Shown here one piece after another: positions 1-64,000 of a DNA stretch of 64,000 bases. Source of the DNA: Cypionkella psychrotolerans (GTDB lineage Bacteria > Pseudomonadota > Alphaproteobacteria > Rhodobacterales > Rhodobacteraceae); the NCBI RefSeq assembly GCF_001294535.1, contig NZ_LGIC01000061.1, forward strand, positions 1 through 64,000, given 5' to 3'. Made by a program: the position numbers and the translations under genes. Each line of letters starts with the position of its first letter. Within the stretch, counting starts at the first letter, position 1. Under the pieces are notes generated by a model. The model did not search any database. It saw nothing but the letters and a program-made list of their open reading frames with translations, and was not told the DNA's origin.

Positions 1-831
1 GTGCTGCGCAAGCGGTGCGGACGGCGGCAGAAGCTGGTCAAGGGTGGGTGGCTTCATGACTTTGTGCGGGGCAAGCTGGTCCACCGGCGCTGGTCTCCCG
101 AGCAGATTGCGTGCAGGCTCAAGTCCATGCACCCCGACGATCCAACCCGCCTGATCAGCCATGAGACGATCTACGCCGCGATTTACGCGCAGCCGAGGGG
201 TGGGTTGAAGGCCGAGATGATCGCGGCCTTACGACAGCACAAACCTTCCCGCGGACTGCGGCGAACAACGCTGGCGGGCGGCTCCATCGCCCCGGAATCA
301 TTGAGGATCATCCACCGCCCCGAAGAGATCGAGGCCCGTCTGGTGCCCGGCCACTGGGAAGGCGATCTGATCAAGGGCGCCTTCAACCGCTCGGCGGTGG
401 GCACGGTGGTCGAGCGCAAGACCCGCTTTCTCATTCTCAGCAAAATGCGCGGCTGCACCGCTGACGCGGCGTTGGAGGGGTTTACCCGCCAGATGAAACG
501 CCTGCCTGCCGTGCTGCGCCGGTCGATGACTTACGACCGGGGCAGCGAGATGGCCTGCCACCCGGAGCTGGCGCGTCGACTGAAGATCGACATCTGGTTT
601 TGTGATCCGCATGCCCCCTGGCAGCGCGGCAGCAATGAGAACACCAACGGCCTGCTGCGCCAGTTCTTCCCCAAGGGCACCGATCTGAGCACCATCAGCC
701 AGACCGAACTCAACGACGTGGCGCGCATGATGAACCAGCGACCCCGCAAAACCCTCGGATGGAAAACACCCGAAGAAGCCATGGCCGAAGAACTCGCGGC
801 CTTCAGATCAAACGTTGCACTTGAAAGTTGA
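1..831 (+). CDS. IS30-family transposase, 5' end outside the window
   Basis: DDE transposase that cuts and joins insertion-sequence ends. The visible 276 residues cover the IS30-type catalytic core: Asp in GHWEGDLI (about residue 122), Asp in TYDRGSEM (about 178) and Glu in RGSNENTNG (about 213), followed by the usual tail RPRKTLGWKTPEEA. The N-terminal helix-turn-helix region lies before position 1, so the apparent GTG start is only the window edge. The element ends a few bases after the stop, and the next ORF resumes in the same frame. This means it interrupts a phage-type gene. Family assignment is firm; activity cannot be judged without the 5' end. Confidence 0.9.
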   Translation: MLRKRCGRRQKLVKGGWLHDFVRGKLVHRRWSPEQIACRLKSMHPDDPTRLISHETIYAAIYAQPRGGLKAEMIAALRQHKPSRGLRRTTLAGGSIAPESLRIIHRPEEIEARLVPGHWEGDLIKGAFNRSAVGTVVERKTRFLILSKMRGCTADAALEGFTRQMKRLPAVLRRSMTYDRGSEMACHPELARRLKIDIWFCDPHAPWQRGSNENTNGLLRQFFPKGTDLSTISQTELNDVARMMNQRPRKTLGWKTPEEAMAEELAAFRSNVALES

Positions 832-834
832 ATC

Positions 835-1338
835 CGCCCTGTCATAACTATCTGTAATTACGATAAAGATCAAGGAAGGCCGTCTAAAAATGGGACAGTT
901 GAAATTGAAAATAGGGACAGCAGTGGGACGGTGGGGGGACAGCATTGGGACAAACCTAATAAAGGTATAATACAAGAAGAAATAAGGGAGAAAGAAGAAC
1001 AACTCCCGTTCGCGGATTTCTGGGCTTGCTGGCCGAACAAGACCGCAAAGCAACCAGCCGAAAAGGCCTGGAGGGCGCTTTCACAACCAGATCGGATCAT
1101 AGCCTTGGAGAACGCTGTGCCTTGGTTCAACGACTGGCGAAAGCGACACCCCGACGCATCCCCAATTCACCCCGCAACCTATCTCAACAAAAAACGGTGG
1201 ACCGATGAACAGCAATCCGCAATCCCTCTCCACGGTGGCGCATATCCACCTCGCCCAACGGCAAGACCCGGCGATGGTCGTGGCACAGTTGACGCATTTG
1301 CTACGGTTGCCGCTCGCTACGCACACCCAACGCAATGA
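835..1338 (+). pseudogene. 3' part of a phage/plasmid-type replication protein gene, cut by IS30
   Basis: An open frame runs from the IS30 end. It reads VITICNYDKDQGRPSKNGTV, then a Gly/Asp/Ser-rich linker, then a basic/acidic stretch and LPFADFWACWPNKTAKQPAEKAW and ending HPATYLNKKRW. This order (ITICNYD, GTV-rich linker, FxxFWxxWP, ATYLN) is what I know from C-terminal halves of HTH replication proteins of phages and plasmids. There is no start codon or N-terminal DNA-binding half, which the IS30 must have displaced. The repeated GGGACA units at 892-950 encode the linker and need not be iterons. The last 45 codons overlap the next gene. Confidence 0.6.
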
Positions 1339-1792
1339 GGTAGCCGCGCAAATGGAAGCTCTTTCCCATCCCGCCAGCCCGGTTTGGATTTTGGCCCGCG
1401 TCGCGGCGCTGTTGAATCCCTATTACGAGAAAGACACCCCGCAAGCCATCCGAGAGATGGAGGCCGAGGATTGGTTGGCAGCCCTTGAGGGTAAGCCAGA
1501 GTGGGCCATCACTGCCGCTGTGCGCTGGTGGTTGGGGGAGAGCAACGACAAGCGACGCAGCCGTCCATTTCAGGGCGATATTGCAGCGCGCGTGTTAGTA
1601 GAAACCGAAGCCTTGCGCGCCGGATCAGTGCGCGTGCGCGCGTTTGACGCGGGTATGCTTCCTCGGCCCTCCGAACCGGAGCACAAGATGTTGACCGTGG
1701 AGGAGCGGCGCGCCATCGCTGTGGCAGCTGGACTGCCCGATCTGTCCGGTCTCGCCAAGCCTTTCCCCACGTCTGGGGAGACCACACCATGA
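1205..1792 (+). CDS. Hypothetical phage-associated protein
   Basis: A 195-residue soluble protein without signal peptide or membrane segment. I do not recognise a named domain. The best-looking core is residues about 48-125 (ALSHPASPVWILARVAALLNP through AAVRWWLG, then the Lys/Arg-rich KRRSRPFQGDIAARV), which resembles small proteins encoded directly after replication genes in prophages. The chosen ATG overlaps the replication remnant by 134 bp. That is unusually long, so a start further inside (for example Met at about residue 24 or 49) is possible. It probably belongs to the same decayed phage or plasmid module. Confidence 0.5.
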   Translation: MNSNPQSLSTVAHIHLAQRQDPAMVVAQLTHLLRLPLATHTQRNEVAAQMEALSHPASPVWILARVAALLNPYYEKDTPQAIREMEAEDWLAALEGKPEWAITAAVRWWLGESNDKRRSRPFQGDIAARVLVETEALRAGSVRVRAFDAGMLPRPSEPEHKMLTVEERRAIAVAAGLPDLSGLAKPFPTSGETTP

Positions 1793-2940
1793 ACTTTGAC
1801 GGCATTGAAAATCGTTGCAAGGCAACTGGGCGAAGGCAGCCCCAACCAACATAACAACAATCTAGCTTGTGGACCGATGCAAGTGCGGCAATGGGCGCGC
1901 AATTTAACGATGGTAGCCATAGATTGACGTTGCAGAATACTTTGATACCGGCCCGGACAAACTGCGAAAGCCGATGATGTACGGAGAAGCCTCTACCGCA
2001 GCTTCACAAGCGCCGTTCGACTGGAAGTGAAGCAGGCCCAGAACGGACATTGGGACATTTATTCTAGCTCGGGATGTGGTGGAGGGCTGGTGAGACAGAT
2101 TCATTTCGGCATCGAGAGAGCTCGTCGATGGTTCGACTACATTGCCAGTCAGGATCAAAGACATCCGAACCGAGGCAAGATTGAAGGTAAGGCCGTTGGC
2201 GTTTCTCAGTCGATTGGCCCAGCGGCGCGACGCTAGGGGGCGCCTCATTAACGGCAACCTGCGAAGATATCTCCGTCGTTGGTCTGTTACGCGCGATGAC
2301 CAGCCCCGTAAAAAACTGAATTGGCCGCGCCCGTGCTTTGTTTCAAATCATCATCCCAATGGGAGCTAGCCTGCAGCTCTTCACTGCGACTGCATCAATA
2401 ATTCGCTCAGCGCCAAGAAGCGGTGCTTCCCCAAACCCATCACTGCAGGGCTTGCTGAAGTTTGCACTGCGCCAGACAGCGCATGTGTGCGCAGCCGGCC
2501 ATCGTGGAATGTCCCACGCATCAACTCCGTAGGAGCAAGTAGGCCGAGAGAGTGCAACTATGATGCTGAATGCCTAGCATCATAGTCCCCGCATGCGTCA
2601 TAATACGGAGCCCACACCTTTAACCCGGAACAACTTTGTTAAAACCCGGAACGTATTGGCGCACGTTGCCTACTTTGGCGGCGCGGCGAAAACTTTTGGC
2701 GCAAGCTTCTTGATTTGGTACGTATGAAAGTCGGTGCTGCCAATGTGCACACGATCCTGACGCTGCAAGATTGGCATCGCCACCTTGGGGATTAGGTCAA
2801 GATAACCCGGAACAAGGCGGCTCTTCGGCAGGTTTACCCGCTTACCTTGCCATGGTGCGGGAGAACGAAAAACAATCGACGCCGCGAAGCTGAAGGAAGG
2901 CCTTCATCCGCAAGTACGTCGCATCTCGGCCGATTCAGTT
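1793..2940. other. 1.1 kb without a recognisable gene; three ACCCGGAAC motifs
   Basis: No open frame here gives a credible protein. A short frame beginning ATGAACTTTGACGGC at 1790 stops after 21 codons and may be the remnant of a third phage gene. From about 2.6 kb the motif ACCCGGAAC appears at 2623-2631, 2644-2652 and 2805-2813. The same motif is concentrated in the repeat unit at 3558-3888. The stretch reads as decayed intergenic or mobile-element DNA. Confidence 0.5.
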
Positions 2941-3556
2941 CTTCTGGCCTTCGGTGGCGGCGTGTTGTCTCTCGATATGATTGACGCGGTGGAGTTGGAT
3001 GCGCTGGCCTTGCTGCTGCAGGCGCTTGAAACCACGGGCTATTATCGGGTCGGATCCGACAGCGAAGTCACCAGAAAGTTTCAGCTGATCGCCGCGGCCA
3101 GCTGTGATCTGTGGCCATTGATCGCGGACCGCCGGTTGAGGCCCGATCTGTTTGCCTTGCCGAGCCGATGGGCCCTCCACATGCCTCCCCTGCGCGAGCG
3201 TCGCGGCGACATCGCGGCTAATTGTCCACGCGATGCCACGCTATGGGCGCTTTACCCGCGAACCCGGCACACCCTGGACTGGCACCTTCCGCGATCTGTC
3301 TGCTCCGATCCATTGGCTCTGTACTTTGGGTGACCGCGGGCGCGTGACGCTGGCGGCGGTTGACGAGGAGATCGTGGCGTTGACCAAGCAGTGGAACGCC
3401 TTGCGTCGGAACGCGAACCGCTCCTTGCTGTCTGAACTTTTTGCCGGATACCGACCAGCTGGATGAATTTGACCCTGCTCAATTGGCGGCGATCATTCGT
3501 GGTTGCCGCAAAACCTAAGTCTGAGCGCCGCAGGCCGCAGGCTGCTTGAGGCGTCA
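2941..3556 (+). pseudogene. rtcR: rtcR relic (sigma-54 activator of the RNA-repair operon), multiply frameshifted
   Basis: Three frames together spell the second half of RtcR. Frame 1 gives FGGGVLSLDMIDAVELDALA, LETTGYYRVGSDSEV, FQLIAAASCDL and PPLRERRGDIAAN, which are the AAA+ sensor regions of sigma-54 activators. Frame 2 from about 3225 gives WTGTFRDLSA, CTLGDRGRVTL and VDEEIVALTKQW. The third frame from about 3440 gives FDPAQLAAIIRGCRK, and a further shift gives SLSAAGRRLLEAS. Walker B LDEIG has become LDMID. The first half with Walker A and the CARF-like sensor is absent, as are the last RtcR residues, where the repeat unit begins. No rtcA or rtcB is in the window. It cannot make a working regulator. 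Confidence 0.75.
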
Positions 3557-3557
3557 A

Positions 3558-3888
3558 TGCTATCATTTTGAGGTACTTCTCAGCTTGCATGCTATCAATT
3601 TGAAACCTGATGGAAACCGGCTCATCGCGTCCAAAAACCGGGCATCGGCCGGAACCCGGAACGACTAACGCCGGAACCCGGAACAAGCTGTCTGACCGGG
3701 AACAATATACATATAAATCAAACGTATGTATGGATACGCTGACCCAAGTTGGTTTGGGCATCCATTGATTGTGGGGAGCCATACCGTTCCATAACCCGGA
3801 ACAAATTCGTGTCACGCTCAGATAACAACGGCTTTGGAGGCCTCAGTTAGAAGGCAAACCACGTCCAAAATGATGGTCGGAGATAGCA
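3558..3888 (+). repeat. 331-bp repeat unit, copy 1
   Basis: It begins TGCTATCATTTTGAGG and ends with the inverse ATAGCA. It shares clear similarity over its whole length with 24831-25161 in the opposite orientation. Both have TGTTATC/TGCTATC-type motifs at and near each end, several copies of ACCCGGAAC (here 3654-3662, 3676-3684, variant 3695-3703, 3794-3802), and a conserved AT-rich block with ATACATA near 3707-3730. TG...CA ends with internally repeated terminal motifs recall IS21-family ends, but no istA or istB is present. Some similarity extends past the proposed borders, so the exact boundaries are uncertain. From 3889 to 4333 I see no gene. Confidence 0.6.
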
Positions 3889-4333
3889 TTTTCTTGCCGT
3901 GTGGAAATGAGACCAATTCGACCCAAAGTGCTCTAACCGGCCAAGATCGGCGACACAAAGAGCTCGCCCACTTCTCTCACTGCCTATGGCCATTGGATCA
4001 ATCATGGCTTCGTCGCTTTCGGCCCAGAGCTGCTTGTCAGCCACGGTCGATGCTGCATGGCCGCATACCCTGAAGCGGCCGTTGAGGAGCAGAGTAACAA
4101 ATTCACTCCCACAATTTCATCCATGCGGGACATTCTCAACGTTCGCTACGGCGGGAACGAATGTCTACCGTGCAGGGGAAAGCGGTATGCTGGGTATTAG
4201 AGTGCAAAACCCGTGTCTTGAGGTGCCCTTGATTTTCTAGACACTGCCGTGTTCAGTTCGGCTTTGGCGCAGGACTGACGCATTACCTTCTCGCTGGCAA
4301 ACCCTAGGGCCACACACACATCAAGCTAGCCGC

Positions 4334-4490
4334 TCAGGCTTTTTGCCAAATGTCTGGCTCGTCATCCGTTGAAAGGCCGTTGGTCATTTCCAGGTTCTCA
4401 TGAGCATCTAGGGCAAAAGCGACAATGCGCACCATCAGCCGTTCATCCTCCCCAACTGATAGCACGATCTCGAGCGGCTCCTCGTACCCC
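4334..4490 (-). pseudogene. yaeQ: yaeQ N-terminal fragment
   Basis: About 50 codons read EEPLEIVLSVGEDERLMVR, IVAFALDAHENLEMTNGLS and TDDEPDIWQKA, then a stop. This matches the YaeQ family block around the conserved ARHPSE(T/D)ERMM(V/L)R, then the conserved DDEP-LWQK. The family is about 180 residues long, with a PD-(D/E)XK-like fold of uncertain role. Here the first 15-20 residues are replaced by unrelated sequence and everything after WQK is gone. It is a relic with no product expected. It lies directly before the HupE operon and marks the edge of the decayed zone. Confidence 0.65.
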
Positions 4491-4776
4491 ACCGCCGCCG
4501 TTCCACTCTCAGAATATCGCCACGCATCGCAAGCCCCGCATGTGGCACGTCGCCAACGACGTCGCTGCACGTGCCTTAAACAATCAGACGGAACTCCAAC
4601 AGGCGATGATAATCGGCCGGGCACCCAACAGCCGGATATTTTCGAAGAAAAGTTGCTATCAAATGAAACTTCTTTTCGTTTCCCAAGGTATATCGAGGAT
4701 AGAAATGAGAATGATCGATGTATTTCGCGGTCGTTTGATGACACTCAAGTGTCTCGGCCGCCATATGGGAGACTAC

Positions 4777-5361
4777 ATGCAGGGAAAAATTCGTTTGCAA
4801 ATGGTGGTGGCGCTCGCGTTGCTCGCACAGCCCGCATTGGCGCATACCGGCGAGGATGTTGGCGGGTTTATGACGGGGGTGATGCACCCGATCTCGGGCC
4901 TTGATCACGTTGCGGCAATGGTTGCGGTTGGGTTGTGGGGTGGCATTCTTGGCAAGCCGGCGCTGTGGTTGTTGCCTATCACGTTTCCGTTGGTGATGTG
5001 CGTGGGTGCAACGCTTGGCATCGCAGGCGTGCCGTTTCCGGCGGTTGAAACCGGCATCGCGCTGTCTGGCGTCGTGCTTGGCGCAATGGTTTTGTTCGCG
5101 CTGCGCCCGCCTTTGTGGTTGGCGATGGCGATGGTCGGCATTTTCGCGATGTTCCACGGCTATGCTCATGGGGCGGAACTGCCGACCTCGGCCAGCCCGA
5201 TTGGTTATGCCGCGGGCTTTGTGCTGGCCACAAGCACTCTGCATCTGATCGGCATCGCGATTGGTCAGCTTTGGCAATGGCGCAGCGGCAAGGTTGTTGT
5301 GCGGGCGGTTGGCGCGGCTATCGCGCTGGCAGGTGGCGCTTTTCTGACCGGTTTGGCATGA
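4777..5361 (+). CDS. HupE/UreJ-family membrane protein (first copy)
   Basis: A 194-residue inner-membrane protein with a cleavable or first hydrophobic segment ending in PALAHTGED. It then has the family hallmark HPISGLDHVAAMVAVGLWGG and about five more membrane helices with the paired motif MFHGYAHGAELP. The His/Asp pairs in GLDH and HGYAHG are the presumed metal ligands. HupE and UreJ proteins are nickel (or cobalt) permeases. Substrate is not shown here, and no hydrogenase or urease gene is in the window. An ATG at 4777 preceded by GGGAGA is preferred over far-upstream starts that would add an unrelated basic leader. It overlaps the next gene by ATGA. Confidence 0.85.
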   Translation: MQGKIRLQMVVALALLAQPALAHTGEDVGGFMTGVMHPISGLDHVAAMVAVGLWGGILGKPALWLLPITFPLVMCVGATLGIAGVPFPAVETGIALSGVVLGAMVLFALRPPLWLAMAMVGIFAMFHGYAHGAELPTSASPIGYAAGFVLATSTLHLIGIAIGQLWQWRSGKVVVRAVGAAIALAGGAFLTGLA

Positions 5362-5963
5362 GACTGCGCGTCGGCGTCGTTTTACTGGCGCTGACGCCAC
5401 AGGCTGCCGCTGCCCATGGCACGCTTGCGGGTGGTGGTGGGTTTTATGCCGGGATTGAGCATCCGTTTCTCGCTTGGGAGCATACGATATTGCTGATCGG
5501 CCTCGGGCTACTGCTTGGGCGTTTGGGGCGTATGCGCGCGCGGCTGCCGTTGTGCGGCTTGCTGATCGGCCTTGGCGCGGGGTTGATCTTTGGCCCAGCC
5601 TTGGGCTTCCCGGGGTCCGGTGTTTCGATTTTGCTGTTGGCGATGCTGGCGGGTGCTATCGTTGTGCTGATGCTGCCTGTGCCGATGCTGCTGCTTGCGG
5701 TGCTTATGCTAATGGGTGGTGTGGCGGTCGGGCTGGACACTGGGGTGCCACCGCCGCCTGATATGACGGCAATCGAGCTTTATGCGCCTTATCTCGGCGT
5801 CGTGGTGGGGGTATTCCTGATCGTGCTGAACGTGATGGCGCTTGCCTCGCTGGCCACCCGCCCGCCCTATACTATCGCCGTGCGTATGGTGGGGTCTTGG
5901 ATCATTGCCATCGCCATGATGGTGTTGGCGCTGCATTTGCGTCAAATCACCGGAGCGGTATGA
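5358..5963 (+). CDS. HupE/UreJ-like membrane protein (second, divergent copy)
   Basis: A 201-residue protein with a signal-like start (TPQAAAAHGTLAGGGGFYAG) followed by EHPFLAWEHTILLIGLGLLLG and about five further hydrophobic helices. The layout mirrors the preceding HupE-type protein: a His-containing stretch just after the first hydrophobic segment (EHPFLAWEH) and regular helices. However, the later HGYAHG motif is missing, so its metal-binding ability may differ. The start overlaps the previous stop (ATGA), which implies translational coupling, and its stop overlaps the next start. Membership in the HupE/UreJ superfamily is inferred from the motif and the operon. Confidence 0.65.
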   Translation: MRLRVGVVLLALTPQAAAAHGTLAGGGGFYAGIEHPFLAWEHTILLIGLGLLLGRLGRMRARLPLCGLLIGLGAGLIFGPALGFPGSGVSILLLAMLAGAIVVLMLPVPMLLLAVLMLMGGVAVGLDTGVPPPPDMTAIELYAPYLGVVVGVFLIVLNVMALASLATRPPYTIAVRMVGSWIIAIAMMVLALHLRQITGAV

Positions 5964-7186
5964 TGATGGGTCGAGGTTTGCACTATAGCCCCGGTTTTCG
6001 TCTGGCTGCGACGACGGTGCTAGCCTTTGGCCTTGTTGTGGGCATGGTCGCGCTGCAAACGCCGCAGTCGAACACGCGCCACACTGGCCACCGTGATCCA
6101 GCCGAGGTGGTGGCCACGCTGCATACGGGGGGGCGCAGCTATCCCGCTGCGCTGCGCGATTTGCTGATTGCCGCTCGTGCCGCACCAAATGATATAATCG
6201 CCGCCAAGGCCGCCGCGCGCGCCCTGATTGATGAGGGCCGAACTGCGGGCGACAGTCGCTTGGTTGGCGCCTCGCTGGGCGTATTGCGGCCCTTCATGGC
6301 GGCGGATGATGCCGAGATTTTGACGCTTGCCGCCACCGCGCGGCAGTATCAGCATGACTTTCTAGGTGCGCTGATGCTGCTGGACCGTGCTATCGTGCTG
6401 AATCCGCGCGATGCAAATGCGCTGCTGATCCGCGCCACCATCCATATCGTGCGCGGTGATTTTGCGACAGCCGAGGCGGATTGCCAGAGCATCAGTGCCC
6501 TGCAACGGCCCGATCTAGGCTTTTTGTGCGTAGCGACCGCCGAAACCATGACCGAGCGTGCGCCTGCCTTTGCCGACAGGATTGCGAAGGTGATGGCAAT
6601 GCCGCAGGTTTTTGATCCGGCGCTGATCCCCTATGCGCAAAGCCTGCTGGGCGAAATCGCAGCGCTTCAGGGACGAAACGACATTGCAGCGCAACATTTC
6701 ACCGCACTGCTTGCGATGGACCCGTCAGACATCAGGGTGCGTCTGATGCTGGCGGATCTGTTGATACAAGACAGTAAGCATGAGGATGTGTTGGCGCTGC
6801 TGACACCCGCGCCTGACGTGGATGGCGTGCTGATCCGCCGCTACCTTGCGGCCACGTCGCTTAAGCAAGCGGATATCGCCGACCCGGCCAAGGCGGAACT
6901 GGGGCGGCGCGTTCGGCTTAATCTGGATCTTGGCCTGACCGCACATGCCCGCGAAGAGGCGCAGTATTTTCTGCTGGTCGCCCCCGACCCAGCGCAGGCT
7001 TTGGCGCGCGCGCAAGTCAACTGGGCTCTGCAGCATGAAATCGACGATCTGCGCTTGCTGATCGCGGCAGCCGTTGCCGCCGATCAGCCCAAAGCGGCAG
7101 TGCCAGCGCTGGCATGGATGGCCAAGGTCGGAATTGTGGTGCCAACGCTGATCATTCCCGATGCGGTGAGAGAGGCGGCAAAATGA
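5960..7186 (+). CDS. Membrane-anchored TPR protein
   Basis: A 408-residue protein with one N-terminal hydrophobic anchor (residues about 15-33), then an all-helical periplasmic region rich in Ala and Leu. TPR-like repeats are clearest around residues 130-185 (DFLGALMLLDRAIVLNPRDAN, then the next helix pair) and 235-275 (QGRNDIAAQHFTALLAMDPSD). Such repeats bind partner proteins. The position between HupE/UreJ genes, with start-stop overlaps on both sides, suggests an assembly or docking role for these membrane proteins. A TPR gene next to HupE/UreJ and DUF4331 genes is an arrangement I recall from other proteobacteria, but it has no assigned function. Confidence 0.75.
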   Translation: MMMGRGLHYSPGFRLAATTVLAFGLVVGMVALQTPQSNTRHTGHRDPAEVVATLHTGGRSYPAALRDLLIAARAAPNDIIAAKAAARALIDEGRTAGDSRLVGASLGVLRPFMAADDAEILTLAATARQYQHDFLGALMLLDRAIVLNPRDANALLIRATIHIVRGDFATAEADCQSISALQRPDLGFLCVATAETMTERAPAFADRIAKVMAMPQVFDPALIPYAQSLLGEIAALQGRNDIAAQHFTALLAMDPSDIRVRLMLADLLIQDSKHEDVLALLTPAPDVDGVLIRRYLAATSLKQADIADPAKAELGRRVRLNLDLGLTAHAREEAQYFLLVAPDPAQALARAQVNWALQHEIDDLRLLIAAAVAADQPKAAVPALAWMAKVGIVVPTLIIPDAVREAAK

Positions 7187-8274
7187 GGCATGCCTTTGCG
7201 GTAATGATACTCTGCTTGCTGGCTTTTCTTGGCGTTAACAGTGCCCAAGCCCATGAAACCACGCGCTCTTACCTAACCCTGACCCGTGACGGTAAGGCGG
7301 CGGATCTTGGCATCCGGGTGGCATTTCGTGACATCGAAGTCGCCGTATGGATGGATGAGGATCTGGACGGCCAGATCACCTGGGGTGAGACAGAGCGACG
7401 GCTGCCAGCGGTCAGTGCCTATATCGCCTCTGGTCTGACGCTTGAGACCGGCGGTGCTTGCACGCTGACGCAAACCGGGGCTGACACTTCGACCAGCGGC
7501 GGCATTGAATATCTTGATGTCAGCTTTGCCGCCACTTGCCCAAGCGCCATAGCCCCGTTGACCATAGCGACGCGGCTATTCGCCGAGATTGATCCTGATC
7601 ACCGCATGTTCGTGCAATCGTCGATGAACGACACCAGCACCTCGACGTTGTTAAGCCGTCAAGAGCCCTCGGTCACGCTATCGGGCGACAGTGGCGGTGC
7701 GCTGGCGTCTTTCATCAGCTATTTCAAAGCCGGGGTCGAGCACCTGCTGGCGGGTGCTGACCATATGCTGTTCCTGCTGGTGCTGATCCTGCCTGCGGCC
7801 TCCGCAACGGGTTCAGCGAGAACCTCTGCCTTGCGGGTACTGACGGCGGTGACGGGCTTTACCCTTGCCCATGCGGTCACGCTGACGGCTGCGACCACGC
7901 AACTGTTGCGCCCGCCGCCGGATGTGATCAACGCGCTGATTGCCCTATCGATTGCGATAACCGCCGCCGATAATATCCGCCCGTTCATCCCGGCGCCGCG
8001 CGCGGCGGTTGCGGCGTTTTTCGGCATCATCCACGGCTTTGGTTTCGCGTCCGCGTTGGGGGCGTTGCAACTGACGGGGGGCAGTTTCGTGCTGGCGCTG
8101 GTTGGCTTTAATCTTGGCATCGAAGTGGCGCAGATCGGTTTGGTGCTGGTGATGATGCCCGCGCTGTACATGCTGGCGGGTGGGCGGTGGCTGCTGTGGT
8201 TTGGTAGCGGGCTTGCCGGGATCGCAGCGCTTTGGTGGTTCTGGCAACGCGTGCTGCCGTTCTTCCCCGGATGA
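7183..8274 (+). CDS. HupE/UreJ_2-type protein with periplasmic domain and EF-hand loop
   Basis: A 363-residue protein with a signal peptide (VNSAQAHETTRSY), a soluble domain of about 170 residues, then a C-terminal membrane half with six or so helices. That half begins FKAGVEHLLAGADHMLFLLV, the HupE/UreJ_2 signature, and contains FFGIIHGFGFASALG. In the soluble part, DEDLDGQITWGE (about residues 52-63) has every position of a canonical EF-hand calcium loop (D1, D3, D5, G6, I8, E12). The EF-hand suggests calcium sensing or stabilisation in the periplasm. It is the last gene of the four-gene operon, coupled to the TPR gene by ATGA. Confidence 0.85.
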   Translation: MRHAFAVMILCLLAFLGVNSAQAHETTRSYLTLTRDGKAADLGIRVAFRDIEVAVWMDEDLDGQITWGETERRLPAVSAYIASGLTLETGGACTLTQTGADTSTSGGIEYLDVSFAATCPSAIAPLTIATRLFAEIDPDHRMFVQSSMNDTSTSTLLSRQEPSVTLSGDSGGALASFISYFKAGVEHLLAGADHMLFLLVLILPAASATGSARTSALRVLTAVTGFTLAHAVTLTAATTQLLRPPPDVINALIALSIAITAADNIRPFIPAPRAAVAAFFGIIHGFGFASALGALQLTGGSFVLALVGFNLGIEVAQIGLVLVMMPALYMLAGGRWLLWFGSGLAGIAALWWFWQRVLPFFPG

Positions 8275-8301
8275 GATAATTTTAATCGCCGAAACTGGCC
8301 G

Positions 8302-8832
8302 CTAAACTTGAGTCCACAGCCAAACCAGCCAGAATGCCAAGGCAAGCCATGGGCCAAAGGCCAGATGGGCTTGGTGTCTGAACTGCTGCATCAGCAGGGC
8401 TTGGATCAAACCCCCGATTGTGGCCAGCAGCAAAACCATCGGCAGGTTTTGCCAACCCAGCCAAGCGCCAGCCGCCGCAAACAGTTTGGCATCGCCAAGC
8501 CCCAAACCGTCGATCCCGCGCAGGCGAAAGTAAGTTTCGCCCAAACCCGCAAAAAGCGCAAAACCTGCGGTCGCACCGATTATGTGATCCACGGTCAAAG
8601 TTTGCGGATTTACCGCTGCAAGCGCCAAGCCAATGCCAATCAGTGGCAGGCTGAGTTTGTCAGGAATTCGCAAGCTTTTGATATCAAACAATGAAATAGC
8701 CAAAAGCATCACGAACAGCACGATTGTGGCCGCGATAAAAAGACCGGGCGGCAAACTATCAGTGAAAGGTTTAATCACTTTTTCTTGATCCATAAATGTG
8801 AAAAAAAGTGACAAGGGGTGAAACTTAGTCAT
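8302..8832 (-). CDS. gspO: Type IV prepilin peptidase, short form (GspO)
   Basis: An inner-membrane aspartyl protease that cuts the leader of type II pseudopilins. Both catalytic motifs of the A24 family are present: Asp in DIKSLRIPD (about residue 50) and the GxGD-type motif in GLGLGDAKL (about 110). They sit in a chain of about six membrane helices. At 176 residues it lacks the N-terminal methylase and cysteine domain of classical GspO/PilD, like CpaA-type enzymes. Start could be 8832 or the ATG at 8793; neither has a convincing ribosome site. It stands apart from the main gsp genes but is the only prepilin peptidase in the window, so it probably serves GspG-K. Confidence 0.85.
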   Translation of the reverse strand: MTKFHPLSLFFTFMDQEKVIKPFTDSLPPGLFIAATIVLFVMLLAISLFDIKSLRIPDKLSLPLIGIGLALAAVNPQTLTVDHIIGATAGFALFAGLGETYFRLRGIDGLGLGDAKLFAAAGAWLGWQNLPMVLLLATIGGLIQALLMQQFRHQAHLAFGPWLALAFWLVWLWTQV

Positions 8833-8989
8833 ACGCCCGCGCGTTTCTGATCTGACGCGTAGAAATCGGCAATCCTCTGCGTCTCCAAGCGTCGCGTCAT
8901 CTTAGCTGAGTTCACTACGTCGATGATGGTTAATGCGTCTCATAAAGATAATCTTAGTGGCCTCGACATGCCACCCCTCAGGAGGAATT
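8833..8989. promoter_or_regulatory. Divergent intergenic region with strong ribosome site for the DUF4331 gene
   Basis: 157 bp between the divergent gspO and DUF4331 genes, so promoters for both should lie here. The only clear signal is CAGGAGGAATT just before the ATG at 8990, a near-perfect Shine-Dalgarno. It decides that start over the in-frame upstream ATG at 8933. I cannot point to a specific -35/-10 pair with confidence. Confidence 0.5.
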
Positions 8990-10636
8990 ATGAAAGTTAG
9001 AACCCGTTATATGCTCGGGACGATGATGGTGGCTGTGCTTGCAAGTGCAGCGCCCTCGGTCTGGGCTTCAAGCCACAGAGAAGCGCCCGGCATCGCAGGC
9101 ATGCCGCGCGTCGATGCGACCGATTTTTACATGTTTCGCAGCTATGAACCGGGTCGCGATGGGTATGTCACCCTGATCGCGAACTATGTGCCGTTGCAAT
9201 CGCCTTACGGCGGGCCAAACTATTTTGAGCTCGACAACGACGCTGTCTATGAAATTCACATCGACAACGACGGCGATGCAAAAGAAAACCTGACCTTCCA
9301 GTTCAACTTTGACAGTGCGTTGATCGAGGCTGGCAAAGGCAAGACTTATGAGATCGGTGGTGTTTCTGTACCTGGGCCGTTGCGTCAGGCTGGTCAAATT
9401 GGCAGCGCTACCAATGACCCGAACATCAATGAGACGGAATCCTACACCGTCAAAATGATCAGCAATGACCGCCGCAAAGGCACTATTGCGGATGTGACCA
9501 AGGCGGGCGGTTCTAGCAAAGTGTTCGCCAAGCCGATCGACAATATTGGCAACAAGACCATCCCGGATTACAACAGCTACGCCAACAACCACATTTTCCC
9601 GATCACCATTCCGGGTTGCGCACAGCCGGGCCGGGTTTTCGTCGGCCAGCGTGCCGAGGCTTTCGCGGTTAATTTGGGCGAAGTGTTCGACCTTGTGAAC
9701 CTTGTGCCGCTTCAGGGCGCGTCTAACGCGGCTTACCCGCAATACGACACGGCAACGCCCTTTGCCGGCGGCATGGTTCAAGACCGAGCAAACGATGATG
9801 TTGTCGGAGAATCCAACGTAACATCGCTTGCGCTAGAGCTGCCGATTGCTTGCGTCACGGGTGCCGGCAATGGTGTGATCGGGGCTTGGACCACGGCAAG
9901 CCTGCCTCAGGCGCAGTTGCGTGATCCTTCGCCGACTTACAACGGCACCACCCGTCAGGGCGGCGCATTGGTGCAGGTGTCGCGGCTTTCCGCGCCGCTG
10001 GTGAATGAAATCGTGATCGGTTTGAAAGACAAAGATCTGTTCAACGCGGCAAAGCCGACGCAGGACGGCGCTTTGGCGACTTATGTGACCAACCCGGTGT
10101 TCCCGGCTTTGCTCGACGCATTGTTCCGCACCGCAGTTGGGGCGACCTCAAACATCGCGCCAAGCAACTTTCCGCGCAATGATCTTGTCACTGCCTTCCT
10201 GACTGGCTTTCCAGGCGTGAACCAACTTTCCACTGTGACCGGTTCGGAAATGATGCGTCTGAACACCGCCTTCCCGGCAACACCACGGGCAAATCAGAAC
10301 ACCTTTGGACTGGTTGCCGAAGATCTGGGCGGTTTCCCGAATGGCCGTCGTCCGGGCGATGACGTGGTTGATATCGAGCTGCGCGTTGCTATGGGCGCAT
10401 TGTGCCACGATCTGCCGCTTGGTGCTGAGCTTGGTGTTCCCGGTGCAGTTGAAGACACACCGACCGATCTGGTGAACCTGAACTTGTGTGGAGCGGATCG
10501 CGATGCCAGCATGGCTGCCGCTCCCGTTGGTACTGCGGCTTTTACCGATGGTGCGCCGATGAATGCCACCGAACTGCTGAATGCCTTCCCTTATCTGAAC
10601 CCGCCGATCCCCGGATCGCCGAACAACGAGGGCTGA
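8990..10636 (+). CDS. Secreted DUF4331 protein
   Basis: A 548-residue exported protein. The N-terminus is a Sec signal peptide (MKVRTRYMLGTMMVAVLASA, ending PSVWA). It is followed at once by the DUF4331 hallmark SSHREAPGIAGMPRVDATDF, and later by YVTLIANYVPLQSPYGGPNYF, IHIDNDGDAKENLTFQF and GRRPGDDVVDIELRVAMGALC. DUF4331 has no established function. The Asp/Asn-rich segments would suit calcium binding, but that is inference. AGGAGG five bases upstream fixes the start. It lies between gspO and the gsp operons and is a natural candidate for a type II secretion substrate. It is followed by a small lipoprotein gene after 3 bp. Confidence 0.85.
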   Translation: MKVRTRYMLGTMMVAVLASAAPSVWASSHREAPGIAGMPRVDATDFYMFRSYEPGRDGYVTLIANYVPLQSPYGGPNYFELDNDAVYEIHIDNDGDAKENLTFQFNFDSALIEAGKGKTYEIGGVSVPGPLRQAGQIGSATNDPNINETESYTVKMISNDRRKGTIADVTKAGGSSKVFAKPIDNIGNKTIPDYNSYANNHIFPITIPGCAQPGRVFVGQRAEAFAVNLGEVFDLVNLVPLQGASNAAYPQYDTATPFAGGMVQDRANDDVVGESNVTSLALELPIACVTGAGNGVIGAWTTASLPQAQLRDPSPTYNGTTRQGGALVQVSRLSAPLVNEIVIGLKDKDLFNAAKPTQDGALATYVTNPVFPALLDALFRTAVGATSNIAPSNFPRNDLVTAFLTGFPGVNQLSTVTGSEMMRLNTAFPATPRANQNTFGLVAEDLGGFPNGRRPGDDVVDIELRVAMGALCHDLPLGAELGVPGAVEDTPTDLVNLNLCGADRDASMAAAPVGTAAFTDGAPMNATELLNAFPYLNPPIPGSPNNEG

Positions 10637-10639
10637 TCC

Positions 10640-10870
10640 ATGACACGGAAAGGAAAACTGCTTTCGACCTTTGCAGCTTCGTTGGCTTTGCTGGCGGCCT
10701 GCGATGGCAGTGATGGCGTGATGGGAAATCCGTCGGCCCAATTCGGCAACCAATTCGCCGCGGCTTTCAACGCGAAACCTAACGCCGCTGCGAAAGATGA
10801 TCCCAATCTGGTCATCACCTACAAAGGCGTGACCGGGGTGAACTACACGGCGGACCCGCTAGATATCTAA
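10640..10870 (+). CDS. Small lipoprotein
   Basis: 76 residues. Lys/Arg-rich start (MTRKGK), hydrophobic core and lipobox LLAAC with Cys at about residue 21, so the mature lipoprotein has only about 55 residues. It is rich in Asn, Ala and Gly and has no domain I recognise. It is only 3 bp behind the DUF4331 gene and just before a terminator, so the two are co-transcribed. Small lipoproteins in this place could help secretion or anchoring of the DUF4331 protein, but this is a guess. Confidence 0.75.
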   Translation: MTRKGKLLSTFAASLALLAACDGSDGVMGNPSAQFGNQFAAAFNAKPNAAAKDDPNLVITYKGVTGVNYTADPLDI

Positions 10871-10875
10871 ACTTT

Positions 10876-10903
10876 AGCCCCCGTAGCTTTGGCTGCGGGG
10901 GCT
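10876..10903 (+). terminator. Hairpin terminator after the DUF4331-lipoprotein operon
   Basis: AGCCCCCGTAG pairs with CTGCGGGGGCT (11 bp with one G-T pair) around a 6-base loop, six bases after the lipoprotein stop. The run of T afterwards is short (CTTCATT). It lies upstream of the convergent gspK end and can serve as the boundary between the two transcripts. Confidence 0.8.
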
Positions 10904-10955
10904 TCATTGAATGATGGCGGCGGTTTCTGACGGCCGCCATTTTCATATCGTGCTG

Positions 10956-11840
10956 TCAGGGCGCTGCGGCGTATTTGGGCGGCTCTACGGTGCCCAGCGG
11001 GTTTTGCCGGAAGATCGCCTCCACTTCCGGCCCGCCACGCGCGGTGCTGCGCTGCAAAAGTGTCTGCATCCGCTGTGCCGTATCTGCGATGGTGACACTG
11101 GTTGTCACCTCGAAATAGCGAGAGACAAAGCCAACACCCGGCGCCAAGATCACCCCCGCAGCGGTCAAATCGGCTGCGGTCAGAAAGCCTTGGCGCTTGC
11201 GAATGCCCTGCAACCTGCCAGCCTGAACCGGATTGTCGGTGATCACTGCAAGTAAGGCTGCGGGCGCGGTGTTGATGTTGATATCGGTGCGTCCGGGCAG
11301 AACGGTGGCAAGTTGCGACAGCCGTGCCACTTCGTCGGGTGTTAACCCCGCTTCGGCGACCAGATCGGCCATCCGCACCAGGGGTTGCGGCTGCACCAGC
11401 CTTGCCGCGATGCGCGGGGCAACATCGGCAGGCAAATCAAGGCGTTTCACAATACGTTGCAAAATTTGCGCGCCAAGTGCGCCACTCAGCGGCAGATTGT
11501 TCAGATTGAACCGACTTTGCGCATCCTCAATCTGCAACGCGAAGGTGCCGCCTGCAATTTGCACCTGTTGCTGTCCGACCAAAGCCCAAACCTCGGTCAT
11601 GTTGTCGGTGGTGGGGGCCACTGTCATATCGCGGCGCAGCGCTACGATGGCACTCGCCTCGCCACCCGAGATCAGCGCAAGCGCTTGGCCTGCCGAACTG
11701 AAGCGTTGGCTGCGCAGGATCGCAAGATCAGACAGGCTGATCATCGCGTAAACCACCGAGGCAGTCAGTGCCAGAATGACCAGAACGTTGATCAGTACAA
11801 CGCCGTTTTCCGCTGTGCGCTTTTCTGTTGGCCGCGCCAT
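10956..11840 (-). CDS. gspK: Type II secretion minor pseudopilin GspK
   Basis: About 294 residues. Basic leader MARPTEKRTAENG, then hydrophobic helix VVLINVLVILALTASVVYAM. The residue at +5 is Asn, not Glu; lack of Glu5 is normal for GspK, the tip subunit. It is followed by the large globular domain with QIEDAQSRFNLNNL and the helix-hairpin-like ININTAPAALLAVI. GspK caps the pseudopilus with GspI and GspJ. ATG at 11840 is preferred; an in-frame TTG at 11846 overlaps the gspJ stop. It is the last gene of a minus operon with gspJ and the LpoA-like gene. Confidence 0.9.
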   Translation of the reverse strand: MARPTEKRTAENGVVLINVLVILALTASVVYAMISLSDLAILRSQRFSSAGQALALISGGEASAIVALRRDMTVAPTTDNMTEVWALVGQQQVQIAGGTFALQIEDAQSRFNLNNLPLSGALGAQILQRIVKRLDLPADVAPRIAARLVQPQPLVRMADLVAEAGLTPDEVARLSQLATVLPGRTDININTAPAALLAVITDNPVQAGRLQGIRKRQGFLTAADLTAAGVILAPGVGFVSRYFEVTTSVTIADTAQRMQTLLQRSTARGGPEVEAIFRQNPLGTVEPPKYAAAP

Positions 11841-11842
11841 GA

Positions 11843-12445
11843 TCAACGCGCCTCGCCAGGCAACACCACGACGCGGCGCAGGTGATTGCCGTTTTCTGCC
11901 AACGTCACGGTGAGGGAAATTGCCAACGGGTTAGGGGTTGCTTGGCCGGGTAAGATCACCCGATCAGCGGGCGGCCAAACCGACCCCCAGCCGCCACTGG
12001 CTGCGTAAAACTGCCATTCAACCGCAGCCACGCCATGCAACAGCGGTTGACGCGCCGGATCTGAGCCGGCTTTTGCCGCAATATCACGGAACAGGGTATC
12101 TTGATCCACTTCGTAGCGCAGATTGACGCTGCCGCCCGCAGCATCGGCTGCGTTGCGTTGCAGGCTGACAGATGCCGCCCCCGCTGCCGCATCTGTCGGG
12201 GGTGGGTCTAGCACCAACGAGCTGTTGCGCGCTTGACTAAAATCTAACGTAATCAGGTGCATCGCGCGTTGCAATTCGGCCAACCGCTCTAGCCTGCCTT
12301 CGGTCAGACGCTGGGTGCGCAAAACCTGATCCAGCATCGAAAACCCGGCAACACCGATCAGCGCAAAGATTGCCAAGGCCACCAGAACCTCAACCAGAGA
12401 AAAGCCGGCCATCGGGTCGCGCCGTGTGGCCAGGGGCTTTTTCAC
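11843..12445 (-). CDS. gspJ: Type II secretion minor pseudopilin GspJ
   Basis: A 200-residue pseudopilin with leader MKKPLATRRDPMAG, cleavage before Phe, and helix FSLVEVLVALAIFALIGVAG with the conserved Glu at +5. The remaining 160 residues form the globular minor-pseudopilin domain (VLRTQRLTEGRLERLAELQRA, then WQFYAASGGW). GspJ joins GspI and GspK in the tip complex. The start overlaps the stop of the upstream LpoA-like gene (ATGA), so it is translationally coupled to it. Confidence 0.9.
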   Translation of the reverse strand: MKKPLATRRDPMAGFSLVEVLVALAIFALIGVAGFSMLDQVLRTQRLTEGRLERLAELQRAMHLITLDFSQARNSSLVLDPPPTDAAAGAASVSLQRNAADAAGGSVNLRYEVDQDTLFRDIAAKAGSDPARQPLLHGVAAVEWQFYAASGGWGSVWPPADRVILPGQATPNPLAISLTVTLAENGNHLRRVVVLPGEAR

Positions 12446-13536
12446 GTCCCCGCAACTTCGCCCAAAACGACAATGCTGCCGTTCTCGATACCCAGCACGG
12501 TCAGATCACGTTGACAGCGGCCATCGGGTAGAAAGCGAAACGCTCCCAGAACGCCGGTAAAGCCTGCGGCACGCGTTACACCTTTGCGCGAAAGCGCGCC
12601 GCCATCGCCCAGCCCCACCGCAAGCAAAGCCGCATCATAGCCAAGGGCTGCAACGGTGCCGGGTTGTTCGCCAAATGCCGCGTCAAATCGGTCTGCAAAT
12701 GGCAAAAACAGATCAGGCGGCGGCGCTGCAAACCAAGCCCCCGCCAGATTGGTATCACTTTCGACAGCGCCGACGCCCCATTGCACCGAGCCAAGCAGTT
12801 GCACCCCGCTGCCTTTCAATTCGGCCGCAAAAGCCTTCAATGTCGCCCCACCATCTGGCAGAAAAACCGCCTCGGGCAACCGACCGCCGCCCGCAGTTTT
12901 CAGCGCTGACACCAATCCACCGCTTGCAGGATCGCGCAGCAGTGTCGCCGTCAGGGTGATGCCCCCCGCCGGAGCGATGCGATTTGCTGCGGCGGCAGTG
13001 GCTGATCCCAGCGGGCCGTCGCGCGCCACAATGGCGATCCGCGTCAAACCTTGTGCGCGGGCATAGCTGAACATGGTGGAAACCGATTGCCCCGGGGTGA
13101 TGCCCATTACAAACGCACCACGCGGTCCCAAAGAGTCGTCATTCGAGAAGGTGATCACCGGCACTTTGCCCGCAACCGCCAGCACGCTGGGGGTTTGATC
13201 AGATTTCAGCGGACCCAGCAGCAGTTTGGCCCCGGCATCCAATGCCTTTTGCGCCGCCGCCGCAGCACCTTCGGCGGTATCAGCAGTGTCATAGACTTTT
13301 GGCGCGGTGCCTGCCGCTGACGCTTGCGAGACAAGGCTTGCAGCCCGCGCCATATTCTGGCCCAAAGCCGCAGCAGAACCTGTTAAGGGTAGCAACAACG
13401 CCGCATCGCGGCCACCAGCACCAGACGCTGCCTTAAACGGGCCTGTGGCAATGCCAGAGCACCCCGCCAAAGCGCCAGCCAGCACCGGGAGACTAACGCT
13501 TGCAACAAATGAGCGACCAAACCAACGACGGGTCAT
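12442..13536 (-). CDS. LpoA/LppC-like lipoprotein (periplasmic-binding fold)
   Basis: About 364 residues. The start MTRRWFGRS, hydrophobic stretch and lipobox LAGALAGC mark a lipoprotein with Cys near residue 25. The rest is a type I periplasmic-binding fold: RDAALLLPLTGSAAALGQNM, a substrate-domain crossover near PVITFSNDD, and VAALGYDAALLAVGLGDGGA. This is the alphaproteobacterial penicillin-binding-protein activator family. It is the first gene of a gspJ-gspK operon and overlaps gspJ by ATGA, so a role in opening the peptidoglycan for the secretion machine is plausible but inferred. The start at 13536 is chosen because it directly precedes the signal. An in-frame ATG at 13566 is possible. 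The 5' end overlaps gspN on the other strand. Confidence 0.75.
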   Translation of the reverse strand: MTRRWFGRSFVASVSLPVLAGALAGCSGIATGPFKAASGAGGRDAALLLPLTGSAAALGQNMARAASLVSQASAAGTAPKVYDTADTAEGAAAAAQKALDAGAKLLLGPLKSDQTPSVLAVAGKVPVITFSNDDSLGPRGAFVMGITPGQSVSTMFSYARAQGLTRIAIVARDGPLGSATAAAANRIAPAGGITLTATLLRDPASGGLVSALKTAGGGRLPEAVFLPDGGATLKAFAAELKGSGVQLLGSVQWGVGAVESDTNLAGAWFAAPPPDLFLPFADRFDAAFGEQPGTVAALGYDAALLAVGLGDGGALSRKGVTRAAGFTGVLGAFRFLPDGRCQRDLTVLGIENGSIVVLGEVAGT

Positions 13537-14273
13537 ATGGCTGGCGGCGAGTGGCGCTTTGGTCATTGGTCGTGCTCCTGGGTATTGCGGCGTTTTTAGG
13601 CTCGGTCATCACTTATATGCCTGCGCGCTTTGCGGCGGAACAAATCGGCTTGCCGTCAGACAAGGTGCAGGTGTCAGGTACGATTTGGAATGGATATTCG
13701 CGGTTGGGCGACGCCCATGTGCTAACTTGGCAGACATCGGGTTGGGAAAGTTTGCGCCGGATGGCCGTTGTGGTCAACTGGCACCTGACCGGACCGCAGA
13801 CTGATCTGATGGGACGTGTTGCGGTGCCGTTGCCGCCAGAGCCCAATCGTGCTGAATTGGATGCGGTGCGCGGCAGTATCGGCTGGCCATTGGTCGAATT
13901 GGCATTGCCAGATCTGCCGATCCGCTGCGATGCAACTGCGGTTTTCGATGGCTTGCAGATCAAGCTCATCCCCGGCGTTAGGCAGGGTGACGGCATCATT
14001 TCAACCTCACCGGGCCGTTGCGAACGCCTTGATGCCGACATGCCCGCCGTACCGACGCCTGCGTTAAGTGCCGCCATTAGTTTTGACAGCGACGGGCTGG
14101 TGGCGGTTCTGGTGCAAACAGATCTGCCGCAAACAGCGCTTGCGACCCTGCGGCTGAGCAACGCCGACCGCATCATTGTGACCATCCATCCAGCCGGTGC
14201 GGCCTTGGTGCCGGGGATGCCGTCAAGTGCCGATTCAGAGATCGAATTGCCCTTGGCGACGCTGTTCCCCTAA
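13509..14273 (+). CDS. gspN: Type II secretion protein N (GspN)
   Basis: 254 residues with one N-terminal membrane helix (WRRVALWSLVVLLGIAAFLG), then a beta-rich periplasmic domain with VQVSGTIWNGYSRLG, typical of GspN. GspN is an accessory inner-membrane or periplasmic subunit, dispensable in some systems. ATG at 13509 is preferred to the TTG nine bases earlier. The gene points against its neighbours: its start overlaps the start of the LpoA-like gene head to head, and its stop is 6 bp from the convergent end of gspF. So it needs its own promoter inside the neighbour's coding sequence. Confidence 0.85.
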   Translation: MSDQTNDGSYGWRRVALWSLVVLLGIAAFLGSVITYMPARFAAEQIGLPSDKVQVSGTIWNGYSRLGDAHVLTWQTSGWESLRRMAVVVNWHLTGPQTDLMGRVAVPLPPEPNRAELDAVRGSIGWPLVELALPDLPIRCDATAVFDGLQIKLIPGVRQGDGIISTSPGRCERLDADMPAVPTPALSAAISFDSDGLVAVLVQTDLPQTALATLRLSNADRIIVTIHPAGAALVPGMPSSADSEIELPLATLFP

Positions 14274-14279
14274 GCGCCT

Positions 14280-15527
14280 TCATTTGGTGACCAGCCCGTT
14301 CATCGACACGATCGGCAGCAAGATCGCCAGAACCATCACCATCACCATGCCGCCCATCAATAGCAGGATTGCGGGTTCAGCCAGCGCCACCAAGGCGCGC
14401 ACCCAAGCATCCAGATCGCGCTGCTGATCGGTGGCCGCGTGATCCAGTGCCGCGCCCAGATTGCCCGAGGCCTCGCCGCTTGCGACCATCGCCACCAACA
14501 TCGGCGGGAACACGGCGGCCTCGTCCATCGCGCGCTTCAGACTACTGCCTTGGCGGACTTTCTCAGTGACCTCGGTGACGCGGGCGCGCACATACAGGTT
14601 TGGCGTCACATCAGCGGCGGCCACCAAAGCCTCAAGCAGCGGCACGCGGCTTTGTACCAAGGTGGCAAGCGTGCCGGCAAATTGGCTGGCGTTCATCCGC
14701 TGCACCAGTTTTGCGGTAAGGCGGCCTTCGGCCAGCAAGCGGTGCCAGCGCAGTTTGTTCTGCGGCACGCGCAACCAGCGCCCCCAAGCGAAAACGCCGA
14801 TGACTAGGCCCGCCGCCGCATAAAGACCATAGCCGCGCACGAAGGCAGAAACTGCGATCAAAGCACGGGTCAGAAATGGCAAATCGGTGCCACGTGACGT
14901 GAACACCCGCACAATATCGGGCACGACAAAGGCCATCAGCAACGTGATAATACTAAGGCTGACCACCGCCAAAAGCGCAGGGTATAGCAGTGCCAACTGC
15001 ACGGTCTGGCGATTGCGGGCGCGGTTTTCCACGAAGCTGGCCAGATGCGTCATCACCTGATCCAGCTTGCCAGCAGACTCGCCCGCGCGGACAGAGGCGC
15101 GGTAGAAATCCGAAAATATCAGCGGATAGGTTGCAAGCGCATCGCCAAAGCTTCGCCCTTCAAGCACAGAGGCGCGCACGTTCAACAGCGGACCCGCTAC
15201 TTTCGGCGGCATGCCTTGCGCAATCGTCGACAGCGCATCCTCTATCCGCAAGCCAGAGCCGATCAGCGTCGCCATCTGCCGGGTGATCAAAGTCAGCGAG
15301 GCCAAGGGTATCCGAGGCCCCGATTTTGCCCCGACTGGCGCTTTTGAGGCAGAGGCGAATGGGGCCTTAGATACCTTTGCGGCAGACCGCGCGCTTGCAA
15401 CGACTTCCAACGGTAACAAGCTACGGGCGCGCAGCTGTTGGCGTGCGGCGGCAACAGACACAGCTTCCAGCATACCGTTTTGCGGCTTGCCTGCATCGTC
15501 CAGCGCTTTGAACCGGAAAGCTGCCAT
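14280..15527 (-). CDS. gspF: Type II secretion inner-membrane platform protein GspF
   Basis: 415 residues, the normal length. It starts MAAFRFKALDDAGKPQNGML, has two repeated GspF domains (around residues 75-200, with LTLITRQMATLIGSGLRIEDAL, and 275-400, with FAGTLATLVQSRVPLLEAL) and about three membrane helices, the last being ILLLMGGMVMVMVLAILLP. GspF forms the platform that couples the GspE ATPase to pseudopilus growth. It lies 2 bp after gspE. Confidence 0.95.
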   Translation of the reverse strand: MAAFRFKALDDAGKPQNGMLEAVSVAAARQQLRARSLLPLEVVASARSAAKVSKAPFASASKAPVGAKSGPRIPLASLTLITRQMATLIGSGLRIEDALSTIAQGMPPKVAGPLLNVRASVLEGRSFGDALATYPLIFSDFYRASVRAGESAGKLDQVMTHLASFVENRARNRQTVQLALLYPALLAVVSLSIITLLMAFVVPDIVRVFTSRGTDLPFLTRALIAVSAFVRGYGLYAAAGLVIGVFAWGRWLRVPQNKLRWHRLLAEGRLTAKLVQRMNASQFAGTLATLVQSRVPLLEALVAAADVTPNLYVRARVTEVTEKVRQGSSLKRAMDEAAVFPPMLVAMVASGEASGNLGAALDHAATDQQRDLDAWVRALVALAEPAILLLMGGMVMVMVLAILLPIVSMNGLVTK

Positions 15528-15529
15528 CG

Positions 15530-17017
15530 CTATGCCTCTTGCGCCACACGGGCGACGTCTTCAACCGTTGTCACACCCGCCCGGATTTGCCGCAAGCCAT
15601 CGGCAATCAATCCCGGCCCGTCCAGCCGCGCCTGTGTAGTCAGATCGGCCTCTGATGCGCCCGCATAAATCAAAGCCTCGATCTCGCGGTTGATTGCCAC
15701 AACTTCATAAATACCCGACCTGCCGCGATAACCTTGACCCTGGCAGGCAGTGCAGCCGCAAGCGCGAAACAGCGCGTCGCCCACATTCAGCCCTTCGATC
15801 AGGGATGCGTCGGTCGCTGTCGCCGTGTCTTGCATCCGACAATCCGAGCACAAGCGCCGCACCAACCGTTGTGCCACCACGCCCACCAACATCGGTGCCA
15901 ACAAAAACCGCTCGACCCCCATATCGACCAACCGAGACACTGCCCCCACCGCCGTGTTGGTGTGCAAGGTGGACAGCACGAAATGCCCGGTCATCGCCGA
16001 TTCAACGGCGACTTGCGCGGTTTCGCGGTCGCGGATTTCGCCGACCATGATCACATCAGGATCTTGCCGCAAAATCGCCCGCAAACCGCGCGCAAAGGTC
16101 AGATCAGTGCGCGGATTGACCTGCATCTGGCCGATGCCATCGACCGAATATTCAATCGGGTCTTCTACTGTCATGATGTTCCGGCTTAGATCATTCAGAT
16201 GATCGAGTGCGGCATAAAGCGAGGTGGTTTTGCCCGAACCCGTCGGCCCGGTGACCAAAAGCATACCATCAGGGCGCGCCAACAATCGGGCGAACACCTC
16301 AGCATCGCGCGGCGACATGCCCAGCCGGTCTAAGCCGAACCGGGTGGCGTCGCGGTCCAGCAGGCGCATCACCACCCGCTCGCCATACTGCGACGGGATT
16401 GTCGAGACGCGAACATCCACCTCATGCCCACCCACCCGCAGCGACACACGACCATCCTGCGGCAAGCGTTTTTCGGCAATATCAAGCCGCGCCATCACCT
16501 TGATCCGACTGACCAGCAACGGGGCGAGCGAGCGCTTTGGTTCGACCATCGAACGCAGCACCCCATCAATGCGAAACCGCACCAGCAGTTTACGCTCTTG
16601 GGTTTCGATATGGATATCCGAAGCGTTTTCCTTGATCGCCTCCAGCAACAGCGCGTTGATCAGGCGGACAACCGGGGCATCCTCGGATTGATCCAGCAGA
16701 TCATCGACTTCGGCGGTGCGGTCGGCAAGGCTGGCCAGATCATCATCCGCGCCAGCCGCATCCGACGCATCGCTGGCATTGTCGCGGTAGGCGGCGGCCA
16801 AACGCGCATCAAACAGCGCCTCTGACAGTGGCTCCAGCCGCAAACCTTTGCCTGCGACGCGCTGCACCTCGATCAGCGCGGAGACAGTGGCGGCAGGCCG
16901 CAGCACGCAAACCGGTCCCTCTGGCCCGGTTTCCAGCAGCACGCCGTGCTGGCGGGCAAAGGCATAGGGCAGGCCCGCACGGCGGGGCGGCGGCGGTGTG
17001 ATCTGCGCATCTGCCAT
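15530..17017 (-). CDS. gspE: Type II secretion ATPase GspE
   Basis: 495 residues. Cytoplasmic hexameric ATPase that powers pseudopilus assembly. Walker A is GPTGSGKTT (residues 257-265), the Asp box follows at MTVEDPIEY, Walker B is DVIMVGEIRD (321-330) and the His box is TLHTNTA. The zinc-type cysteines lie at about 390/393 and 422/425 (CSDC and CTAC). It is shorter at the N-terminus than enteric GspE, which may alter docking to GspL. It sits between gspM and gspF with 2-bp gaps. Confidence 0.95.
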   Translation of the reverse strand: MADAQITPPPPRRAGLPYAFARQHGVLLETGPEGPVCVLRPAATVSALIEVQRVAGKGLRLEPLSEALFDARLAAAYRDNASDASDAAGADDDLASLADRTAEVDDLLDQSEDAPVVRLINALLLEAIKENASDIHIETQERKLLVRFRIDGVLRSMVEPKRSLAPLLVSRIKVMARLDIAEKRLPQDGRVSLRVGGHEVDVRVSTIPSQYGERVVMRLLDRDATRFGLDRLGMSPRDAEVFARLLARPDGMLLVTGPTGSGKTTSLYAALDHLNDLSRNIMTVEDPIEYSVDGIGQMQVNPRTDLTFARGLRAILRQDPDVIMVGEIRDRETAQVAVESAMTGHFVLSTLHTNTAVGAVSRLVDMGVERFLLAPMLVGVVAQRLVRRLCSDCRMQDTATATDASLIEGLNVGDALFRACGCTACQGQGYRGRSGIYEVVAINREIEALIYAGASEADLTTQARLDGPGLIADGLRQIRAGVTTVEDVARVAQEA

Positions 17018-17019
17018 GA

Positions 17020-17499
17020 TTATCTTTCCAACGCGAAGGTTGTGGTGACAACGCCGGGGGCGGGTCTGCGGGTCATTTCAAGATCGCTGACAGACAGACC
17101 ATGTTCGCGTTTCAACGCCTCAAGCCACAGGATCACCTGATCAAAACTTGCTTCTTCCAACACCACCCGCGCGCCACCGCCCTCGGCCTCAAGCCTGCGA
17201 ATAACCAGTTGAGCAGTGGCGGCGGAATCGGTCAAGATCACCGGGACAGGGCGGTTGTCCACGATGGCAGCCGCAGCGCCGCCCGCCGCAAAAGCCGGGT
17301 TTTCCAGTGCCGTCAGCCCCGCGTCATACAGCGCAATCTTGTTTACCAGATCGGTCCGGTACTGGCGCAACGGTTGCCAGATAAGTGCGACACCGACCCA
17401 TAGCAGCGCGCAGGCTGACAAGACCCCCAACAACAGCCGTTCGCGCGCCGTGCGTTGCTCAAACCAATCCTGCGCGAGGGCGAAGTATTTGTTGGTCAT
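17020..17499 (-). CDS. gspM: Type II secretion protein GspM
   Basis: 159 residues with the usual layout: short cytoplasmic head (MTNKYFALAQDWFEQRTARE), one membrane helix (LLLGVLSACALLWVGVALIW), then a periplasmic ferredoxin-like domain ending in a strand with VTTTFALER. GspM pairs with GspL in the inner-membrane platform. The start overlaps the end of gspL by 4 bp. Confidence 0.9.
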   Translation of the reverse strand: MTNKYFALAQDWFEQRTARERLLLGVLSACALLWVGVALIWQPLRQYRTDLVNKIALYDAGLTALENPAFAAGGAAAAIVDNRPVPVILTDSAATAQLVIRRLEAEGGGARVVLEEASFDQVILWLEALKREHGLSVSDLEMTRRPAPGVVTTTFALER

Positions 17500-18662
17500 G
17501 GTCTGCCTTGCCGCAAAGTCATCTGAACCTCGGCAGCGCCATCGCCCGACGTGGCAGCCCCCGCAATCACCCCAAGCCCTACCGCGCTAAACGCTGTCTC
17601 GGCCGTTTGCAGCGCGGCAAGATCAGGCGCCTCCATCGTCAAAGCCAAGCTGTCGTCGGCCTTGGAAAACCGCAAAGCCTTGATCTGAACTGTGCCCGTC
17701 TGCGGCTGCAACGCGCCAAATGCCTGCGCCAGCAAAGGCAAAAGCCGCCCCGCGCTTGCAGGTTGCTGCGCCGCCAGTACCGAAGTCAGTGCTGTGGCCA
17801 CGTCGCCCTCAACGCTTTGGCCATGCGCCTGCATCGCCGCACGCACAGCATCCTCTTTGGCCGCCAAGATGCCATTCAAGCCTACGACATCCAGCCCAAG
17901 CAGCGTCATATGCCCAATCGCGGCAATCGCCAGAATGATGCCCAACATCCGCGCGTCTTTCGGCAAACCTGCGCGCCGCCGCGCAAAGCGGCCAGAGCGC
18001 AGATCAAACCCCTTCAGCCGAGGATCAATCACGGGGGTAAGTTGGCCGTGCGAAGTCACCGTAACTTCGGTAGGCAGATTGCCGCCGAGCAGCATTACCC
18101 CCGGCGCTCCGGCCGATTTCCACAAGGTTGGCAGCATTGAGGTCGCCGCCGCAAAACCAGTGCCATCTGCCATCCGCACCAGCGCGCGATCTTGTTGCGC
18201 CAGCACCGCCCAATGGCCTCGCTCTGGCACTTGCAGCGCCAAAACATCTGGCAGAACAGCCTCAGCGCTGTCAGGCATCGCTGCAATCAGATCCGCCATC
18301 ACCGTGGTGCTGACCACCGCAACCAGCCATGATCCAGCGTTAGTCGCATCATTCAGCTGCGGCCCTAAGACAATATGAACCTGATCCAAAGGCTGGGCAA
18401 TCAACTCCTCGACCGCGAAGCCCACCACAGCACGCCGCTGGGTTGCGGCCATTTTCGGCAAAGTGACATTCAGCAAAAGCACATCTTCACTGGCTATCCA
18501 ACGGGGGACACCAGCGACAGCAAAGGTGTTCGCGGCGATCACAGCCGGAGCCAGAAACGGGGCACTATCTTTTTTCAACGCAGTTTTCGGGCGCAAGCGC
18601 GACGGCCACAAAAACCGCAGCGAAGGACCAAGCGCGCCGCTTATGCTTTTGTGATCAATCAT
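17496..18662 (-). CDS. gspL: Type II secretion protein GspL
   Basis: About 388 residues. The cytoplasmic actin-like half (residues 1 to about 230, with VGFAVEELIAQPLDQVHIVLG) recruits GspE. The single membrane helix DARMLGIILAIAAIGHMTLLG is at about 240-260, and the periplasmic half ends in a ferredoxin-like domain. ATG at 18662 gives a normal N-terminus; AGAGGAG lies about 13 bases upstream, further than ideal. It is the first gene of the minus operon gspLMEF and is divergent from gspG. Confidence 0.85.
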   Translation of the reverse strand: MIDHKSISGALGPSLRFLWPSRLRPKTALKKDSAPFLAPAVIAANTFAVAGVPRWIASEDVLLLNVTLPKMAATQRRAVVGFAVEELIAQPLDQVHIVLGPQLNDATNAGSWLVAVVSTTVMADLIAAMPDSAEAVLPDVLALQVPERGHWAVLAQQDRALVRMADGTGFAAATSMLPTLWKSAGAPGVMLLGGNLPTEVTVTSHGQLTPVIDPRLKGFDLRSGRFARRRAGLPKDARMLGIILAIAAIGHMTLLGLDVVGLNGILAAKEDAVRAAMQAHGQSVEGDVATALTSVLAAQQPASAGRLLPLLAQAFGALQPQTGTVQIKALRFSKADDSLALTMEAPDLAALQTAETAFSAVGLGVIAGAATSGDGAAEVQMTLRQGRP

Positions 18663-18779
18663 GTTGTCACATCGGCTCCTCTTTGAACGCACACGCTGCA
18701 ATATTTATGATACGAAGTGAAACCAAATAAGTTGCAACGCGTATGTCAGATATAGGTGTCCTCAAGAACGGATGTAAAG
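18663..18779. promoter_or_regulatory. Divergent promoter region between gspL and gspG
   Basis: About 117 bp separate the gspLMEF operon from gspGHICD, and transcription of both must begin here. It is AT-rich compared with the flanking genes, with TTATGATACGAAG and GTATGTCAGATATAGG as possible promoter elements. I cannot assign boxes reliably. Confidence 0.4.
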
Positions 18780-19298
18780 ATGATCGCGTTGGCCAAGCTG
18801 TTCTCGATCCGTATCAAAAGCTTGCGGCAAACTTTGTCGGCTCGGTTGCCTGTTGCATCGACACAGGCTAAGCGGGCGCACGACAGCGGCGTGACGCTGA
18901 TCGAAATGATGGTTGTGCTGGTGATCATCGGCATCGTCGCGGCCTTGGTTGTGCCCAATGTTATCGGCAGACCCGATGAGGCGCGGGTGGCCGTGGCAGG
19001 CGCGGATCTGCGCAGTGTTGCCGCCAGCCTTGAGATGTACCGACTGGACAACCGCACTTATCCGACCACAGAGCAAGGCTTGGCGGCGCTCAGCGAGCGA
19101 CCTTCAGCAGCACCGCTGCCGATCAGTTGGGCAGCGGGCGGCTATTTGCCATCGCCACCGGTAGACCCTTGGGGCCATCCCTACATCTACACGTCGCCCG
19201 CCGAAAACGGTCCCTACGAATTGATCTCGAACGGTGCGGATGGTGTGCCCGGCGGCGAAGGTGCAAATGCTGATATTCGCCATGGCGCGACCAACTGA
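18780..19298 (+). CDS. gspG: Type II secretion major pseudopilin GspG
   Basis: 172 residues. The pseudopilin helix VTLIEMMVVLVIIGIVAALV carries Glu at +5 and is followed by the GspG pattern: DLRSVAASLEMYRLDNRTYPT, EQGLAAL, GYLPSPPVDPWGHPYIY, and a C-terminal calcium-site-like segment. Two oddities: the leader before the Gly cleavage residue is about 37 residues instead of 6-15, and the first mature residue is Val rather than Phe or Met. A GTG at 18756 would lengthen it further. GspG builds the pseudopilus shaft. The stop overlaps the gspH start. Confidence 0.93.
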   Translation: MIALAKLFSIRIKSLRQTLSARLPVASTQAKRAHDSGVTLIEMMVVLVIIGIVAALVVPNVIGRPDEARVAVAGADLRSVAASLEMYRLDNRTYPTTEQGLAALSERPSAAPLPISWAAGGYLPSPPVDPWGHPYIYTSPAENGPYELISNGADGVPGGEGANADIRHGATN

Positions 19299-19822
19299 TG
19301 ACGGTGCAACCGCACCCAGCGATCCCGCCAAAGAAGGTGCGGCTTGGCCGGGAAAGCGGATTAACGCTTGTCGAAATGCTGGTGGTCTTGGCGGTGATCG
19401 GGGTTGCAACTGGGGCAACCATGCTGGGGTTGAATGCCGCCGACAGAGGATCACGGGCGCAAACAGAAGCGGTGCGGCTGGCAAGCAACCTGTCGCTTGG
19501 GGTGGATGAGGCCATGGTCGCAGACACCCCACTTGCTTTGATCTGGGATGCCGACGGCTACAGCTTTGCGGCATGGTCTGAGCCACAGAGCGATTGGCAG
19601 CTGGCCATGCCGGGTATTTTGGGCACGCGGCATGACTTGCGCGACCCATTACAGCTTGTGATTGAAGGCAAGGACAGCAATGATCCAATCATGATAGAAC
19701 CCAGCGGCTTGGGCCCGCCGATTATGTTTGTGTTTTCGTCGGCATCTGATGCCAACAGCGCCGCATGGGTTGTGGATTTTGATGGCTTTTCGGCGACGGC
19801 AAGGCCGAAGGAGGCGATGTGA
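19298..19822 (+). CDS. gspH: Type II secretion minor pseudopilin GspH
   Basis: 174 residues. Leader MTVQPHPAIPPKKVRLGRESG, then LTLVEMLVVLAVIGVATGAT with Glu at +5, and a beta-rich globular domain of about 130 residues with LPLGVDEAM-type helix end and a terminal VVDFDGFSATARPKEAM. The start shares bases with the gspG stop (TGATG) and the stop overlaps gspI. GspH links the tip complex to the shaft. Confidence 0.88.
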   Translation: MTVQPHPAIPPKKVRLGRESGLTLVEMLVVLAVIGVATGATMLGLNAADRGSRAQTEAVRLASNLSLGVDEAMVADTPLALIWDADGYSFAAWSEPQSDWQLAMPGILGTRHDLRDPLQLVIEGKDSNDPIMIEPSGLGPPIMFVFSSASDANSAAWVVDFDGFSATARPKEAM

Positions 19823-20199
19823 CCCAGACCCGCAGCCCCGACGCAGGCTTTACCCTGATCGAGACGCTGGTGGCGCTGGTTATTCTGGCGATGTCGGCGA
19901 TTTCGCTGTTGGGCGCGACCGAGGCGCATATTGGCAGGATCGGGGCCTTGGAAAATCGGGCTGCGGCACAATGGGTGCTGGAGAATTATTTGGCCGAACT
20001 GACGCTCGGCCTGTCGCCTGTGACGGCACCCGATGCCATGAATGGCGTGAGTTTTAGCGTCGAGGTCAACAACACCCCGACGCAAGACCCTGATCTTGAA
20101 CAGGTTGACCTTGTGGCGCGGGATGCAACAGATGGGCGCGAGTACAACCATCTGATCGGCTTTGCCGATATGGCCGCCAAAAACCGGCTGTCGCAATGA
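19819..20199 (+). CDS. gspI: Type II secretion minor pseudopilin GspI
   Basis: 126 residues. Short leader MTQTRSPDAG, cleavage before Phe, helix FTLIETLVALVILAMSAISL. Then the conserved GspI pattern: ENRAAAQWVLENYLAELTLG and a short beta domain with FSVEVNNTPTQDPDLEQVDL. With GspJ and GspK it forms the pseudopilus tip, although those two genes lie in another operon here. It overlaps gspH by 4 bp. Confidence 0.9.
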   Translation: MTQTRSPDAGFTLIETLVALVILAMSAISLLGATEAHIGRIGALENRAAAQWVLENYLAELTLGLSPVTAPDAMNGVSFSVEVNNTPTQDPDLEQVDLVARDATDGREYNHLIGFADMAAKNRLSQ

Positions 20200-20212
20200 G
20201 CGGGGTTTCTCA

Positions 20213-21055
20213 ATGATCGCGCGCATTCCGAAACTGCCGATCTGGGCGCTGGCGGCGGCAACCTCGATTTCGCTGGGCGCATCGGCCGGGCCAGTGTTCT
20301 GGCGGGTTAGCGGTAACGATGCAGGCGTGCGTACGGCGTCAACTCAAACCCCATCTGCCGAAGTCGCACGCTTTGATCTGACGCCGATTCTGAGCTTCAT
20401 GCCCTTTGGCACTTCGGTCGTGCAAGCTCCGGTGCAGGAACTGTCGGGCGAAACCAGTCTGGGGCTAGTTCTGCTTGGCGTCACGCTTGCACAACCCGCC
20501 TCAGGATCGCGCGCTATCATTGCAGGCGGCACTGGTCCCGCCCGCGCATTTTACATTGACGAGGATATCACCCCCACCGCCACCTTGGCAGCGATCGAGG
20601 CGGATCATGTTGTGTTGGATGTGGGCGGGCGGCTAGAGACTTTGTCCTTCGCCAAGCGCGGTGACGCCGCGGCTGTGGTCAATAATGCTGGCCCTGATCT
20701 ACGCAATCTGATCCCTTCGGCGGCAGCCGCTGCCACACCCGCTGCAGGTTCAAACGAGCCTGACGCCGTTATTGCGCGCTATCGTGCCGCCATCGCAATG
20801 GATGCTCAGGGGGTGCTGGATCGGCTCGGGTTGCAAGCAACTGCTCAGGGCTATCGGGTGACTGAAAACGCCTCAAGCGGTGTCAAGCAGGCAGGCTTTA
20901 AACCTGGCGATGTGGTTACGACTGTGAACGGCCAAAAAGTAGGCGACATCCCGGCAGATCAAAGCTATTTTGATCAAGTGGCCGCATCGGGTCGCGCACG
21001 TGTAGAGCTGCTTCGGGACGGACAGACCATCGTTATGTCCTTTCCTTTGCGTTAA
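20213..21055 (+). CDS. gspC: Type II secretion protein GspC
   Basis: 280 residues: N-terminal membrane anchor (LPIWALAAATSISLGASAG), linker, HR domain with LGLVLLGVTLAQPASGSRAI, and a C-terminal PDZ-like domain (GFKPGDVVTTVNGQKVGDIP). GspC connects the inner-membrane platform with the secretin and helps select substrates. ATG at 20213 is chosen; the ORF extends upstream but would overlap gspI. It lies 13 bp before gspD. Confidence 0.9.
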   Translation: MIARIPKLPIWALAAATSISLGASAGPVFWRVSGNDAGVRTASTQTPSAEVARFDLTPILSFMPFGTSVVQAPVQELSGETSLGLVLLGVTLAQPASGSRAIIAGGTGPARAFYIDEDITPTATLAAIEADHVVLDVGGRLETLSFAKRGDAAAVVNNAGPDLRNLIPSAAAAATPAAGSNEPDAVIARYRAAIAMDAQGVLDRLGLQATAQGYRVTENASSGVKQAGFKPGDVVTTVNGQKVGDIPADQSYFDQVAASGRARVELLRDGQTIVMSFPLR

Positions 21056-21067
21056 TCAGAGGCAGCC

Positions 21068-23050
21068 TTGAAAATACCTTTTGTCATTCTCTCCATCCTG
21101 ATTGCGCTGCTTTTGCAGTTTGCAAGCCCTGCCATCGCGCAGATCATGCCAAAACCAGCGACTTTCGTCATCAACCTGCGCGACGCCGATATTCGCACCC
21201 TGTCAGAACAGGTCTCGGACATCACTGGGCGGACTTTGGTGCTTGATCCGAATGTGACAGGGACTGTCACGGTGATCTCGACCGAACCGCTGAACGTAGA
21301 TGGTGTGTGGGAGCTTTATCAATCGGTGCTCGCAGTGCAGGGCTTTGCGGCTCTGCCATCTGGCAAACTTTGGCGGATCGTGCCGCAAGCCGCGATCCGT
21401 GAGGGCGGCGGTGTGATTGCGAACAGCGATGATATTGGCCGCCTTGACGTTGTCACCAAGCTTGTCCAACTGAAAAATTTCCCTGCGACGACCGCCGTGG
21501 GTGCCTTGCGCCCGCTGGTGGCCAGCTTTGGCTATATTGAGGCAGTGGTAGATACCAACACACTGGTGATCACAGATACCGCAGAAAACGTCCGCCGGAT
21601 CGAAGACATCGCTTTGGCTCTAGACGCCGACACCGGGCAAGAGGTGTTCTCGATCCAAGTCAGGAATGCCGATGTGGTGGCGGTGGGGGCCGCAGTTGAC
21701 GGCGTCCTGAAATCTTCAGGCACCGAAGGCGGCGTGGCGCGCGTCACCGTCGATCCGCGCTCGAACGTTTTGTTACTGAAATCAAACCGTGAAACCTATG
21801 AAATGGTGCAGCGCATCGTGGCCGAGCTGGATGTGCCGGGCAAAGCCATTCCCTCAACCGTGCCGGTGACGCGGGTCTACAAACTGCGTTACGCCGATGC
21901 GACTTCGATGGCTGAGGTTCTGCGCGGCCTGATCGGCTCTGGCAGTGTGGTCAGCAACCCCGTGGCCGAAGCGCTGCCGCCCGACGCTGCAATTGGCGGC
22001 GAGGGTGAACCGGCCGTTGATACGCCCCCAAGCCCGCCGCCCGTGACGTCGCTTGCCGCTGAAGATATCACCATCCAACCAGCCATAGAAACCAATGCGG
22101 TTGTGGTGCGTGCCCGCCGTGAAGTGCAATCTGATCTGGCGGCTTTGATTGCCGAATTGGATCAACGCCGCCCGCAAGTGCTGATCGAAGCCGCGATTGT
22201 TGAAGTGTCAGGCGATATATCAGAGCAACTTGGCGTGCAGCTTGGTTTTGGCAGCGCAGCCCCGCCCGGAGGCTTTGCGGCTACCTCGTTTTCACCGAAT
22301 GGTCCTACTTTGGACAACATTCTCACCTTGCTTGGCTCGCCCGCTGCGGTCGGAGTTGCCGCATCGGGGCTTTCGATTGGTTTGTCGCGGCAGGATAAAT
22401 TTGGCTTGTTGTTACAAGCGCTTGGCCAATCAACCAAAGCCAACCTGCTCTCTACCCCCAGCATCACCACGCTGGACAATCAGGCGGCCGAGATCGTTGT
22501 CGGCCAAAACGTACCGTTCCGCACCGGCACATTCACGGGCAACGGCAACACCCAAAGCACGATTGAGCGGCGTGATGTCGGCATCACCATGCGGGTGCTG
22601 CCAAGGGTAAACCAAGGCGATGTGATCCAGTTGGACATCACCCAAGAAGTCTCCTCCCTCGCCACCGCCGCAGTCGCGGGGGCAGCCGATATCGTCACCA
22701 ACCGCCGCAGCATCAAGACAACGGTTTTGGCGGATAACGGCGGCACCATCGTGCTGGGCGGTCTGATCACTAATGACCGTCAAAGCAGCAGATCAGAGGT
22801 GCCGGGGCTTGGCAAACTGCCGATTGTCGGCGGCCTGTTCCGCTCAAAATCCGACTCATCGCGCAAGCAGACGCTGTTCGTGTTCTTGCGCCCGACCATC
22901 CTGCGGTCGCGCAATGATGTGGCCGCGGTGGCAGACAACCGCTTTCAGCGCCTGAAAGCGATCGAATCCAATCCCGGTGAGCCCAAAAGCCTGCTGGCAG
23001 AACCCAAACCAGTCCGCCGCCTTCCGGTCGAGATTGACGGATTGTATTGA
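21068..23050 (+). CDS. gspD: Type II secretion secretin GspD
   Basis: 660 residues. Start is TTG behind AGAGGCAG; the next codons form a signal peptide (VILSILIALLLQFASPAIAQ). Then come N0 (FVINLRDADIRTLSEQVSDI), N1-N3 repeats, a Pro-rich linker (TPPSPPPVTS), and the secretin domain with VGQNVPFRTGTFTGNGNTQ, GITMRVLPRVNQGDVIQLDI and GGLITNDRQSSRSEVPGLGK. It forms the outer-membrane channel. No GspS pilotin is in the window and the C-terminal tail is short, so pilotin-independent or lipoprotein-assisted insertion is possible. It is the last gene of the plus operon. Confidence 0.95.
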   Translation: MKIPFVILSILIALLLQFASPAIAQIMPKPATFVINLRDADIRTLSEQVSDITGRTLVLDPNVTGTVTVISTEPLNVDGVWELYQSVLAVQGFAALPSGKLWRIVPQAAIREGGGVIANSDDIGRLDVVTKLVQLKNFPATTAVGALRPLVASFGYIEAVVDTNTLVITDTAENVRRIEDIALALDADTGQEVFSIQVRNADVVAVGAAVDGVLKSSGTEGGVARVTVDPRSNVLLLKSNRETYEMVQRIVAELDVPGKAIPSTVPVTRVYKLRYADATSMAEVLRGLIGSGSVVSNPVAEALPPDAAIGGEGEPAVDTPPSPPPVTSLAAEDITIQPAIETNAVVVRARREVQSDLAALIAELDQRRPQVLIEAAIVEVSGDISEQLGVQLGFGSAAPPGGFAATSFSPNGPTLDNILTLLGSPAAVGVAASGLSIGLSRQDKFGLLLQALGQSTKANLLSTPSITTLDNQAAEIVVGQNVPFRTGTFTGNGNTQSTIERRDVGITMRVLPRVNQGDVIQLDITQEVSSLATAAVAGAADIVTNRRSIKTTVLADNGGTIVLGGLITNDRQSSRSEVPGLGKLPIVGGLFRSKSDSSRKQTLFVFLRPTILRSRNDVAAVADNRFQRLKAIESNPGEPKSLLAEPKPVRRLPVEIDGLY

Positions 23051-23658
23051 AATCTTGCCGTCAATGCGTTGCGGTGTAAAATCGGCGATGATGATCTACT
23101 CCCCGATCCCTTAACAGATTTCCGGGTGATTTAAGCCAGTGCCTGCACGTGCTGATCGGTTTCGGTTGCACTTTATTACACCATGGCGCGTTGTTGGCCG
23201 CTGTTGATTTCCACTTAGAAGTGAGCCAGCGCACTTTTGCATGGAAATTAACACTCTAGTTCCATTCCGGACTGGCGGCTGACGTAGCAGGGCGAGCGTC
23301 CGCTCTAGTCCTGATGCTGCAAATGCTACGCCGCACCGCCGTCAGACCGCTCTCCGCCCTTTTCGTATGAAAGCGCATTGCATCGCTATCAGCCGTTTGC
23401 GCTCGATTGGGAAAGCCGCCATGATCCTACTAGCTGGATTGGTTGAGGCAGCGCGGGGGCCACAGACCAGGCTAAAGCTTTGATCGCAACCGCGCGTCGT
23501 CGCATCTCGCTGAAAATGCTCTAAATTCCGCACGCCGTTAAAAACGGGCAGACAGCATTCCCATGGGTGAAGTCACCCACACTCAACGGTTTCCGCCTTT
23601 CGCCCCAACCGCCGGCCACTGCCGCCGAAACAGTCCAAAAAACTGCAACTGCGACGTC
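23051..23658. other. 0.6 kb without a recognisable gene
   Basis: No frame yields a credible protein on either strand, and I see no strong hairpin after gspD. This is the junction between the conserved gsp locus and the second accessory zone. Confidence 0.5.
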
Positions 23659-24582
23659 TTAGCCCCAGGGCGTCTGCTCATCTTTCAGGGCTTGCCCAAA
23701 GATGTTCTCGCGGTGCCAGCGCAGATTTTCGGGATGCGGGGCGTAGTGGGCATCAATGGGTTTAAGGAGCCTGCCACTGGGGTGCAGCAGGCGGTCCACC
23801 ACCTCGGCAGGAACCTTGTTTCTTGAGACGAGAAGCGTCTCGCAATCCTCGGCCACAGATATCAGCCCACGGTCGAACATCCAGTGCAAGGTTCCAGACA
23901 GGGCAAGCCCGTTGCGAATGGAATCGCTGCCGTCCCGTTCCACGGGCCGGATATGCGCGGCCTGAACCTCCGGGCGTCCGCCGCCATTGCGGATTTGCAA
24001 GCCGGACATGGCGCAGCGATAGCCGTAGGCTTCCCGTACACGACGGCTGAAAGCCACATCGCGAAATTTGCGGCGGGTCAGACGTTCCAGCACCGGGCGT
24101 TGGAACACTTCGGCACCGGCGTCGAATTCGCGCCGCTGTGGGGCATAACGGCTGGCCTCGATCTGCTCAAGGTCTTGGGGCAGGCCGTAGTCGATGATCT
24201 GGGCGAAATCACTGTCCGGCAAACGACGGACCGCAAGCTGCACCGAGCCGCCCTTTTTTGGCAGGCCATTTGTGTCCATCAGCGACGTCTCAAGCGGCCG
24301 GCCGTCAAGAAGGCGGGGCACGTTGCGGTCAAAGGGCAGATAACTGCCTGGTTCGATCAACGCCAGGTATCGGTCGGGGACGCCCGGCTTGGGGATGACC
24401 TTCGAAATCTTCGCCACCGCGAAATATCCCCTAGGACCAGCTTTGACCGGCTCGTAGTAAATCACCCAATCCCCGACGGCCGCCTCGACCGCTTTGAGAT
24501 ATGGCTTTGGAAAGTCGTAAACGACGTCCGGTTCGTCATCGTAAATCGAATCTGCTTTGTGCAAAAGAACGAGTTTTGTCAT
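23659..24582 (-). CDS. HNH endonuclease with PUA/EVE-like N-terminal domain
   Basis: 307 residues from ATG at 24582. The N-terminal half (MTKLVLLHKADSIYDDEPDV, VGDWVIYYEPVKAGPRGYFAVAKI, RYLALIEPGSYLPFDRNVP) looks like a PUA/EVE-type nucleic-acid or modified-base reader. The C-terminal half is an HNH nuclease: CAMSGLQIRNGGGRPEVQAA, His in AAHIRPVE, and NGLALSGTLHWMFDRGLI. The combination suggests a modification-dependent or stand-alone restriction enzyme. No methylase is adjacent. It lies at the start of the accessory zone and appears intact. Confidence 0.8.
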   Translation of the reverse strand: MTKLVLLHKADSIYDDEPDVVYDFPKPYLKAVEAAVGDWVIYYEPVKAGPRGYFAVAKISKVIPKPGVPDRYLALIEPGSYLPFDRNVPRLLDGRPLETSLMDTNGLPKKGGSVQLAVRRLPDSDFAQIIDYGLPQDLEQIEASRYAPQRREFDAGAEVFQRPVLERLTRRKFRDVAFSRRVREAYGYRCAMSGLQIRNGGGRPEVQAAHIRPVERDGSDSIRNGLALSGTLHWMFDRGLISVAEDCETLLVSRNKVPAEVVDRLLHPSGRLLKPIDAHYAPHPENLRWHRENIFGQALKDEQTPWG

Positions 24583-24830
24583 GCGACCAGGAAACCAATC
24601 TGGCTGCGCCTGGCAAGGGAATTGTTGGGCAAGGCGTTGCGGGTAACTATGATCGACCGGATCGGTCACCTGTCTTACCGGTAAAGTCAAAAGCGCTGTC
24701 AAATTCAGTATCCTCTCTGCCCACAATCATCCTGTTTCACTGGGGTGACCCCGACCGAAGTGGTTCTGGCCCATAGCGCAAAGCTCCAAATTCGCTTGCT
24801 CAACGCTCTTTCTCGACATGGCAAAATCAA

Positions 24831-25161
24831 TGTTATCATCCTGCATCATTTTCGACCCGTTTTGCCTTGAGATCGAAGCATTCAAAGTCGTCGGTTTCTG
24901 AGCGTGATGCGAATTTGTTCCGGGTTATGGCAAAGCTGGTTCCCCAGAAATCGATGCCGGGCCAAACCGACTTGGGCCAGTGCAGCCATATATACATTTG
25001 ATTTATATATCTATTTTAACCTGCGAGACAGCTTGTTCCGGGTTTCGGCGGGTTATTCGTCCCGGGTTTCGGCGGGCCCCGATTTTCTGACGCGATAGAC
25101 CGGTTTCTACCAAGTTTCAAAATGATAACATTCATGCCCAAGGCACTTCAAAATCATAACA
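24831..25161 (-). repeat. 331-bp repeat unit, copy 2 (inverted relative to copy 1)
   Basis: It begins TGTTATCATCC on the plus strand and ends CATAACA, so its termini are inverted. It aligns across its length with 3558-3888 read on the other strand: shared GAATTTGTTCCGGGTTATGG, the AT-rich ATACATTTGATTTATAT block, TTGTTCCGGGTT again, and paired ATGATAACATT and CATAACATT near the end. GTTCCGGGT occurs at 24917-24925 and 25035-25043. Similarity continues weakly beyond both ends. No coding frame. The flanks 24583-24830 and 25162-25446 hold no gene either. Confidence 0.6.
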
Positions 25162-25446
25162 TTGAAGGCTTCAAAACGCCCCCAAGTGCGACGATTTGGG
25201 GGCTGAAGACTAAACAATGACAAGGCATGATAGAATGAACGTTCCAGAATGAAAACTCGCTATCTGTCGCGGTGGTGTGCTGCTTTAATTTTACCGTGGT
25301 TTCCGATGTAGTGCTTTACCGCCGTGGCAAAATCTTCGCGGCGCGGCGCGGAGCTAGCTTTCCAGCAATTGCTGTCCTCAAGCTTAGCCTTCTGACAATT
25401 TTCACGTATTGTCTTAATGAACTAGCGTTCTTCGTCGAGGTCTCCA

Positions 25447-26126
25447 ATGTGCGGCAAGTTCACCCAGATGGCGTCGTGGCGCGAAGTCCAAGAGTTCTCA
25501 AATCTGTTTGCAGCGCGGGTCGACGATGAAGTTCGCACCTTCACCCAGATGCGCGCGGTGCCGGTGGTGCATCTGGATCGCAACGGTGAGCGCGTCATCA
25601 CGCCAATGAACTGGGGCTTCACGGATCGGCGCGGCGATGGGCGGCGGACGCCGAAGCACATGCACGCGCGGGGTGAGACGGTTCATCAACTGCGGACGCT
25701 CACCGACGCATTTCAACTGCGACGCGGCATCACTTTTGCCAAGACCTTCAACGAAGGCCGGGAGGTGCCGCTGGCCTATGAAGATGGCGAGCGGCCCGGA
25801 AAGTTGTGGACGCAGCAATGGACCATTCTACACAAGGGAGGCCGCCCCGCCATCATCGGCGTGATCTACGATCAGTTCGATGTCGGTCGCGGCCCGGAGC
25901 ATGAATTTGTGCAAGTGACGGTTCCTGCGAACCGGTTGATCTCTGCAATCATCGACCGGATGCCACTGCTACTGAAGGCGATGACGATATTGCGCTGTGG
26001 CTTGGCGAATGGCGTGCACCGATTGAAGAGGTGATGGCGTTGATCCGCACGTGTGAGTTCAGCAACTTTTGGGAAATGGATGTCGAAGATCCGTCGAAGA
26101 ACCCACCACGGCCAAAAAGACGATGA
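25447..26126 (+). pseudogene. SRAP (YedK/HMCES-like) gene, frameshifted near its 3' end
   Basis: SRAP proteins shield abasic sites in single-stranded DNA by linking them to Cys2. The start MCGKFTQMASWREVQEF has Cys2. The frame then runs through NWGFTDRR, MHARGETV and QVTVPANRLISAIIDRMPLLL to about 25970, after which the annotated frame gives nonsense and stops at 26034. One base shift gives EGDDDIALWLGEWRAPIEEVMALI, which is a proper SRAP tail, ending at 26126. Key positions also differ: the usual Asn of NARAET is His, and the usual His before DRMP is Ile. So it is either a divergent subfamily or a decaying gene. Confidence 0.7.
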
Positions 26127-26553
26127 ACATCCTTTTTCTAATGGCGACTGCAGCTACTCAGCTGTCGCCGTTGCGCATCCCAACATGCTTTTTGTCGTCA
26201 AGACTGCGGGAGTGCTAGGCTCCAGACTTCGGTAACGGGGTCGTGCCAGTCAAGCGTTTTTCGGCATGTGCATCCGTCCGCATGATCGCGGTTTTGACCA
26301 TGTTTTGTTTCTCCGCTGTCTTTCGGTTATCGCCGCCTTCATCTGAGATCATCCCGGGTGCATGCTTCGGTCCGTGGTCAGCGCGATGGCTGCCAACATG
26401 ATGCTGGTTCAAATGCAATTCCGATGTGCCCATCTCATAGGCGTGCTCGACGTTGATCGGCAACAGTCCGGACCACGGCATCATCGGAACCACGTCCCTG
26501 GGGGGACCTCGAAGGCCTGCTGTCAGACAGGCAACGGTTGGAATCGCAAGTGT
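26127..26553. other. Intergenic remnant with an unrecognised 92-codon ORF
   Basis: On the minus strand 26493-26215 reads MVPMMPWSGLLPINVEHAYE and continues His-rich for 92 residues. I do not recognise it, it has no clear ribosome site, and base use is neutral. A plus-strand frame overlaps it. I treat the stretch as non-coding or decayed DNA between the SRAP pseudogene and the IS110 element. Confidence 0.35.
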
Positions 26554-27584
26554 CTATGCCGTGAGAGCCACTGCGGTGTCTAATCGGAAATCGGTATCAT
26601 CAACCCACATCCGGTGAAGGATGACACTGATACGCCGTGCCGAGGCAACCATGGCGCGCTTCGCGCCACGGCGGCGGGCAACCTGTGCCGCCCACGTTCT
26701 CAGCCAGGTTGAACGCCCACGGTGCATCATCACGGTCGCGGCTTGGCACAATGCGCGGCGCAAGTTGACATCGCCGGCTTTGGTGATGCCGCCTGAGACA
26801 TCGCGCTCGCCAGACTGGTTTCGTGACGGTGTCATGCCGACCCAAGGTCCGACTTTTTTGGAAGACGTGAACCGGGCGGGATCATCGACAGCTGATCGGT
26901 AGGTCAGCGCGACAACCGCACCCACTCCGGGCATCGACATCAGCCGTCGGCACACTGGATCCTCCTGCGCCAGTTGGCGAACATGGCGCTCCAATCTCGC
27001 TAGTTCCAGTCGCAGCGATGCCCGCGCTCGAAGCATCGGTCCTGTCGCGGCCTCCAGCATCGGATTGCCCTCTGCCAGTTCGCGGATGCGATGTTCATAC
27101 CGGCCGCGGGAGATGGCACCAACCTTCAGCCCGAAGTTACGCAGCAGCCCGCGTAGTGACATTTCCAGGGCGATCATGCCCTGCTGGAGGGCTTTCCGTG
27201 CCCCGAGCACGGCTCGGACCTCTTGTGCCGACACGGATTTGCAATGAACCGGCCGGAACCAGCCAAGATGAAGAAGGCGCGCAATACCTTCGGCATCTCG
27301 CCGATCCGTCTTGATTGGCATGGCCTTCAGCGCACCCTTCACCTGACGGGTTTCCATCAGACGACATCCAGACCTGCCCCGCTCAGCCCACGGTGCAGCC
27401 ATTGCGACAAGGGCCCAGCCTCGAGGCCGATCGCGGCAATAGTGCCCTCCTGTTCTCGGGCCCAACGCACCAAGACTTCAGGTTCACTGGCGACCTGCGC
27501 CTCTTTCACGATCTTGCCATGCTCGCTGACTACGCAAATCGCGGTCTTTGCCAGCGATACATCCAACCCGACAAACAGTCTCAT
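26554..27584 (-). mobile_element. IS110-family element; transposase split by a frameshift
   Basis: The first frame (ATG 27584, preceded by AAGGAGG) reads MRLFVGLDVSLAKTAICVVS and GLEAGPLSQWLHRGLSGAGL and stops after LDVV at 27357. One base later the other frame continues LMETRQVKGALKAMPIKTDR, RRDAEG and the C-terminal Transposase_20 part (SMPGVGAVVALTYRSAVDDP, VGPWVGMTPSRNQSGERDV). Together they carry the RuvC-like DEDD residues (Asp in GLDVS, Glu in GLEAG, Asp-Asp in TDRRDAEG). A single-base loss at about 27355 breaks it. IS110 elements have no inverted repeats, so the ends cannot be set from the sequence alone. The upstream non-coding flank is only about 95 bp before the next element. Confidence 0.85.
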
Positions 27585-27679
27585 CCCGTAGTCCTCCTTG
27601 TGGATCCAATACGGGAAGGTCGACAACTTGCCCCTGATCTTGCAAGCGGTAACAGGCAGTGCGCAACGCAGGCCCCGTT

Positions 27680-28527
27680 ACAGCATCTCATTGATTTTCA
27701 AAGCCAGAACAAGACGGTTGCGGCGAGGGCGATGGCTGAGAAAAAGACTTTCGGACATCTGTCGTAGCGTGTTGCTACCCGTCGCCAGTCCTTCAAACGG
27801 CCGAACATGATCTCGATGCGATTACGACGCTTGTATCGGCGGTTGTCGTATTTGACAGGCTTTGTGCGGGACTGCCGGCCAGGAATGCATGGCCTTATTC
27901 CCTTGTTTTCCAAGCCTTCACGGAACCAGTCCGCATCATAACCCCGGTCTGCTAGAAGCCATTTAGCAGATGGAAGACTGCTCAGCAATGCCGCCGCGCC
28001 GGTGTAATCGCTGATCTCGCCAGCGCTCATGAAGAAGCGAATAGGGCGTCCGTTTTCATCGGTGACGGCATGCAATTTGGTGTTCATGCCGCCCTTGGTT
28101 CGGCCAATCAGACGACCGCGCCCCCCTTTTTCAACCCAAGGCTTGAAGCCGTTCGGTGCGATATGAGATAGGTTGCGTCGATCATCACCGTTTTTGATGT
28201 GGCGGCTTCGGAAGCCAATCCGTCCATGATCCGGGCGAAGACGCCCATTTCACCCCACCGCTTCCAACGGTTGTAGAGGGTCTTGGCTGGGCCATATTCC
28301 TTCCGGGCGTCACACCAGCGCAAGCCATTGCGATTGATGAATATAATCCCGCTCAGAACGCGCCTGTCATCTACACGCGGCTTGCCATGGCTCTTCGGAA
28401 AGAACGGCCGGAGCCGCGCCATTTGGTCTTCGTTCAGCCAGTAAAGATTGCTCATAGCGCCCCCAAAACTTGGGCGTTTGAATCATGCAAGTATGACGGC
28501 CTCAAGCCGATTAATGGGTCTGGAGCC
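27680..28527 (-). mobile_element. IS5-family (IS427-type) insertion sequence, copy 1
   Basis: Two frames: 28455-28108 (MSNLYWLNEDQMARLRPFFP, VMIDATYL) and 28087-27698 (MNTKLHAVTDENG, LLADRGYDADWF, RIEIMFGRLKDWR) join by a -1 shift at AAAAAGGGGGG into one DDE transposase (Asp in IDATYL, Asp in ADRGYD, Glu in IEIMFG). This is the usual programmed frameshift of the IS427 group. The tnp-proximal end GGCTCCAGACCCATTAAT is intact at 28510-28527 and is followed by a TA target base pair. The other end is altered (CAGCATCTCATTGAT near 27680), so mobility of this copy is doubtful. Confidence 0.85.
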
Positions 28528-29468
28528 TAAGCCGCATTTTGCCTTTGCATCCCGACCAGCGCAGCAGACAAGGCCGGGTCCACCGACAGATCGCTCCGAA
28601 TAAGACCGTGGCTCCAGCGGCGCTGTGATCTAGGCGCGTGCCAAGGTGGGCAGTCGACAATCGGATACCAGCAGATCCCAGCGATTTTTGCGCCATGCAG
28701 TCGCGCGATTTCCACCTGGGCCAGCACTTCGTGCAACCAGCTCCCTTTATGAAAACCGGGATGACGGCGGTCGTGAATGGGGTGGCCGTCGTGCCAGCTC
28801 GTCTCCGCCACCATGATCGGCTTTTTGTAGCGCCGCCAGGTTTTGAGCAGCACTTTCGACAAGATCGTGCGGGCAGTATGGGGATAGTAATTTACCCCAA
28901 TCACATCGACCGAAACCGCAGACACAATGGCATCGGTCGCGGCAAACTGCCGCTCACCGACACCCGTTATGGGGTCGTTGGTCAGGATGCCTATGTTGGG
29001 ATGATGGTCGCGCGCCACCCGCGCCATTGTTACCGCCATACGAACCGCTTCACTTTGCGGCATGCCCGCGATGAAAGGGTAAAGAGACGGTTCGTTGACA
29101 GGACACAACCACAACCGCTCGGTTCCCGATATGGATAGCGCGGCGTCAGCCACAATTTTGGCACAGCGCACCGGGTCAGTATTGCGATGATAATGCGCCA
29201 AATCCCAGATGCCTTGCATCCCAGCTGCCTGCGCCGTCCTCAGCCGCTCGACTGCGTTATGGCCCGGAACAAGGCCATCCCGGACGGTCATCATGCCGTG
29301 ATCACATGCGATCCGGTAGTGATCATACATCCGCTGCTGTGGCGTGTGCCGTGTCGTTTCCAGCAGATCGTGGCGGCCATGATGAACAAGGCCGCATTCA
29401 AAGCCTGCGATGACCTCGCTGCGAAACAGCGGACTCTCGATAGGAATTTTCAGTTGCTGCGCATTCAT
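28527..29468 (-). CDS. Glycoside-hydrolase-like protein (clan A type), C-terminus cut by IS copy 1
   Basis: 313 residues with GH1/clan-A-like features: FECGLVHHGRHDLLETTRHT, a possible acid/base Glu in CPVNEPSLYPFIAG (about residue 157), DVIGVNYYPH, and a possible nucleophile Glu in PIMVAETSWHDG (about 238), then WYPIVDCPPW. This matches the (beta/alpha)8 glycosidase pattern with Glu at the ends of strands 4 and 7. No signal peptide is seen. The stop TAG is made of the TA target and the first base of the adjacent insertion sequence, so the natural C-terminus may be missing. It lies alone between two IS427-type copies. Confidence 0.65.
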   Translation of the reverse strand: MNAQQLKIPIESPLFRSEVIAGFECGLVHHGRHDLLETTRHTPQQRMYDHYRIACDHGMMTVRDGLVPGHNAVERLRTAQAAGMQGIWDLAHYHRNTDPVRCAKIVADAALSISGTERLWLCPVNEPSLYPFIAGMPQSEAVRMAVTMARVARDHHPNIGILTNDPITGVGERQFAATDAIVSAVSVDVIGVNYYPHTARTILSKVLLKTWRRYKKPIMVAETSWHDGHPIHDRRHPGFHKGSWLHEVLAQVEIARLHGAKIAGICWYPIVDCPPWHAPRSQRRWSHGLIRSDLSVDPALSAALVGMQRQNAA

Positions 29469-29527
29469 TGAACTTCAACCGCTAGTTGGTTGGAGAGGCT
29501 AAAGGTTGGCTAAGTCCGACGTTGCTA

Positions 29528-30377
29528 GGTTCCAGACTCATTGATCATCAAAGCCAGAACAAGACGGTTGCTGCGAGGGCTACGACTGACAGGAAGACCT
29601 TCGGGCATCTGTCATAGCGGGTTGCCACCCGTCGCCAGTCCTTCAAACGCCCGAACATAATCTCGATGCGATTGCGGCGTTTGTAGCGTCGCTTGTCGTA
29701 TTTCACAGGCTCGATACGGGACTTCCGACCCGGGATGCACGGCTTTATCCCTTTGTCTTTCAACGCATCTCTGAACCAATCGGCATCATAACCACGGTCG
29801 CCCAGCAACCAATCCGCAGCTGGCAAGCTGCTCAGTAAGGCCGCAGCACCTGTATAATCGCTGATCTCGCCCGCTGTCATGAAGAAGCTGATTGGGCGGC
29901 CGTTTTCATCAGTGACAGCATGCAGTTTCGTGTTCATACCGCCCTTGGTTCGGCCAATCAGTCGACCTCGCCCCCCTTTTTCACCCCAAGGCTCGAAGCC
30001 GTGCGGTGTGCTTTGAGATAGGTCGCGTCGATCATAACAGTCTTCGGAACTGTCGCCTCAGAGGCCAATCCTTCCATCATCCTGGCGAAGACGCCCATGT
30101 CGCCCCAACGCTTCCAACGGTTGTAGAGGGTCTTCGCAGAGCCGTATTCTTTCGGCGCGTCGGACCACCGCAAGCCATTACGATTGATGAATATTATCCC
30201 ACTCAAAACGCGCCTGTCATCCACGCGTGGCTTGCCATGGCTCTTTGGAAAGAACGGCCGAAGCCGTGCCATTTGATCTTCGCTCAGCCAGTAAAGATTG
30301 CTCATAGTGCCCCCCAAGTTCGGGAACTTGAATCATGCAGGCAAGACAGCCTCAAGCAAATTAATGGGTCTGGAGCC
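29528..30377 (-). mobile_element. IS5-family (IS427-type) insertion sequence, copy 2
   Basis: An 850-bp element with clear ends: GGTTCCAGACTCATTGAT at 29528-29545 and the inverse of GGCTCCAGACCCATTAAT at 30360-30377 (15 of 18 match), flanked by TA at 29526-29527 and 30378-30379. The flanks read CTAG on both sides, the preferred IS427 target. The transposase frames are 30305-29958 and 29937-29548, fused by the same AAAAAGGGGGG slip. The DDE residues sit in VMIDATYLKAH, LLGDRGYDADWF and RIEIMFGRLKDWR. It appears intact, diverged by a modest number of substitutions from copy 1, and in the same orientation. Confidence 0.9.
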
Positions 30378-33079
30378 TAGGGGTCGTTGGCACCGAGGAA
30401 ATAGGCGTGGCGGACGAAGAAGGATTCTTCGTTATAGTCGGTGTCCAGCATCCACAGGGCGATGCCGTCGGTGCCTTCGGATTGCACCTCGCCCGTTTGC
30501 GGCTTGAAGACGTCGACGCCAAAGACCTGCACTGTCACCATGCCATCGCCTTCATCGGCGATGCGGATGTCGGGTTCGCCGAAGATCACGAACAGGTTGC
30601 CTGCGCCGGTAGCCTTCAGGTCCTTCGCCATATGCAGGTCGGGGTTCATCCGGGCCTTCAGCACCTTGATGCGGCCCAGTTTGTCGAACTCGCTGCTGTG
30701 GGCGTCGTAGTTGAAGGCGCAGGCGATCAGCACGTCGAAACCGGCGTCGCCAGCCTCGCGCGCGGCGGCCACAAGGTCGGGGCGTGAGACGGTGCCGAAC
30801 TCGGGGCCGATGAACACGCCCGCGCGGCGCTGGGTGTCGCCTTCCATGAAAGTGCCCTCGGCGGCGATCCAGTTGCCGGGCCAGCCTTTCAGGGCGGTGA
30901 AGGTGATCCGGTCCTCGCGGTGCGCCTGCTGCACGCCTGCGGCTTTCAGGTTTTCCAGGATCATATGGGCGAAATCGGTGAAGTCACGCGGGGCCTCGGC
31001 CGCCTTGCGCTTGCCCTCGGCGGCCTCGTAGGTGTCGATCAGTTCGTCGTCCCAATCGACGGCGAGGGTGCGGTGGGGGGACAAGCTTTCCACGGTAAAC
31101 GGGCCCGCGACGCGCACCTTGCTGTTGTCGGCAAAGGGCTTGTCATACAGGAACTCGAACTCGGCCTTGGCGGCGATGCTGGCGTCGATTTCGCGCTGGC
31201 GGGTGATGCGGGCCTGCCAGAACTGGACAAGGGCGGTTTGCGCGGCGGCGGGCCAGCCAGAGGGCGCCTCGCGCGGGATTTCCCATTCCATCAACCCGTT
31301 CGCTGGGGCCAGCTCGCCGGATGGCAGCTTCACCTCGCCACTGGCGGTGAAGTCCACCTTCGCCCCGGCGCGGCCGCCGACCTCTACCTTGAACGGGGTG
31401 GGGTGGCCGGACAGGGCCGTGTTGAGCGCCTCGCGGGCGGCGTCGACGGCGGGTTGCAGGCGGTCCCAGATCACGTCGATTTCGGCGTTGTTGGCGATGG
31501 ATTTCAGCGTGATGTGCGGCACGCGGTCATAGACGAATCCCTGCCGGATGCTGCCGTGGGTGGGGGCGGACTTGGGCGGGGTGCGCGTGATCTCGCCTTC
31601 CTTCGCCTGGCCTTCCTTGCTGTCGGCCAGCAGGTAATAGGGAAAGCGCGCGCCCATCAGGCGGGACCGGGCGAGGGCGATGGCGACTCGGCTAGTGTCG
31701 ATGGTGATCCAGCGCCGCCCCCATTGTTCGGCGACATAGGCCGTGGTGCCAGAGCCGCATGTGGGATCGAGCACCAGATCGCCGGGGTCCGTCGCCATTT
31801 GGATGCAGCGGGCCACTACCTTTGGCGAAGTTTGCACGACATATGTCTTCGCGTCGGCGTAGCCCGAAATGACAGTGTCGTCCCAAGTGTTGTTGAAAGT
31901 CACGATTGGATAATCGTCTGCAAAACGCTTGTAGCGAGCGCGCTTACCGATCCCGATCAAGCGATTGGCTTTAGCGAGCCGAGGCATGCCACCACGGGAT
32001 GCCTTCCAGTGTGTATTCGGTGGAAGCTCAAATTCTTGACCGGATAAGCCGAAGCCGTAAGTCCCCGCCTCGCTGGCACCCTGCGAACTCATATCCCCCG
32101 GCAAATAGGCAGGGTCGCCGAGATTGAAGTTCTGGCGAATTTCGTCTCGCCCAGTGTATTGGGTTGCCAACAGGTCGTCGGATTTTGCTTGGAGCGGGCG
32201 CCGGAACTTAAGGCGGTCTTTACTTCGGGCAAACCAGAGGTTGGTGTCATAGACATTGTCCAGATAGTTCGCCCCGGTGCCACTTGTCTTCTTGAAGTTG
32301 ATTTGGCTGATAAAATTCTCATCCCCAAACACCTCATCCATCAGCGCCCGCACGCGGTGGACGTTCTCGTCGCCGATCTGCACGAAGATGCTGCCGCTGT
32401 CGCTCAGCAGATCGCGCGCCACGGTCAGTCGGTCACGCAGGTATGTCAGGTAGGAATGGATGCCGTCCTTCCAGGTGTCGCGAAAGGCGCGGACCTGTTC
32501 AGGCTCGCGGGTGATATGGCCCTTGTCGCCATCCTTGACGTCGCGCGAGGTGGTGGACCACTGGAAGTTGGAGTTGAACTTGATGCCATAGGGCGGGTCG
32601 AAATAAATGCACTGGACCTGACCGCGCAGCCCCTCACGCTCGGCCAGCGACGCCATCACCGACAGGCTGTCGCCCGAGATCATCCGGTTCGACCAGTGCT
32701 GATCGTGCTGGTAGAACTCGGTCGCGGCCTCGGCATCGGGCAGGCCGTTGAAATCGGCGAACATGTCGAATTGCGGGGCGTCGCGGGTGGCCTTGGCGCG
32801 ATTGGCGGATTCGCGTTTCAGGTCGTCGATGATGACGCGGGGGTGGACCTTTTCCTGAATGTACAAGGGGGGCGCCTGAACGATCAGGTCGGACCAGTCC
32901 TGTTCATCCTTGCCGCGCCAGACCAGCTGCGGGTCCAGATCGCGGTTGCGGCGTTCGTAGGCCAGCTGGATCGGCGTCTTGTCCTGCTCGCGCATGATCG
33001 ATTCAAATTCCGCCGTCGGAATGTTCTTGCGCGTGGCATCGTGGGTGAGGGTTTGGACCTCGATGGGTTTTTTGGCCAT
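30377..33079 (-). CDS. mod: Type III-like DNA methyltransferase (Mod), C-terminus truncated by IS copy 2
   Basis: 900 residues from ATG 33079 (MAKKPIEVQTLTHDATRKNI). N6-adenine methyltransferase of the beta group: catalytic DPPY in VQCIYFDPPYGIKFN (about residue 190), helix GDSLSVMASLAEREG just before it, and the SAM-binding motif DLVLDPTCGSGTTAYVAEQW (about 465). A long C-terminal region follows. The frame ends FFVRHAYFLGANDP and then TAG; the stop consists of TA plus the first base of the insertion sequence. In relatives I recall, this segment is followed by several dozen more residues ending in a conserved VKVINHxGDEVMKV block, absent here. Activity is uncertain because the missing tail is far from the catalytic domain. 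Confidence 0.85.
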   Translation of the reverse strand: MAKKPIEVQTLTHDATRKNIPTAEFESIMREQDKTPIQLAYERRNRDLDPQLVWRGKDEQDWSDLIVQAPPLYIQEKVHPRVIIDDLKRESANRAKATRDAPQFDMFADFNGLPDAEAATEFYQHDQHWSNRMISGDSLSVMASLAEREGLRGQVQCIYFDPPYGIKFNSNFQWSTTSRDVKDGDKGHITREPEQVRAFRDTWKDGIHSYLTYLRDRLTVARDLLSDSGSIFVQIGDENVHRVRALMDEVFGDENFISQINFKKTSGTGANYLDNVYDTNLWFARSKDRLKFRRPLQAKSDDLLATQYTGRDEIRQNFNLGDPAYLPGDMSSQGASEAGTYGFGLSGQEFELPPNTHWKASRGGMPRLAKANRLIGIGKRARYKRFADDYPIVTFNNTWDDTVISGYADAKTYVVQTSPKVVARCIQMATDPGDLVLDPTCGSGTTAYVAEQWGRRWITIDTSRVAIALARSRLMGARFPYYLLADSKEGQAKEGEITRTPPKSAPTHGSIRQGFVYDRVPHITLKSIANNAEIDVIWDRLQPAVDAAREALNTALSGHPTPFKVEVGGRAGAKVDFTASGEVKLPSGELAPANGLMEWEIPREAPSGWPAAAQTALVQFWQARITRQREIDASIAAKAEFEFLYDKPFADNSKVRVAGPFTVESLSPHRTLAVDWDDELIDTYEAAEGKRKAAEAPRDFTDFAHMILENLKAAGVQQAHREDRITFTALKGWPGNWIAAEGTFMEGDTQRRAGVFIGPEFGTVSRPDLVAAAREAGDAGFDVLIACAFNYDAHSSEFDKLGRIKVLKARMNPDLHMAKDLKATGAGNLFVIFGEPDIRIADEGDGMVTVQVFGVDVFKPQTGEVQSEGTDGIALWMLDTDYNEESFFVRHAYFLGANDP

Positions 33080-33113
33080 CAGAACATTTCCAAGGTGAGT
33101 GCGGGTTTCAGTT

Positions 33114-34088
33114 TCATGTATTTGACTCCCCGAGGAAGGCATAACGATCAAGAAGATAGGCGGCCCAAGGGTCTTGCGGATCCGCTGCAATGGTACTGCG
33201 GATTACCGGGAGGAAGGCCTGTTCGATACTGGTGGCTTGGAAGCGCGAGGGTTCGACAAGCAGGGTGCGGAAAACATCGAAGGCGTCCGACCCCAGTGGC
33301 TTCAGTCTTGGCGCGGTCACTTTGTGCAGGGCCGCGTTACCGGCGGCGGAGATATGAAGCACCATGACGCGATCAGCGCCACCCTCGGCGGCGCGTTCCA
33401 TGCGCCATGCGAGCATCTGTTGCCGGGCAAGTTGGTAAAACGGCTCCCAGAAGAAGTCCTGCATCTGCAAGCCAAGATCGTTAAGGAACGGGCCGTTGGG
33501 AAAGAACGCTTTTTTGGCATATCTGCCTAAACGTGTTCCATTGCCGCGAACGTTGATCGGTTGGCCATAGGTTTCGGTAAAATTCCATTCGATGAGGACA
33601 GTGGTCAGCTTTCCATCCGGCGCGCACAGGCGAACGGCGGCATCGGCACTGGTCGCATTGGCACCGCGTGTTGCACGACCATTGGCGGGCCATTCGCCGA
33701 GATGGTTTGCGGCCCCCACCCATTCGAAATCGACGAAGATAGGCGTTCCGTGCCGATCCTCGCTGACCGGAACCATTTGCAGCCGATCAAACCCGAGGGC
33801 GGTTTTCATGACCAACGCGAGAGGGTCGGGACGGTGCATCAGCGGGCCGAGGAAATTCACGCAGCAGACTTGGGAGGACAGGGCATGGTTCTTATGCTGA
33901 TGCCACTGGATAGGATTGCCAGGGAGGGCGAAGTGTTCAACCAATGCTGATGCGTATACAGGATTTAGGTTCAGGTCAAAATGCTCGGGCTTGGTCCGAT
34001 AGGTTACATCGGGCAAGAGGCTGTCGCCATCGAAGCGGTTGAAGAAGGCCGATTGTTGCTGGCGTTGCTGACGGACGAAGGCATTCAT
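33114..34088 (-). CDS. Putative PD-(D/E)XK restriction nuclease (PGN_0703-like) between Res and Mod
   Basis: 324 residues, no membrane segments. The region GTPIFVDFEWVGAANHLGEW and, further on, TTVLIEWNFTETYG has the pattern of a PD-(D/E)XK core with IEW-N/K-T replacing E-X-K, as in the PGN_0703 family of putative restriction endonucleases. The family label is from memory and moderate. It overlaps the res end by ATGA and lies 34 bp before mod, so it is an integral operon member. An extra nuclease in this position is not part of classical EcoP1-type systems. Confidence 0.6.
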   Translation of the reverse strand: MNAFVRQQRQQQSAFFNRFDGDSLLPDVTYRTKPEHFDLNLNPVYASALVEHFALPGNPIQWHQHKNHALSSQVCCVNFLGPLMHRPDPLALVMKTALGFDRLQMVPVSEDRHGTPIFVDFEWVGAANHLGEWPANGRATRGANATSADAAVRLCAPDGKLTTVLIEWNFTETYGQPINVRGNGTRLGRYAKKAFFPNGPFLNDLGLQMQDFFWEPFYQLARQQMLAWRMERAAEGGADRVMVLHISAAGNAALHKVTAPRLKPLGSDAFDVFRTLLVEPSRFQATSIEQAFLPVIRSTIAADPQDPWAAYLLDRYAFLGESNT

Positions 34089-37000
34089 TCTATTACCATC
34101 TCACCTGCGCCGAGGGTTTCGAGCAGTTTGCCGAACTCCGCCTCCATTTCGTAAACCGCCGTATATTCGGCAAAGGCCCAGCGCCCGAATTTTTCAAGGT
34201 TGTTCACGCCAGGCACCCAATAGCTGCGCATGGTGTTGGCCTTGTCCTTGGCATCCTCGCCCCGGTAGCCCTTGATTTCGACGATCAGGTTCAGGGGATC
34301 AACGCGGCCATCATCGATCTGCACGATGAAGTCGGGGATGTATTTGCGGGGGGTGGAACCGTAAAGGTAGGGCACTTCCAGCCCCAGCCCTTGGTTCTTG
34401 ACGTAGGAAAGCACGCGCGGGTGGTTTTCGGCGACCCGGGCGAATTCCGCCTCCCAATCGCTGTCGCAGACCACCCAGTTGACGTGGGATTTGTTCGGTG
34501 CGGTATGGTAGCGCAGTTCCTTGGAGGTGGTGAAGTTGACGAGCGCGGTGGAGCCAGTTGGATTGTATGCGTCGAGGATGGCCTTGACCGGGTGTTCGCC
34601 CTGGAGGGTCAGAGTGATGGCCGCCTTGATCCGCTCGGCCGCCATATCGGCGATTTCCTTGTAGACCAGCTGGGCGGGATAGGTGCCGCCGGTGCATTTC
34701 AAGTAGCCGCCATCAAGCCACTGCCGCGTGATGCGCTTCAACTGACCGAAGAGGTGCAGCTTTGGTTCCTCGCCCGGGTCGCGGTACTTGGTGTAAAGCA
34801 GGTGCCGCGCCAGATGGAACAGGATGGTGGATGAGCGCATGTCTTCCAGGTGCGCTAAGGTCAAATCGACACCCTCGCCGATGATGCCCTGATTGGTGGT
34901 GCTGGATGGCCCCAGCAGTTGCGGGGTCAGTTCCAGCACATGGTCGGGGCCGAAGTTCGCCTCCAGCCGTTCGTCAGGCAGTTCGACCCGGTAGCCTTCA
35001 ACGCGGGGAAAGGTGATTTCCAGCGCATCGCGGTCTGGTTTGACGGCATGGACGCGGACGGTTTCACGGGGCTTTGCCGGAGGCGACACGACAGGTTTGG
35101 CGGCGAAGTCGAAGGGAATGCCAAGAACATCGGCGTATTCAACGTTGAACAGACCTTCGTCGTTCAACTCATACGACTGGCGACGCAGTGCGCGGCCGAC
35201 GACCTGTTCGCACAAAAGCTGCGTGCCAAATGCGCGCACGCCAAGGACGTGCGTGACAGTGTTGGCGTCCCAGCCCTCGGTCAGCATCGAGACAGATACG
35301 ACGCATCGGATCTGTTCGCCCAGCTTGCCCTTCTTGCCGACGGTGTTCATGACCTCACGCAGAAGGGTGGATTCGTCGATCTTGTCACCGGCGGTGATGT
35401 CACCCGTACGCTCGACCATTTCGCGCTTGAACTGCCCAATCTCCGTCGCGGCCATCTCGCGGAAATCCTTGTCCAGCGCCTCGCCGGATTCTAGTTGGGC
35501 TGAATCGATCAGGATGGTGTTCGGGCGCGGCATCCGGTTGCCGAAATCGTCGTAGTTCCGGAACAGCGCGAGGCGACCGTTTTCCAGCGTCGTCTCGGTC
35601 CCGTCGTCACTGATCCGGTCAAAACCCGAGACATATTATAGATCAGTTCCGATGTCGCAGTGTTGTTGCAGACGACGATGAACACCGGTGGAACACCAAT
35701 TTCTTCTTCCTGCCACAGGTGGAAGGTCTTTTCGTAATGCCCGTAGAGGGCCTCTAGAGCAGTCAGCAATTCGGCAGGCAGGCTGAGCGGATCGAGTGCC
35801 TTGCCGCCGATGCGGCCCTTCTTGGGAAGTTTTTTGCCGATATACTCCCAAAGGTTGCGAAATTTGGGTGTATCGCCGCCCGGGATATTGTCGGCTACCG
35901 GCACGCGGGGAAGCTTAACGATCCCGCATTCGATAGCGTCCATCAACGAGAAGTCCGACATCGTCCAAGGGAATAAGGTGCCCTCGATGTACCCCGATCC
36001 ACGCAGAAAAAACGGCGTTGCAGACAGATCGTAGACCAGACTGATGCCCAGTTTTCGCTTTACGGATTCCAAGCCGGAAATCCACATCCGGGCGGCTTCG
36101 TTATTTTCCTTGGCCTCGCTTTTGTCGTCGCCCTTCAGATCGTCTGCAGGCTCGCCGTCGGCGTCTTTGACCCGTTCGCGATAGCAGTGGTGCGCTTCGT
36201 CATTCATGACGACAATGTTCTTTTGTCCCATCAGGTCACCCATAACCCGCTGGATCATCTCGCCCTCGGTTTCCAAGGTCTGAACCTTGTCACCGCGCCA
36301 GCCTTCCAGTGCCTGGCGGGTGCCTTTGGCGATCACCAGTTTTTCGCGTAGTTTAAAGGCATGGTAGTTGGTGATGACGATCTTGGCGCTCTGGATGTCG
36401 CGCAGCATGTCGGGCGGCGTGATCTCGCGGCTGCGATAATAGCTTTCGGGATCGTTGGGCAGCAGAACGCGCAACCGGTCGCGGATAGTAATGCCGGGAG
36501 AGACAATCAGGAACCGGCTTGAGAACTGCTTGCTATTCGGATGGCGTACGGCGTTGATCGTCTGCCAAGCAATCAGCATCGCCATAACTGTGGTCTTGCC
36601 CGCCCCGGTTGCCAATTTCAGCGCAAGGCGCATCAGTTCCGGGTTGGCCTGTTCATTCGCGCCTTTGATATGCGTCCAGAACTTGGCCACACGCGGACCC
36701 ATTTTGGGTGCAACTTCGGTCAGCCAGATGGCAGTTTCTACCGCTTCGATCTGGCAAAAAAACGGGCGGATGCCCTCGAACTTGTGATGCCGCCAATGCT
36801 GCATCAGACGCGCTGTCTCCGGCGTCACCAGCCATTGATCAGGATTTGGCAAACTGCGCCATGTTTCAACATAACCCCGAACCTCGTTAATGATCGGGGT
36901 CGGGTTGTACTCCTGATCAGTCGTAGAAAGATCGTCATTTGCACCAAGCAGCAGGGCGGCCTGCTTCGTGTTCTGCCGTTGCTTCTTGGTCTTTGGAACC

Positions 37001-37137
37001 GGTGTGATGAGATCCGATCGCCGTCGGTGATCGAGGATGCGGTTGGTCGGCTGACCATCGGGATCCAACTCCCAATGCCTGCCCGGACAGGCATATGGAG
37101 AGTTGAGGATAGGCTTTTTGAAGAAATGCTCAGACAT
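34085..37137 (-). pseudogene. res: Type III-like restriction helicase (Res), split by a one-base frameshift
   Basis: Two long frames make one Res. The first (ATG 37137, MSEHFFKKPILNSPYACPGR) has helicase motif I in LKLATGAGKTTVMAMLIAW, motif II in VVMNDEAHHCYRE, and YDLSATPFFLRGSG. The second has the later motifs, VSVSMLTEGWDANTVTHVLG and EQVVGRALRRQSYEL, and the nuclease domain with PDFIVQIDDG and LIVEIKGYRG. The junction at about 35633 reads IYN-MSRVLTG. Restoring one T (AATTATG) gives IYNYVSGFDR followed by NGRLALFRNYDDFGNRMPRP, the expected family sequence. So a single-base deletion (or a sequencing error) inactivates it. The split leaves the ATPase core without its C-terminal half. Confidence 0.85.
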
Positions 37138-37339
37138 CCGCAGCACCTTTCCCGAGGTAGCTTTTTACGGATGCCTTCTGTTCATCGATCCATCGGTCAA
37201 TATCATCATTCTTGAATCGCCATTGACCGCGAACCTTGAAGGCTGGAATCTGACCGCTGCGTGCCATGGTATACACAGTCTTCTCTGCAACCTTTAACAA
37301 AACTGCGACCTCTGGCAAAGTGAGAATAGGGTCCGTCAT
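37130..37339 (-). CDS. Small helix-turn-helix protein (excisionase/MerR-like)
   Basis: 69 residues with the HTH_17 pattern: LTLPEVAVLLKVAEKTVYTM, then RSGQIPAFKVRGQWRFKNDD and IDRWI. It binds DNA and is likely the local regulator of the restriction operon, or an excisionase relic. It overlaps the res start by 8 bp and is the first gene of the operon. No recombinase gene accompanies it, which favours a regulatory role. Confidence 0.8.
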   Translation of the reverse strand: MTDPILTLPEVAVLLKVAEKTVYTMARSGQIPAFKVRGQWRFKNDDIDRWIDEQKASVKSYLGKGAADV

Positions 37340-37785
37340 GGACCTGCTCCTTCTCGAAATGACTGATTTGAGGCTGCCAGACTTTGCCAGCCTTTACTAG
37401 CTCTTCATTGCTACCAGATGCATGAGTGCCAGACATAAGCTGTGGCCACGTACGCGAACGTCATTTGCGCAGCGACACGATTGCTCCGACCGCATCACTG
37501 CGTTCACATGACGAGCCAAGCAGTGTTTGGGAGTCGCTACAATTGATGCTGACTGCCTGATGCGGGGCAGAAACAATCAATTTGGCGCGGTGAACTGGGC
37601 TCGGCCTTACAGTTGGAATGTTGGATTCGACTCTACGACTACCCTTCATGTCGGGGCCCGAAGGCCAGCATTTCGCCCCTTAGTTGGATATGGGGCCGAA
37701 AATGATGCGCCTTGATCGAGGGTAAGCTCCCGGCAGGCAGATGCCGCGATAGGCATGCCGCATCTGCTTCGGTCGGCAAACCGCC
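37340..37785. other. 0.45 kb without a recognisable gene
   Basis: Upstream of the HTH gene. Several stops in all frames, and no convincing protein. It should contain the promoter for the restriction operon. I cannot identify its boxes. Confidence 0.4.
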
Positions 37786-37911
37786 ATGAGTGATTCAGAT
37801 ATGGGTGTTCAGACGACTGTTGCGGTGCCTGAGAAGCTTGTAGACATCGCAAAAAGCGTTGCAATCAGACGCATTGCAGTTGATGGGTTGAAAGATGGGT
37901 ATGAAAAATAA
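37786..37911 (+). CDS. Possible 41-residue small protein
   Basis: Reads MSDSDMGVQTTVAVPEKLVD then IAKSVAIRRIAVDGLKDGYE and K. An amphipathic, charged sequence with a clean stop. There is no strong ribosome site (upstream GCAAACCGCC). I do not recognise it. It could be a real small gene or a remnant between the restriction operon and tRNA-Ser. Confidence 0.3.
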   Translation: MSDSDMGVQTTVAVPEKLVDIAKSVAIRRIAVDGLKDGYEK

Positions 37912-37943
37912 ACCCAGATTTATTCAATGTTTTCAAGGATGGT

Positions 37944-38033
37944 TGGCGGAAGCGGTGGGATTCGAACCCACGGTACGGTTCCCCGCACGCTAGTTTTCAA
38001 GACTAGAGCCTTAAACCACTCGGCCACACTTCC
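37944..38033 (-). tRNA. tRNA-Ser (anticodon TGA)
   Basis: The minus strand starts GGAAGTGTGGCCGAGTGG and ends CGCTTCCGCCA. The acceptor stem GGAAGTG/CGCTTCC pairs (one G-T). The D arm is GGCCGAGTGGTTTAAGGC-like, the anticodon arm is CTAGT-CTTGAAA-ACTAG with anticodon TGA, a long variable arm follows (typical of Ser), the T loop is GGTTCGAATCC, and CCA is encoded. The 3' end points towards the accessory zone, a common island site, but no duplicated 3' end or integrase is visible. Confidence 0.95.
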
Positions 38034-38282
38034 ATGCTTGGGATGCAGTTAGCCAGCTTAACAGCCAGCCCCGCATTCCGAACATGCGGCTGATAGCATT
38101 GTCTGCTGGGAATTCAAGCGACAAGACGCGGCGCGGCACCACTTCACGCGCAAACCACGTTTTCGTGCTTATTGGAAACACGGCCTTGCGCATGGCCGAC
38201 AGAGGGTCATGTTGCGTCTAGCAAGGCAGCGCCGAGTCTTGCGTGACGGCAACGACGATCTCAATAGCTTAGCTTTGCGGGT

Positions 38283-39647
38283 GTGAACGGAGGCAATGCG
38301 TTGATCTGGCTGGCTTCCTATTTCCTTGTTGTCCTTGGTGTCGTGTTGGTCGGCCTTGCGATGTTGTTCGTGGTGCAGCAACGCCGCTCGCCACAATCGG
38401 CTGCAGCTTGGCTATTGTTCATTCTGCTGTTGCCCTATGTGGCGATCCCAGTGTTTCTGGCGCTGGGGTTTCGCAAGCAAAGCGCGCGTTTTCCACCGAT
38501 CAGGTTTGGCCCGATGCGTCAGGCCACGCCAACACCGCAACCCGTCGCGAAGGCCTTGCAAGCTTTCGGAATTCCTGCCGCCTCGGATGGGAATGGTCTG
38601 GTTCTGCATTTTACGCCCGAAGTCGCCAAGACCACGCTGTTTCGCACGATTGCACAGGCGCAGACTCGGCTCGATATCACCTTTTACCTGCTGGATGACG
38701 ATTCCTCGGGGCGCGATTTCATCGAAGCGTTGATCGAACGGGCCCAAGCCGGGGTTGCGGTTCGATTGATCCTTGATCGACTGGGCGCATTGCACCGCCC
38801 GAAAGCGGCGCTGGAGCGGTTATGCGCAGCAGGGGGTGAGGTGCGGTATTTGTCGCCCTTTCTGCATCGGGTCGGCAATGGTCATCTCAACCTGCGCAAT
38901 CACCGCAAGATGGTGATTGCGGATCTGGCCGATGTTTGGGCGGGCGGGCGCAACATTGGCGTTGCTTATCTTGTGGAAGGGCAGGATTGGATCGACCTCA
39001 GCTTCAGTCTGCAAGGCCCGGCTGTGCAGAGCTATATCGACGTGTTTTCGGCTGATTGGGATGTGATTGGCTCTGCGCACGGGGAACTGATCGCGCGAAA
39101 TGCGCCCATAGGGACTGTCACCGCGCAACTGGTGCCGTCTGGGCCCGACACCCCCGACGATGCGCTGCATGACGCGCTGGTCTGCGCCATTCACCGCGCC
39201 GAACGCTCGATCTGGTTGACCACGCCCTATTTTCTGCCGACCGAAGCGCTGCTGCAAGCCTTGGGCACTGCAGCCCGACGTGGGGTGGATGTGCGGATCA
39301 TGCTGCCGCAGACATCTAACCAATGGGTGGCCGACCTCGCACGCGGCGCCTATCTGAGAGATTTGCACGCGGCGGGCTGCGTGATCCTGCGGCTGCGGCA
39401 AGGCATGCTGCACGCCAAGGCCGGGATGATCGACGATCTAGCTTGGGTCGGCTCGGCGAATTTCGATGTCAGATCCATGTTGTTGAACTTTGAATCTGCC
39501 CTGATGCTTTACGATGCCGCCACCGTCACTGCACTGCGCGACTGGTTCAGGGCACTGGAACCGCGCTGCGCCCAAGGCGTTGTCAAACCAAGCCTGCTCC
39601 GCCGTTTTGCCGAGGGGATTTTTCGGCTGGGGGCCCCGATATTGTGA
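38283..39647 (+). CDS. Cardiolipin synthase (phospholipase D family)
   Basis: 454 residues. Two N-terminal membrane helices (residues about 7-60) followed by two PLD domains, each with an HxK(x)4D motif: NHRKMVIAD at about 203 and HAKAGMIDD at about 376, both followed by GG(R)N or GSAN. It condenses phosphatidylglycerol into cardiolipin at the inner membrane. Start: a GTG at 38283 is in frame, but GGAGG at 38289-38293 is placed to serve an in-frame TTG at 38301, so the true protein may be 6 residues shorter. The end overlaps the next gene, as with E. coli clsB and ybhP. Confidence 0.93.
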   Translation: MNGGNALIWLASYFLVVLGVVLVGLAMLFVVQQRRSPQSAAAWLLFILLLPYVAIPVFLALGFRKQSARFPPIRFGPMRQATPTPQPVAKALQAFGIPAASDGNGLVLHFTPEVAKTTLFRTIAQAQTRLDITFYLLDDDSSGRDFIEALIERAQAGVAVRLILDRLGALHRPKAALERLCAAGGEVRYLSPFLHRVGNGHLNLRNHRKMVIADLADVWAGGRNIGVAYLVEGQDWIDLSFSLQGPAVQSYIDVFSADWDVIGSAHGELIARNAPIGTVTAQLVPSGPDTPDDALHDALVCAIHRAERSIWLTTPYFLPTEALLQALGTAARRGVDVRIMLPQTSNQWVADLARGAYLRDLHAAGCVILRLRQGMLHAKAGMIDDLAWVGSANFDVRSMLLNFESALMLYDAATVTALRDWFRALEPRCAQGVVKPSLLRRFAEGIFRLGAPIL

Positions 39648-40351
39648 CGAAAATTTCCCTACGCGTCGCCACCTACAATATCCGCAAAGCGCTTGGCAAC
39701 GACCGCCGCCGCGATCCTGAGCGCACTCTGCGGGTGATCGAGGCGCTGGATGCCGATATCGTGTTGCTGCAAGAGGCAGATATGCGGCTGGGTCTGCGCC
39801 CGCCTGCGCTGCCCGCCGCACTGTTCGAGGGCCGCAGCTTCCGCCCGGTGGTGTTCGCGCATGGTCGCGACAGTCTGGGCTGGCACGGCAATGCCATTCT
39901 GATCCGCGACAGCATTGAGCTGCTAGCCACCGCCCACATCGACCTGCCGGGACTAGAGCCGCGCGGGGCGGTGATGGTGGATCTGCGCTTTGAAGGTCGG
40001 GACATCAGCGTGATCGGCACCCATCTTGGCCTGATCCGTGCGTCGCGTCGCCGTCAACTGGCGGCACTGCGCGCCTTCACTGGTCATTCGCAGATAAGCG
40101 CCCGGCTTGTGGCGGGGGATTTCAACGAATGGTCCGGCCTGTCACACTTGGCAGGCCTCGGCCCTGACTTCCGGGTGTTACCAAGCCCGCCTACGTTTCA
40201 CGCGCGTAAGCCAGTGGCCGCTCTAGACCGTATCGCGCTGACTGATGATTTCACCCTGCGCGACATCAGGGCCGTTCTGACGCCCGAGGCCAGACGCGCC
40301 TCGGACCATCTGCCGCTTGTCGCTGATCTGACCTTGAAAGGAGCCTCGTGA
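39644..40351 (+). CDS. Endonuclease/exonuclease/phosphatase-family protein (YbhP-like)
   Basis: 235 residues of the EEP fold: LRVATYNIRKALG (Asn ligand), DIVLLQEADMRLG (Glu ligand), ISVIGTHLG (catalytic His), VAGDFNEW (Asp-Asn) and the terminal SDHLPLVADL (Asp-His). All catalytic residues are present. GTG start overlaps the cardiolipin synthase stop. EEP proteins in this place are thought to process phospholipid or related phosphodiesters, but the substrate is unknown. Its stop overlaps the next gene by GTGA. Confidence 0.9.
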   Translation: MTKISLRVATYNIRKALGNDRRRDPERTLRVIEALDADIVLLQEADMRLGLRPPALPAALFEGRSFRPVVFAHGRDSLGWHGNAILIRDSIELLATAHIDLPGLEPRGAVMVDLRFEGRDISVIGTHLGLIRASRRRQLAALRAFTGHSQISARLVAGDFNEWSGLSHLAGLGPDFRVLPSPPTFHARKPVAALDRIALTDDFTLRDIRAVLTPEARRASDHLPLVADLTLKGAS

Positions 40352-41481
40352 TGGCCCGCACCGCCTCTAAATCCGACGCCAGTTCCGAAGAATGTATCAC
40401 GCTTGTGCTGCAAGGTGGTGGCGCACTCGGCGCCTATCAGGCCGGAGCTTATGAGGGGCTGGTCAAGCAAGCCCGCCATGTTTCTTGGGTGGCGGGTATC
40501 TCCATTGGCTCGATCAATGCCGCCATCATCGCGGGCAACGCGCCACATCAACGTGTGGAAAAGCTGCGGGAGTTTTGGGAGCAAGCCAGTTCTAAATCCC
40601 TGCCCGCCACCCTACTCGACGGCATCTGGGCGCGGGCATTGCTGAACCAGTTCAGTGCCTCGGCCACCACGCTGGCTGGCGTCCCCGGCTTTTTTGATCT
40701 GCGCTTCCCCCCCGCCGCCCTGATGCCAGAGGGCAGCGTCGGCGCTAGCAGTTTCTATGATACAGCCCCGCTGCGCGCCACGCTGGAACGCTTGGTGGAT
40801 TTTGACCGCCTCAACAGTGGTGAGGTCCGCCTCAGCCTTGGTGCGGTCAATGTGGAAACCGGCAATATGACGTGGTTTGATACCGCCACCCAGCGCATTG
40901 GCCCTGAACATATTATGGCCTCGGGCGCACTGCCGCCGGGGTTTCCGGCGGTTGAGATTGACGGAGCCTATTACTGGGACGGCGGTTTGGTTTCCAATAC
41001 GCCGCTGCAATATGTGATGGACGAGCAGAAATCGCAGGCCGATCTCTGCGTGTTCCAAGTTGATCTGTTCAGTGCCCGCGGCACGCTTCCCACTTCGGTC
41101 TGGCACAGTGAAGTGCGCGAGAAGGAAATCCGCTTCTCCAGCCGAACCCGGTTTAATACCGATATGATGCGTCGGCTGAATGATATGGGTACGGCAGCAC
41201 GCCGACTTTACGACAAGCTGCCGCCCGAGATGAAATCCGACCCCGACGCGCAAGCGCTGGTCGCAGGCAATTCCGACCCGCACATCACCATCGCACACCT
41301 GATCTACCGCCCGACAAAATATGAAGGCGGCTCAAAGGATTACGAATTCTCCCGTACCTCGATGCTGGACCATTGGCAGGCCGGAAAGGCCGATGCAGAA
41401 CATACCGTTAATCACCACGACTGGACGAACCGCCACCGCGCGACCGAGTGCGTGCAGGTGTTTGACCTTTCAAATCGCTAA
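40348..41481 (+). CDS. Patatin-like phospholipase with DUF3734-type C-terminus
   Basis: 377 residues. Oxyanion glycines in LQGGGALGAYQAGAYEGL (about residue 25), nucleophile Ser in GISIGSINAAI (GxSxG, about 53) and catalytic Asp in YWDGGLVSNTPL (about 211). After the lipase domain comes a region of about 130 residues with VREKEIRFSSRTRFNTDMM and HLIYRPTKYEGGSKDYEFSR. It lies in an operon with acetoacetate decarboxylase and 3-hydroxybutyrate dehydrogenase, so it may act in mobilising storage lipid or polyhydroxybutyrate; that is inferred from context. Start GTG (40348) or the next ATG. Confidence 0.9.
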   Translation: MMARTASKSDASSEECITLVLQGGGALGAYQAGAYEGLVKQARHVSWVAGISIGSINAAIIAGNAPHQRVEKLREFWEQASSKSLPATLLDGIWARALLNQFSASATTLAGVPGFFDLRFPPAALMPEGSVGASSFYDTAPLRATLERLVDFDRLNSGEVRLSLGAVNVETGNMTWFDTATQRIGPEHIMASGALPPGFPAVEIDGAYYWDGGLVSNTPLQYVMDEQKSQADLCVFQVDLFSARGTLPTSVWHSEVREKEIRFSSRTRFNTDMMRRLNDMGTAARRLYDKLPPEMKSDPDAQALVAGNSDPHITIAHLIYRPTKYEGGSKDYEFSRTSMLDHWQAGKADAEHTVNHHDWTNRHRATECVQVFDLSNR

Positions 41482-41499
41482 CCCAAAAGGCCGCGTCCC

Positions 41500-42246
41500 A
41501 TGAAAATCGCCGATGTCACCAGCCGCGCTTTTGCCATGCCGCTTACCAGCCCGTCCTATCCCAAAGGTCCCTACCGCTTTGTGAACCGCGAGTTTTTCAT
41601 CATCACCTACCGCACCGATATGGAAGCCCTGCGCGCCGTGGTCCCCGAACCTTTGCAAGTCATCGACCCGATCGTGAAATACGAATTCATCCGGATGCCC
41701 GACAGCACGGGCTTTGGCGATTACACCGAAACCGGGCAAGTCATCCCGGTTGAATTCAATGGCCGCAAGGGCAGCTACGTACATGCGATGTTTCTCAACG
41801 ATGACAGCCCCATCGCGGGCGGACGTGAGATTTGGGGTTTTCCGAAGAAACTCGCCGAACCTCGGATGCGGGTTGAAAAAGACACTCTCGTTGGTACCCT
41901 TGATGTCGGCTCGGTGCAGGTGGCATCCGCAACGATGGGCTACAAGCACCGCGCGATTGATCCCGCGAAGGTGCTGGAAAGCCTGCAAGTTCCAACCTTC
42001 CTGCTGAAAATCATCCCCCATGTCGATTGCACCCCGCGCATCTGCGAATTGGTTGAATACTCGCTGGAAGACATCACCGTCAAAGGCGCATGGGAAGGTC
42101 CCGCCGGGCTGGAGCTGCACGATCACGCGATGGCCCCGCTGACGCAACTGCCAGTGCGCGAAGTTCTGTCTGCCACCCATATTTTAACCGACCTAACGCT
42201 TGGTCTGGGCCGCGTGGTGCATGATTACCTCGCCCCAAATCGCTAA
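41500..42246 (+). CDS. adc: Acetoacetate decarboxylase
   Basis: 248 residues, the family length. It converts acetoacetate to acetone and CO2 using a Schiff-base lysine, present in [15 protein letters not shown] (about residue 115). Other family marks: [28 protein letters not shown] and [13 protein letters not shown]. It lies 18 bp after the patatin gene and before the dehydrogenase, so it takes part in acetoacetate/3-hydroxybutyrate turnover. Confidence 0.93.
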
Positions 42247-42271
42247 CCCCCTTCACCACAGGAGCCTGAAC

Positions 42272-43066
42272 ATGTCCTTCCCCATGAGTCTGAACGGCAA
42301 AGTCTGCGTCATCACCGGATCCGCCAGCGGTATCGGCAAAGCCATTGCTGAACGCTACATCGCCGATGGCGCAAAAGTCGTGATCGCCGATCTGCGCCTT
42401 GATGCCGCTCAAGCCACCGCAGCAGAACTGACCGCAAAGGGCCCCGGCACGGCGATTGGTGTTGAGATGAACGTCACCGACGAGGCCGCTGTCAACACAG
42501 GCATCCAGCAGGTGGTTGACCAATGGGGCCAGATCGACGTGCTGGTGTCGAACGCGGGCATCCAGATCGTGCATAAGCTGGAAGAATTCCCGTTTGATGA
42601 CTGGAAAAAACTGCTGTCGATCCATCTCGACGGCGCGTTCCTGACCTCCAAGGCCTGCCTGCCACATATGTATAAGGCCGGGTCGGGTTCCATCATCTTC
42701 ATGGGCTCGGTGCATTCCAAAGAAGCCTCACCGCTGAAATCGGCCTATGTCACCGCGAAACACGGGCTGCTGGGCCTCGCCCGCGTGATCGCCAAAGAAG
42801 GCGCTGAACATGGTGTGCGCACGAATGTGATCTGCCCCGGATTTGTGAAAACCCCGCTGGTGGAAAAACAAATCCCCGAGCAGGCGAAAACCTTGGGCAT
42901 TTCAGAAGAAGACGTGGTGAACAAAATCATGCTCGGCGGCACCGTCGATAAGGAATTCACCACGGTCGAAGATGTAGCCGAAATCGCCTACCTGTTCGCC
43001 GCCTTCCCGACCAATGCGCTGACCGGCCAGTCGATGATCGTCAGCCACGGCTGGTTTATGGAGTAA
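42272..43066 (+). CDS. bdhA: 3-Hydroxybutyrate dehydrogenase
   Basis: 264 residues, short-chain dehydrogenase. NAD site [18 protein letters not shown] motif in [19 protein letters not shown], catalytic Ser-Tyr-Lys in [10 protein letters not shown] and SAYVTAKHG. The 3-hydroxybutyrate dehydrogenase signature [18 protein letters not shown] is present, with a C-terminal GWFME. It oxidises D-3-hydroxybutyrate to acetoacetate. ATG at 42272 is preceded by CAGGAG. It is the last gene of the operon and is followed by a hairpin. Confidence 0.93.
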
Positions 43067-43078
43067 CCCAAAGCCAAC

Positions 43079-43105
43079 GGGCTCAAGCCGTTATGGCTTG
43101 GGCCC
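43079..43105. terminator. Hairpin between convergent bdhA and dedA
   Basis: GGGCTCAAGCC pairs with GGCTTGGGCCC (11 bp, one G-T) around a 5-base loop between the bdhA stop and the dedA stop, overlapping the last dedA codons. It can serve as a bidirectional terminator. No long T run is present on either side, so strength is uncertain. Confidence 0.7.
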
Positions 43106-43702
43106 ACTGCGCAAACGCAGATAGCCCACCAACGCGCCCAGCAAAGCCAAGGCTACCAGCACCGAAGCGACCAACCCGATATGTCGCCCAATAAACGGCA
43201 GTATCGTCACTGAATGGCCAAAGTGATAGGCCAACACGGTCCAAAACCCGACCCAAAGCGCCGCGCCCACCACATTGGCGGCTAGAAAACTCAGCCAATG
43301 CATCCCCGCCGTCCCCGCTACCAGCCCGTTCATCTGGCGCAGCAACACCACAAACCGCGCCGCAATCACCATCAGCGGACCATATCGCGCGAACACCGCC
43401 TCCACTTTGGCATAACGACTTTCCGTCACCCCAAACCGAGCACCATAGTTGGTCACCACCACCCGGCCATATCTGCGGCCGATGAAATATGCGATATTGT
43501 CGCCCAACACCGCGCCACACCACGCCGAAATCGCCACCGCCCAAATACTGATCTTTCCTGTTCCGGCTAGAGTCGCAGCTAAGATCAGCGCGCTTTCCCC
43601 CGGCAATGGCAGCCCCAAAGTCTCTAGCGTCAGCGACACGAACAGCACGCCTGCACCGTACTGATGGATCAGCGCCAAGACATTCACTTCGATCCAACTC
43701 AT
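43091..43702 (-). CDS. DedA/SNARE-associated membrane protein
   Basis: 203 residues with about five membrane helices and the DedA-domain pattern: ETLGLPLPGESALILAATLA, GAVLGDNIAYFIGRRYGR, VARFVVLLRQMNGLVAGTAG and ALWVGFWTVLAYHFG. The family includes phospholipid flippases and membrane-homeostasis proteins. ATG at 43702 (MSWIEVNVLALIH) is preferred to the longer frame. Confidence 0.9.
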   Translation of the reverse strand: MSWIEVNVLALIHQYGAGVLFVSLTLETLGLPLPGESALILAATLAGTGKISIWAVAISAWCGAVLGDNIAYFIGRRYGRVVVTNYGARFGVTESRYAKVEAVFARYGPLMVIAARFVVLLRQMNGLVAGTAGMHWLSFLAANVVGAALWVGFWTVLAYHFGHSVTILPFIGRHIGLVASVLVALALLGALVGYLRLRSGPKP

Positions 43703-43779
43703 CGCCGCTCTCACCTCACATTTTGGCTCACAGCTAACCATTGACCGCTGCGGCAAGGCCTGACCGCTTGTCCTGCGGG

Positions 43780-44700
43780 CTACTTCGGCTTTGGCGCGTC
43801 GCTGTGGAACTTATCCTGCCGCCGCTCGCCAAAAAGCAATCGGCTTTCCAACCTTTCCCTCTGCTCGCGATAGAACGCCATCAGAAAGAGCCGTGGGTCC
43901 GCGCCGATGGCGTGCTCGGGATAGTTGATCCGGCGCGCGATTGCTTTGGCGACTTTCTCAAGCTCTGCGGCATGAAGCTGGCTTTTCGACGGGTCGCGCA
44001 AAATCGCCTCTAGGGTCTGCAACTCGTAACTGCCGTAGATGTCCAGTTGCGTCTGATCAAAGACAAATCCGCCCCGCGCTTCGCTCAAAGCAAGGTCATC
44101 CAGCAAAATGGCTTTTGGCTTTACGATCACCAAGGTTCCCGCCACCACATCCCCCAACCGCTGCTTGCGTTTGTTGCGGATCGGATAGATTGCGACGAAC
44201 AAGGTCCAGACCAGCAGAATGAGCGCCGCAATCCACGACTGCGCGGTCGAGGTGTAATTCCACTGCAGAACCAGACCCAATGGCGCAAAAAACTCAACAT
44301 CTTTCAACAGGTTGCGCGCGACAACCTGATGTGCCCCCAACGCACGGCTGTCGGCCGAGATCACCATGATCCCGACGATGCGCTTGCCCAAAGTGCGACC
44401 ATTCCAGATCAATTCTGACAGCACATAATAGGGAACGCCGACGAAAAACGCCGAGATGACGACCAAGGCAAACAAGGCGGTTTTTGGCAGGATGCCCAGC
44501 CACGCCACCGCTAGGATCAACAGAAGGATCGCAAACCAAGTCAAAATCAGATCCAGAATGACCGCGCCAAACCGTGCGCCCAGAGAGGCCAGTTCAAAGC
44601 CAATCGGCACATCTTCGGGTGGTACGAAATTCTCCAAAACCCGCTTTGAAGCGGCACTGCGCTGGACGGCGGTTTCGTCAGATTTGCGCTGAAACCTCAT
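43780..44700 (-). CDS. RDD-family membrane protein
   Basis: 306 residues from ATG 44700. The RDD domain begins VPIGFELASLGARFGAVILD and has three or four helices plus the pair NGRTLGKRIVGIMV and RKQRLGDVVAGTLVIVKP. The C-terminal 90 residues are charged and helical (SYELQTLEAILRDPSKSQLH). Function unknown; RDD proteins are repeatedly found with SpoIIM, DUF58 and MoxR genes, as here. Its start overlaps the spoIIM-type gene stop (ATGA). Confidence 0.85.
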   Translation of the reverse strand: MRFQRKSDETAVQRSAASKRVLENFVPPEDVPIGFELASLGARFGAVILDLILTWFAILLLILAVAWLGILPKTALFALVVISAFFVGVPYYVLSELIWNGRTLGKRIVGIMVISADSRALGAHQVVARNLLKDVEFFAPLGLVLQWNYTSTAQSWIAALILLVWTLFVAIYPIRNKRKQRLGDVVAGTLVIVKPKAILLDDLALSEARGGFVFDQTQLDIYGSYELQTLEAILRDPSKSQLHAAELEKVAKAIARRINYPEHAIGADPRLFLMAFYREQRERLESRLLFGERRQDKFHSDAPKPK

Positions 44701-45740
44701 GCCTTGGCCCCACTCGTCCGCCCGGATCGCCAAAGCCACAGCACCCAGAACCCGCCAAGCCCCCAGCCGATCAGCAAACGCGCCTCTGGGCTGGTGACGC
44801 TCTGGCGCAGCACGCCCTCGACCACACCAGCCACCAAAAGCATCAACCCGGCCAACAGGAACAGTTTGACAGCATCCCGCCCATGCAGGCGCAGAGAATC
44901 TCTGCGCGACATTTGCCCCGGCATCAGCCCCGCAAGACCCAAGCGTGCGCCCCCTGCGCAGGCGATGCAGATCGCACTGATTTCGGTCACGCCGTGGATG
45001 GAAAGCCATGCAAAGGCATCATAGCCAAGCCCGGCTTGCACAAACAACGCAAAGGACGCCCCCAACATCAAGCCGTTGTAGAAGGTCAACACAAAGCTGG
45101 GCAGTGCCCAAAAGATACCCAACCCAAAGATAAAAATGGCAATATTGGTGTTGTGCGAAAACAAATAGGCCGCGAAAGCGGTCAGCACGTCGCCGCTATG
45201 CAGAGACGCGTCGCCGTAAAGCGTGTCGCGCAGATAGCCCACACTGGCACCCGGCGCGCGCCCATCCGACAGGCCGCCCGGCACGAAGGTGTAAAACCAG
45301 CTTTGATCACGGAAAAACAGCACGAACCCGGTGATTGCACCCAACATCATCGCGCTGAATCCGATTAGCAGCGGCAGCAAGGAGCGTCGCACAGCCTGCG
45401 GGATGCCTTGCCGCAGCAGGCGTCCAAATGCCCCGGAAAGGCTGCGTTGTGGCACATAGACCACCAACCAAGCCCGCGCGCAAAGCTGATCGAGATAGTT
45501 CAGCAGCGCCAGATCCAGCGAGATATCCCGCGCCAAGGCCAGCGATGTCATCGCCTGACGATACAGCGCCGCCAGTTCTTTGGCTTCGGTATAGTTCAAC
45601 CCGGCGAGCCCATGCGTCTCGGCTTGTTTGACCAAGGCCTCAAGCTTGCGCCAACCCGGCTCTCGCAACATACGGAAGCGGGCCGAGCGCAGCAGTTCGG
45701 CCTCGATGCGGTTAGGGCTGGCTGAGAACTGATCGGTCAT
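44697..45740 (-). CDS. SpoIIM-like (DUF95) membrane protein
   Basis: 347 residues. Soluble helical N-terminus (RFRMLREPGWRKLEALVKQA, LNYTEAKELAALYRQAMTS), then about six membrane helices with FILGLGIFWALPSFVLTFYN and IHGVTEISAICIACAGGARL, a Stage II sporulation protein M hallmark. Present in non-sporulating bacteria next to MoxR operons; role unknown. Overlaps both neighbours by 4 bp. Confidence 0.9.
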   Translation of the reverse strand: MTDQFSASPNRIEAELLRSARFRMLREPGWRKLEALVKQAETHGLAGLNYTEAKELAALYRQAMTSLALARDISLDLALLNYLDQLCARAWLVVYVPQRSLSGAFGRLLRQGIPQAVRRSLLPLLIGFSAMMLGAITGFVLFFRDQSWFYTFVPGGLSDGRAPGASVGYLRDTLYGDASLHSGDVLTAFAAYLFSHNTNIAIFIFGLGIFWALPSFVLTFYNGLMLGASFALFVQAGLGYDAFAWLSIHGVTEISAICIACAGGARLGLAGLMPGQMSRRDSLRLHGRDAVKLFLLAGLMLLVAGVVEGVLRQSVTSPEARLLIGWGLGGFWVLWLWRSGRTSGAKA

Positions 45741-47047
45741 ATCAACTCCCGCGCCTTGATGTCGATGTATTTTGACACCAGCGCCGTGGTCAGCGCCTCG
45801 GGGGCGACATCAAGGCAGAGCACGCCCAGTTGTGACAGACGCTCCATAACTGCTTGGCGTTCGTGCAGGATTTGACCCGCCGAGACTGAGGCTGCGATGC
45901 TGTTCAGGCCGAAATCGGTCGGATTGGCGATGCGGTTCAGCGCGGGATCACGCAGCGCGACAAACAACACCAGATGGTGCCGGGTCAGCAGGCTGACGTT
46001 TTCAACCAACAATTCGGCGGTGATGCTGTCGACGAAATCCGAAAATACGATGATCAGACAACGGCGGCGCAGCCGGGTCAACAGATGACTCAGACCCAAG
46101 GTGTGGTTGGTTTCGTGATCGGTGTAATTCAACCCCGCCGCAGCCGCCCGCAACTGCGCAAAGCCCGCCCGCCCGGGCTGCGGTGGCAGAAACTGGCGCG
46201 GACGATTGTCAAACGCATAAAGTCCGACGTGATCGCCTCCAAGACCCGCCGCCCAGCCCAGCCCCAAAGCAGCATTGATGGCGCGATCCAGCTTGGGCAA
46301 GCCCGCGATACGCTCGTTCATCAGATAGCCACAATCCAGCGCCAGCAGAATGTGATGGTTCTTTTCCGCCCGCGTCTCGCGCGCCACCAGCGCATTCAGC
46401 CGTGCCGAGCGTTTCCAATCAATCTGACGTGCATCCATGCCGGGGGCGAAGTCTCGCAACTGGTGAAACTCTGATCCCGAACCCTTCAGGCGCATGTCCT
46501 TTTGGCCCTCCAGCAGCGGCAACATCTGCGCTTGGATCTGTCCAGACATCACCGCAGTCACATCGGGCACCACGGTGATATCATGCGACAATAGCGTGCG
46601 GGATAGCACCTCAAGCAAGCCCCAGCGCGACGGCCATTTCAGATGCAGGGCGCGGACCTTGTGCAGCCCGCGCTTCAGCAGCGGCACATGGTCCTTGATG
46701 GCATAAGACGGCCGGGCGCAGGCAAGATCAGCCACGACGCCATCGCCCAACGCCGCATCCAAATCGAAGCGCAGCGACAGTTTGGCAGGCAAGACCGCAC
46801 CCGTCTTGCGCTTCAGGGTTACTGTGTAAGGCGCAGCCACCCCCACCATACCCGACTTCGGCAAACTCACCTCGACGATGATCGCGCGCGGGGCAATCGA
46901 CGCCAGCGCATCAATCATCACAATCAGGAGCAAAGCCGACCACATCACAAGCACCGGGATGGCTGGGTCGCCCACTGCAAGCGCCAGCAGCACTGTCAGC
47001 GCGCCACAGCACAGCACCAAAGCGATAAGGCGGGGCGCGGGTCTCAT
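45737..47047 (-). CDS. DUF58 protein (vWA-like)
   Basis: 436 residues. Two N-terminal membrane helices (LIALVLCCGALTVLLALAVG and the next), a beta domain, and the DUF58 core GSGSEFHQLRDFAPGMDARQ then IDWKRSARLNALVARETRAE, followed by a vWA-like part with HILLALDCGYLMNE and CLIIVFSDFVD. It is the partner of the MoxR ATPase. Start 47047 lies just before the moxR end at 47048. Confidence 0.92.
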   Translation of the reverse strand: MRPAPRLIALVLCCGALTVLLALAVGDPAIPVLVMWSALLLIVMIDALASIAPRAIIVEVSLPKSGMVGVAAPYTVTLKRKTGAVLPAKLSLRFDLDAALGDGVVADLACARPSYAIKDHVPLLKRGLHKVRALHLKWPSRWGLLEVLSRTLLSHDITVVPDVTAVMSGQIQAQMLPLLEGQKDMRLKGSGSEFHQLRDFAPGMDARQIDWKRSARLNALVARETRAEKNHHILLALDCGYLMNERIAGLPKLDRAINAALGLGWAAGLGGDHVGLYAFDNRPRQFLPPQPGRAGFAQLRAAAAGLNYTDHETNHTLGLSHLLTRLRRRCLIIVFSDFVDSITAELLVENVSLLTRHHLVLFVALRDPALNRIANPTDFGLNSIAASVSAGQILHERQAVMERLSQLGVLCLDVAPEALTTALVSKYIDIKARELI

Positions 47048-48004
47048 TCAGCGCGGCGGATCGACGCGATTCAGGATATTCGCCAGAACGGCTTCGGCGG
47101 TGCGTCCCTCAATCTCGGCTGAGGGGCCAAGCACAAGCCGATGGCACAGCACCGGCACAATCAGCGCCTTCACATCATCCGGCAGGCCATAATCCCTGCC
47201 CTCGACCGCTGCACGTGCGCGAACAGCCCCGGCCAAAGCATCCGCTGCGCGGGTTGAGGCCCCATGGCTGATATCACTGTCGTTGCGTGTGGCGCGTACC
47301 AGATCGACGATATAGGTCAGGATGGTGGGATCCAACCGGATGCCATCCACCAAGTTTTTGCCCGCCGCCAGTTGCGCCGCTGACAGCACCTTTTCGATGC
47401 CTTTGCCGCGCGCCTCAAACTCCAAGGGCTGGGCGGCGTGGCGGGTCAGAATGGCAATTTCCGCATTGCGGTCCGGGAAATCAACGTTCAGCTTGAACAA
47501 AAACCGATCCAGTTGCGCTTCGGGCAGCGGATAGGTGCCTTGCTGCTCAATCGGGTTTTGCGTCGCGATCACGAAGAAATCACGGCCCAATGGGTAATCG
47601 GTGCCATCAATTGTCACCACCCGCTCGTTCATTGCCTGCAACAGTGCCGATTGGGTCTTCGGCGGCGCGCGGTTGATTTCATCCGCCAGCAGGATATCGG
47701 TGAAGATCGGGCCTCTGGTCAGTTGAAACGCCCCGGTCTGGAAGTTGAACAGGTTCACCCCCAACACATCACCCGGCATGAGGTCAGGCGTGAACTGCAC
47801 GCGGCCAAAGCCCATGTCCATCGCCGAAGCCAAAGACCGCGCCAGCAAGGTTTTCGCCGTGCCCGGCGGACCTTCCACCAAGCAATGCCCGCGCGCAAAC
47901 ACCGACACCAACAACAGGTCGATCAGGGCATCCTGCCCCTGCACCGCCTTGCCAATCTCGGTGCGCACCGATGCGATGAGGATTTGAAACTCAGCCAGGT
48001 CCAT
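47048..48004 (-). CDS. MoxR-family AAA+ ATPase
   Basis: 318 residues. Walker A VEGPPGTAKTLLARSL (about residue 40), Walker B DILLADEINRAPPKTQSALL (about 105), sensor 1 VIATQNPIEQQGTYPLPEAQ, arginine finger LDRFLFK. The C-terminal lid contains DSDISHGASTRAADALAGAV. MoxR proteins act as chaperones for metalloprotein or envelope assembly, usually with a vWA/DUF58 partner. It overlaps the DUF4350 gene by 14 bp. Confidence 0.95.
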   Translation of the reverse strand: MDLAEFQILIASVRTEIGKAVQGQDALIDLLLVSVFARGHCLVEGPPGTAKTLLARSLASAMDMGFGRVQFTPDLMPGDVLGVNLFNFQTGAFQLTRGPIFTDILLADEINRAPPKTQSALLQAMNERVVTIDGTDYPLGRDFFVIATQNPIEQQGTYPLPEAQLDRFLFKLNVDFPDRNAEIAILTRHAAQPLEFEARGKGIEKVLSAAQLAAGKNLVDGIRLDPTILTYIVDLVRATRNDSDISHGASTRAADALAGAVRARAAVEGRDYGLPDDVKALIVPVLCHRLVLGPSAEIEGRTAEAVLANILNRVDPPR

Positions 48005-49316
48005 GCGTCAGCCTTTCCAGCAATTCTGCGAAACGATCAAGAATTCGGCGCAACTCGGAAGGATGCAGCGTGCCCGCCGAAGATTGTAAAACCTCGGCGC
48101 AGGCGCGCAATTCGGCTGCGTCTTTGGGGTTTTGGCGGGCGAATTTGGCATAAAGCCGGTCGAGACCGGTTTGCCCCACGCCCAAAGCTTGGCCCGTTGC
48201 CGCACCCGCGCCAAATGTCTGCTGCGCTAGATTTTGCAGCCGCGTCAGCGTAAATTCGGCCACCATCCGCCCGTCATTGCGCGACAGTCGGATCAACCGA
48301 GCTTTGGCATCAATTGCCGCCAGTTTCGAGACTTCAAGCCGGTCCTCTGCCACCTGCTGCACCGGACCAAACCGCATCGCGCCACGCCAAATTGCCACGG
48401 CAAGCACCGCAGCGCCAGCTAACCAGAACAGTGACAACGGCCATGTGAAGAAGCGCAGCATGTCTTGGGTATCGCGGCGATAATGTTGCGCTTCTTTGTC
48501 CTGTTCCGGCGCCAGCAACTGCTCGGTCGAGGTATCAAGATAGATCGCGCGCGTCTCAGTCGGGGATTGTAGCGCGCGCAAAGCAGCCACAACGAAACGC
48601 GCATTTTCAGCCAAAGTAATGCCGTGATTGTTCAGCAGGTCTGGATCGGAGAGCGCTGCCATCTCGGGTTTGCCCAACACCGCGTTGCAATGGATCAGCA
48701 GCGCTCCTTCCGCCAGACCTGCCACTTCCTTGCAGCGCTGCGGCAGCGTGTGGCGGTTAAAGGTTTGTGGCTGAAACAGCGCCACCCGGACAGTCTGCCC
48801 GTTGATCAGCACCTGTTCATCGGCAAAGCCACGGGTGATCTGCTGCAGGATTGGCCGTTGCAAGTAAAGCTGCGGCAGCAGGGTGTTGAACATGCTGGGC
48901 GCGATCAGAAAATCCCGATGCGCCCCGCCTGTCACCATGACAGCACCCCGCCACTTCGGCAGCACAACCAGCGTCTTGAGCCCGATGACTTTGCTGTAAA
49001 ACACATCGCTGTCCAATTCGCGCAGCGTACTTTGACCCAGTTGTTCTTGCCGTGACGTGGCGGGCTGATCTTCGGTGTTCAGGTTCAAATCATAGATCGG
49101 CAAAATGCGCAGCGACAGCGCGCTGGCCTTCAACGCGCCCCAACCCTGCGGCTCTTGCAACGTCAACCCCAACTCCGGCGCAAGCTGTGCAAGCCCCGCG
49201 ACACCCAGCGCCGAGCGCTCCAGCGCCACATCCCCCGTCGCAGCTTGCAGCCACACCAGCCCGCCGAGCAAAGCCAGCACGGCGGCAACGCCAGCGAATG
49301 TCTGGCCCCTAGACAT
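47991..49316 (-). CDS. DUF4350-type membrane protein
   Basis: About 441 residues. N-terminal helix (FAGVAAVLALLGGLVWLQAA), periplasmic part with VLPKWRGAVMVTGG, LLNNHGITLAENARFVVAAL, then a second helix (PLSLFWLAGAAVLAVAIWRG) and a helical cytoplasmic tail (EVSKLAAIDAKARLIRLSRN to the end). This matches DUF4350 proteins of MoxR operons; function unknown. ATG at 49316 is preferred over the longer frame because it precedes the first helix. Confidence 0.75.
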   Translation of the reverse strand: MSRGQTFAGVAAVLALLGGLVWLQAATGDVALERSALGVAGLAQLAPELGLTLQEPQGWGALKASALSLRILPIYDLNLNTEDQPATSRQEQLGQSTLRELDSDVFYSKVIGLKTLVVLPKWRGAVMVTGGAHRDFLIAPSMFNTLLPQLYLQRPILQQITRGFADEQVLINGQTVRVALFQPQTFNRHTLPQRCKEVAGLAEGALLIHCNAVLGKPEMAALSDPDLLNNHGITLAENARFVVAALRALQSPTETRAIYLDTSTEQLLAPEQDKEAQHYRRDTQDMLRFFTWPLSLFWLAGAAVLAVAIWRGAMRFGPVQQVAEDRLEVSKLAAIDAKARLIRLSRNDGRMVAEFTLTRLQNLAQQTFGAGAATGQALGVGQTGLDRLYAKFARQNPKDAAELRACAEVLQSSAGTLHPSELRRILDRFAELLERLTHGPG

Positions 49317-50043
49317 TGCCACCACGCTGACGTGGCAGTATCTCACGCGCGCCTTCGATCAAGGTTTGAAATGTCGCCTCATCAACGCTGCGCCCGCCAT
49401 AATGGGCCAGTTCGGCAACGATCAGCAGGCGTTTCAGATAATCCAACCCGGACCAGTGCAGCGGCACGCGCCCAAACGCATCCCGCTCGGTGTCCGAGCG
49501 TTTGAAACCGGTTTTTGTCGCTTCCGCCGCGTGCAGCAAACACAGCCGCAGCAACCGAACCACTGCCGCCCGCCTGTCAGACACCTGGGCGATCTGCGCG
49601 AGCGACCGGTTCTCCAGCAGGTCTGCTTCACTCTCCCCCCAGCCCTTCGGCGCTTGCACGGCTTTGTTGGCATCCGTCGCCGTTTCAGGCGCCCAGAGTG
49701 CACCGCCCGAAACATAAACCCACAGCCCCAAGGCGGCGATCAGCGCCCCAACAACCAAAGCCATTGCCATCAGACCAGAGATCAAAGGCGCAACGGGTTT
49801 ATTGGTCGCAACTTTTGGCGGGTCTTTTTGTTCAAGACTGCCATCAAACTTTTGCAAGTATACGATCCGCGCCTGCAATCCGGCATCACTCAAAGCGTCA
49901 GCCCTGCTTTGACCCATCGCGTCCCGAGGTGCGCTGGTTGCGATGACTTTCTGCCCCTCAAAATCAACTTCTTGCGCGACAACCGGTGGCGCGCCTGCAC
50001 CTGCGATTATGCAAAAGCAAAGTAGGGCGACAAGCGCGCGCAA
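49309..50043 (-). CDS. Exported membrane protein, DUF4129-like C-terminus
   Basis: 244 residues. Signal peptide (MRALVALLCFCIIAGAGAPP, VVAQ), short periplasmic part, one helix (LMAMALVVGALIAALGLWVY), then a cytoplasmic helical domain (AVVRLLRLCLLHAAEATKTG, RDAFGRVPLHW, YLKRLLIVAELAHYGGRSVD) that resembles DUF4129. It precedes the DUF4350 gene and overlaps it by 8 bp. Family label moderate. Confidence 0.6.
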   Translation of the reverse strand: MRALVALLCFCIIAGAGAPPVVAQEVDFEGQKVIATSAPRDAMGQSRADALSDAGLQARIVYLQKFDGSLEQKDPPKVATNKPVAPLISGLMAMALVVGALIAALGLWVYVSGGALWAPETATDANKAVQAPKGWGESEADLLENRSLAQIAQVSDRRAAVVRLLRLCLLHAAEATKTGFKRSDTERDAFGRVPLHWSGLDYLKRLLIVAELAHYGGRSVDEATFQTLIEGAREILPRQRGGNV

Positions 50044-50045
50044 AT

Positions 50046-50489
50046 TCAGGCGAAAATATCAGCGTTATGTTCAACGCCAAGCGGGTCACGGCCAAAGCGA
50101 TTGGGTCCCACGGTGCCTTTCAATGCATAGAGAACCAAAGTTGCCAAACTGACCAATTTACCAACCACCGGGATGAAGCCGAGCACGACAAATCCAAGAT
50201 ACCACCAACCCGACATATCGCGATCATGTAAGCGGCGGACCGTCACTGCGATGGTTGGAATAATCATAGCCAGAACCACAATGATCAGGGGCACAAAGGG
50301 CACAAACGAACGCAAGTTGCCCGCCCTGAAATTGGAGCCCCCACCCAGAGCAAAGCCCAAAGCGCCAAAGGCCAGCAGGATCAAGCCGTAAAACAGCGAA
50401 AAATACCAAAACTCCGATCGGGCCGCACGGCCTTGGAATGTTGCATATTTCACAATCAGACTGGTTCTTACAGCGTCCACGAAGCCCAT
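50046..50489 (-). CDS. DUF805 membrane protein
   Basis: 147 residues. Typical DUF805: ATFQGRAARSEFWYFSLFYG, three or four helices, and RRLHDRDMSGWWYLGFVVLG. Function unknown. First gene of the MoxR operon; its stop is 2 bp before the next start. Confidence 0.93.
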   Translation of the reverse strand: MGFVDAVRTSLIVKYATFQGRAARSEFWYFSLFYGLILLAFGALGFALGGGSNFRAGNLRSFVPFVPLIIVVLAMIIPTIAVTVRRLHDRDMSGWWYLGFVVLGFIPVVGKLVSLATLVLYALKGTVGPNRFGRDPLGVEHNADIFA

Positions 50490-50615
50490 ATTTAACCCTC
50501 CACGCTTAAACTGTGATCGCGATACGTCCGTGTGACCCTATGTATAGGGGGACGGCGCTCTGGCGCGCAACGAGTATTGAAGTGCCCACAGCACAAGCCC
50601 TTGCAAGGGTTGGAA

Positions 50616-51779
50616 TTAGCCGCGCGTGCTATTCTTCACGAAATCCAATAAAATCTCGGCACTGCGCGCGGCACCATCCACGCTGATATGTAGCGCTTGC
50701 GCAGGCAGCGGGCGGGCAATTTCGTGTTGGATCGCGGTTGCCAAGGTTTCGGGGGTGAGGGCGGCTTCGGTCAGACTGCGGGTGCGGCCGATCTTTTCCA
50801 GCAGCGCCGCACGGTCGGTTTGTTCGGTCTCGCCTGCGGTGGCATAGGGCACCAGCAGGGCGTGGCAGCCGGCCATCAGGATATCGGCGACGGTGTTGTA
50901 GCCTGCTTGTGAGACCGAAAGCTTGGCCCCTCGCATCAGGCTGGCGAGATCGGGGCGAAAGCGGGTCAAAGTGACGTTTGCGGGTTGGTTTTTGGTGAGG
51001 GCGTCATAATCTGGCTGTGGCAAATTGGGGCCCGTGATGATCAGCCATTTCGCGAGCTCTGGCAGCAGGCGGGCGGCATCGACGGCGGCGGTGATCAGTT
51101 GTTTGCCAGCGGCCCCCCCCCCTGCGGAGACCAGCACATCGAACTGCTCGGCGGGCGGCGGCGGTGTCGGCGGGCAGACGAGGCCAGTGTAGGCGATTTT
51201 ATCGGTGATTTGATCGGCGAGGGTGAAGCTGTCTTCAAGCGCGGCAAAGCTGGGGTCGCCGTGGACCAAGACCAGATCGAAGGCACGGTTGATCAAGGCG
51301 ACGGTTTCCTCATTACGGCCCGGTTTGACTTTGCGTTGCAGGATGTCGCGGACCGAGCTGACCAAAGTCGGGCGCGGATGGCTGGCGTCAATGGCATCGA
51401 TCAGCGGCAGCAGCTCAAAGCGGACTTGGCGGCGGCCAAAGGGAAAAGCCTCCGTCAGCACAATGTCTGGCTTGATGGCATGGTAGGCGGCGAGCAGTTG
51501 GTCTTTGCGGGCATTTAGATAAGTGGCGTCAGCGGGCTGTCCGCTGGCGGTGAGAAGGCCGGAAAAGTCGCTGTTTGAGACCGCAATCGGCGGCAGTGCG
51601 ATGTGGGCGATGCCGGGGTCGGGAAAGCCTGCGACCGGCAGGCCGCCGGTGACAAGCGTGACGTTCATCCCCTGATCGATCATGGCGCGGGCGATGCGAC
51701 TGGCGCGGGCGAGGTGGCCGATGCCCAAAAGGTGCTGGACGTAGAAGAAGACTTTTGTGGTCATGGATTTTTTGGCCAT
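50616..51779 (-). CDS. MurG-like glycosyltransferase (GT28 type)
   Basis: 387 residues. GT-B fold with N-terminal FYVQHLLGIGHLARASRIAR and a C-terminal donor site VLVSAGGGAAGKQLITAAVD, KLSVSQAGYNTVADILMAGC, LLVPYATAGETEQTDRAALL. It probably transfers a sugar to a lipid or glycan; the acceptor is unknown. It overlaps the upstream glycosyltransferase by 19 bp and is the last gene of the run. Confidence 0.85.
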   Translation of the reverse strand: MAKKSMTTKVFFYVQHLLGIGHLARASRIARAMIDQGMNVTLVTGGLPVAGFPDPGIAHIALPPIAVSNSDFSGLLTASGQPADATYLNARKDQLLAAYHAIKPDIVLTEAFPFGRRQVRFELLPLIDAIDASHPRPTLVSSVRDILQRKVKPGRNEETVALINRAFDLVLVHGDPSFAALEDSFTLADQITDKIAYTGLVCPPTPPPPAEQFDVLVSAGGGAAGKQLITAAVDAARLLPELAKWLIITGPNLPQPDYDALTKNQPANVTLTRFRPDLASLMRGAKLSVSQAGYNTVADILMAGCHALLVPYATAGETEQTDRAALLEKIGRTRSLTEAALTPETLATAIQHEIARPLPAQALHISVDGAARSAEILLDFVKNSTRG

Positions 51780-53041
51780 GGCTGGATACCTTCGACGGCG
51801 AACAGGGTCATGAGTTGGTTGACGCTATGGTGGTAATCCAACGTTGCACGAACTTGGGCGGCCGCGGCTTGGCCGTACTGGGCGCGCAGGTCGGGTCGGG
51901 TGATGGCGGTTTGTAGGGCGGCCGCTAGGGCTTCGGGATTATCCGGCGGGGTGAGCCAGCCGTTTTCGGCGTTGCGAAACAGCTCTGGGATGCCGGAGAT
52001 ATTGGTCGAGAGGCAGGCGAGGCCTTGGCTCGCGGCTTCGACCAGCACGTTCGGCAGTCCGTCACGGTCGCCGTCGGCGGTGATGCGGCAGGCCAGCGCG
52101 AACAGATCAGAAGAGCGGTAGGCTGATAACACCTCGGACTGATCGACCGAGCCTTGCCAGTGGATGCGCGAGGTTAGGTTTAGGGTTTCGGCGAGGGCTT
52201 GCAAAGTTTCGCGTTCTGGACCGCCGCCAAGATGGGTGAAGCGCCAGTGCAGATTGGCGGGGAGAAGGGCTAGGGCGTGCAGCAGGGTGTCATACCCCTT
52301 TTTCCGCACGGCGCGGCCGACGCTGACGATTTGCACTGGATCGGCGGGGTCTGAACCATCACGAACCGCGCGCGTTTCTGTAAAGGACGGGAAGCGATCC
52401 AAGTTCAAGCCGTGGTAGCTGAGATGCACGCGGGCCGGGTCGCCCGCCAGAGATTGCAGATGCTTATGGCCCATTTCGGTACAGGTGACGGCCCATTTCG
52501 CGCGGTTTAATTTGGCGGAAAGCTCCCAATCCGGTGAGGTCCAGATATCTTTGGCATGGGCGGAGACGGTCCAGCCGACGTGCATAATTTGGGCGGCGTA
52601 ATCGGCGACCGAGGCCGGGGTGTGGATGAAATGGGCGTGCAGCCATGCGCCATTATGGGGCCATTCGGCAACCAGAACGGCGGCTTGGCCGAGACGGCGG
52701 ATACGATTTGGGCTGGGGTCGCGCATGAGGTCTTTGAGCCATGCGCGTAAGGTCGGCCAAAAGCCGGGGTGATGGCAGGCACACCAAAAGCCGCGCAACA
52801 CGCGCCGGGGCTCTTGGTAGAGGTATTCGGGGAGGTAGAGCAGCTCAGCTGCAATCTCAAAATGCACGGCGTGGCGTTTTTTGTCGGTGGGGTGGCGCAA
52901 TGAGACGATGACGAGATCAAGACCCGCCAGTTCCAGCCCGCGCAATTCTTGTGCGATGAAGGTCTCTGACAGGCGGGGATAGCCTTTGACCACCACCACC
53001 AGACGCTTTTGACCCAAGGCGGGGCAGTGGTCTGGCGTCAC
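51761..53041 (-). CDS. GT4-type glycosyltransferase
   Basis: 426 residues. GT-B fold: VVVVKGYPRLSETFIAQELR at the N-terminus, VSVGRAVRKKGYDTLLHALA and the EX7E motif in LPNVLVEAASQGLACLSTNISGIPE. Retaining transferases of this family build exopolysaccharides. Between two MurG-like genes with overlaps of 4 bp (upstream) and 19 bp (downstream), so the three are likely expressed together and modify one product. Confidence 0.9.
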   Translation of the reverse strand: MTPDHCPALGQKRLVVVVKGYPRLSETFIAQELRGLELAGLDLVIVSLRHPTDKKRHAVHFEIAAELLYLPEYLYQEPRRVLRGFWCACHHPGFWPTLRAWLKDLMRDPSPNRIRRLGQAAVLVAEWPHNGAWLHAHFIHTPASVADYAAQIMHVGWTVSAHAKDIWTSPDWELSAKLNRAKWAVTCTEMGHKHLQSLAGDPARVHLSYHGLNLDRFPSFTETRAVRDGSDPADPVQIVSVGRAVRKKGYDTLLHALALLPANLHWRFTHLGGGPERETLQALAETLNLTSRIHWQGSVDQSEVLSAYRSSDLFALACRITADGDRDGLPNVLVEAASQGLACLSTNISGIPELFRNAENGWLTPPDNPEALAAALQTAITRPDLRAQYGQAAAAQVRATLDYHHSVNQLMTLFAVEGIQPWPKNP

Positions 53042-54249
53042 GTCGCGAATCGCTGCGCGTTGAGGTTTTCGGCGCGCGCGTGCAGGTCTTCGCCGACCAA
53101 ACGCGCGATGTTGGTTAACCCTTCAAGCTGCAGGCCGGGGACAGCATCAGACGGGTGTGGGCGATGCGGCAGTGCGCGTAGCGCGGCGGCCATACGGGCG
53201 GGGTCGGCGGCTTCTTCGGGCAACAGCATCTCGATCATGCCCAACTCTGACGCACGGGTGGCGCGCAGAAGCTGTTCTTCGCGCGGAGTCGTGCGGGGGA
53301 CGATGAGGGCGGGTTTGTCGAAGGACAGAATCTCGCAATAGGTATTGTAGCCGCCCATCGCGACGACACCTGCGGAGCCTGCGATGAGTTCCTCCATCCG
53401 GGTGTCAAACTCGATGACTTCGATTTGAGGGATGGACTGGCCTTTGCGCATAAATTCAGTGCGCTGATCGCCGGGCATATAGGGGCCGAGCACGACAAGC
53501 GCCTTTTGTGTCAGGTTTGGATCGTGCAGATAGGCATTCATCACGTTGTCGATGAGGTCAGCCCCGTCGCCACCGCCGCCGGTGGTGACCAGCAGGTAAT
53601 CACTGTCACGGCGTTGATCGGAAAGCTTTTCTTGCGCCGAGCGGCGTTGCAGGAAGCCGACAAATTCCATCCGGTCGCGCACCGATTGTGGCACGTCCAA
53701 CCCGGTGAGCGGGTCGTAGAAATCGGGCGGGCCGTAGACCCAGATGTGATCATAGGTGCGATCAATCTTGCCCATCACATCGTTGCGCTTCCATTCGGCA
53801 TCAAGCAGGCGGGGTGCGTCCATCACCTCGCGCAGACCCAAAATCAGCGTAGTGCCTTTGGATTTCAGGTAGGCGAGGGTTTCCTCGATCTCGCCGCGCA
53901 AACCCATCGGTTCTTTGTCGACGATGAAAATATCGGGGGCAAAACTTTCTGCGGTGTGGCGGATGATCGAGCGGCGCATTTTGATGGTGTCATGCACGTC
54001 GATATGCTCGGACAGCGAAGAGTATTCGCCATTGCGCAGCTTGATCACCGAGGGGATTTTCACGAAATCGACGCGGGCGCGGTAATCAAACGCACCGGCG
54101 ATCTGCGAGCCAGAGACGATCAGCACCATCAACCCGCTGTATTCCTGCACCAAGGCATGGGCAATCGTGCGGCAGCGGCGCAGATGGCCAAGCCCGAACG
54201 TGTCGTGGCTGTACATCAGAATCCGCGCATTATCCAACGGGTGCTTCAT
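53038..54249 (-). CDS. Second MurG-like glycosyltransferase
   Basis: 403 residues. ILMYSHDTFGLGHLRRCRTI at the N-terminus (HxxGxGHxxR type loop), TTGGGGDGADLIDNVMNAYL and GVVAMGGYNTYCEILSFDKP in the C-terminal half. Same superfamily as the gene at 50616-51779 but distant in sequence. Its order with the GT4 gene suggests a stepwise glycan. The gene starts 43 bp after the permease stop. Confidence 0.85.
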   Translation of the reverse strand: MKHPLDNARILMYSHDTFGLGHLRRCRTIAHALVQEYSGLMVLIVSGSQIAGAFDYRARVDFVKIPSVIKLRNGEYSSLSEHIDVHDTIKMRRSIIRHTAESFAPDIFIVDKEPMGLRGEIEETLAYLKSKGTTLILGLREVMDAPRLLDAEWKRNDVMGKIDRTYDHIWVYGPPDFYDPLTGLDVPQSVRDRMEFVGFLQRRSAQEKLSDQRRDSDYLLVTTGGGGDGADLIDNVMNAYLHDPNLTQKALVVLGPYMPGDQRTEFMRKGQSIPQIEVIEFDTRMEELIAGSAGVVAMGGYNTYCEILSFDKPALIVPRTTPREEQLLRATRASELGMIEMLLPEEAADPARMAAALRALPHRPHPSDAVPGLQLEGLTNIARLVGEDLHARAENLNAQRFAT

Positions 54250-54291
54250 TCAGGTAACCTCGGGTTGGTGCGGTTCATTTGTCGGGACTGG

Positions 54292-55485
54292 TCATTTGTA
54301 AGGATCGGCGGCATCGCGTAGCCCGTCGCCGAGGAAATTGAAAGCGAGGATCACAAGGATCACCGGAATGACTGGGAACATCAGCCATGGGTATAGGGCA
54401 ATGATATTGACGCTGCGGGCCTCGGTCAGCAGGATGCCCCAGCTGGAAATTGGCGCGCGCAGGCCGATGCCAAGGAAGCTGAGCGCGGTTTCACCCAAGA
54501 TCATGCCGGGGATGGTCAGCGTGGCCGAGGCGATAAGGTGTGACATGAAACCGGGGATCATGTGGCGGCCAATGATGCGGGCGCTGCCTGCGCCCATCAG
54601 CCGGGCGGCCAGCACATAATCTTCTTCGCGCAGGGCTAAGAGTTTAGATCGCACCCCACGGGCGAGGCCTGTCCAGTCCAAGAGGCCAAGGATCACGGTG
54701 ATGCCGATGTAGACGAGGATCGGGCTCCACGTCACCGGGATGATTGCGGCGAGGGCCATCCACAAGGGGATGGAAGGGATGGATTGCAGCACCTCGATGA
54801 TGCGCTGGGTGACCGCATCGAACCAGCCGCCGTGATAGCCTGCAAGACCGCCGATCACGATGCCGAGAATGAAGCTCATGGTGACGCCGAAGATGCCGAT
54901 GGTCAGCGAAATCCGTGCGCCGTAGATGATGCGCGACAGCACATCACGGCCCAAACGGTCGGTTCCCAGCAGGAAAAACTGGCCGCCTTTGGCGGGGCAA
55001 ACCAGATGGGTGCTGCCGGGGATCAGACCCCAAAAATTGTAATTATCGCCTTCGCAGAAGAACCGGAGTTTTTGGACATCGGCCGGATCGTCGGTGTAGA
55101 TGCGCTGAAGTGTATCCATATCAAGCACTTGGCTGCGGCCATAGACGAAGGGGCCAACAAATTTGCCATCGTGGTACAGGTGAATGGCTTGCGGCGGGGC
55201 AAAGATGAAATCGGTGTTGCGGGCGGCTTGGCTGTAGGGGGCGAGGAATTCGCTGATGAAGATCGAGGCATACATCAGGATAAGGAAGATGCCGCAATAG
55301 AGTGCGACTTTGTGCTTGCGAAACTTCCACCACATCAGTTGCAGTTGCGAGGCTTCGGCGAATTTGCTTTGGGCCGAAGCGGCGTTTTCTGCCTCATAGG
55401 GATCAAACGGCGCATCCGAGACGTAATGCGTCATCTGCGCACCGGGGGCGGGCAAGGCGGTGGTTTGGTTGGGCAGATCGCTCAT
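54292..55485 (-). CDS. ABC transporter permease, DppC/OppC type
   Basis: 397 residues, longer than usual because of a periplasmic insert (residues about 85-175) before the six-helix core. The permease motif reads VRSKLLALREEDYVLAARLM, and LGTDRLGRDVLSRIIYGARI is typical of DppC. It overlaps the DppB-type gene by 4 bp. Confidence 0.93.
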   Translation of the reverse strand: MSDLPNQTTALPAPGAQMTHYVSDAPFDPYEAENAASAQSKFAEASQLQLMWWKFRKHKVALYCGIFLILMYASIFISEFLAPYSQAARNTDFIFAPPQAIHLYHDGKFVGPFVYGRSQVLDMDTLQRIYTDDPADVQKLRFFCEGDNYNFWGLIPGSTHLVCPAKGGQFFLLGTDRLGRDVLSRIIYGARISLTIGIFGVTMSFILGIVIGGLAGYHGGWFDAVTQRIIEVLQSIPSIPLWMALAAIIPVTWSPILVYIGITVILGLLDWTGLARGVRSKLLALREEDYVLAARLMGAGSARIIGRHMIPGFMSHLIASATLTIPGMILGETALSFLGIGLRAPISSWGILLTEARSVNIIALYPWLMFPVIPVILVILAFNFLGDGLRDAADPYK

Positions 55486-56480
55486 TTGCTGCTGCCTTTA
55501 CCAAGCCGGATGCGGGGGTCAAGAAACGTTAGCGCGATGTCGGAAATCAGCACGCCGATCACGGTCAGGAAGGCCAGAAACATCAGGAACGAGCCTGCCA
55601 GATACATATCTTGGCTTTGCAGGGCGCGGATCAGCATCGGCCCGGTGGTTTCCAAGGACAGCACAATGGCGGTGACTTCTGCGCCAGAAATCATCGCGGG
55701 CAGGATCGAGCCGATGTCAGAGATGAAGAAGTTCAGCGCCATCCGCAGCGGATATTTCACCAGCACTTTGAACGGATGCAGGCCCTTGGCGCGCGCGGTG
55801 ACGACATATTGTTTGTGCAATTCGTCCAGCAGGTTGGCACGCAGACGGCGCACCATGGCGGCCGTGCCAGAGGTGCCAATGATCACCACCGGTATCCAGA
55901 TATGCGACATGATCGACGAGAATTTCGCCATGCTCATCGGCTCGTTCAGGAATTGGCGATCCATCAGATTGCCGATCGACACTCCAAACCAAATGTTGGC
56001 GAAATACATCATCACGAGGGCGAGCATGAAGTTGGGCACAGCGATGCCCAGTAGGCCAAGGAAGGTCAGCCCGTAATCGCCCCAACTGTATTGATGGGTT
56101 GCCGAATAGATGCCGATGGGAAAGGCGATGATCCAAGTGAACAGGATGGTGACGGTTGACAGCAGCACGGTAAGCCAAAGCCTATCACCGACCACTTCGC
56201 TGACCGGCAGGCGGTATTCAAACGAATAGCCGAAATCGCCGTGCAACATGCCGCCGACCCACCAGATATAACGAATGACCTGCGGCTGATCGAAGCCATA
56301 GCGCTCGCGCAGCATGTCAATCTCGGCCAGATCGGCGGATTCGCCTAGGGAGCGCAGCTCGGACACATAGCTTTCAAAGTAATCACCCGGTGGCAGTTCG
56401 ATGATGAAAAACACCAGAACCGAGATCAAGAACAGCGTTGGGATCATCGCAAGCGTGCGCAGTGTGATGTAGCGGATCAT
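55482..56480 (-). CDS. ABC transporter permease, DppB/OppB type
   Basis: 332 residues. MIRYITLRTLAMIPTLFLIS is the usual first helix, followed by the insertion-rich first periplasmic loop and the EAA-like segment RRLRANLLDELHKQYVVTAR and AKG. It works with the DppC-type protein, the SBP and the fused ATPase. Confidence 0.93.
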   Translation of the reverse strand: MIRYITLRTLAMIPTLFLISVLVFFIIELPPGDYFESYVSELRSLGESADLAEIDMLRERYGFDQPQVIRYIWWVGGMLHGDFGYSFEYRLPVSEVVGDRLWLTVLLSTVTILFTWIIAFPIGIYSATHQYSWGDYGLTFLGLLGIAVPNFMLALVMMYFANIWFGVSIGNLMDRQFLNEPMSMAKFSSIMSHIWIPVVIIGTSGTAAMVRRLRANLLDELHKQYVVTARAKGLHPFKVLVKYPLRMALNFFISDIGSILPAMISGAEVTAIVLSLETTGPMLIRALQSQDMYLAGSFLMFLAFLTVIGVLISDIALTFLDPRIRLGKGSSK

Positions 56481-56483
56481 GGT

Positions 56484-58373
56484 TTATTCCCGCGCGTAGT
56501 AGAAGGTGTCGGGCAGGTAGGCGCCCAAGAAACTGGTCGGCGTGAAGCCATACAACGCATCTTCTGGCACATTGCGCATCCGGGCCGCGCGCACGATGGG
56601 CTGCGGGGCGGAATTGACGGTGCCGATGGAGAACACCTGATCGGCCCAAAGTGTCAGCATCTGCGCCCAGATTGCGGCACGCGCTTCGGTGGTGGTCGTG
56701 TTGCGCCACTGTTTCAGCAGATCAATCAGTTGCATCGCGGCGGGCAGATCGGGGGCCGCGCCTGCGGTTTCGCCAGACATATACCAACTGCCCCAGACCG
56801 GCCATTGCAACTGGTCGCTGTGGGTGGGGGCAAGTTGATCGGGGGCCATATCGGCGGTGGGCACGCCGTTATCAAGACCTGCCCAAACCGACATTTGCAC
56901 CTCACCGCCCATCGCGCGGCTGCGGAAGATATCGCGCTGCGAGGCCCGGATATAAAGGGCGATACCCACGTCGCGCATGTGATCGACGATCAGTTCCAGC
57001 ACATCGGTTTCCAGCGTACTTTCGCCCGCCGTTTCCACCACAATCCCGGCCTGCCTGCCGTCGGGCAGAATACGGATATTGCCGCCGCCGCGTTCGGTCA
57101 GGCCCAATTCGTCCAGCAAAGCGTTGGCAAGTTCGGGGTCATATTGCGACCAAGCACTTGCGTATTCTGGGCGGTAAAGCTGGCTTTCCGGCAGCACGGT
57201 GTCGGCGCTTTCGCGACCCAAACCGAAGAAATTCACCTTGTTCAATTCGTGCCGATTTATCGCCACCGACAAGGCGCGTCGCATCCGCACGTCTTGGAAC
57301 AGTTTGCGCCAGACCGGATCTTTGCAGTTCAGGTTGGGAAACAACGAGACGCTGGAGCCTTGCGTGCGCCGCCATAGGGACACTTTCAAAGGGTGCTGTT
57401 TTTCCGCCTGTTTCATCAGGGTGTAATCGGGAAAGCTGATGCCGTTGGCTTGCAGATCGCTTTCGCCAGTCGCGGTTTTGGCCGGGATAATGTCAGCCGA
57501 GGCGACATCCAGAATGATACGATCAAAATACGGCAGTTGCTGGCCGGTCTGATCGACACGGTGGAAATACGCGTTGCGCTCGAACACGAATTGCTCGGCA
57601 GGCGGTGCGGTGCGGGGACGCCAAGCCTCTAGCGTCGGCAAAGCGGGGTTTTCCGGGCGGATTGAGCGCACCATTTTGGCATGCAGACCCTGCCAGTCAT
57701 CGACGCGGTTATTTTTGATCAGCTCGGCCAGCTTTTCCGGCGTCTGATATTTGGCGTGGAATTGCTTCATATAGGCCTGCGGCACATAGAGGATCAGCGG
57801 CAGCGGCGAGGCCAGCTTGGGCAAAAAATCGGGCATCGGGCTGGCGAAAGTGTAGCGCACCGTCACAGGGTCGATCACGCTGAATTCGACGACTTTGCCA
57901 TTAGCGATCAGATCCACCGGGGGGCCGCCGCGATAGAGATCGGCGTTGTTCATCATATCATCCCAGCAATAGCGGAAGTCTTCCGCCGTGAAGGGGCTGC
58001 CATCAGACCAGCGATGGCCTTCGCGCAGATGCAGAGTGAAGACGCGGTCGTCAACCGCCTCAAAACTTTCTAGAATGTCGGAGACAAGTTGTAGGTTAGC
58101 GTCATAACCAACAAGCCGGGAATAGCCATAGATCGGGATCAGCCGCACATCGCGCTGACCGCTGACCAGCATCCGCACGCTGCCACCAAGCCGCCCGGTG
58201 GTGCGGCCTATCGCAGGCAAATCAATCACGCGTGGGTTGCGCGGCAGGCGCTCAGGCAAAGGCGGCAGGTTACCCATCCGCACGTCGGGCGCGAAGAATG
58301 GTGATTCCGCAAAGCCGATGCTGGGCAGAGCGACCGAGCCAAGCAGGGTTAAAGCGGTGCGGCGGGTGATCAT
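56484..58373 (-). CDS. ABC transporter substrate-binding protein, oligopeptide/SBP_bac_5 type
   Basis: 629 residues. Signal MITRRTALTLLGSVALPSIG with a twin Arg, possibly a Tat signal, ending FAESPFF. SBP_bac_5 pattern: HLREGHRWSDGSPFTAEDFR, PVTVRYTFASPMPDFLPKL, and RMRRALSVAINRHELNKVNF. Ligand not predictable; the neighbouring glycosyltransferases suggest a glycan or peptide. It overlaps the fused ATPase by 4 bp. Confidence 0.92.
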   Translation of the reverse strand: MITRRTALTLLGSVALPSIGFAESPFFAPDVRMGNLPPLPERLPRNPRVIDLPAIGRTTGRLGGSVRMLVSGQRDVRLIPIYGYSRLVGYDANLQLVSDILESFEAVDDRVFTLHLREGHRWSDGSPFTAEDFRYCWDDMMNNADLYRGGPPVDLIANGKVVEFSVIDPVTVRYTFASPMPDFLPKLASPLPLILYVPQAYMKQFHAKYQTPEKLAELIKNNRVDDWQGLHAKMVRSIRPENPALPTLEAWRPRTAPPAEQFVFERNAYFHRVDQTGQQLPYFDRIILDVASADIIPAKTATGESDLQANGISFPDYTLMKQAEKQHPLKVSLWRRTQGSSVSLFPNLNCKDPVWRKLFQDVRMRRALSVAINRHELNKVNFFGLGRESADTVLPESQLYRPEYASAWSQYDPELANALLDELGLTERGGGNIRILPDGRQAGIVVETAGESTLETDVLELIVDHMRDVGIALYIRASQRDIFRSRAMGGEVQMSVWAGLDNGVPTADMAPDQLAPTHSDQLQWPVWGSWYMSGETAGAAPDLPAAMQLIDLLKQWRNTTTTEARAAIWAQMLTLWADQVFSIGTVNSAPQPIVRAARMRNVPEDALYGFTPTSFLGAYLPDTFYYARE

Positions 58374-60292
58374 GGTTTCAGATCATTTCTATCAGCGGAT
58401 TTGCGGGCCAAGACGAAATGGCCGCTCCCCAGATCAAGCGGGGCAAGGTCGGCTACCGCATCAGGCTCGGCCCGGAAGGCGGGGGCCCAGTTGGTGCTGG
58501 TCAAAGCAGTGTTGCCCTCAAACGTTGCAAAGTTCAGCCGACGGTCCAAGTCTGGATAGGGCACGGCAGCCAGCAAAGCCTTGGTATAGGGATGCACCGG
58601 GGCGGTCATAATGGTTTCGCGCGCGGCAATTTCTACAATGCGGCCGGCCCACATCACGGCGACGCGGTCGGCCATGTAATCCACCACGGCGAGGTTGTGC
58701 GAGATGAACAGATAGGTCAGGCCCAGATCTTTCTGCAAATCTTTCAACAGGTTGAGGATTTGCGCCTGCACCGATACATCCAGCGCTGACACCGGCTCGT
58801 CACAGACAATCAACCCCGGAGCCAAGGCCAAAGCCCGCGCAATGCCGACACGCTGACGCTGCCCGCCTGAAAAGCTATGCGGATAGCGGTGGCGGGCGGA
58901 TTGACCCAGACCGATGGCCCCGAGCAACGCATCAACGGTTTCGCGGCGCTGAAGCGGGGTGCCACGGCGGTGAATGTCCAAGGGTTCGGACAAGATATTG
59001 CCGACGGTCATTCGTGGCGACAGCGACGACACCGGGTCTTGGAACACCATCTGAATCTGCGTGCGCAAGCGTTGCAGATCCTCGCCCTTGGCGGCAAGAA
59101 CGTCCACCGGGCCAGAGCCATCATCATAGATCACCGAGCCCGCATCGGGAGTGACTGCACGCATCAGTATCTTGCTAACGGTGGTTTTACCGCAACCGCT
59201 TTCGCCGACAAGGCCCAGACATTCACCGCGCTTGATATCAAAGCTGACATCATCGACGGCAGGGGCTGGCTTGGCGGATGTGCGAATATCCCAAGCCTGA
59301 TCGCGGGTCTGATAGGTTTTCGACAAGTTGCGCACCGAAAGCAAGATTTCGGGGGCGCTGGTTTTAGGTGCAGGTTTCGCGCCGCCAATCGCAGTCATCA
59401 GCTTGTCGCGGTTGATCTGAATATCGCGCAGCGGGCGCAAACGCTCACCCTGCTTCATACCAAAATGCGGGATCGCGGCCATCAGCCCCTTCAGATAGGG
59501 GTGCTGCGGGCGGCGGAAAATATCATCGACCGGCCCGGATTCCATGATGCGGCCTTGATACAGCACCACCACCTCGTCGGTGACGTTGGCGACGACGCCA
59601 AGGTCATGGGTGATCAACAGGATCGCCATATTCAGACGCTGTTGAAGATCGCGCAGCAGCGTCAGAATCTGCGCCTGAATCGTCACATCCAGCGCGGTCG
59701 TCGGCTCATCCGCGATCAACAACTGCGGGCTGCAAATCAGCGCCATCGCGATCATCGCCCGCTGCCGCATTCCACCAGACAGCTCAAACGGATACATGTC
59801 GAACACTTTGCCGGGCTTGGTAAAGCCAACCAGCGACAGCATATCTTCGGACCGCTCGCGCTGTTCTTTGGCCGAGATCGGCTCGTGAATGCGCAACGCT
59901 TCGGAAATCTGGTTGCCGATAGTGTGCAGCGCGGAAAACGAGGTCATCGGTTCCTGAAAGATCATGCCGATCTTGCGGCCCCGGACGCTGCGGATCAGGC
60001 GGCCATCGCGCGGTAGGCCCAGAAGCTCAACCTTGCCGCCCGGCGCTGCGGGATCGGTCAACAGCACGCGGCCGCTGACCCGTGCAAAATCCGGCTGAAG
60101 CCCCATGATGGTCTGGCCCAGCACCGATTTGCCCGAACCCGACTCGCCAACCAAAGCGGTAATCTTGCCGGGCAGCACCCGCAGCCCCACACCTTTCAGC
60201 GCATCGACTTGGCCAGTTGCCAGCGGGAAGGACACTTTCACATCCTCTACCCGCAGCAAATCCATGCCGATGCCAAGTTCTTGTCGTGTCAT
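58370..60292 (-). CDS. Double-NBD ABC ATPase (DppD-DppF fusion)
   Basis: 640 residues from ATG 60292. Two complete nucleotide-binding domains: first with Walker A GESGSGKSVLG, signature LSGGMRQRAMIAMAL, Walker B LLIADEPTTALD; second with GESGCGKTTVSK, FSGGQRQRVGIARAL and LIVCDEPVSALD. Each ends with an oligopeptide-type tail (HPYLKGLMAAIPHFG, HPYTKALLAAVPYPD). It energises the two permeases. The upstream frame extends 64 codons but looks non-coding, and the start could also be 60265. First gene of the minus run. Confidence 0.93.
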   Translation of the reverse strand: MTRQELGIGMDLLRVEDVKVSFPLATGQVDALKGVGLRVLPGKITALVGESGSGKSVLGQTIMGLQPDFARVSGRVLLTDPAAPGGKVELLGLPRDGRLIRSVRGRKIGMIFQEPMTSFSALHTIGNQISEALRIHEPISAKEQRERSEDMLSLVGFTKPGKVFDMYPFELSGGMRQRAMIAMALICSPQLLIADEPTTALDVTIQAQILTLLRDLQQRLNMAILLITHDLGVVANVTDEVVVLYQGRIMESGPVDDIFRRPQHPYLKGLMAAIPHFGMKQGERLRPLRDIQINRDKLMTAIGGAKPAPKTSAPEILLSVRNLSKTYQTRDQAWDIRTSAKPAPAVDDVSFDIKRGECLGLVGESGCGKTTVSKILMRAVTPDAGSVIYDDGSGPVDVLAAKGEDLQRLRTQIQMVFQDPVSSLSPRMTVGNILSEPLDIHRRGTPLQRRETVDALLGAIGLGQSARHRYPHSFSGGQRQRVGIARALALAPGLIVCDEPVSALDVSVQAQILNLLKDLQKDLGLTYLFISHNLAVVDYMADRVAVMWAGRIVEIAARETIMTAPVHPYTKALLAAVPYPDLDRRLNFATFEGNTALTSTNWAPAFRAEPDAVADLAPLDLGSGHFVLARKSADRNDLKP

Positions 60293-60562
60293 CCGGTCTG
60301 ACCCATTCCGTCCTGTGGCGTGGATCATGCTGGATCCGGTTGCTTGGCAAAGCCATTGCATGCGAGAGTTCTCGCGAATTGCAATCAAAATACAGCGTCC
60401 GGTGTTGAAATCGGCTCCGTCAGCTCTGAAATGATCAGACCGTGGCAGCTTTGCCGCCCCTCGCCCAACCCCGATGCAAGCCACACGAAGCCGTGTGACC
60501 GCGCAGAGAAAATGTGCGTTTATGGCACCTGCATCCTGTAAAAATCATGCTAGGTTGCTGCG

Positions 60563-61738
60563 ATGACCGATCAGAGCGCCTCCGTTTTCCTGTCAGATCT
60601 GCCCGTCTTTGCCGAGTTTGAAGATGTGGCCAATCTGACACGCTACCGACCGCTGCCCGAAGGCTGGGCCCTGGCGGTGGCTGATGTTGTGTCCTCGACC
60701 GAGGCGATTGCGCGCGGCAAGTATAAATCCGTCAACATGGCCGGAGCCTCGGTGATCACGGCCGTATTGAATGTGCTAGAGGGCAGTGATTATCCGTTCG
60801 TCTTTGGCGGCGACGGTGCGGTGATCGCAGTGCCGCCGAAAGGCATTGCCGCGGCCAGCGTGGCGCTGGCGGCTGTGGCGCGCTGGATCGAGGATGATCT
60901 GGACCTGAACATGCGCACCGCCCTAGTGACGCTGGCCGAGGTGCGCGCGGCGGGCCATGATGTGCGGATCGCGCGGTTTCAGGCCAGCCCCGAGATGACC
61001 TTCGCGATGTTCGCAGGCGGTGGGGCGGCTTGGGCCGAAGCGCAGATGAAACTGGGGCGTTTTGCCGTGCCGATGGCCGAACCCGGCAGTAGACCCGATC
61101 TGACCGGGCTATCCTGCCGCTGGAACCCCGTCGCGTCGCGCAACGGTCAGATCGTGTCGATCATCGCGGTGCCCAGCCCAACCGCCCGCCCCGACGCCTT
61201 CCGGACGCTGGTGGCCAGCGTGGTGTCGGTGGCCAATAAAGCGGGCGGTTTGGGCAATCCGCTACCGCCCGAAGGCCCGGTGCCACACCTGACATTGGGT
61301 GGTGTCACGTCTGAGACCAACGCCCGCGCCCCGCGCGGCAAACGCATGATGGCGCGGATCAAAGTGATGGTGGCGATCTCTATGACCGTGCTGCTCTACC
61401 GCACCAATCTGACGCTCGGCGGCTTCAATGCCCGCGACTATGTGCGGCAAATGACCCGCAACACTGACTTTCGCAAATTTGACGATGGCTTGAAAATGAC
61501 GATTGATATCAATGCCGCCGGGCTGGCTGAAATCGAAGCGCTGCTTGATGCGGCGGCTGCCTCAGGCATCTGCCAATTCGGCCTGCACAAGCAAGACCAG
61601 GCACTGGTGACCTGCATCGTGCCGTCGCTGCGGGCGCATGATCACATGCACTTCATTGACGGCGCAGCGGGCGGCTATGCGCAGGCCGCAGCCCAGATGA
61701 AGGCCAAAGCAGCATTGCAACCAGCCGGGGCGCAATGA
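60563..61738 (+). CDS. DUF3095 protein (adenylate/guanylate cyclase-like)
   Basis: 391 residues, soluble. The segment WALAVADVVSSTEAIARGKY, then PFVFGGDGAVIAVPP, resembles the two metal-Asp strands of class III cyclases; the family is annotated as DUF3095. The rest is unlike known cyclases. Divergent from the fused ATPase (271 bp apart) and 166 bp ahead of the ABC protein below. Function unproven. Confidence 0.8.
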   Translation: MTDQSASVFLSDLPVFAEFEDVANLTRYRPLPEGWALAVADVVSSTEAIARGKYKSVNMAGASVITAVLNVLEGSDYPFVFGGDGAVIAVPPKGIAAASVALAAVARWIEDDLDLNMRTALVTLAEVRAAGHDVRIARFQASPEMTFAMFAGGGAAWAEAQMKLGRFAVPMAEPGSRPDLTGLSCRWNPVASRNGQIVSIIAVPSPTARPDAFRTLVASVVSVANKAGGLGNPLPPEGPVPHLTLGGVTSETNARAPRGKRMMARIKVMVAISMTVLLYRTNLTLGGFNARDYVRQMTRNTDFRKFDDGLKMTIDINAAGLAEIEALLDAAAASGICQFGLHKQDQALVTCIVPSLRAHDHMHFIDGAAGGYAQAAAQMKAKAALQPAGAQ

Positions 61739-61904
61739 TAAACGTCTTGCCTCACAACTGGGCTTGGCGTTGAGTGGCGAGCACGACAGCTTTTTGACAG
61801 CGCTCTGCTTGACCCTGACGCCCTTTCTGCTTGGCACGACATGACCCTTTGCACCTTAGGTTTTTCATCAAGGCGCCGACCGATCTGTGGAGGGCTTTAA
61901 CGCC

Positions 61905-64000
61905 ATGCTGGACCCCAATATCTCGCGCTACATCTGGACCCACACCAAACGCCAACAGCTTTGGGTGCTGGCGGTCGTAGCGCTCTCAATGATCCCGTAT
62001 TTCCTGTCGCTCAATCTGCCAAAGCAGATCGTGAATGGACCAATTCAGGGCGATGGCTTTGCCGATCCCGCAGCCACCCAGACCTTCATGCAGATCGCGT
62101 TTGATCTGCCGATCTTTGGCCATGTGACGCTGTTTGACGGCATCCAACTCGACCGCTTGAACACCCTGTTCGCGCTCAGCGGGGTGTTTTTGCTGCTGGT
62201 CGTGGTGAACGGTCTCTTTAAATATTACATCAACACCTACAAAGGTCGTCTGGGCGAACGCCTGCTGCGCCGCATCCGCTTCACACTGGTTGATCACATC
62301 CTGCGGTTTCCGCCCGCGACCTTCAAACGCCTGAAGGCCGCCGAAATCTCCAGCATGGTGAAGGACGAGGTCGAACCGCTTGGCGGCTTTACCGGCGACG
62401 CCTTTGTCGCCCCTGCCCTGCTCGGCGGACAGGCGATCATGGCACTGGCCTTCATCTTCGTGCAAAGCATTCCGCTGGGGCTGATCACCGCCGCGCTGGT
62501 CGGGGTGCAGGCCTTCATCATCCCCCGGATGCGCCGCAGATTGTTGGTGCTAGGGCGCGAGCGGCAATTGACCGCGCGCGAACTCGCCGGTCGTGTCAGC
62601 GAGATCGTTGACGGCATCCACACCATCCATTCCTACGACACTTCAAACTTTGAGCGCGCCGATATCTCGTCGCGGCTGGGCCAGATCTACAAAATCCGCT
62701 TCGACATTTATCAATGGAAGTTTTTGGTGAAATTCATCAACAACTTCCTCGCCTCGGTGACGCCGTTCCTGTTCTACAGCATCGGCGGTTATCTGGCGCT
62801 GCAAGGCCAGTTGGATATCGGGCAACTGGTGGCGGTGATCGGGGCTTATAAAGACCTTCCCGGCCCGCTGAAGGAATTGATCGACTGGGATCAGAACCGC
62901 CAAGACGTGCAGATCAAATACAATCAGGTGATCGGACAGTTCGCGGTGGATGGTCTGTTGGAACCCGAGATTCAGGCGGTATCGGCGGAACGTGCCGAGG
63001 GTAAAATGGGCGGCCCCCTCGCGGCGGTCAATCTGGGCGTGACCGACGATACCGGCGCCGTCGGGCTGGATCGTGTCAACTTTTCGCTGCAGCCCGGTGA
63101 AACCGTTGCCATCATCGGCAACGCCGGATCCGGCGCTGATATCATGGCCGAGGCCTTGGCACGCATCGTCTGGCCGACGCAGGGCCAGATCAATGCTGGC
63201 AGCGCTGATCTGCACAGCCTGCCCGAATCAATCAGCGGCCGCTCAATCACCTATGCGGGCACCGATGCCTATTTCTTCTTCGGAACCGTGCGCGACAACC
63301 TGCTTTACGGGCTGAAACACGCCCCGATCACTGACCGCGTGATCGAAGGTGCAGCCCTGACGCGACGTCAATGGGAGCGGCGTGAGGCTGTTTGGGCCGG
63401 CAACCCCGAGTTCGATATTCACTCCGACTGGATCGACTTTGAACATCAGGGGGCGGCGGATCAGGCGGCTCTGATGCCGTCGGTCTATGCTGCACTGGAT
63501 GCCGTGGCGCTGACCCGCGACATGTTCGATCTTGCGTTGCGGTCCCACGTCAATCTGGCCGAGCATGGCGATCTTGCCGCCAAAACCGTCGAAATGCGTC
63601 GGGTGCTGCGCGATGCGTTGACCAAAGCCGATCTGAACGGGCTGATCGAACCGTTTGAACCCGGTACCTATAATACCGAAGCGACGGTGATCGAAAACCT
63701 GCTGTTCGGCAATGCCCGCACGCCCGAATTGATGGCGGGTGCAATCATCAACAACCCATATTTCTTAAGCGTTCTGAAACAGCTCGGATTGGCTGACACC
63801 CTGTTCAGCATGGGCACCGAAATTGCCCGCAACGCCATCGAACTGTTCAGCGACTTGCCGCCGGATCATCCGTTCTTCCAACAGCTGACCTTCATGAAAT
63901 CAGACGATATTCCCGTCTACGCCATGCTTCTGAAAAAAATGGATAAAAACTCTTCCAACATCACCGACAGCGACCGCACGATGATGATCCGCCTCAGCTT
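61905..64000 (+). CDS. ABC exporter-like protein with degenerate Walker A, 3' end outside the window
   Basis: At least 698 residues. N-terminal membrane domain of type I exporters (residues about 15-345; INTYKGRLGERLLRRIRFTL, VDHILRFPPATFKRLKAAEI, SSMVKDEVEP). The nucleotide-binding region starts VNLGVTDDTGAVGLDRVNFS and has GNAGSGADIMAE at about 405, where the Lys-Ser/Thr of Walker A is Ala-Asp. A Q-loop-like segment GTVRDNLLYG (about 463) is followed by a 190-residue insert with a second copy, ATVIENLLFGN. No LSGGQ or Walker B has appeared by the window end. ATP binding is doubtful as drawn; a complete view needs the rest. Confidence 0.75.
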   Translation, partial: MLDPNISRYIWTHTKRQQLWVLAVVALSMIPYFLSLNLPKQIVNGPIQGDGFADPAATQTFMQIAFDLPIFGHVTLFDGIQLDRLNTLFALSGVFLLLVVVNGLFKYYINTYKGRLGERLLRRIRFTLVDHILRFPPATFKRLKAAEISSMVKDEVEPLGGFTGDAFVAPALLGGQAIMALAFIFVQSIPLGLITAALVGVQAFIIPRMRRRLLVLGRERQLTARELAGRVSEIVDGIHTIHSYDTSNFERADISSRLGQIYKIRFDIYQWKFLVKFINNFLASVTPFLFYSIGGYLALQGQLDIGQLVAVIGAYKDLPGPLKELIDWDQNRQDVQIKYNQVIGQFAVDGLLEPEIQAVSAERAEGKMGGPLAAVNLGVTDDTGAVGLDRVNFSLQPGETVAIIGNAGSGADIMAEALARIVWPTQGQINAGSADLHSLPESISGRSITYAGTDAYFFFGTVRDNLLYGLKHAPITDRVIEGAALTRRQWERREAVWAGNPEFDIHSDWIDFEHQGAADQAALMPSVYAALDAVALTRDMFDLALRSHVNLAEHGDLAAKTVEMRRVLRDALTKADLNGLIEPFEPGTYNTEATVIENLLFGNARTPELMAGAIINNPYFLSVLKQLGLADTLFSMGTEIARNAIELFSDLPPDHPFFQQLTFMKSDDIPVYAMLLKKMDKNSSNITDSDRTMMIRLS

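Follow-up and report, generated by a model that had tools for sequence, protein, structure and literature searches.

We propose that the window analysed here, that is, the 64,000 nucleotides at the start of a 360-kb contig in the 5.08-Mb genome of Cypionkella psychrotolerans, contains a locus dedicated to the export of a single DUF4331 protein, in which one lineage of type II secretion system (T2SS) would carry the protein, a small lipoprotein would tether it, and a HupE/TPR set would have an accessory role in metal handling. We give this reading a probability of roughly 0.6. It builds on computed features: gene content, co-occurrence, a genome in which the genes are separated and still jointly retained, and a type IX secretion (T9SS) tail in Bacteroidota.

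Open reading frames and Pfam matches recovered all the genes that an earlier sequence-only reading had named at 4777-23050 (two HupE genes, a TPR gene, a HupE/UreJ_2 gene, gspO, DUF4331, a tiny lipoprotein and the gsp genes). The first four, all on the forward strand, encode a HupE/UreJ membrane protein (PF04955, 4777-5361, 205 bits), a second, diverged HupE-like membrane protein (5358-5963, 31 bits against a cut-off of 23), a membrane-anchored or periplasmic TPR protein assigned by Pfam (5960-7186) and a HupE/UreJ_2 permease with an N-terminal ectodomain (PF13795, 7183-8274, membrane domain 140 bits, cut-off 24.5). They overlap as had been claimed, all three junctions being ATGA overlaps. In both small HupE proteins (4777-5963), histidine is predicted to come first after signal-peptide cleavage. 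Further along lie gspO, coding for an A24 prepilin peptidase (Pfam, 8302-8832, reverse strand), and, divergent from it, the gene for the secreted DUF4331 protein (PF14224, 8990-10636, forward), for which the match is full-length (profile 1-421, 458 bits, over the curated cut-off). A 76-residue lipoprotein (LAAC/D; 10640-10870, forward) follows.

The secretion genes continue with gspK (10956-11846), gspJ (11843-12445) and an LppC/Peripla_BP_6-type lipoprotein gene (12442-13536), all three on the reverse strand and assigned by Pfam, the last being an additional member of the gsp cluster that the first reading did not mention. Then comes gspN (13509-14273, forward), which at 22 bits falls below its cut-off of 29.6 and was assigned also from position and conservation. 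On the reverse strand are gspF (14280-15527), gspE (15530-17017), gspM (17020-17499) and gspL (17496-18701); on the forward strand are the genes for the major pseudopilin GspG (18756-19298), gspH (19298-19822), gspI (19819-20199), gspC (20162-21055, start uncertain) and the secretin gene gspD (21068-23050; TIGR02517, 482 bits, cut-off 351). With the core genes C, D, E, F, G-K, L, M and O all found, and with prepilin motifs kept in G-K, Walker A (GPTGSGKT) in the GspE ATPase and the catalytic aspartates in GspO, the T2SS looks intact as judged by its signatures.

To what extent DUF4331 and T2SS belong together was examined by a neighbourhood and co-occurrence survey with GspD. DUF4331 is rare in this part of the tree: it was detected in 10 of 385 genomes of the class, mostly as weak or partial matches, and in 5 of 149 Rhodobacteraceae genomes, one of these being a fragment at a contig end. 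The four family genomes with a full-length copy all carry GspD over the cut-off, compared with 21/149 overall (P=3e-4). Among an even sample of 299 Pseudomonadota, GspD accompanies all 13 full-length copies vs 163/299 overall (P=3e-4), a test partly confounded by kinship because most DUF4331 genomes lie outside Alphaproteobacteria, in T2SS-rich groups. Moreover, the GspD lineage of the locus, defined by at least 46% identity to the GspD of the window, turned up in 10 of the 395 family genomes searched, every one of which also carries DUF4331. In 19 further Rhodobacteraceae T2SS clusters, a few of them cut by contig ends and one of them a second cluster in genome G001, DUF4331, its lipoprotein, the LppC-like gene, HupE and TPR are all absent. 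Almost every T2SS cluster linked to DUF4331 has the LppC-like gene, whose product may assist the secretin in a peptidoglycan-related way. The association of these families with T2SS is thus conserved past close relatives, the opposite of one outcome that the sequence-only reading had named as a refutation. It also has its limits. Among 45 DUF4331 genomes chosen through loci mostly lacking an adjacent T2SS, GspD exceeded the cut-off in 40; four of the five exceptions have no GspD near the cut-off and one has split matches, so T2SS is not a universal partner of DUF4331. Two of the loci concerned (L057 and L060) also lack the lipoprotein. As a separate observation, L055, L057 and L060 hold DUF4331 without lipoprotein or T2SS neighbours and adjoin genes for a LacI-type regulator, an amidase and an ABC transporter; two of these three genomes are without GspD over the cut-off, and their DUF4331 possibly forms a functionally separate branch.

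With regard to the protein itself, DUF4331 was named in no paper of the open literature searched, and a sequence search against the PDB gave no match, nor did Foldseek return anything at E<=0.001. The predicted structure is confident (pLDDT 89, pTM 0.91). The copy in the window has the predicted mature N-terminus SSHREAP and a calcium-like loop, DNDGD. The motif (S/A)-S-H-R-E-A-P lies directly past a plausible signal-peptidase site in all 79 motif-bearing sequences (two further sequences have no motif), and its first residues are consistent with a predicted ATCUN-type Cu/Ni site. The N-terminal residues are of low confidence in the model and therefore probably flexible. Adhaeribacter DUF4331 may retain residues before SSHREAP, in which case the ATCUN reading would fail there.

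A short lipobox ORF stands 3' of DUF4331 in 73 of the 81 copies scanned. Its middle is variable (proline-rich, Ig-like or nearly absent), and its tail is conserved inside each group, the tail profile matching only these ORFs in the loci. Alpha- and gammaproteobacterial tails align weakly (hhalign P 0.0016, probability 16%), so that a single origin for all of them is no more than suggested. The layout, in which a spacer lies between the lipid anchor and the short conserved tail, suggests a tether, and judged from it the protein, a putative tether or partner, probably holds DUF4331 to the envelope via the tail. A role as pilotin was rejected, the ORF coming after DUF4331 and not after gspD.

Other phyla, where neighbourhoods were read from plasmid records, offer a comparison of export routes. 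DUF4331 is followed by TPR in Miltoncostaea and in Adhaeribacter (Bacteroidota), and by TPR and a 'nickel transporter' in Streptomyces, where a sortase gene adjoins. One Streptomyces copy has a C-terminal membrane segment, and two others match a sortase-type signal below the threshold. At its C-terminus the Adhaeribacter protein has a T9SS type A sorting domain that exceeds both the Pfam and NCBIfam cut-offs, a tail seen in one species in two copies. From such signals DUF4331 appears to reach the surface by a route that differs from one envelope type to another, and this is the strongest indirect argument for T2SS export at the present locus; as a prediction, surface export of DUF4331 is well supported. 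TPR, with a permease, and not T2SS, is the gene class whose position beside DUF4331 is conserved most deeply.

TPR genes adjoin DUF4331 in gamma-, beta- and alphaproteobacteria, Actinomycetota and Bacteroidota, and in an even phylum sample a TPR-HupE_UreJ_2 pair adjoined it in seven of nine loci. HupE1-type genes were found near DUF4331 in L049, L067 and L069, and some 10 kb off in L058; in the nearest congener, G951, the TPR-HupE_UreJ_2 pair comes immediately after gspD, and in two Rhodobacteraceae MAGs (L040 and L041) HupE/TPR genes stand beside gspO. HupE/TPR genes are missing from the surroundings of many Rhodobacteraceae T2SS-DUF4331 clusters, and HupE_UreJ_2 was not found anywhere in the 99%-complete genome G001. 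The set can therefore not be essential for export and is accessory and optional. A hydrogenase or urease role for HupE was rejected, no such genes being present in the locus, as the sequence-only reading had said, and the literature searched held nothing relevant on HupE and UreJ with TPR or T2SS.

The same reading had warned that the metal-permease label may mislead, and HupE/UreJ_2 is indeed no simple permease, since its ectodomain resembles a known metal-binding domain: Foldseek matched it to PDB 9gce (E 1.1e-5, prob 1.00, TM by target 0.54), an entry also hit by a profile that includes three RbAng-1a-like members. The entry is the copper-bound Ang-1 domain, solved in 2025, which binds Cu2+ with a Kd of 74 nM and Ni2+ with one of 220 nM (PMC12537917). 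A histidine predicted directly past the signal peptide (His1, cleavage itself being predicted) is invariant in 16 HupE/UreJ_2 sequences. An EF-hand-like acidic loop (DEDLDGQITWGE in the window) is present in 28 of 37 DUF4331-linked HupE_UreJ_2 proteins vs none of 29 truly unlinked ones, one more copy first scored as unlinked being a G951 gene that adjoins gspD. The loop aligns where RbAng-1a has the copper ligand Asn41, which is poorly conserved (PMC12537917); the window protein has Gln at position 41 in place of this Asn. DUF4198, a secreted nickel binder (PMC12537917), is a recurrent neighbour of DUF4331, absent at the locus of the window; in Paracoccus its gene overlaps the end of gspD, and in G1031 it stands behind an ECF/RskA pair just past gspD. 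ECF sigma genes with RskA or ChrR-type (ChrR-cupin) anti-sigma genes are common near DUF4331, which hints at stress control of the module. The ectodomain likeness, the recurrence of DUF4198 and the predicted ATCUN-type N-terminus of DUF4331 make a metal-handling role of the module plausible.

The direction of metal traffic can be read in another way, namely that DUF4331 is an extracellular metalloenzyme and that the HupE/TPR/ectodomain set supplies it with metal while it is still in the periplasm, ahead of export, rather than taking up metal captured by DUF4331. T2SS carries folded proteins across the outer membrane, which would suit loading beforehand, as would the cross-phylum adjacency of TPR and permease to DUF4331, the acidic loop at the metal site and the stress regulon that the neighbouring sigma and anti-sigma genes suggest. 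However, the many complete T2SS-DUF4331 clusters without HupE/TPR nearby and the absence of HupE_UreJ_2 from G001 tell against it, and so does the proposal that Anglerase permeases import metals (PMC12537917); we hold this alternative to be unlikely. The earlier suggestion of metal loading or partner assembly by the HupE/TPR set is compatible with a module of metal theme, but not as a step essential for export.

With regard to the proposed export locus, the cluster is often found on plasmids, so that transfer as one block could by itself account for the linkage. On either side of it, at 1-831, 26554-27465 and 29548-29937 of the window, are transposase genes or pieces of them (integrase core, IS110/IS116 type, DDE type), consistent with mobility on plasmids. 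The closest named relative by DUF4331 is Pseudorhodobacter sp. PARRP1 (85% identity). On a 32.5-kb plasmid of Jannaschia sp. W003 (L209), a complete T2SS-DUF4331 cluster occupies 7813-22240, about half of the plasmid, with a gsp block order unlike that of the window. If co-occurrence came solely from block transfer of a plasmid-borne cassette, DUF4331 would be a passenger, and the Rhodobacteraceae plasmids that carry the block, the 32.5-kb one included, together with its patchy distribution, agree with this. Yet in G1046 the gspO-DUF4331-lipoprotein unit lies near 567 kb and the other gsp genes near 3-15 kb of the same 710-kb contig, about 550 kb apart: adjacency is gone, gspO still stands with DUF4331, and both the DUF4331 unit and the gsp genes are retained. 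The different position of TPR-HupE in G951 and the T9SS and sortase parallels, which are independent of plasmid linkage, also speak against mere passage, and we regard this explanation as improbable. The claim that DUF4331 is the substrate of the T2SS has strong comparative support from co-occurrence, the GspD lineage, G1046 and the parallels in other phyla. That DUF4331 and the lipoprotein are instead T2SS accessory parts, for example a pilotin-like pair, would fit their tight divergent linkage to gspO and the small lipoprotein as in GspS pilotins, but is very improbable given the occurrence of DUF4331 in Actinomycetota, which have no outer membrane, its T9SS tail in Bacteroidota, its place away from T2SS genes in most gammaproteobacterial loci, and a G1046 lipoprotein that moves with DUF4331 and not with gspD.

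In the preferred reading of a dedicated export locus, DUF4331 would be made with a signal peptide and fold in the periplasm, where it would probably bind a metal or calcium. It would cross the outer membrane via a T2SS lineage which, in the sampled Rhodobacteraceae genomes, is found only with DUF4331. The co-encoded lipoprotein would then probably use its conserved C-terminal tail to hold DUF4331 at the envelope. At the surface, DUF4331 would probably bind or use Cu/Ni via its (S/A)-S-His N-terminus, and the HupE/UreJ_2 ectodomain, with predicted His1 and acidic loop, would hold a transition metal on the periplasmic side of the permease. Export by the T2SS of the locus, tethering, metal binding and the identity of the metal are all steps that we infer.

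If correct, the model gives the widespread DUF4331 family a probable cellular location and pairs it, as cargo, with a specific machine. It would offer a natural example of a T2SS lineage that serves a single protein, which bears on how T2SS recognises cargo, and it would connect the metal-binding permeases described recently with a surface protein, making their physiological role testable. A wider proposal is tentative, and we lean against it: that DUF4331 founds a multi-phylum surface Cu/Ni system, combining an orphan fold and an ATCUN-type N-terminus with unrelated means of export and anchoring (dedicated T2SS, T9SS, probably sortase), a TPR protein and ectodomain permease, and ECF sigma control.

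Among known systems, Anglerase-1 (Ang-1-HupE/UreJ-2) has the same layout, a HupE/UreJ-2 membrane domain preceded by an ectodomain that carries His1; the DUF4331-linked members differ in their EF-hand-like acidic loop at the Asn41 site and in low sequence identity. The nickel-binding DUF4198 proteins share the neighbourhood of DUF4331 but are a different protein. MopE/CorA-type copper proteins of methanotrophs are secreted, and the likeness would lie in the idea of a secreted surface metal-binding protein. In the pullulanase (Pul) T2SS, the cargo gene sits inside its own gsp cluster; the present locus resembles it in having a full gsp set, a gene for a secreted protein and the involvement of a lipoprotein. 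It differs from Pul in that the DUF4331 cargo belongs to an orphan-fold family, that the lipoprotein is separate and tiny, and that its T2SS lineage, which moves together with DUF4331, includes an additional LppC-like gene.
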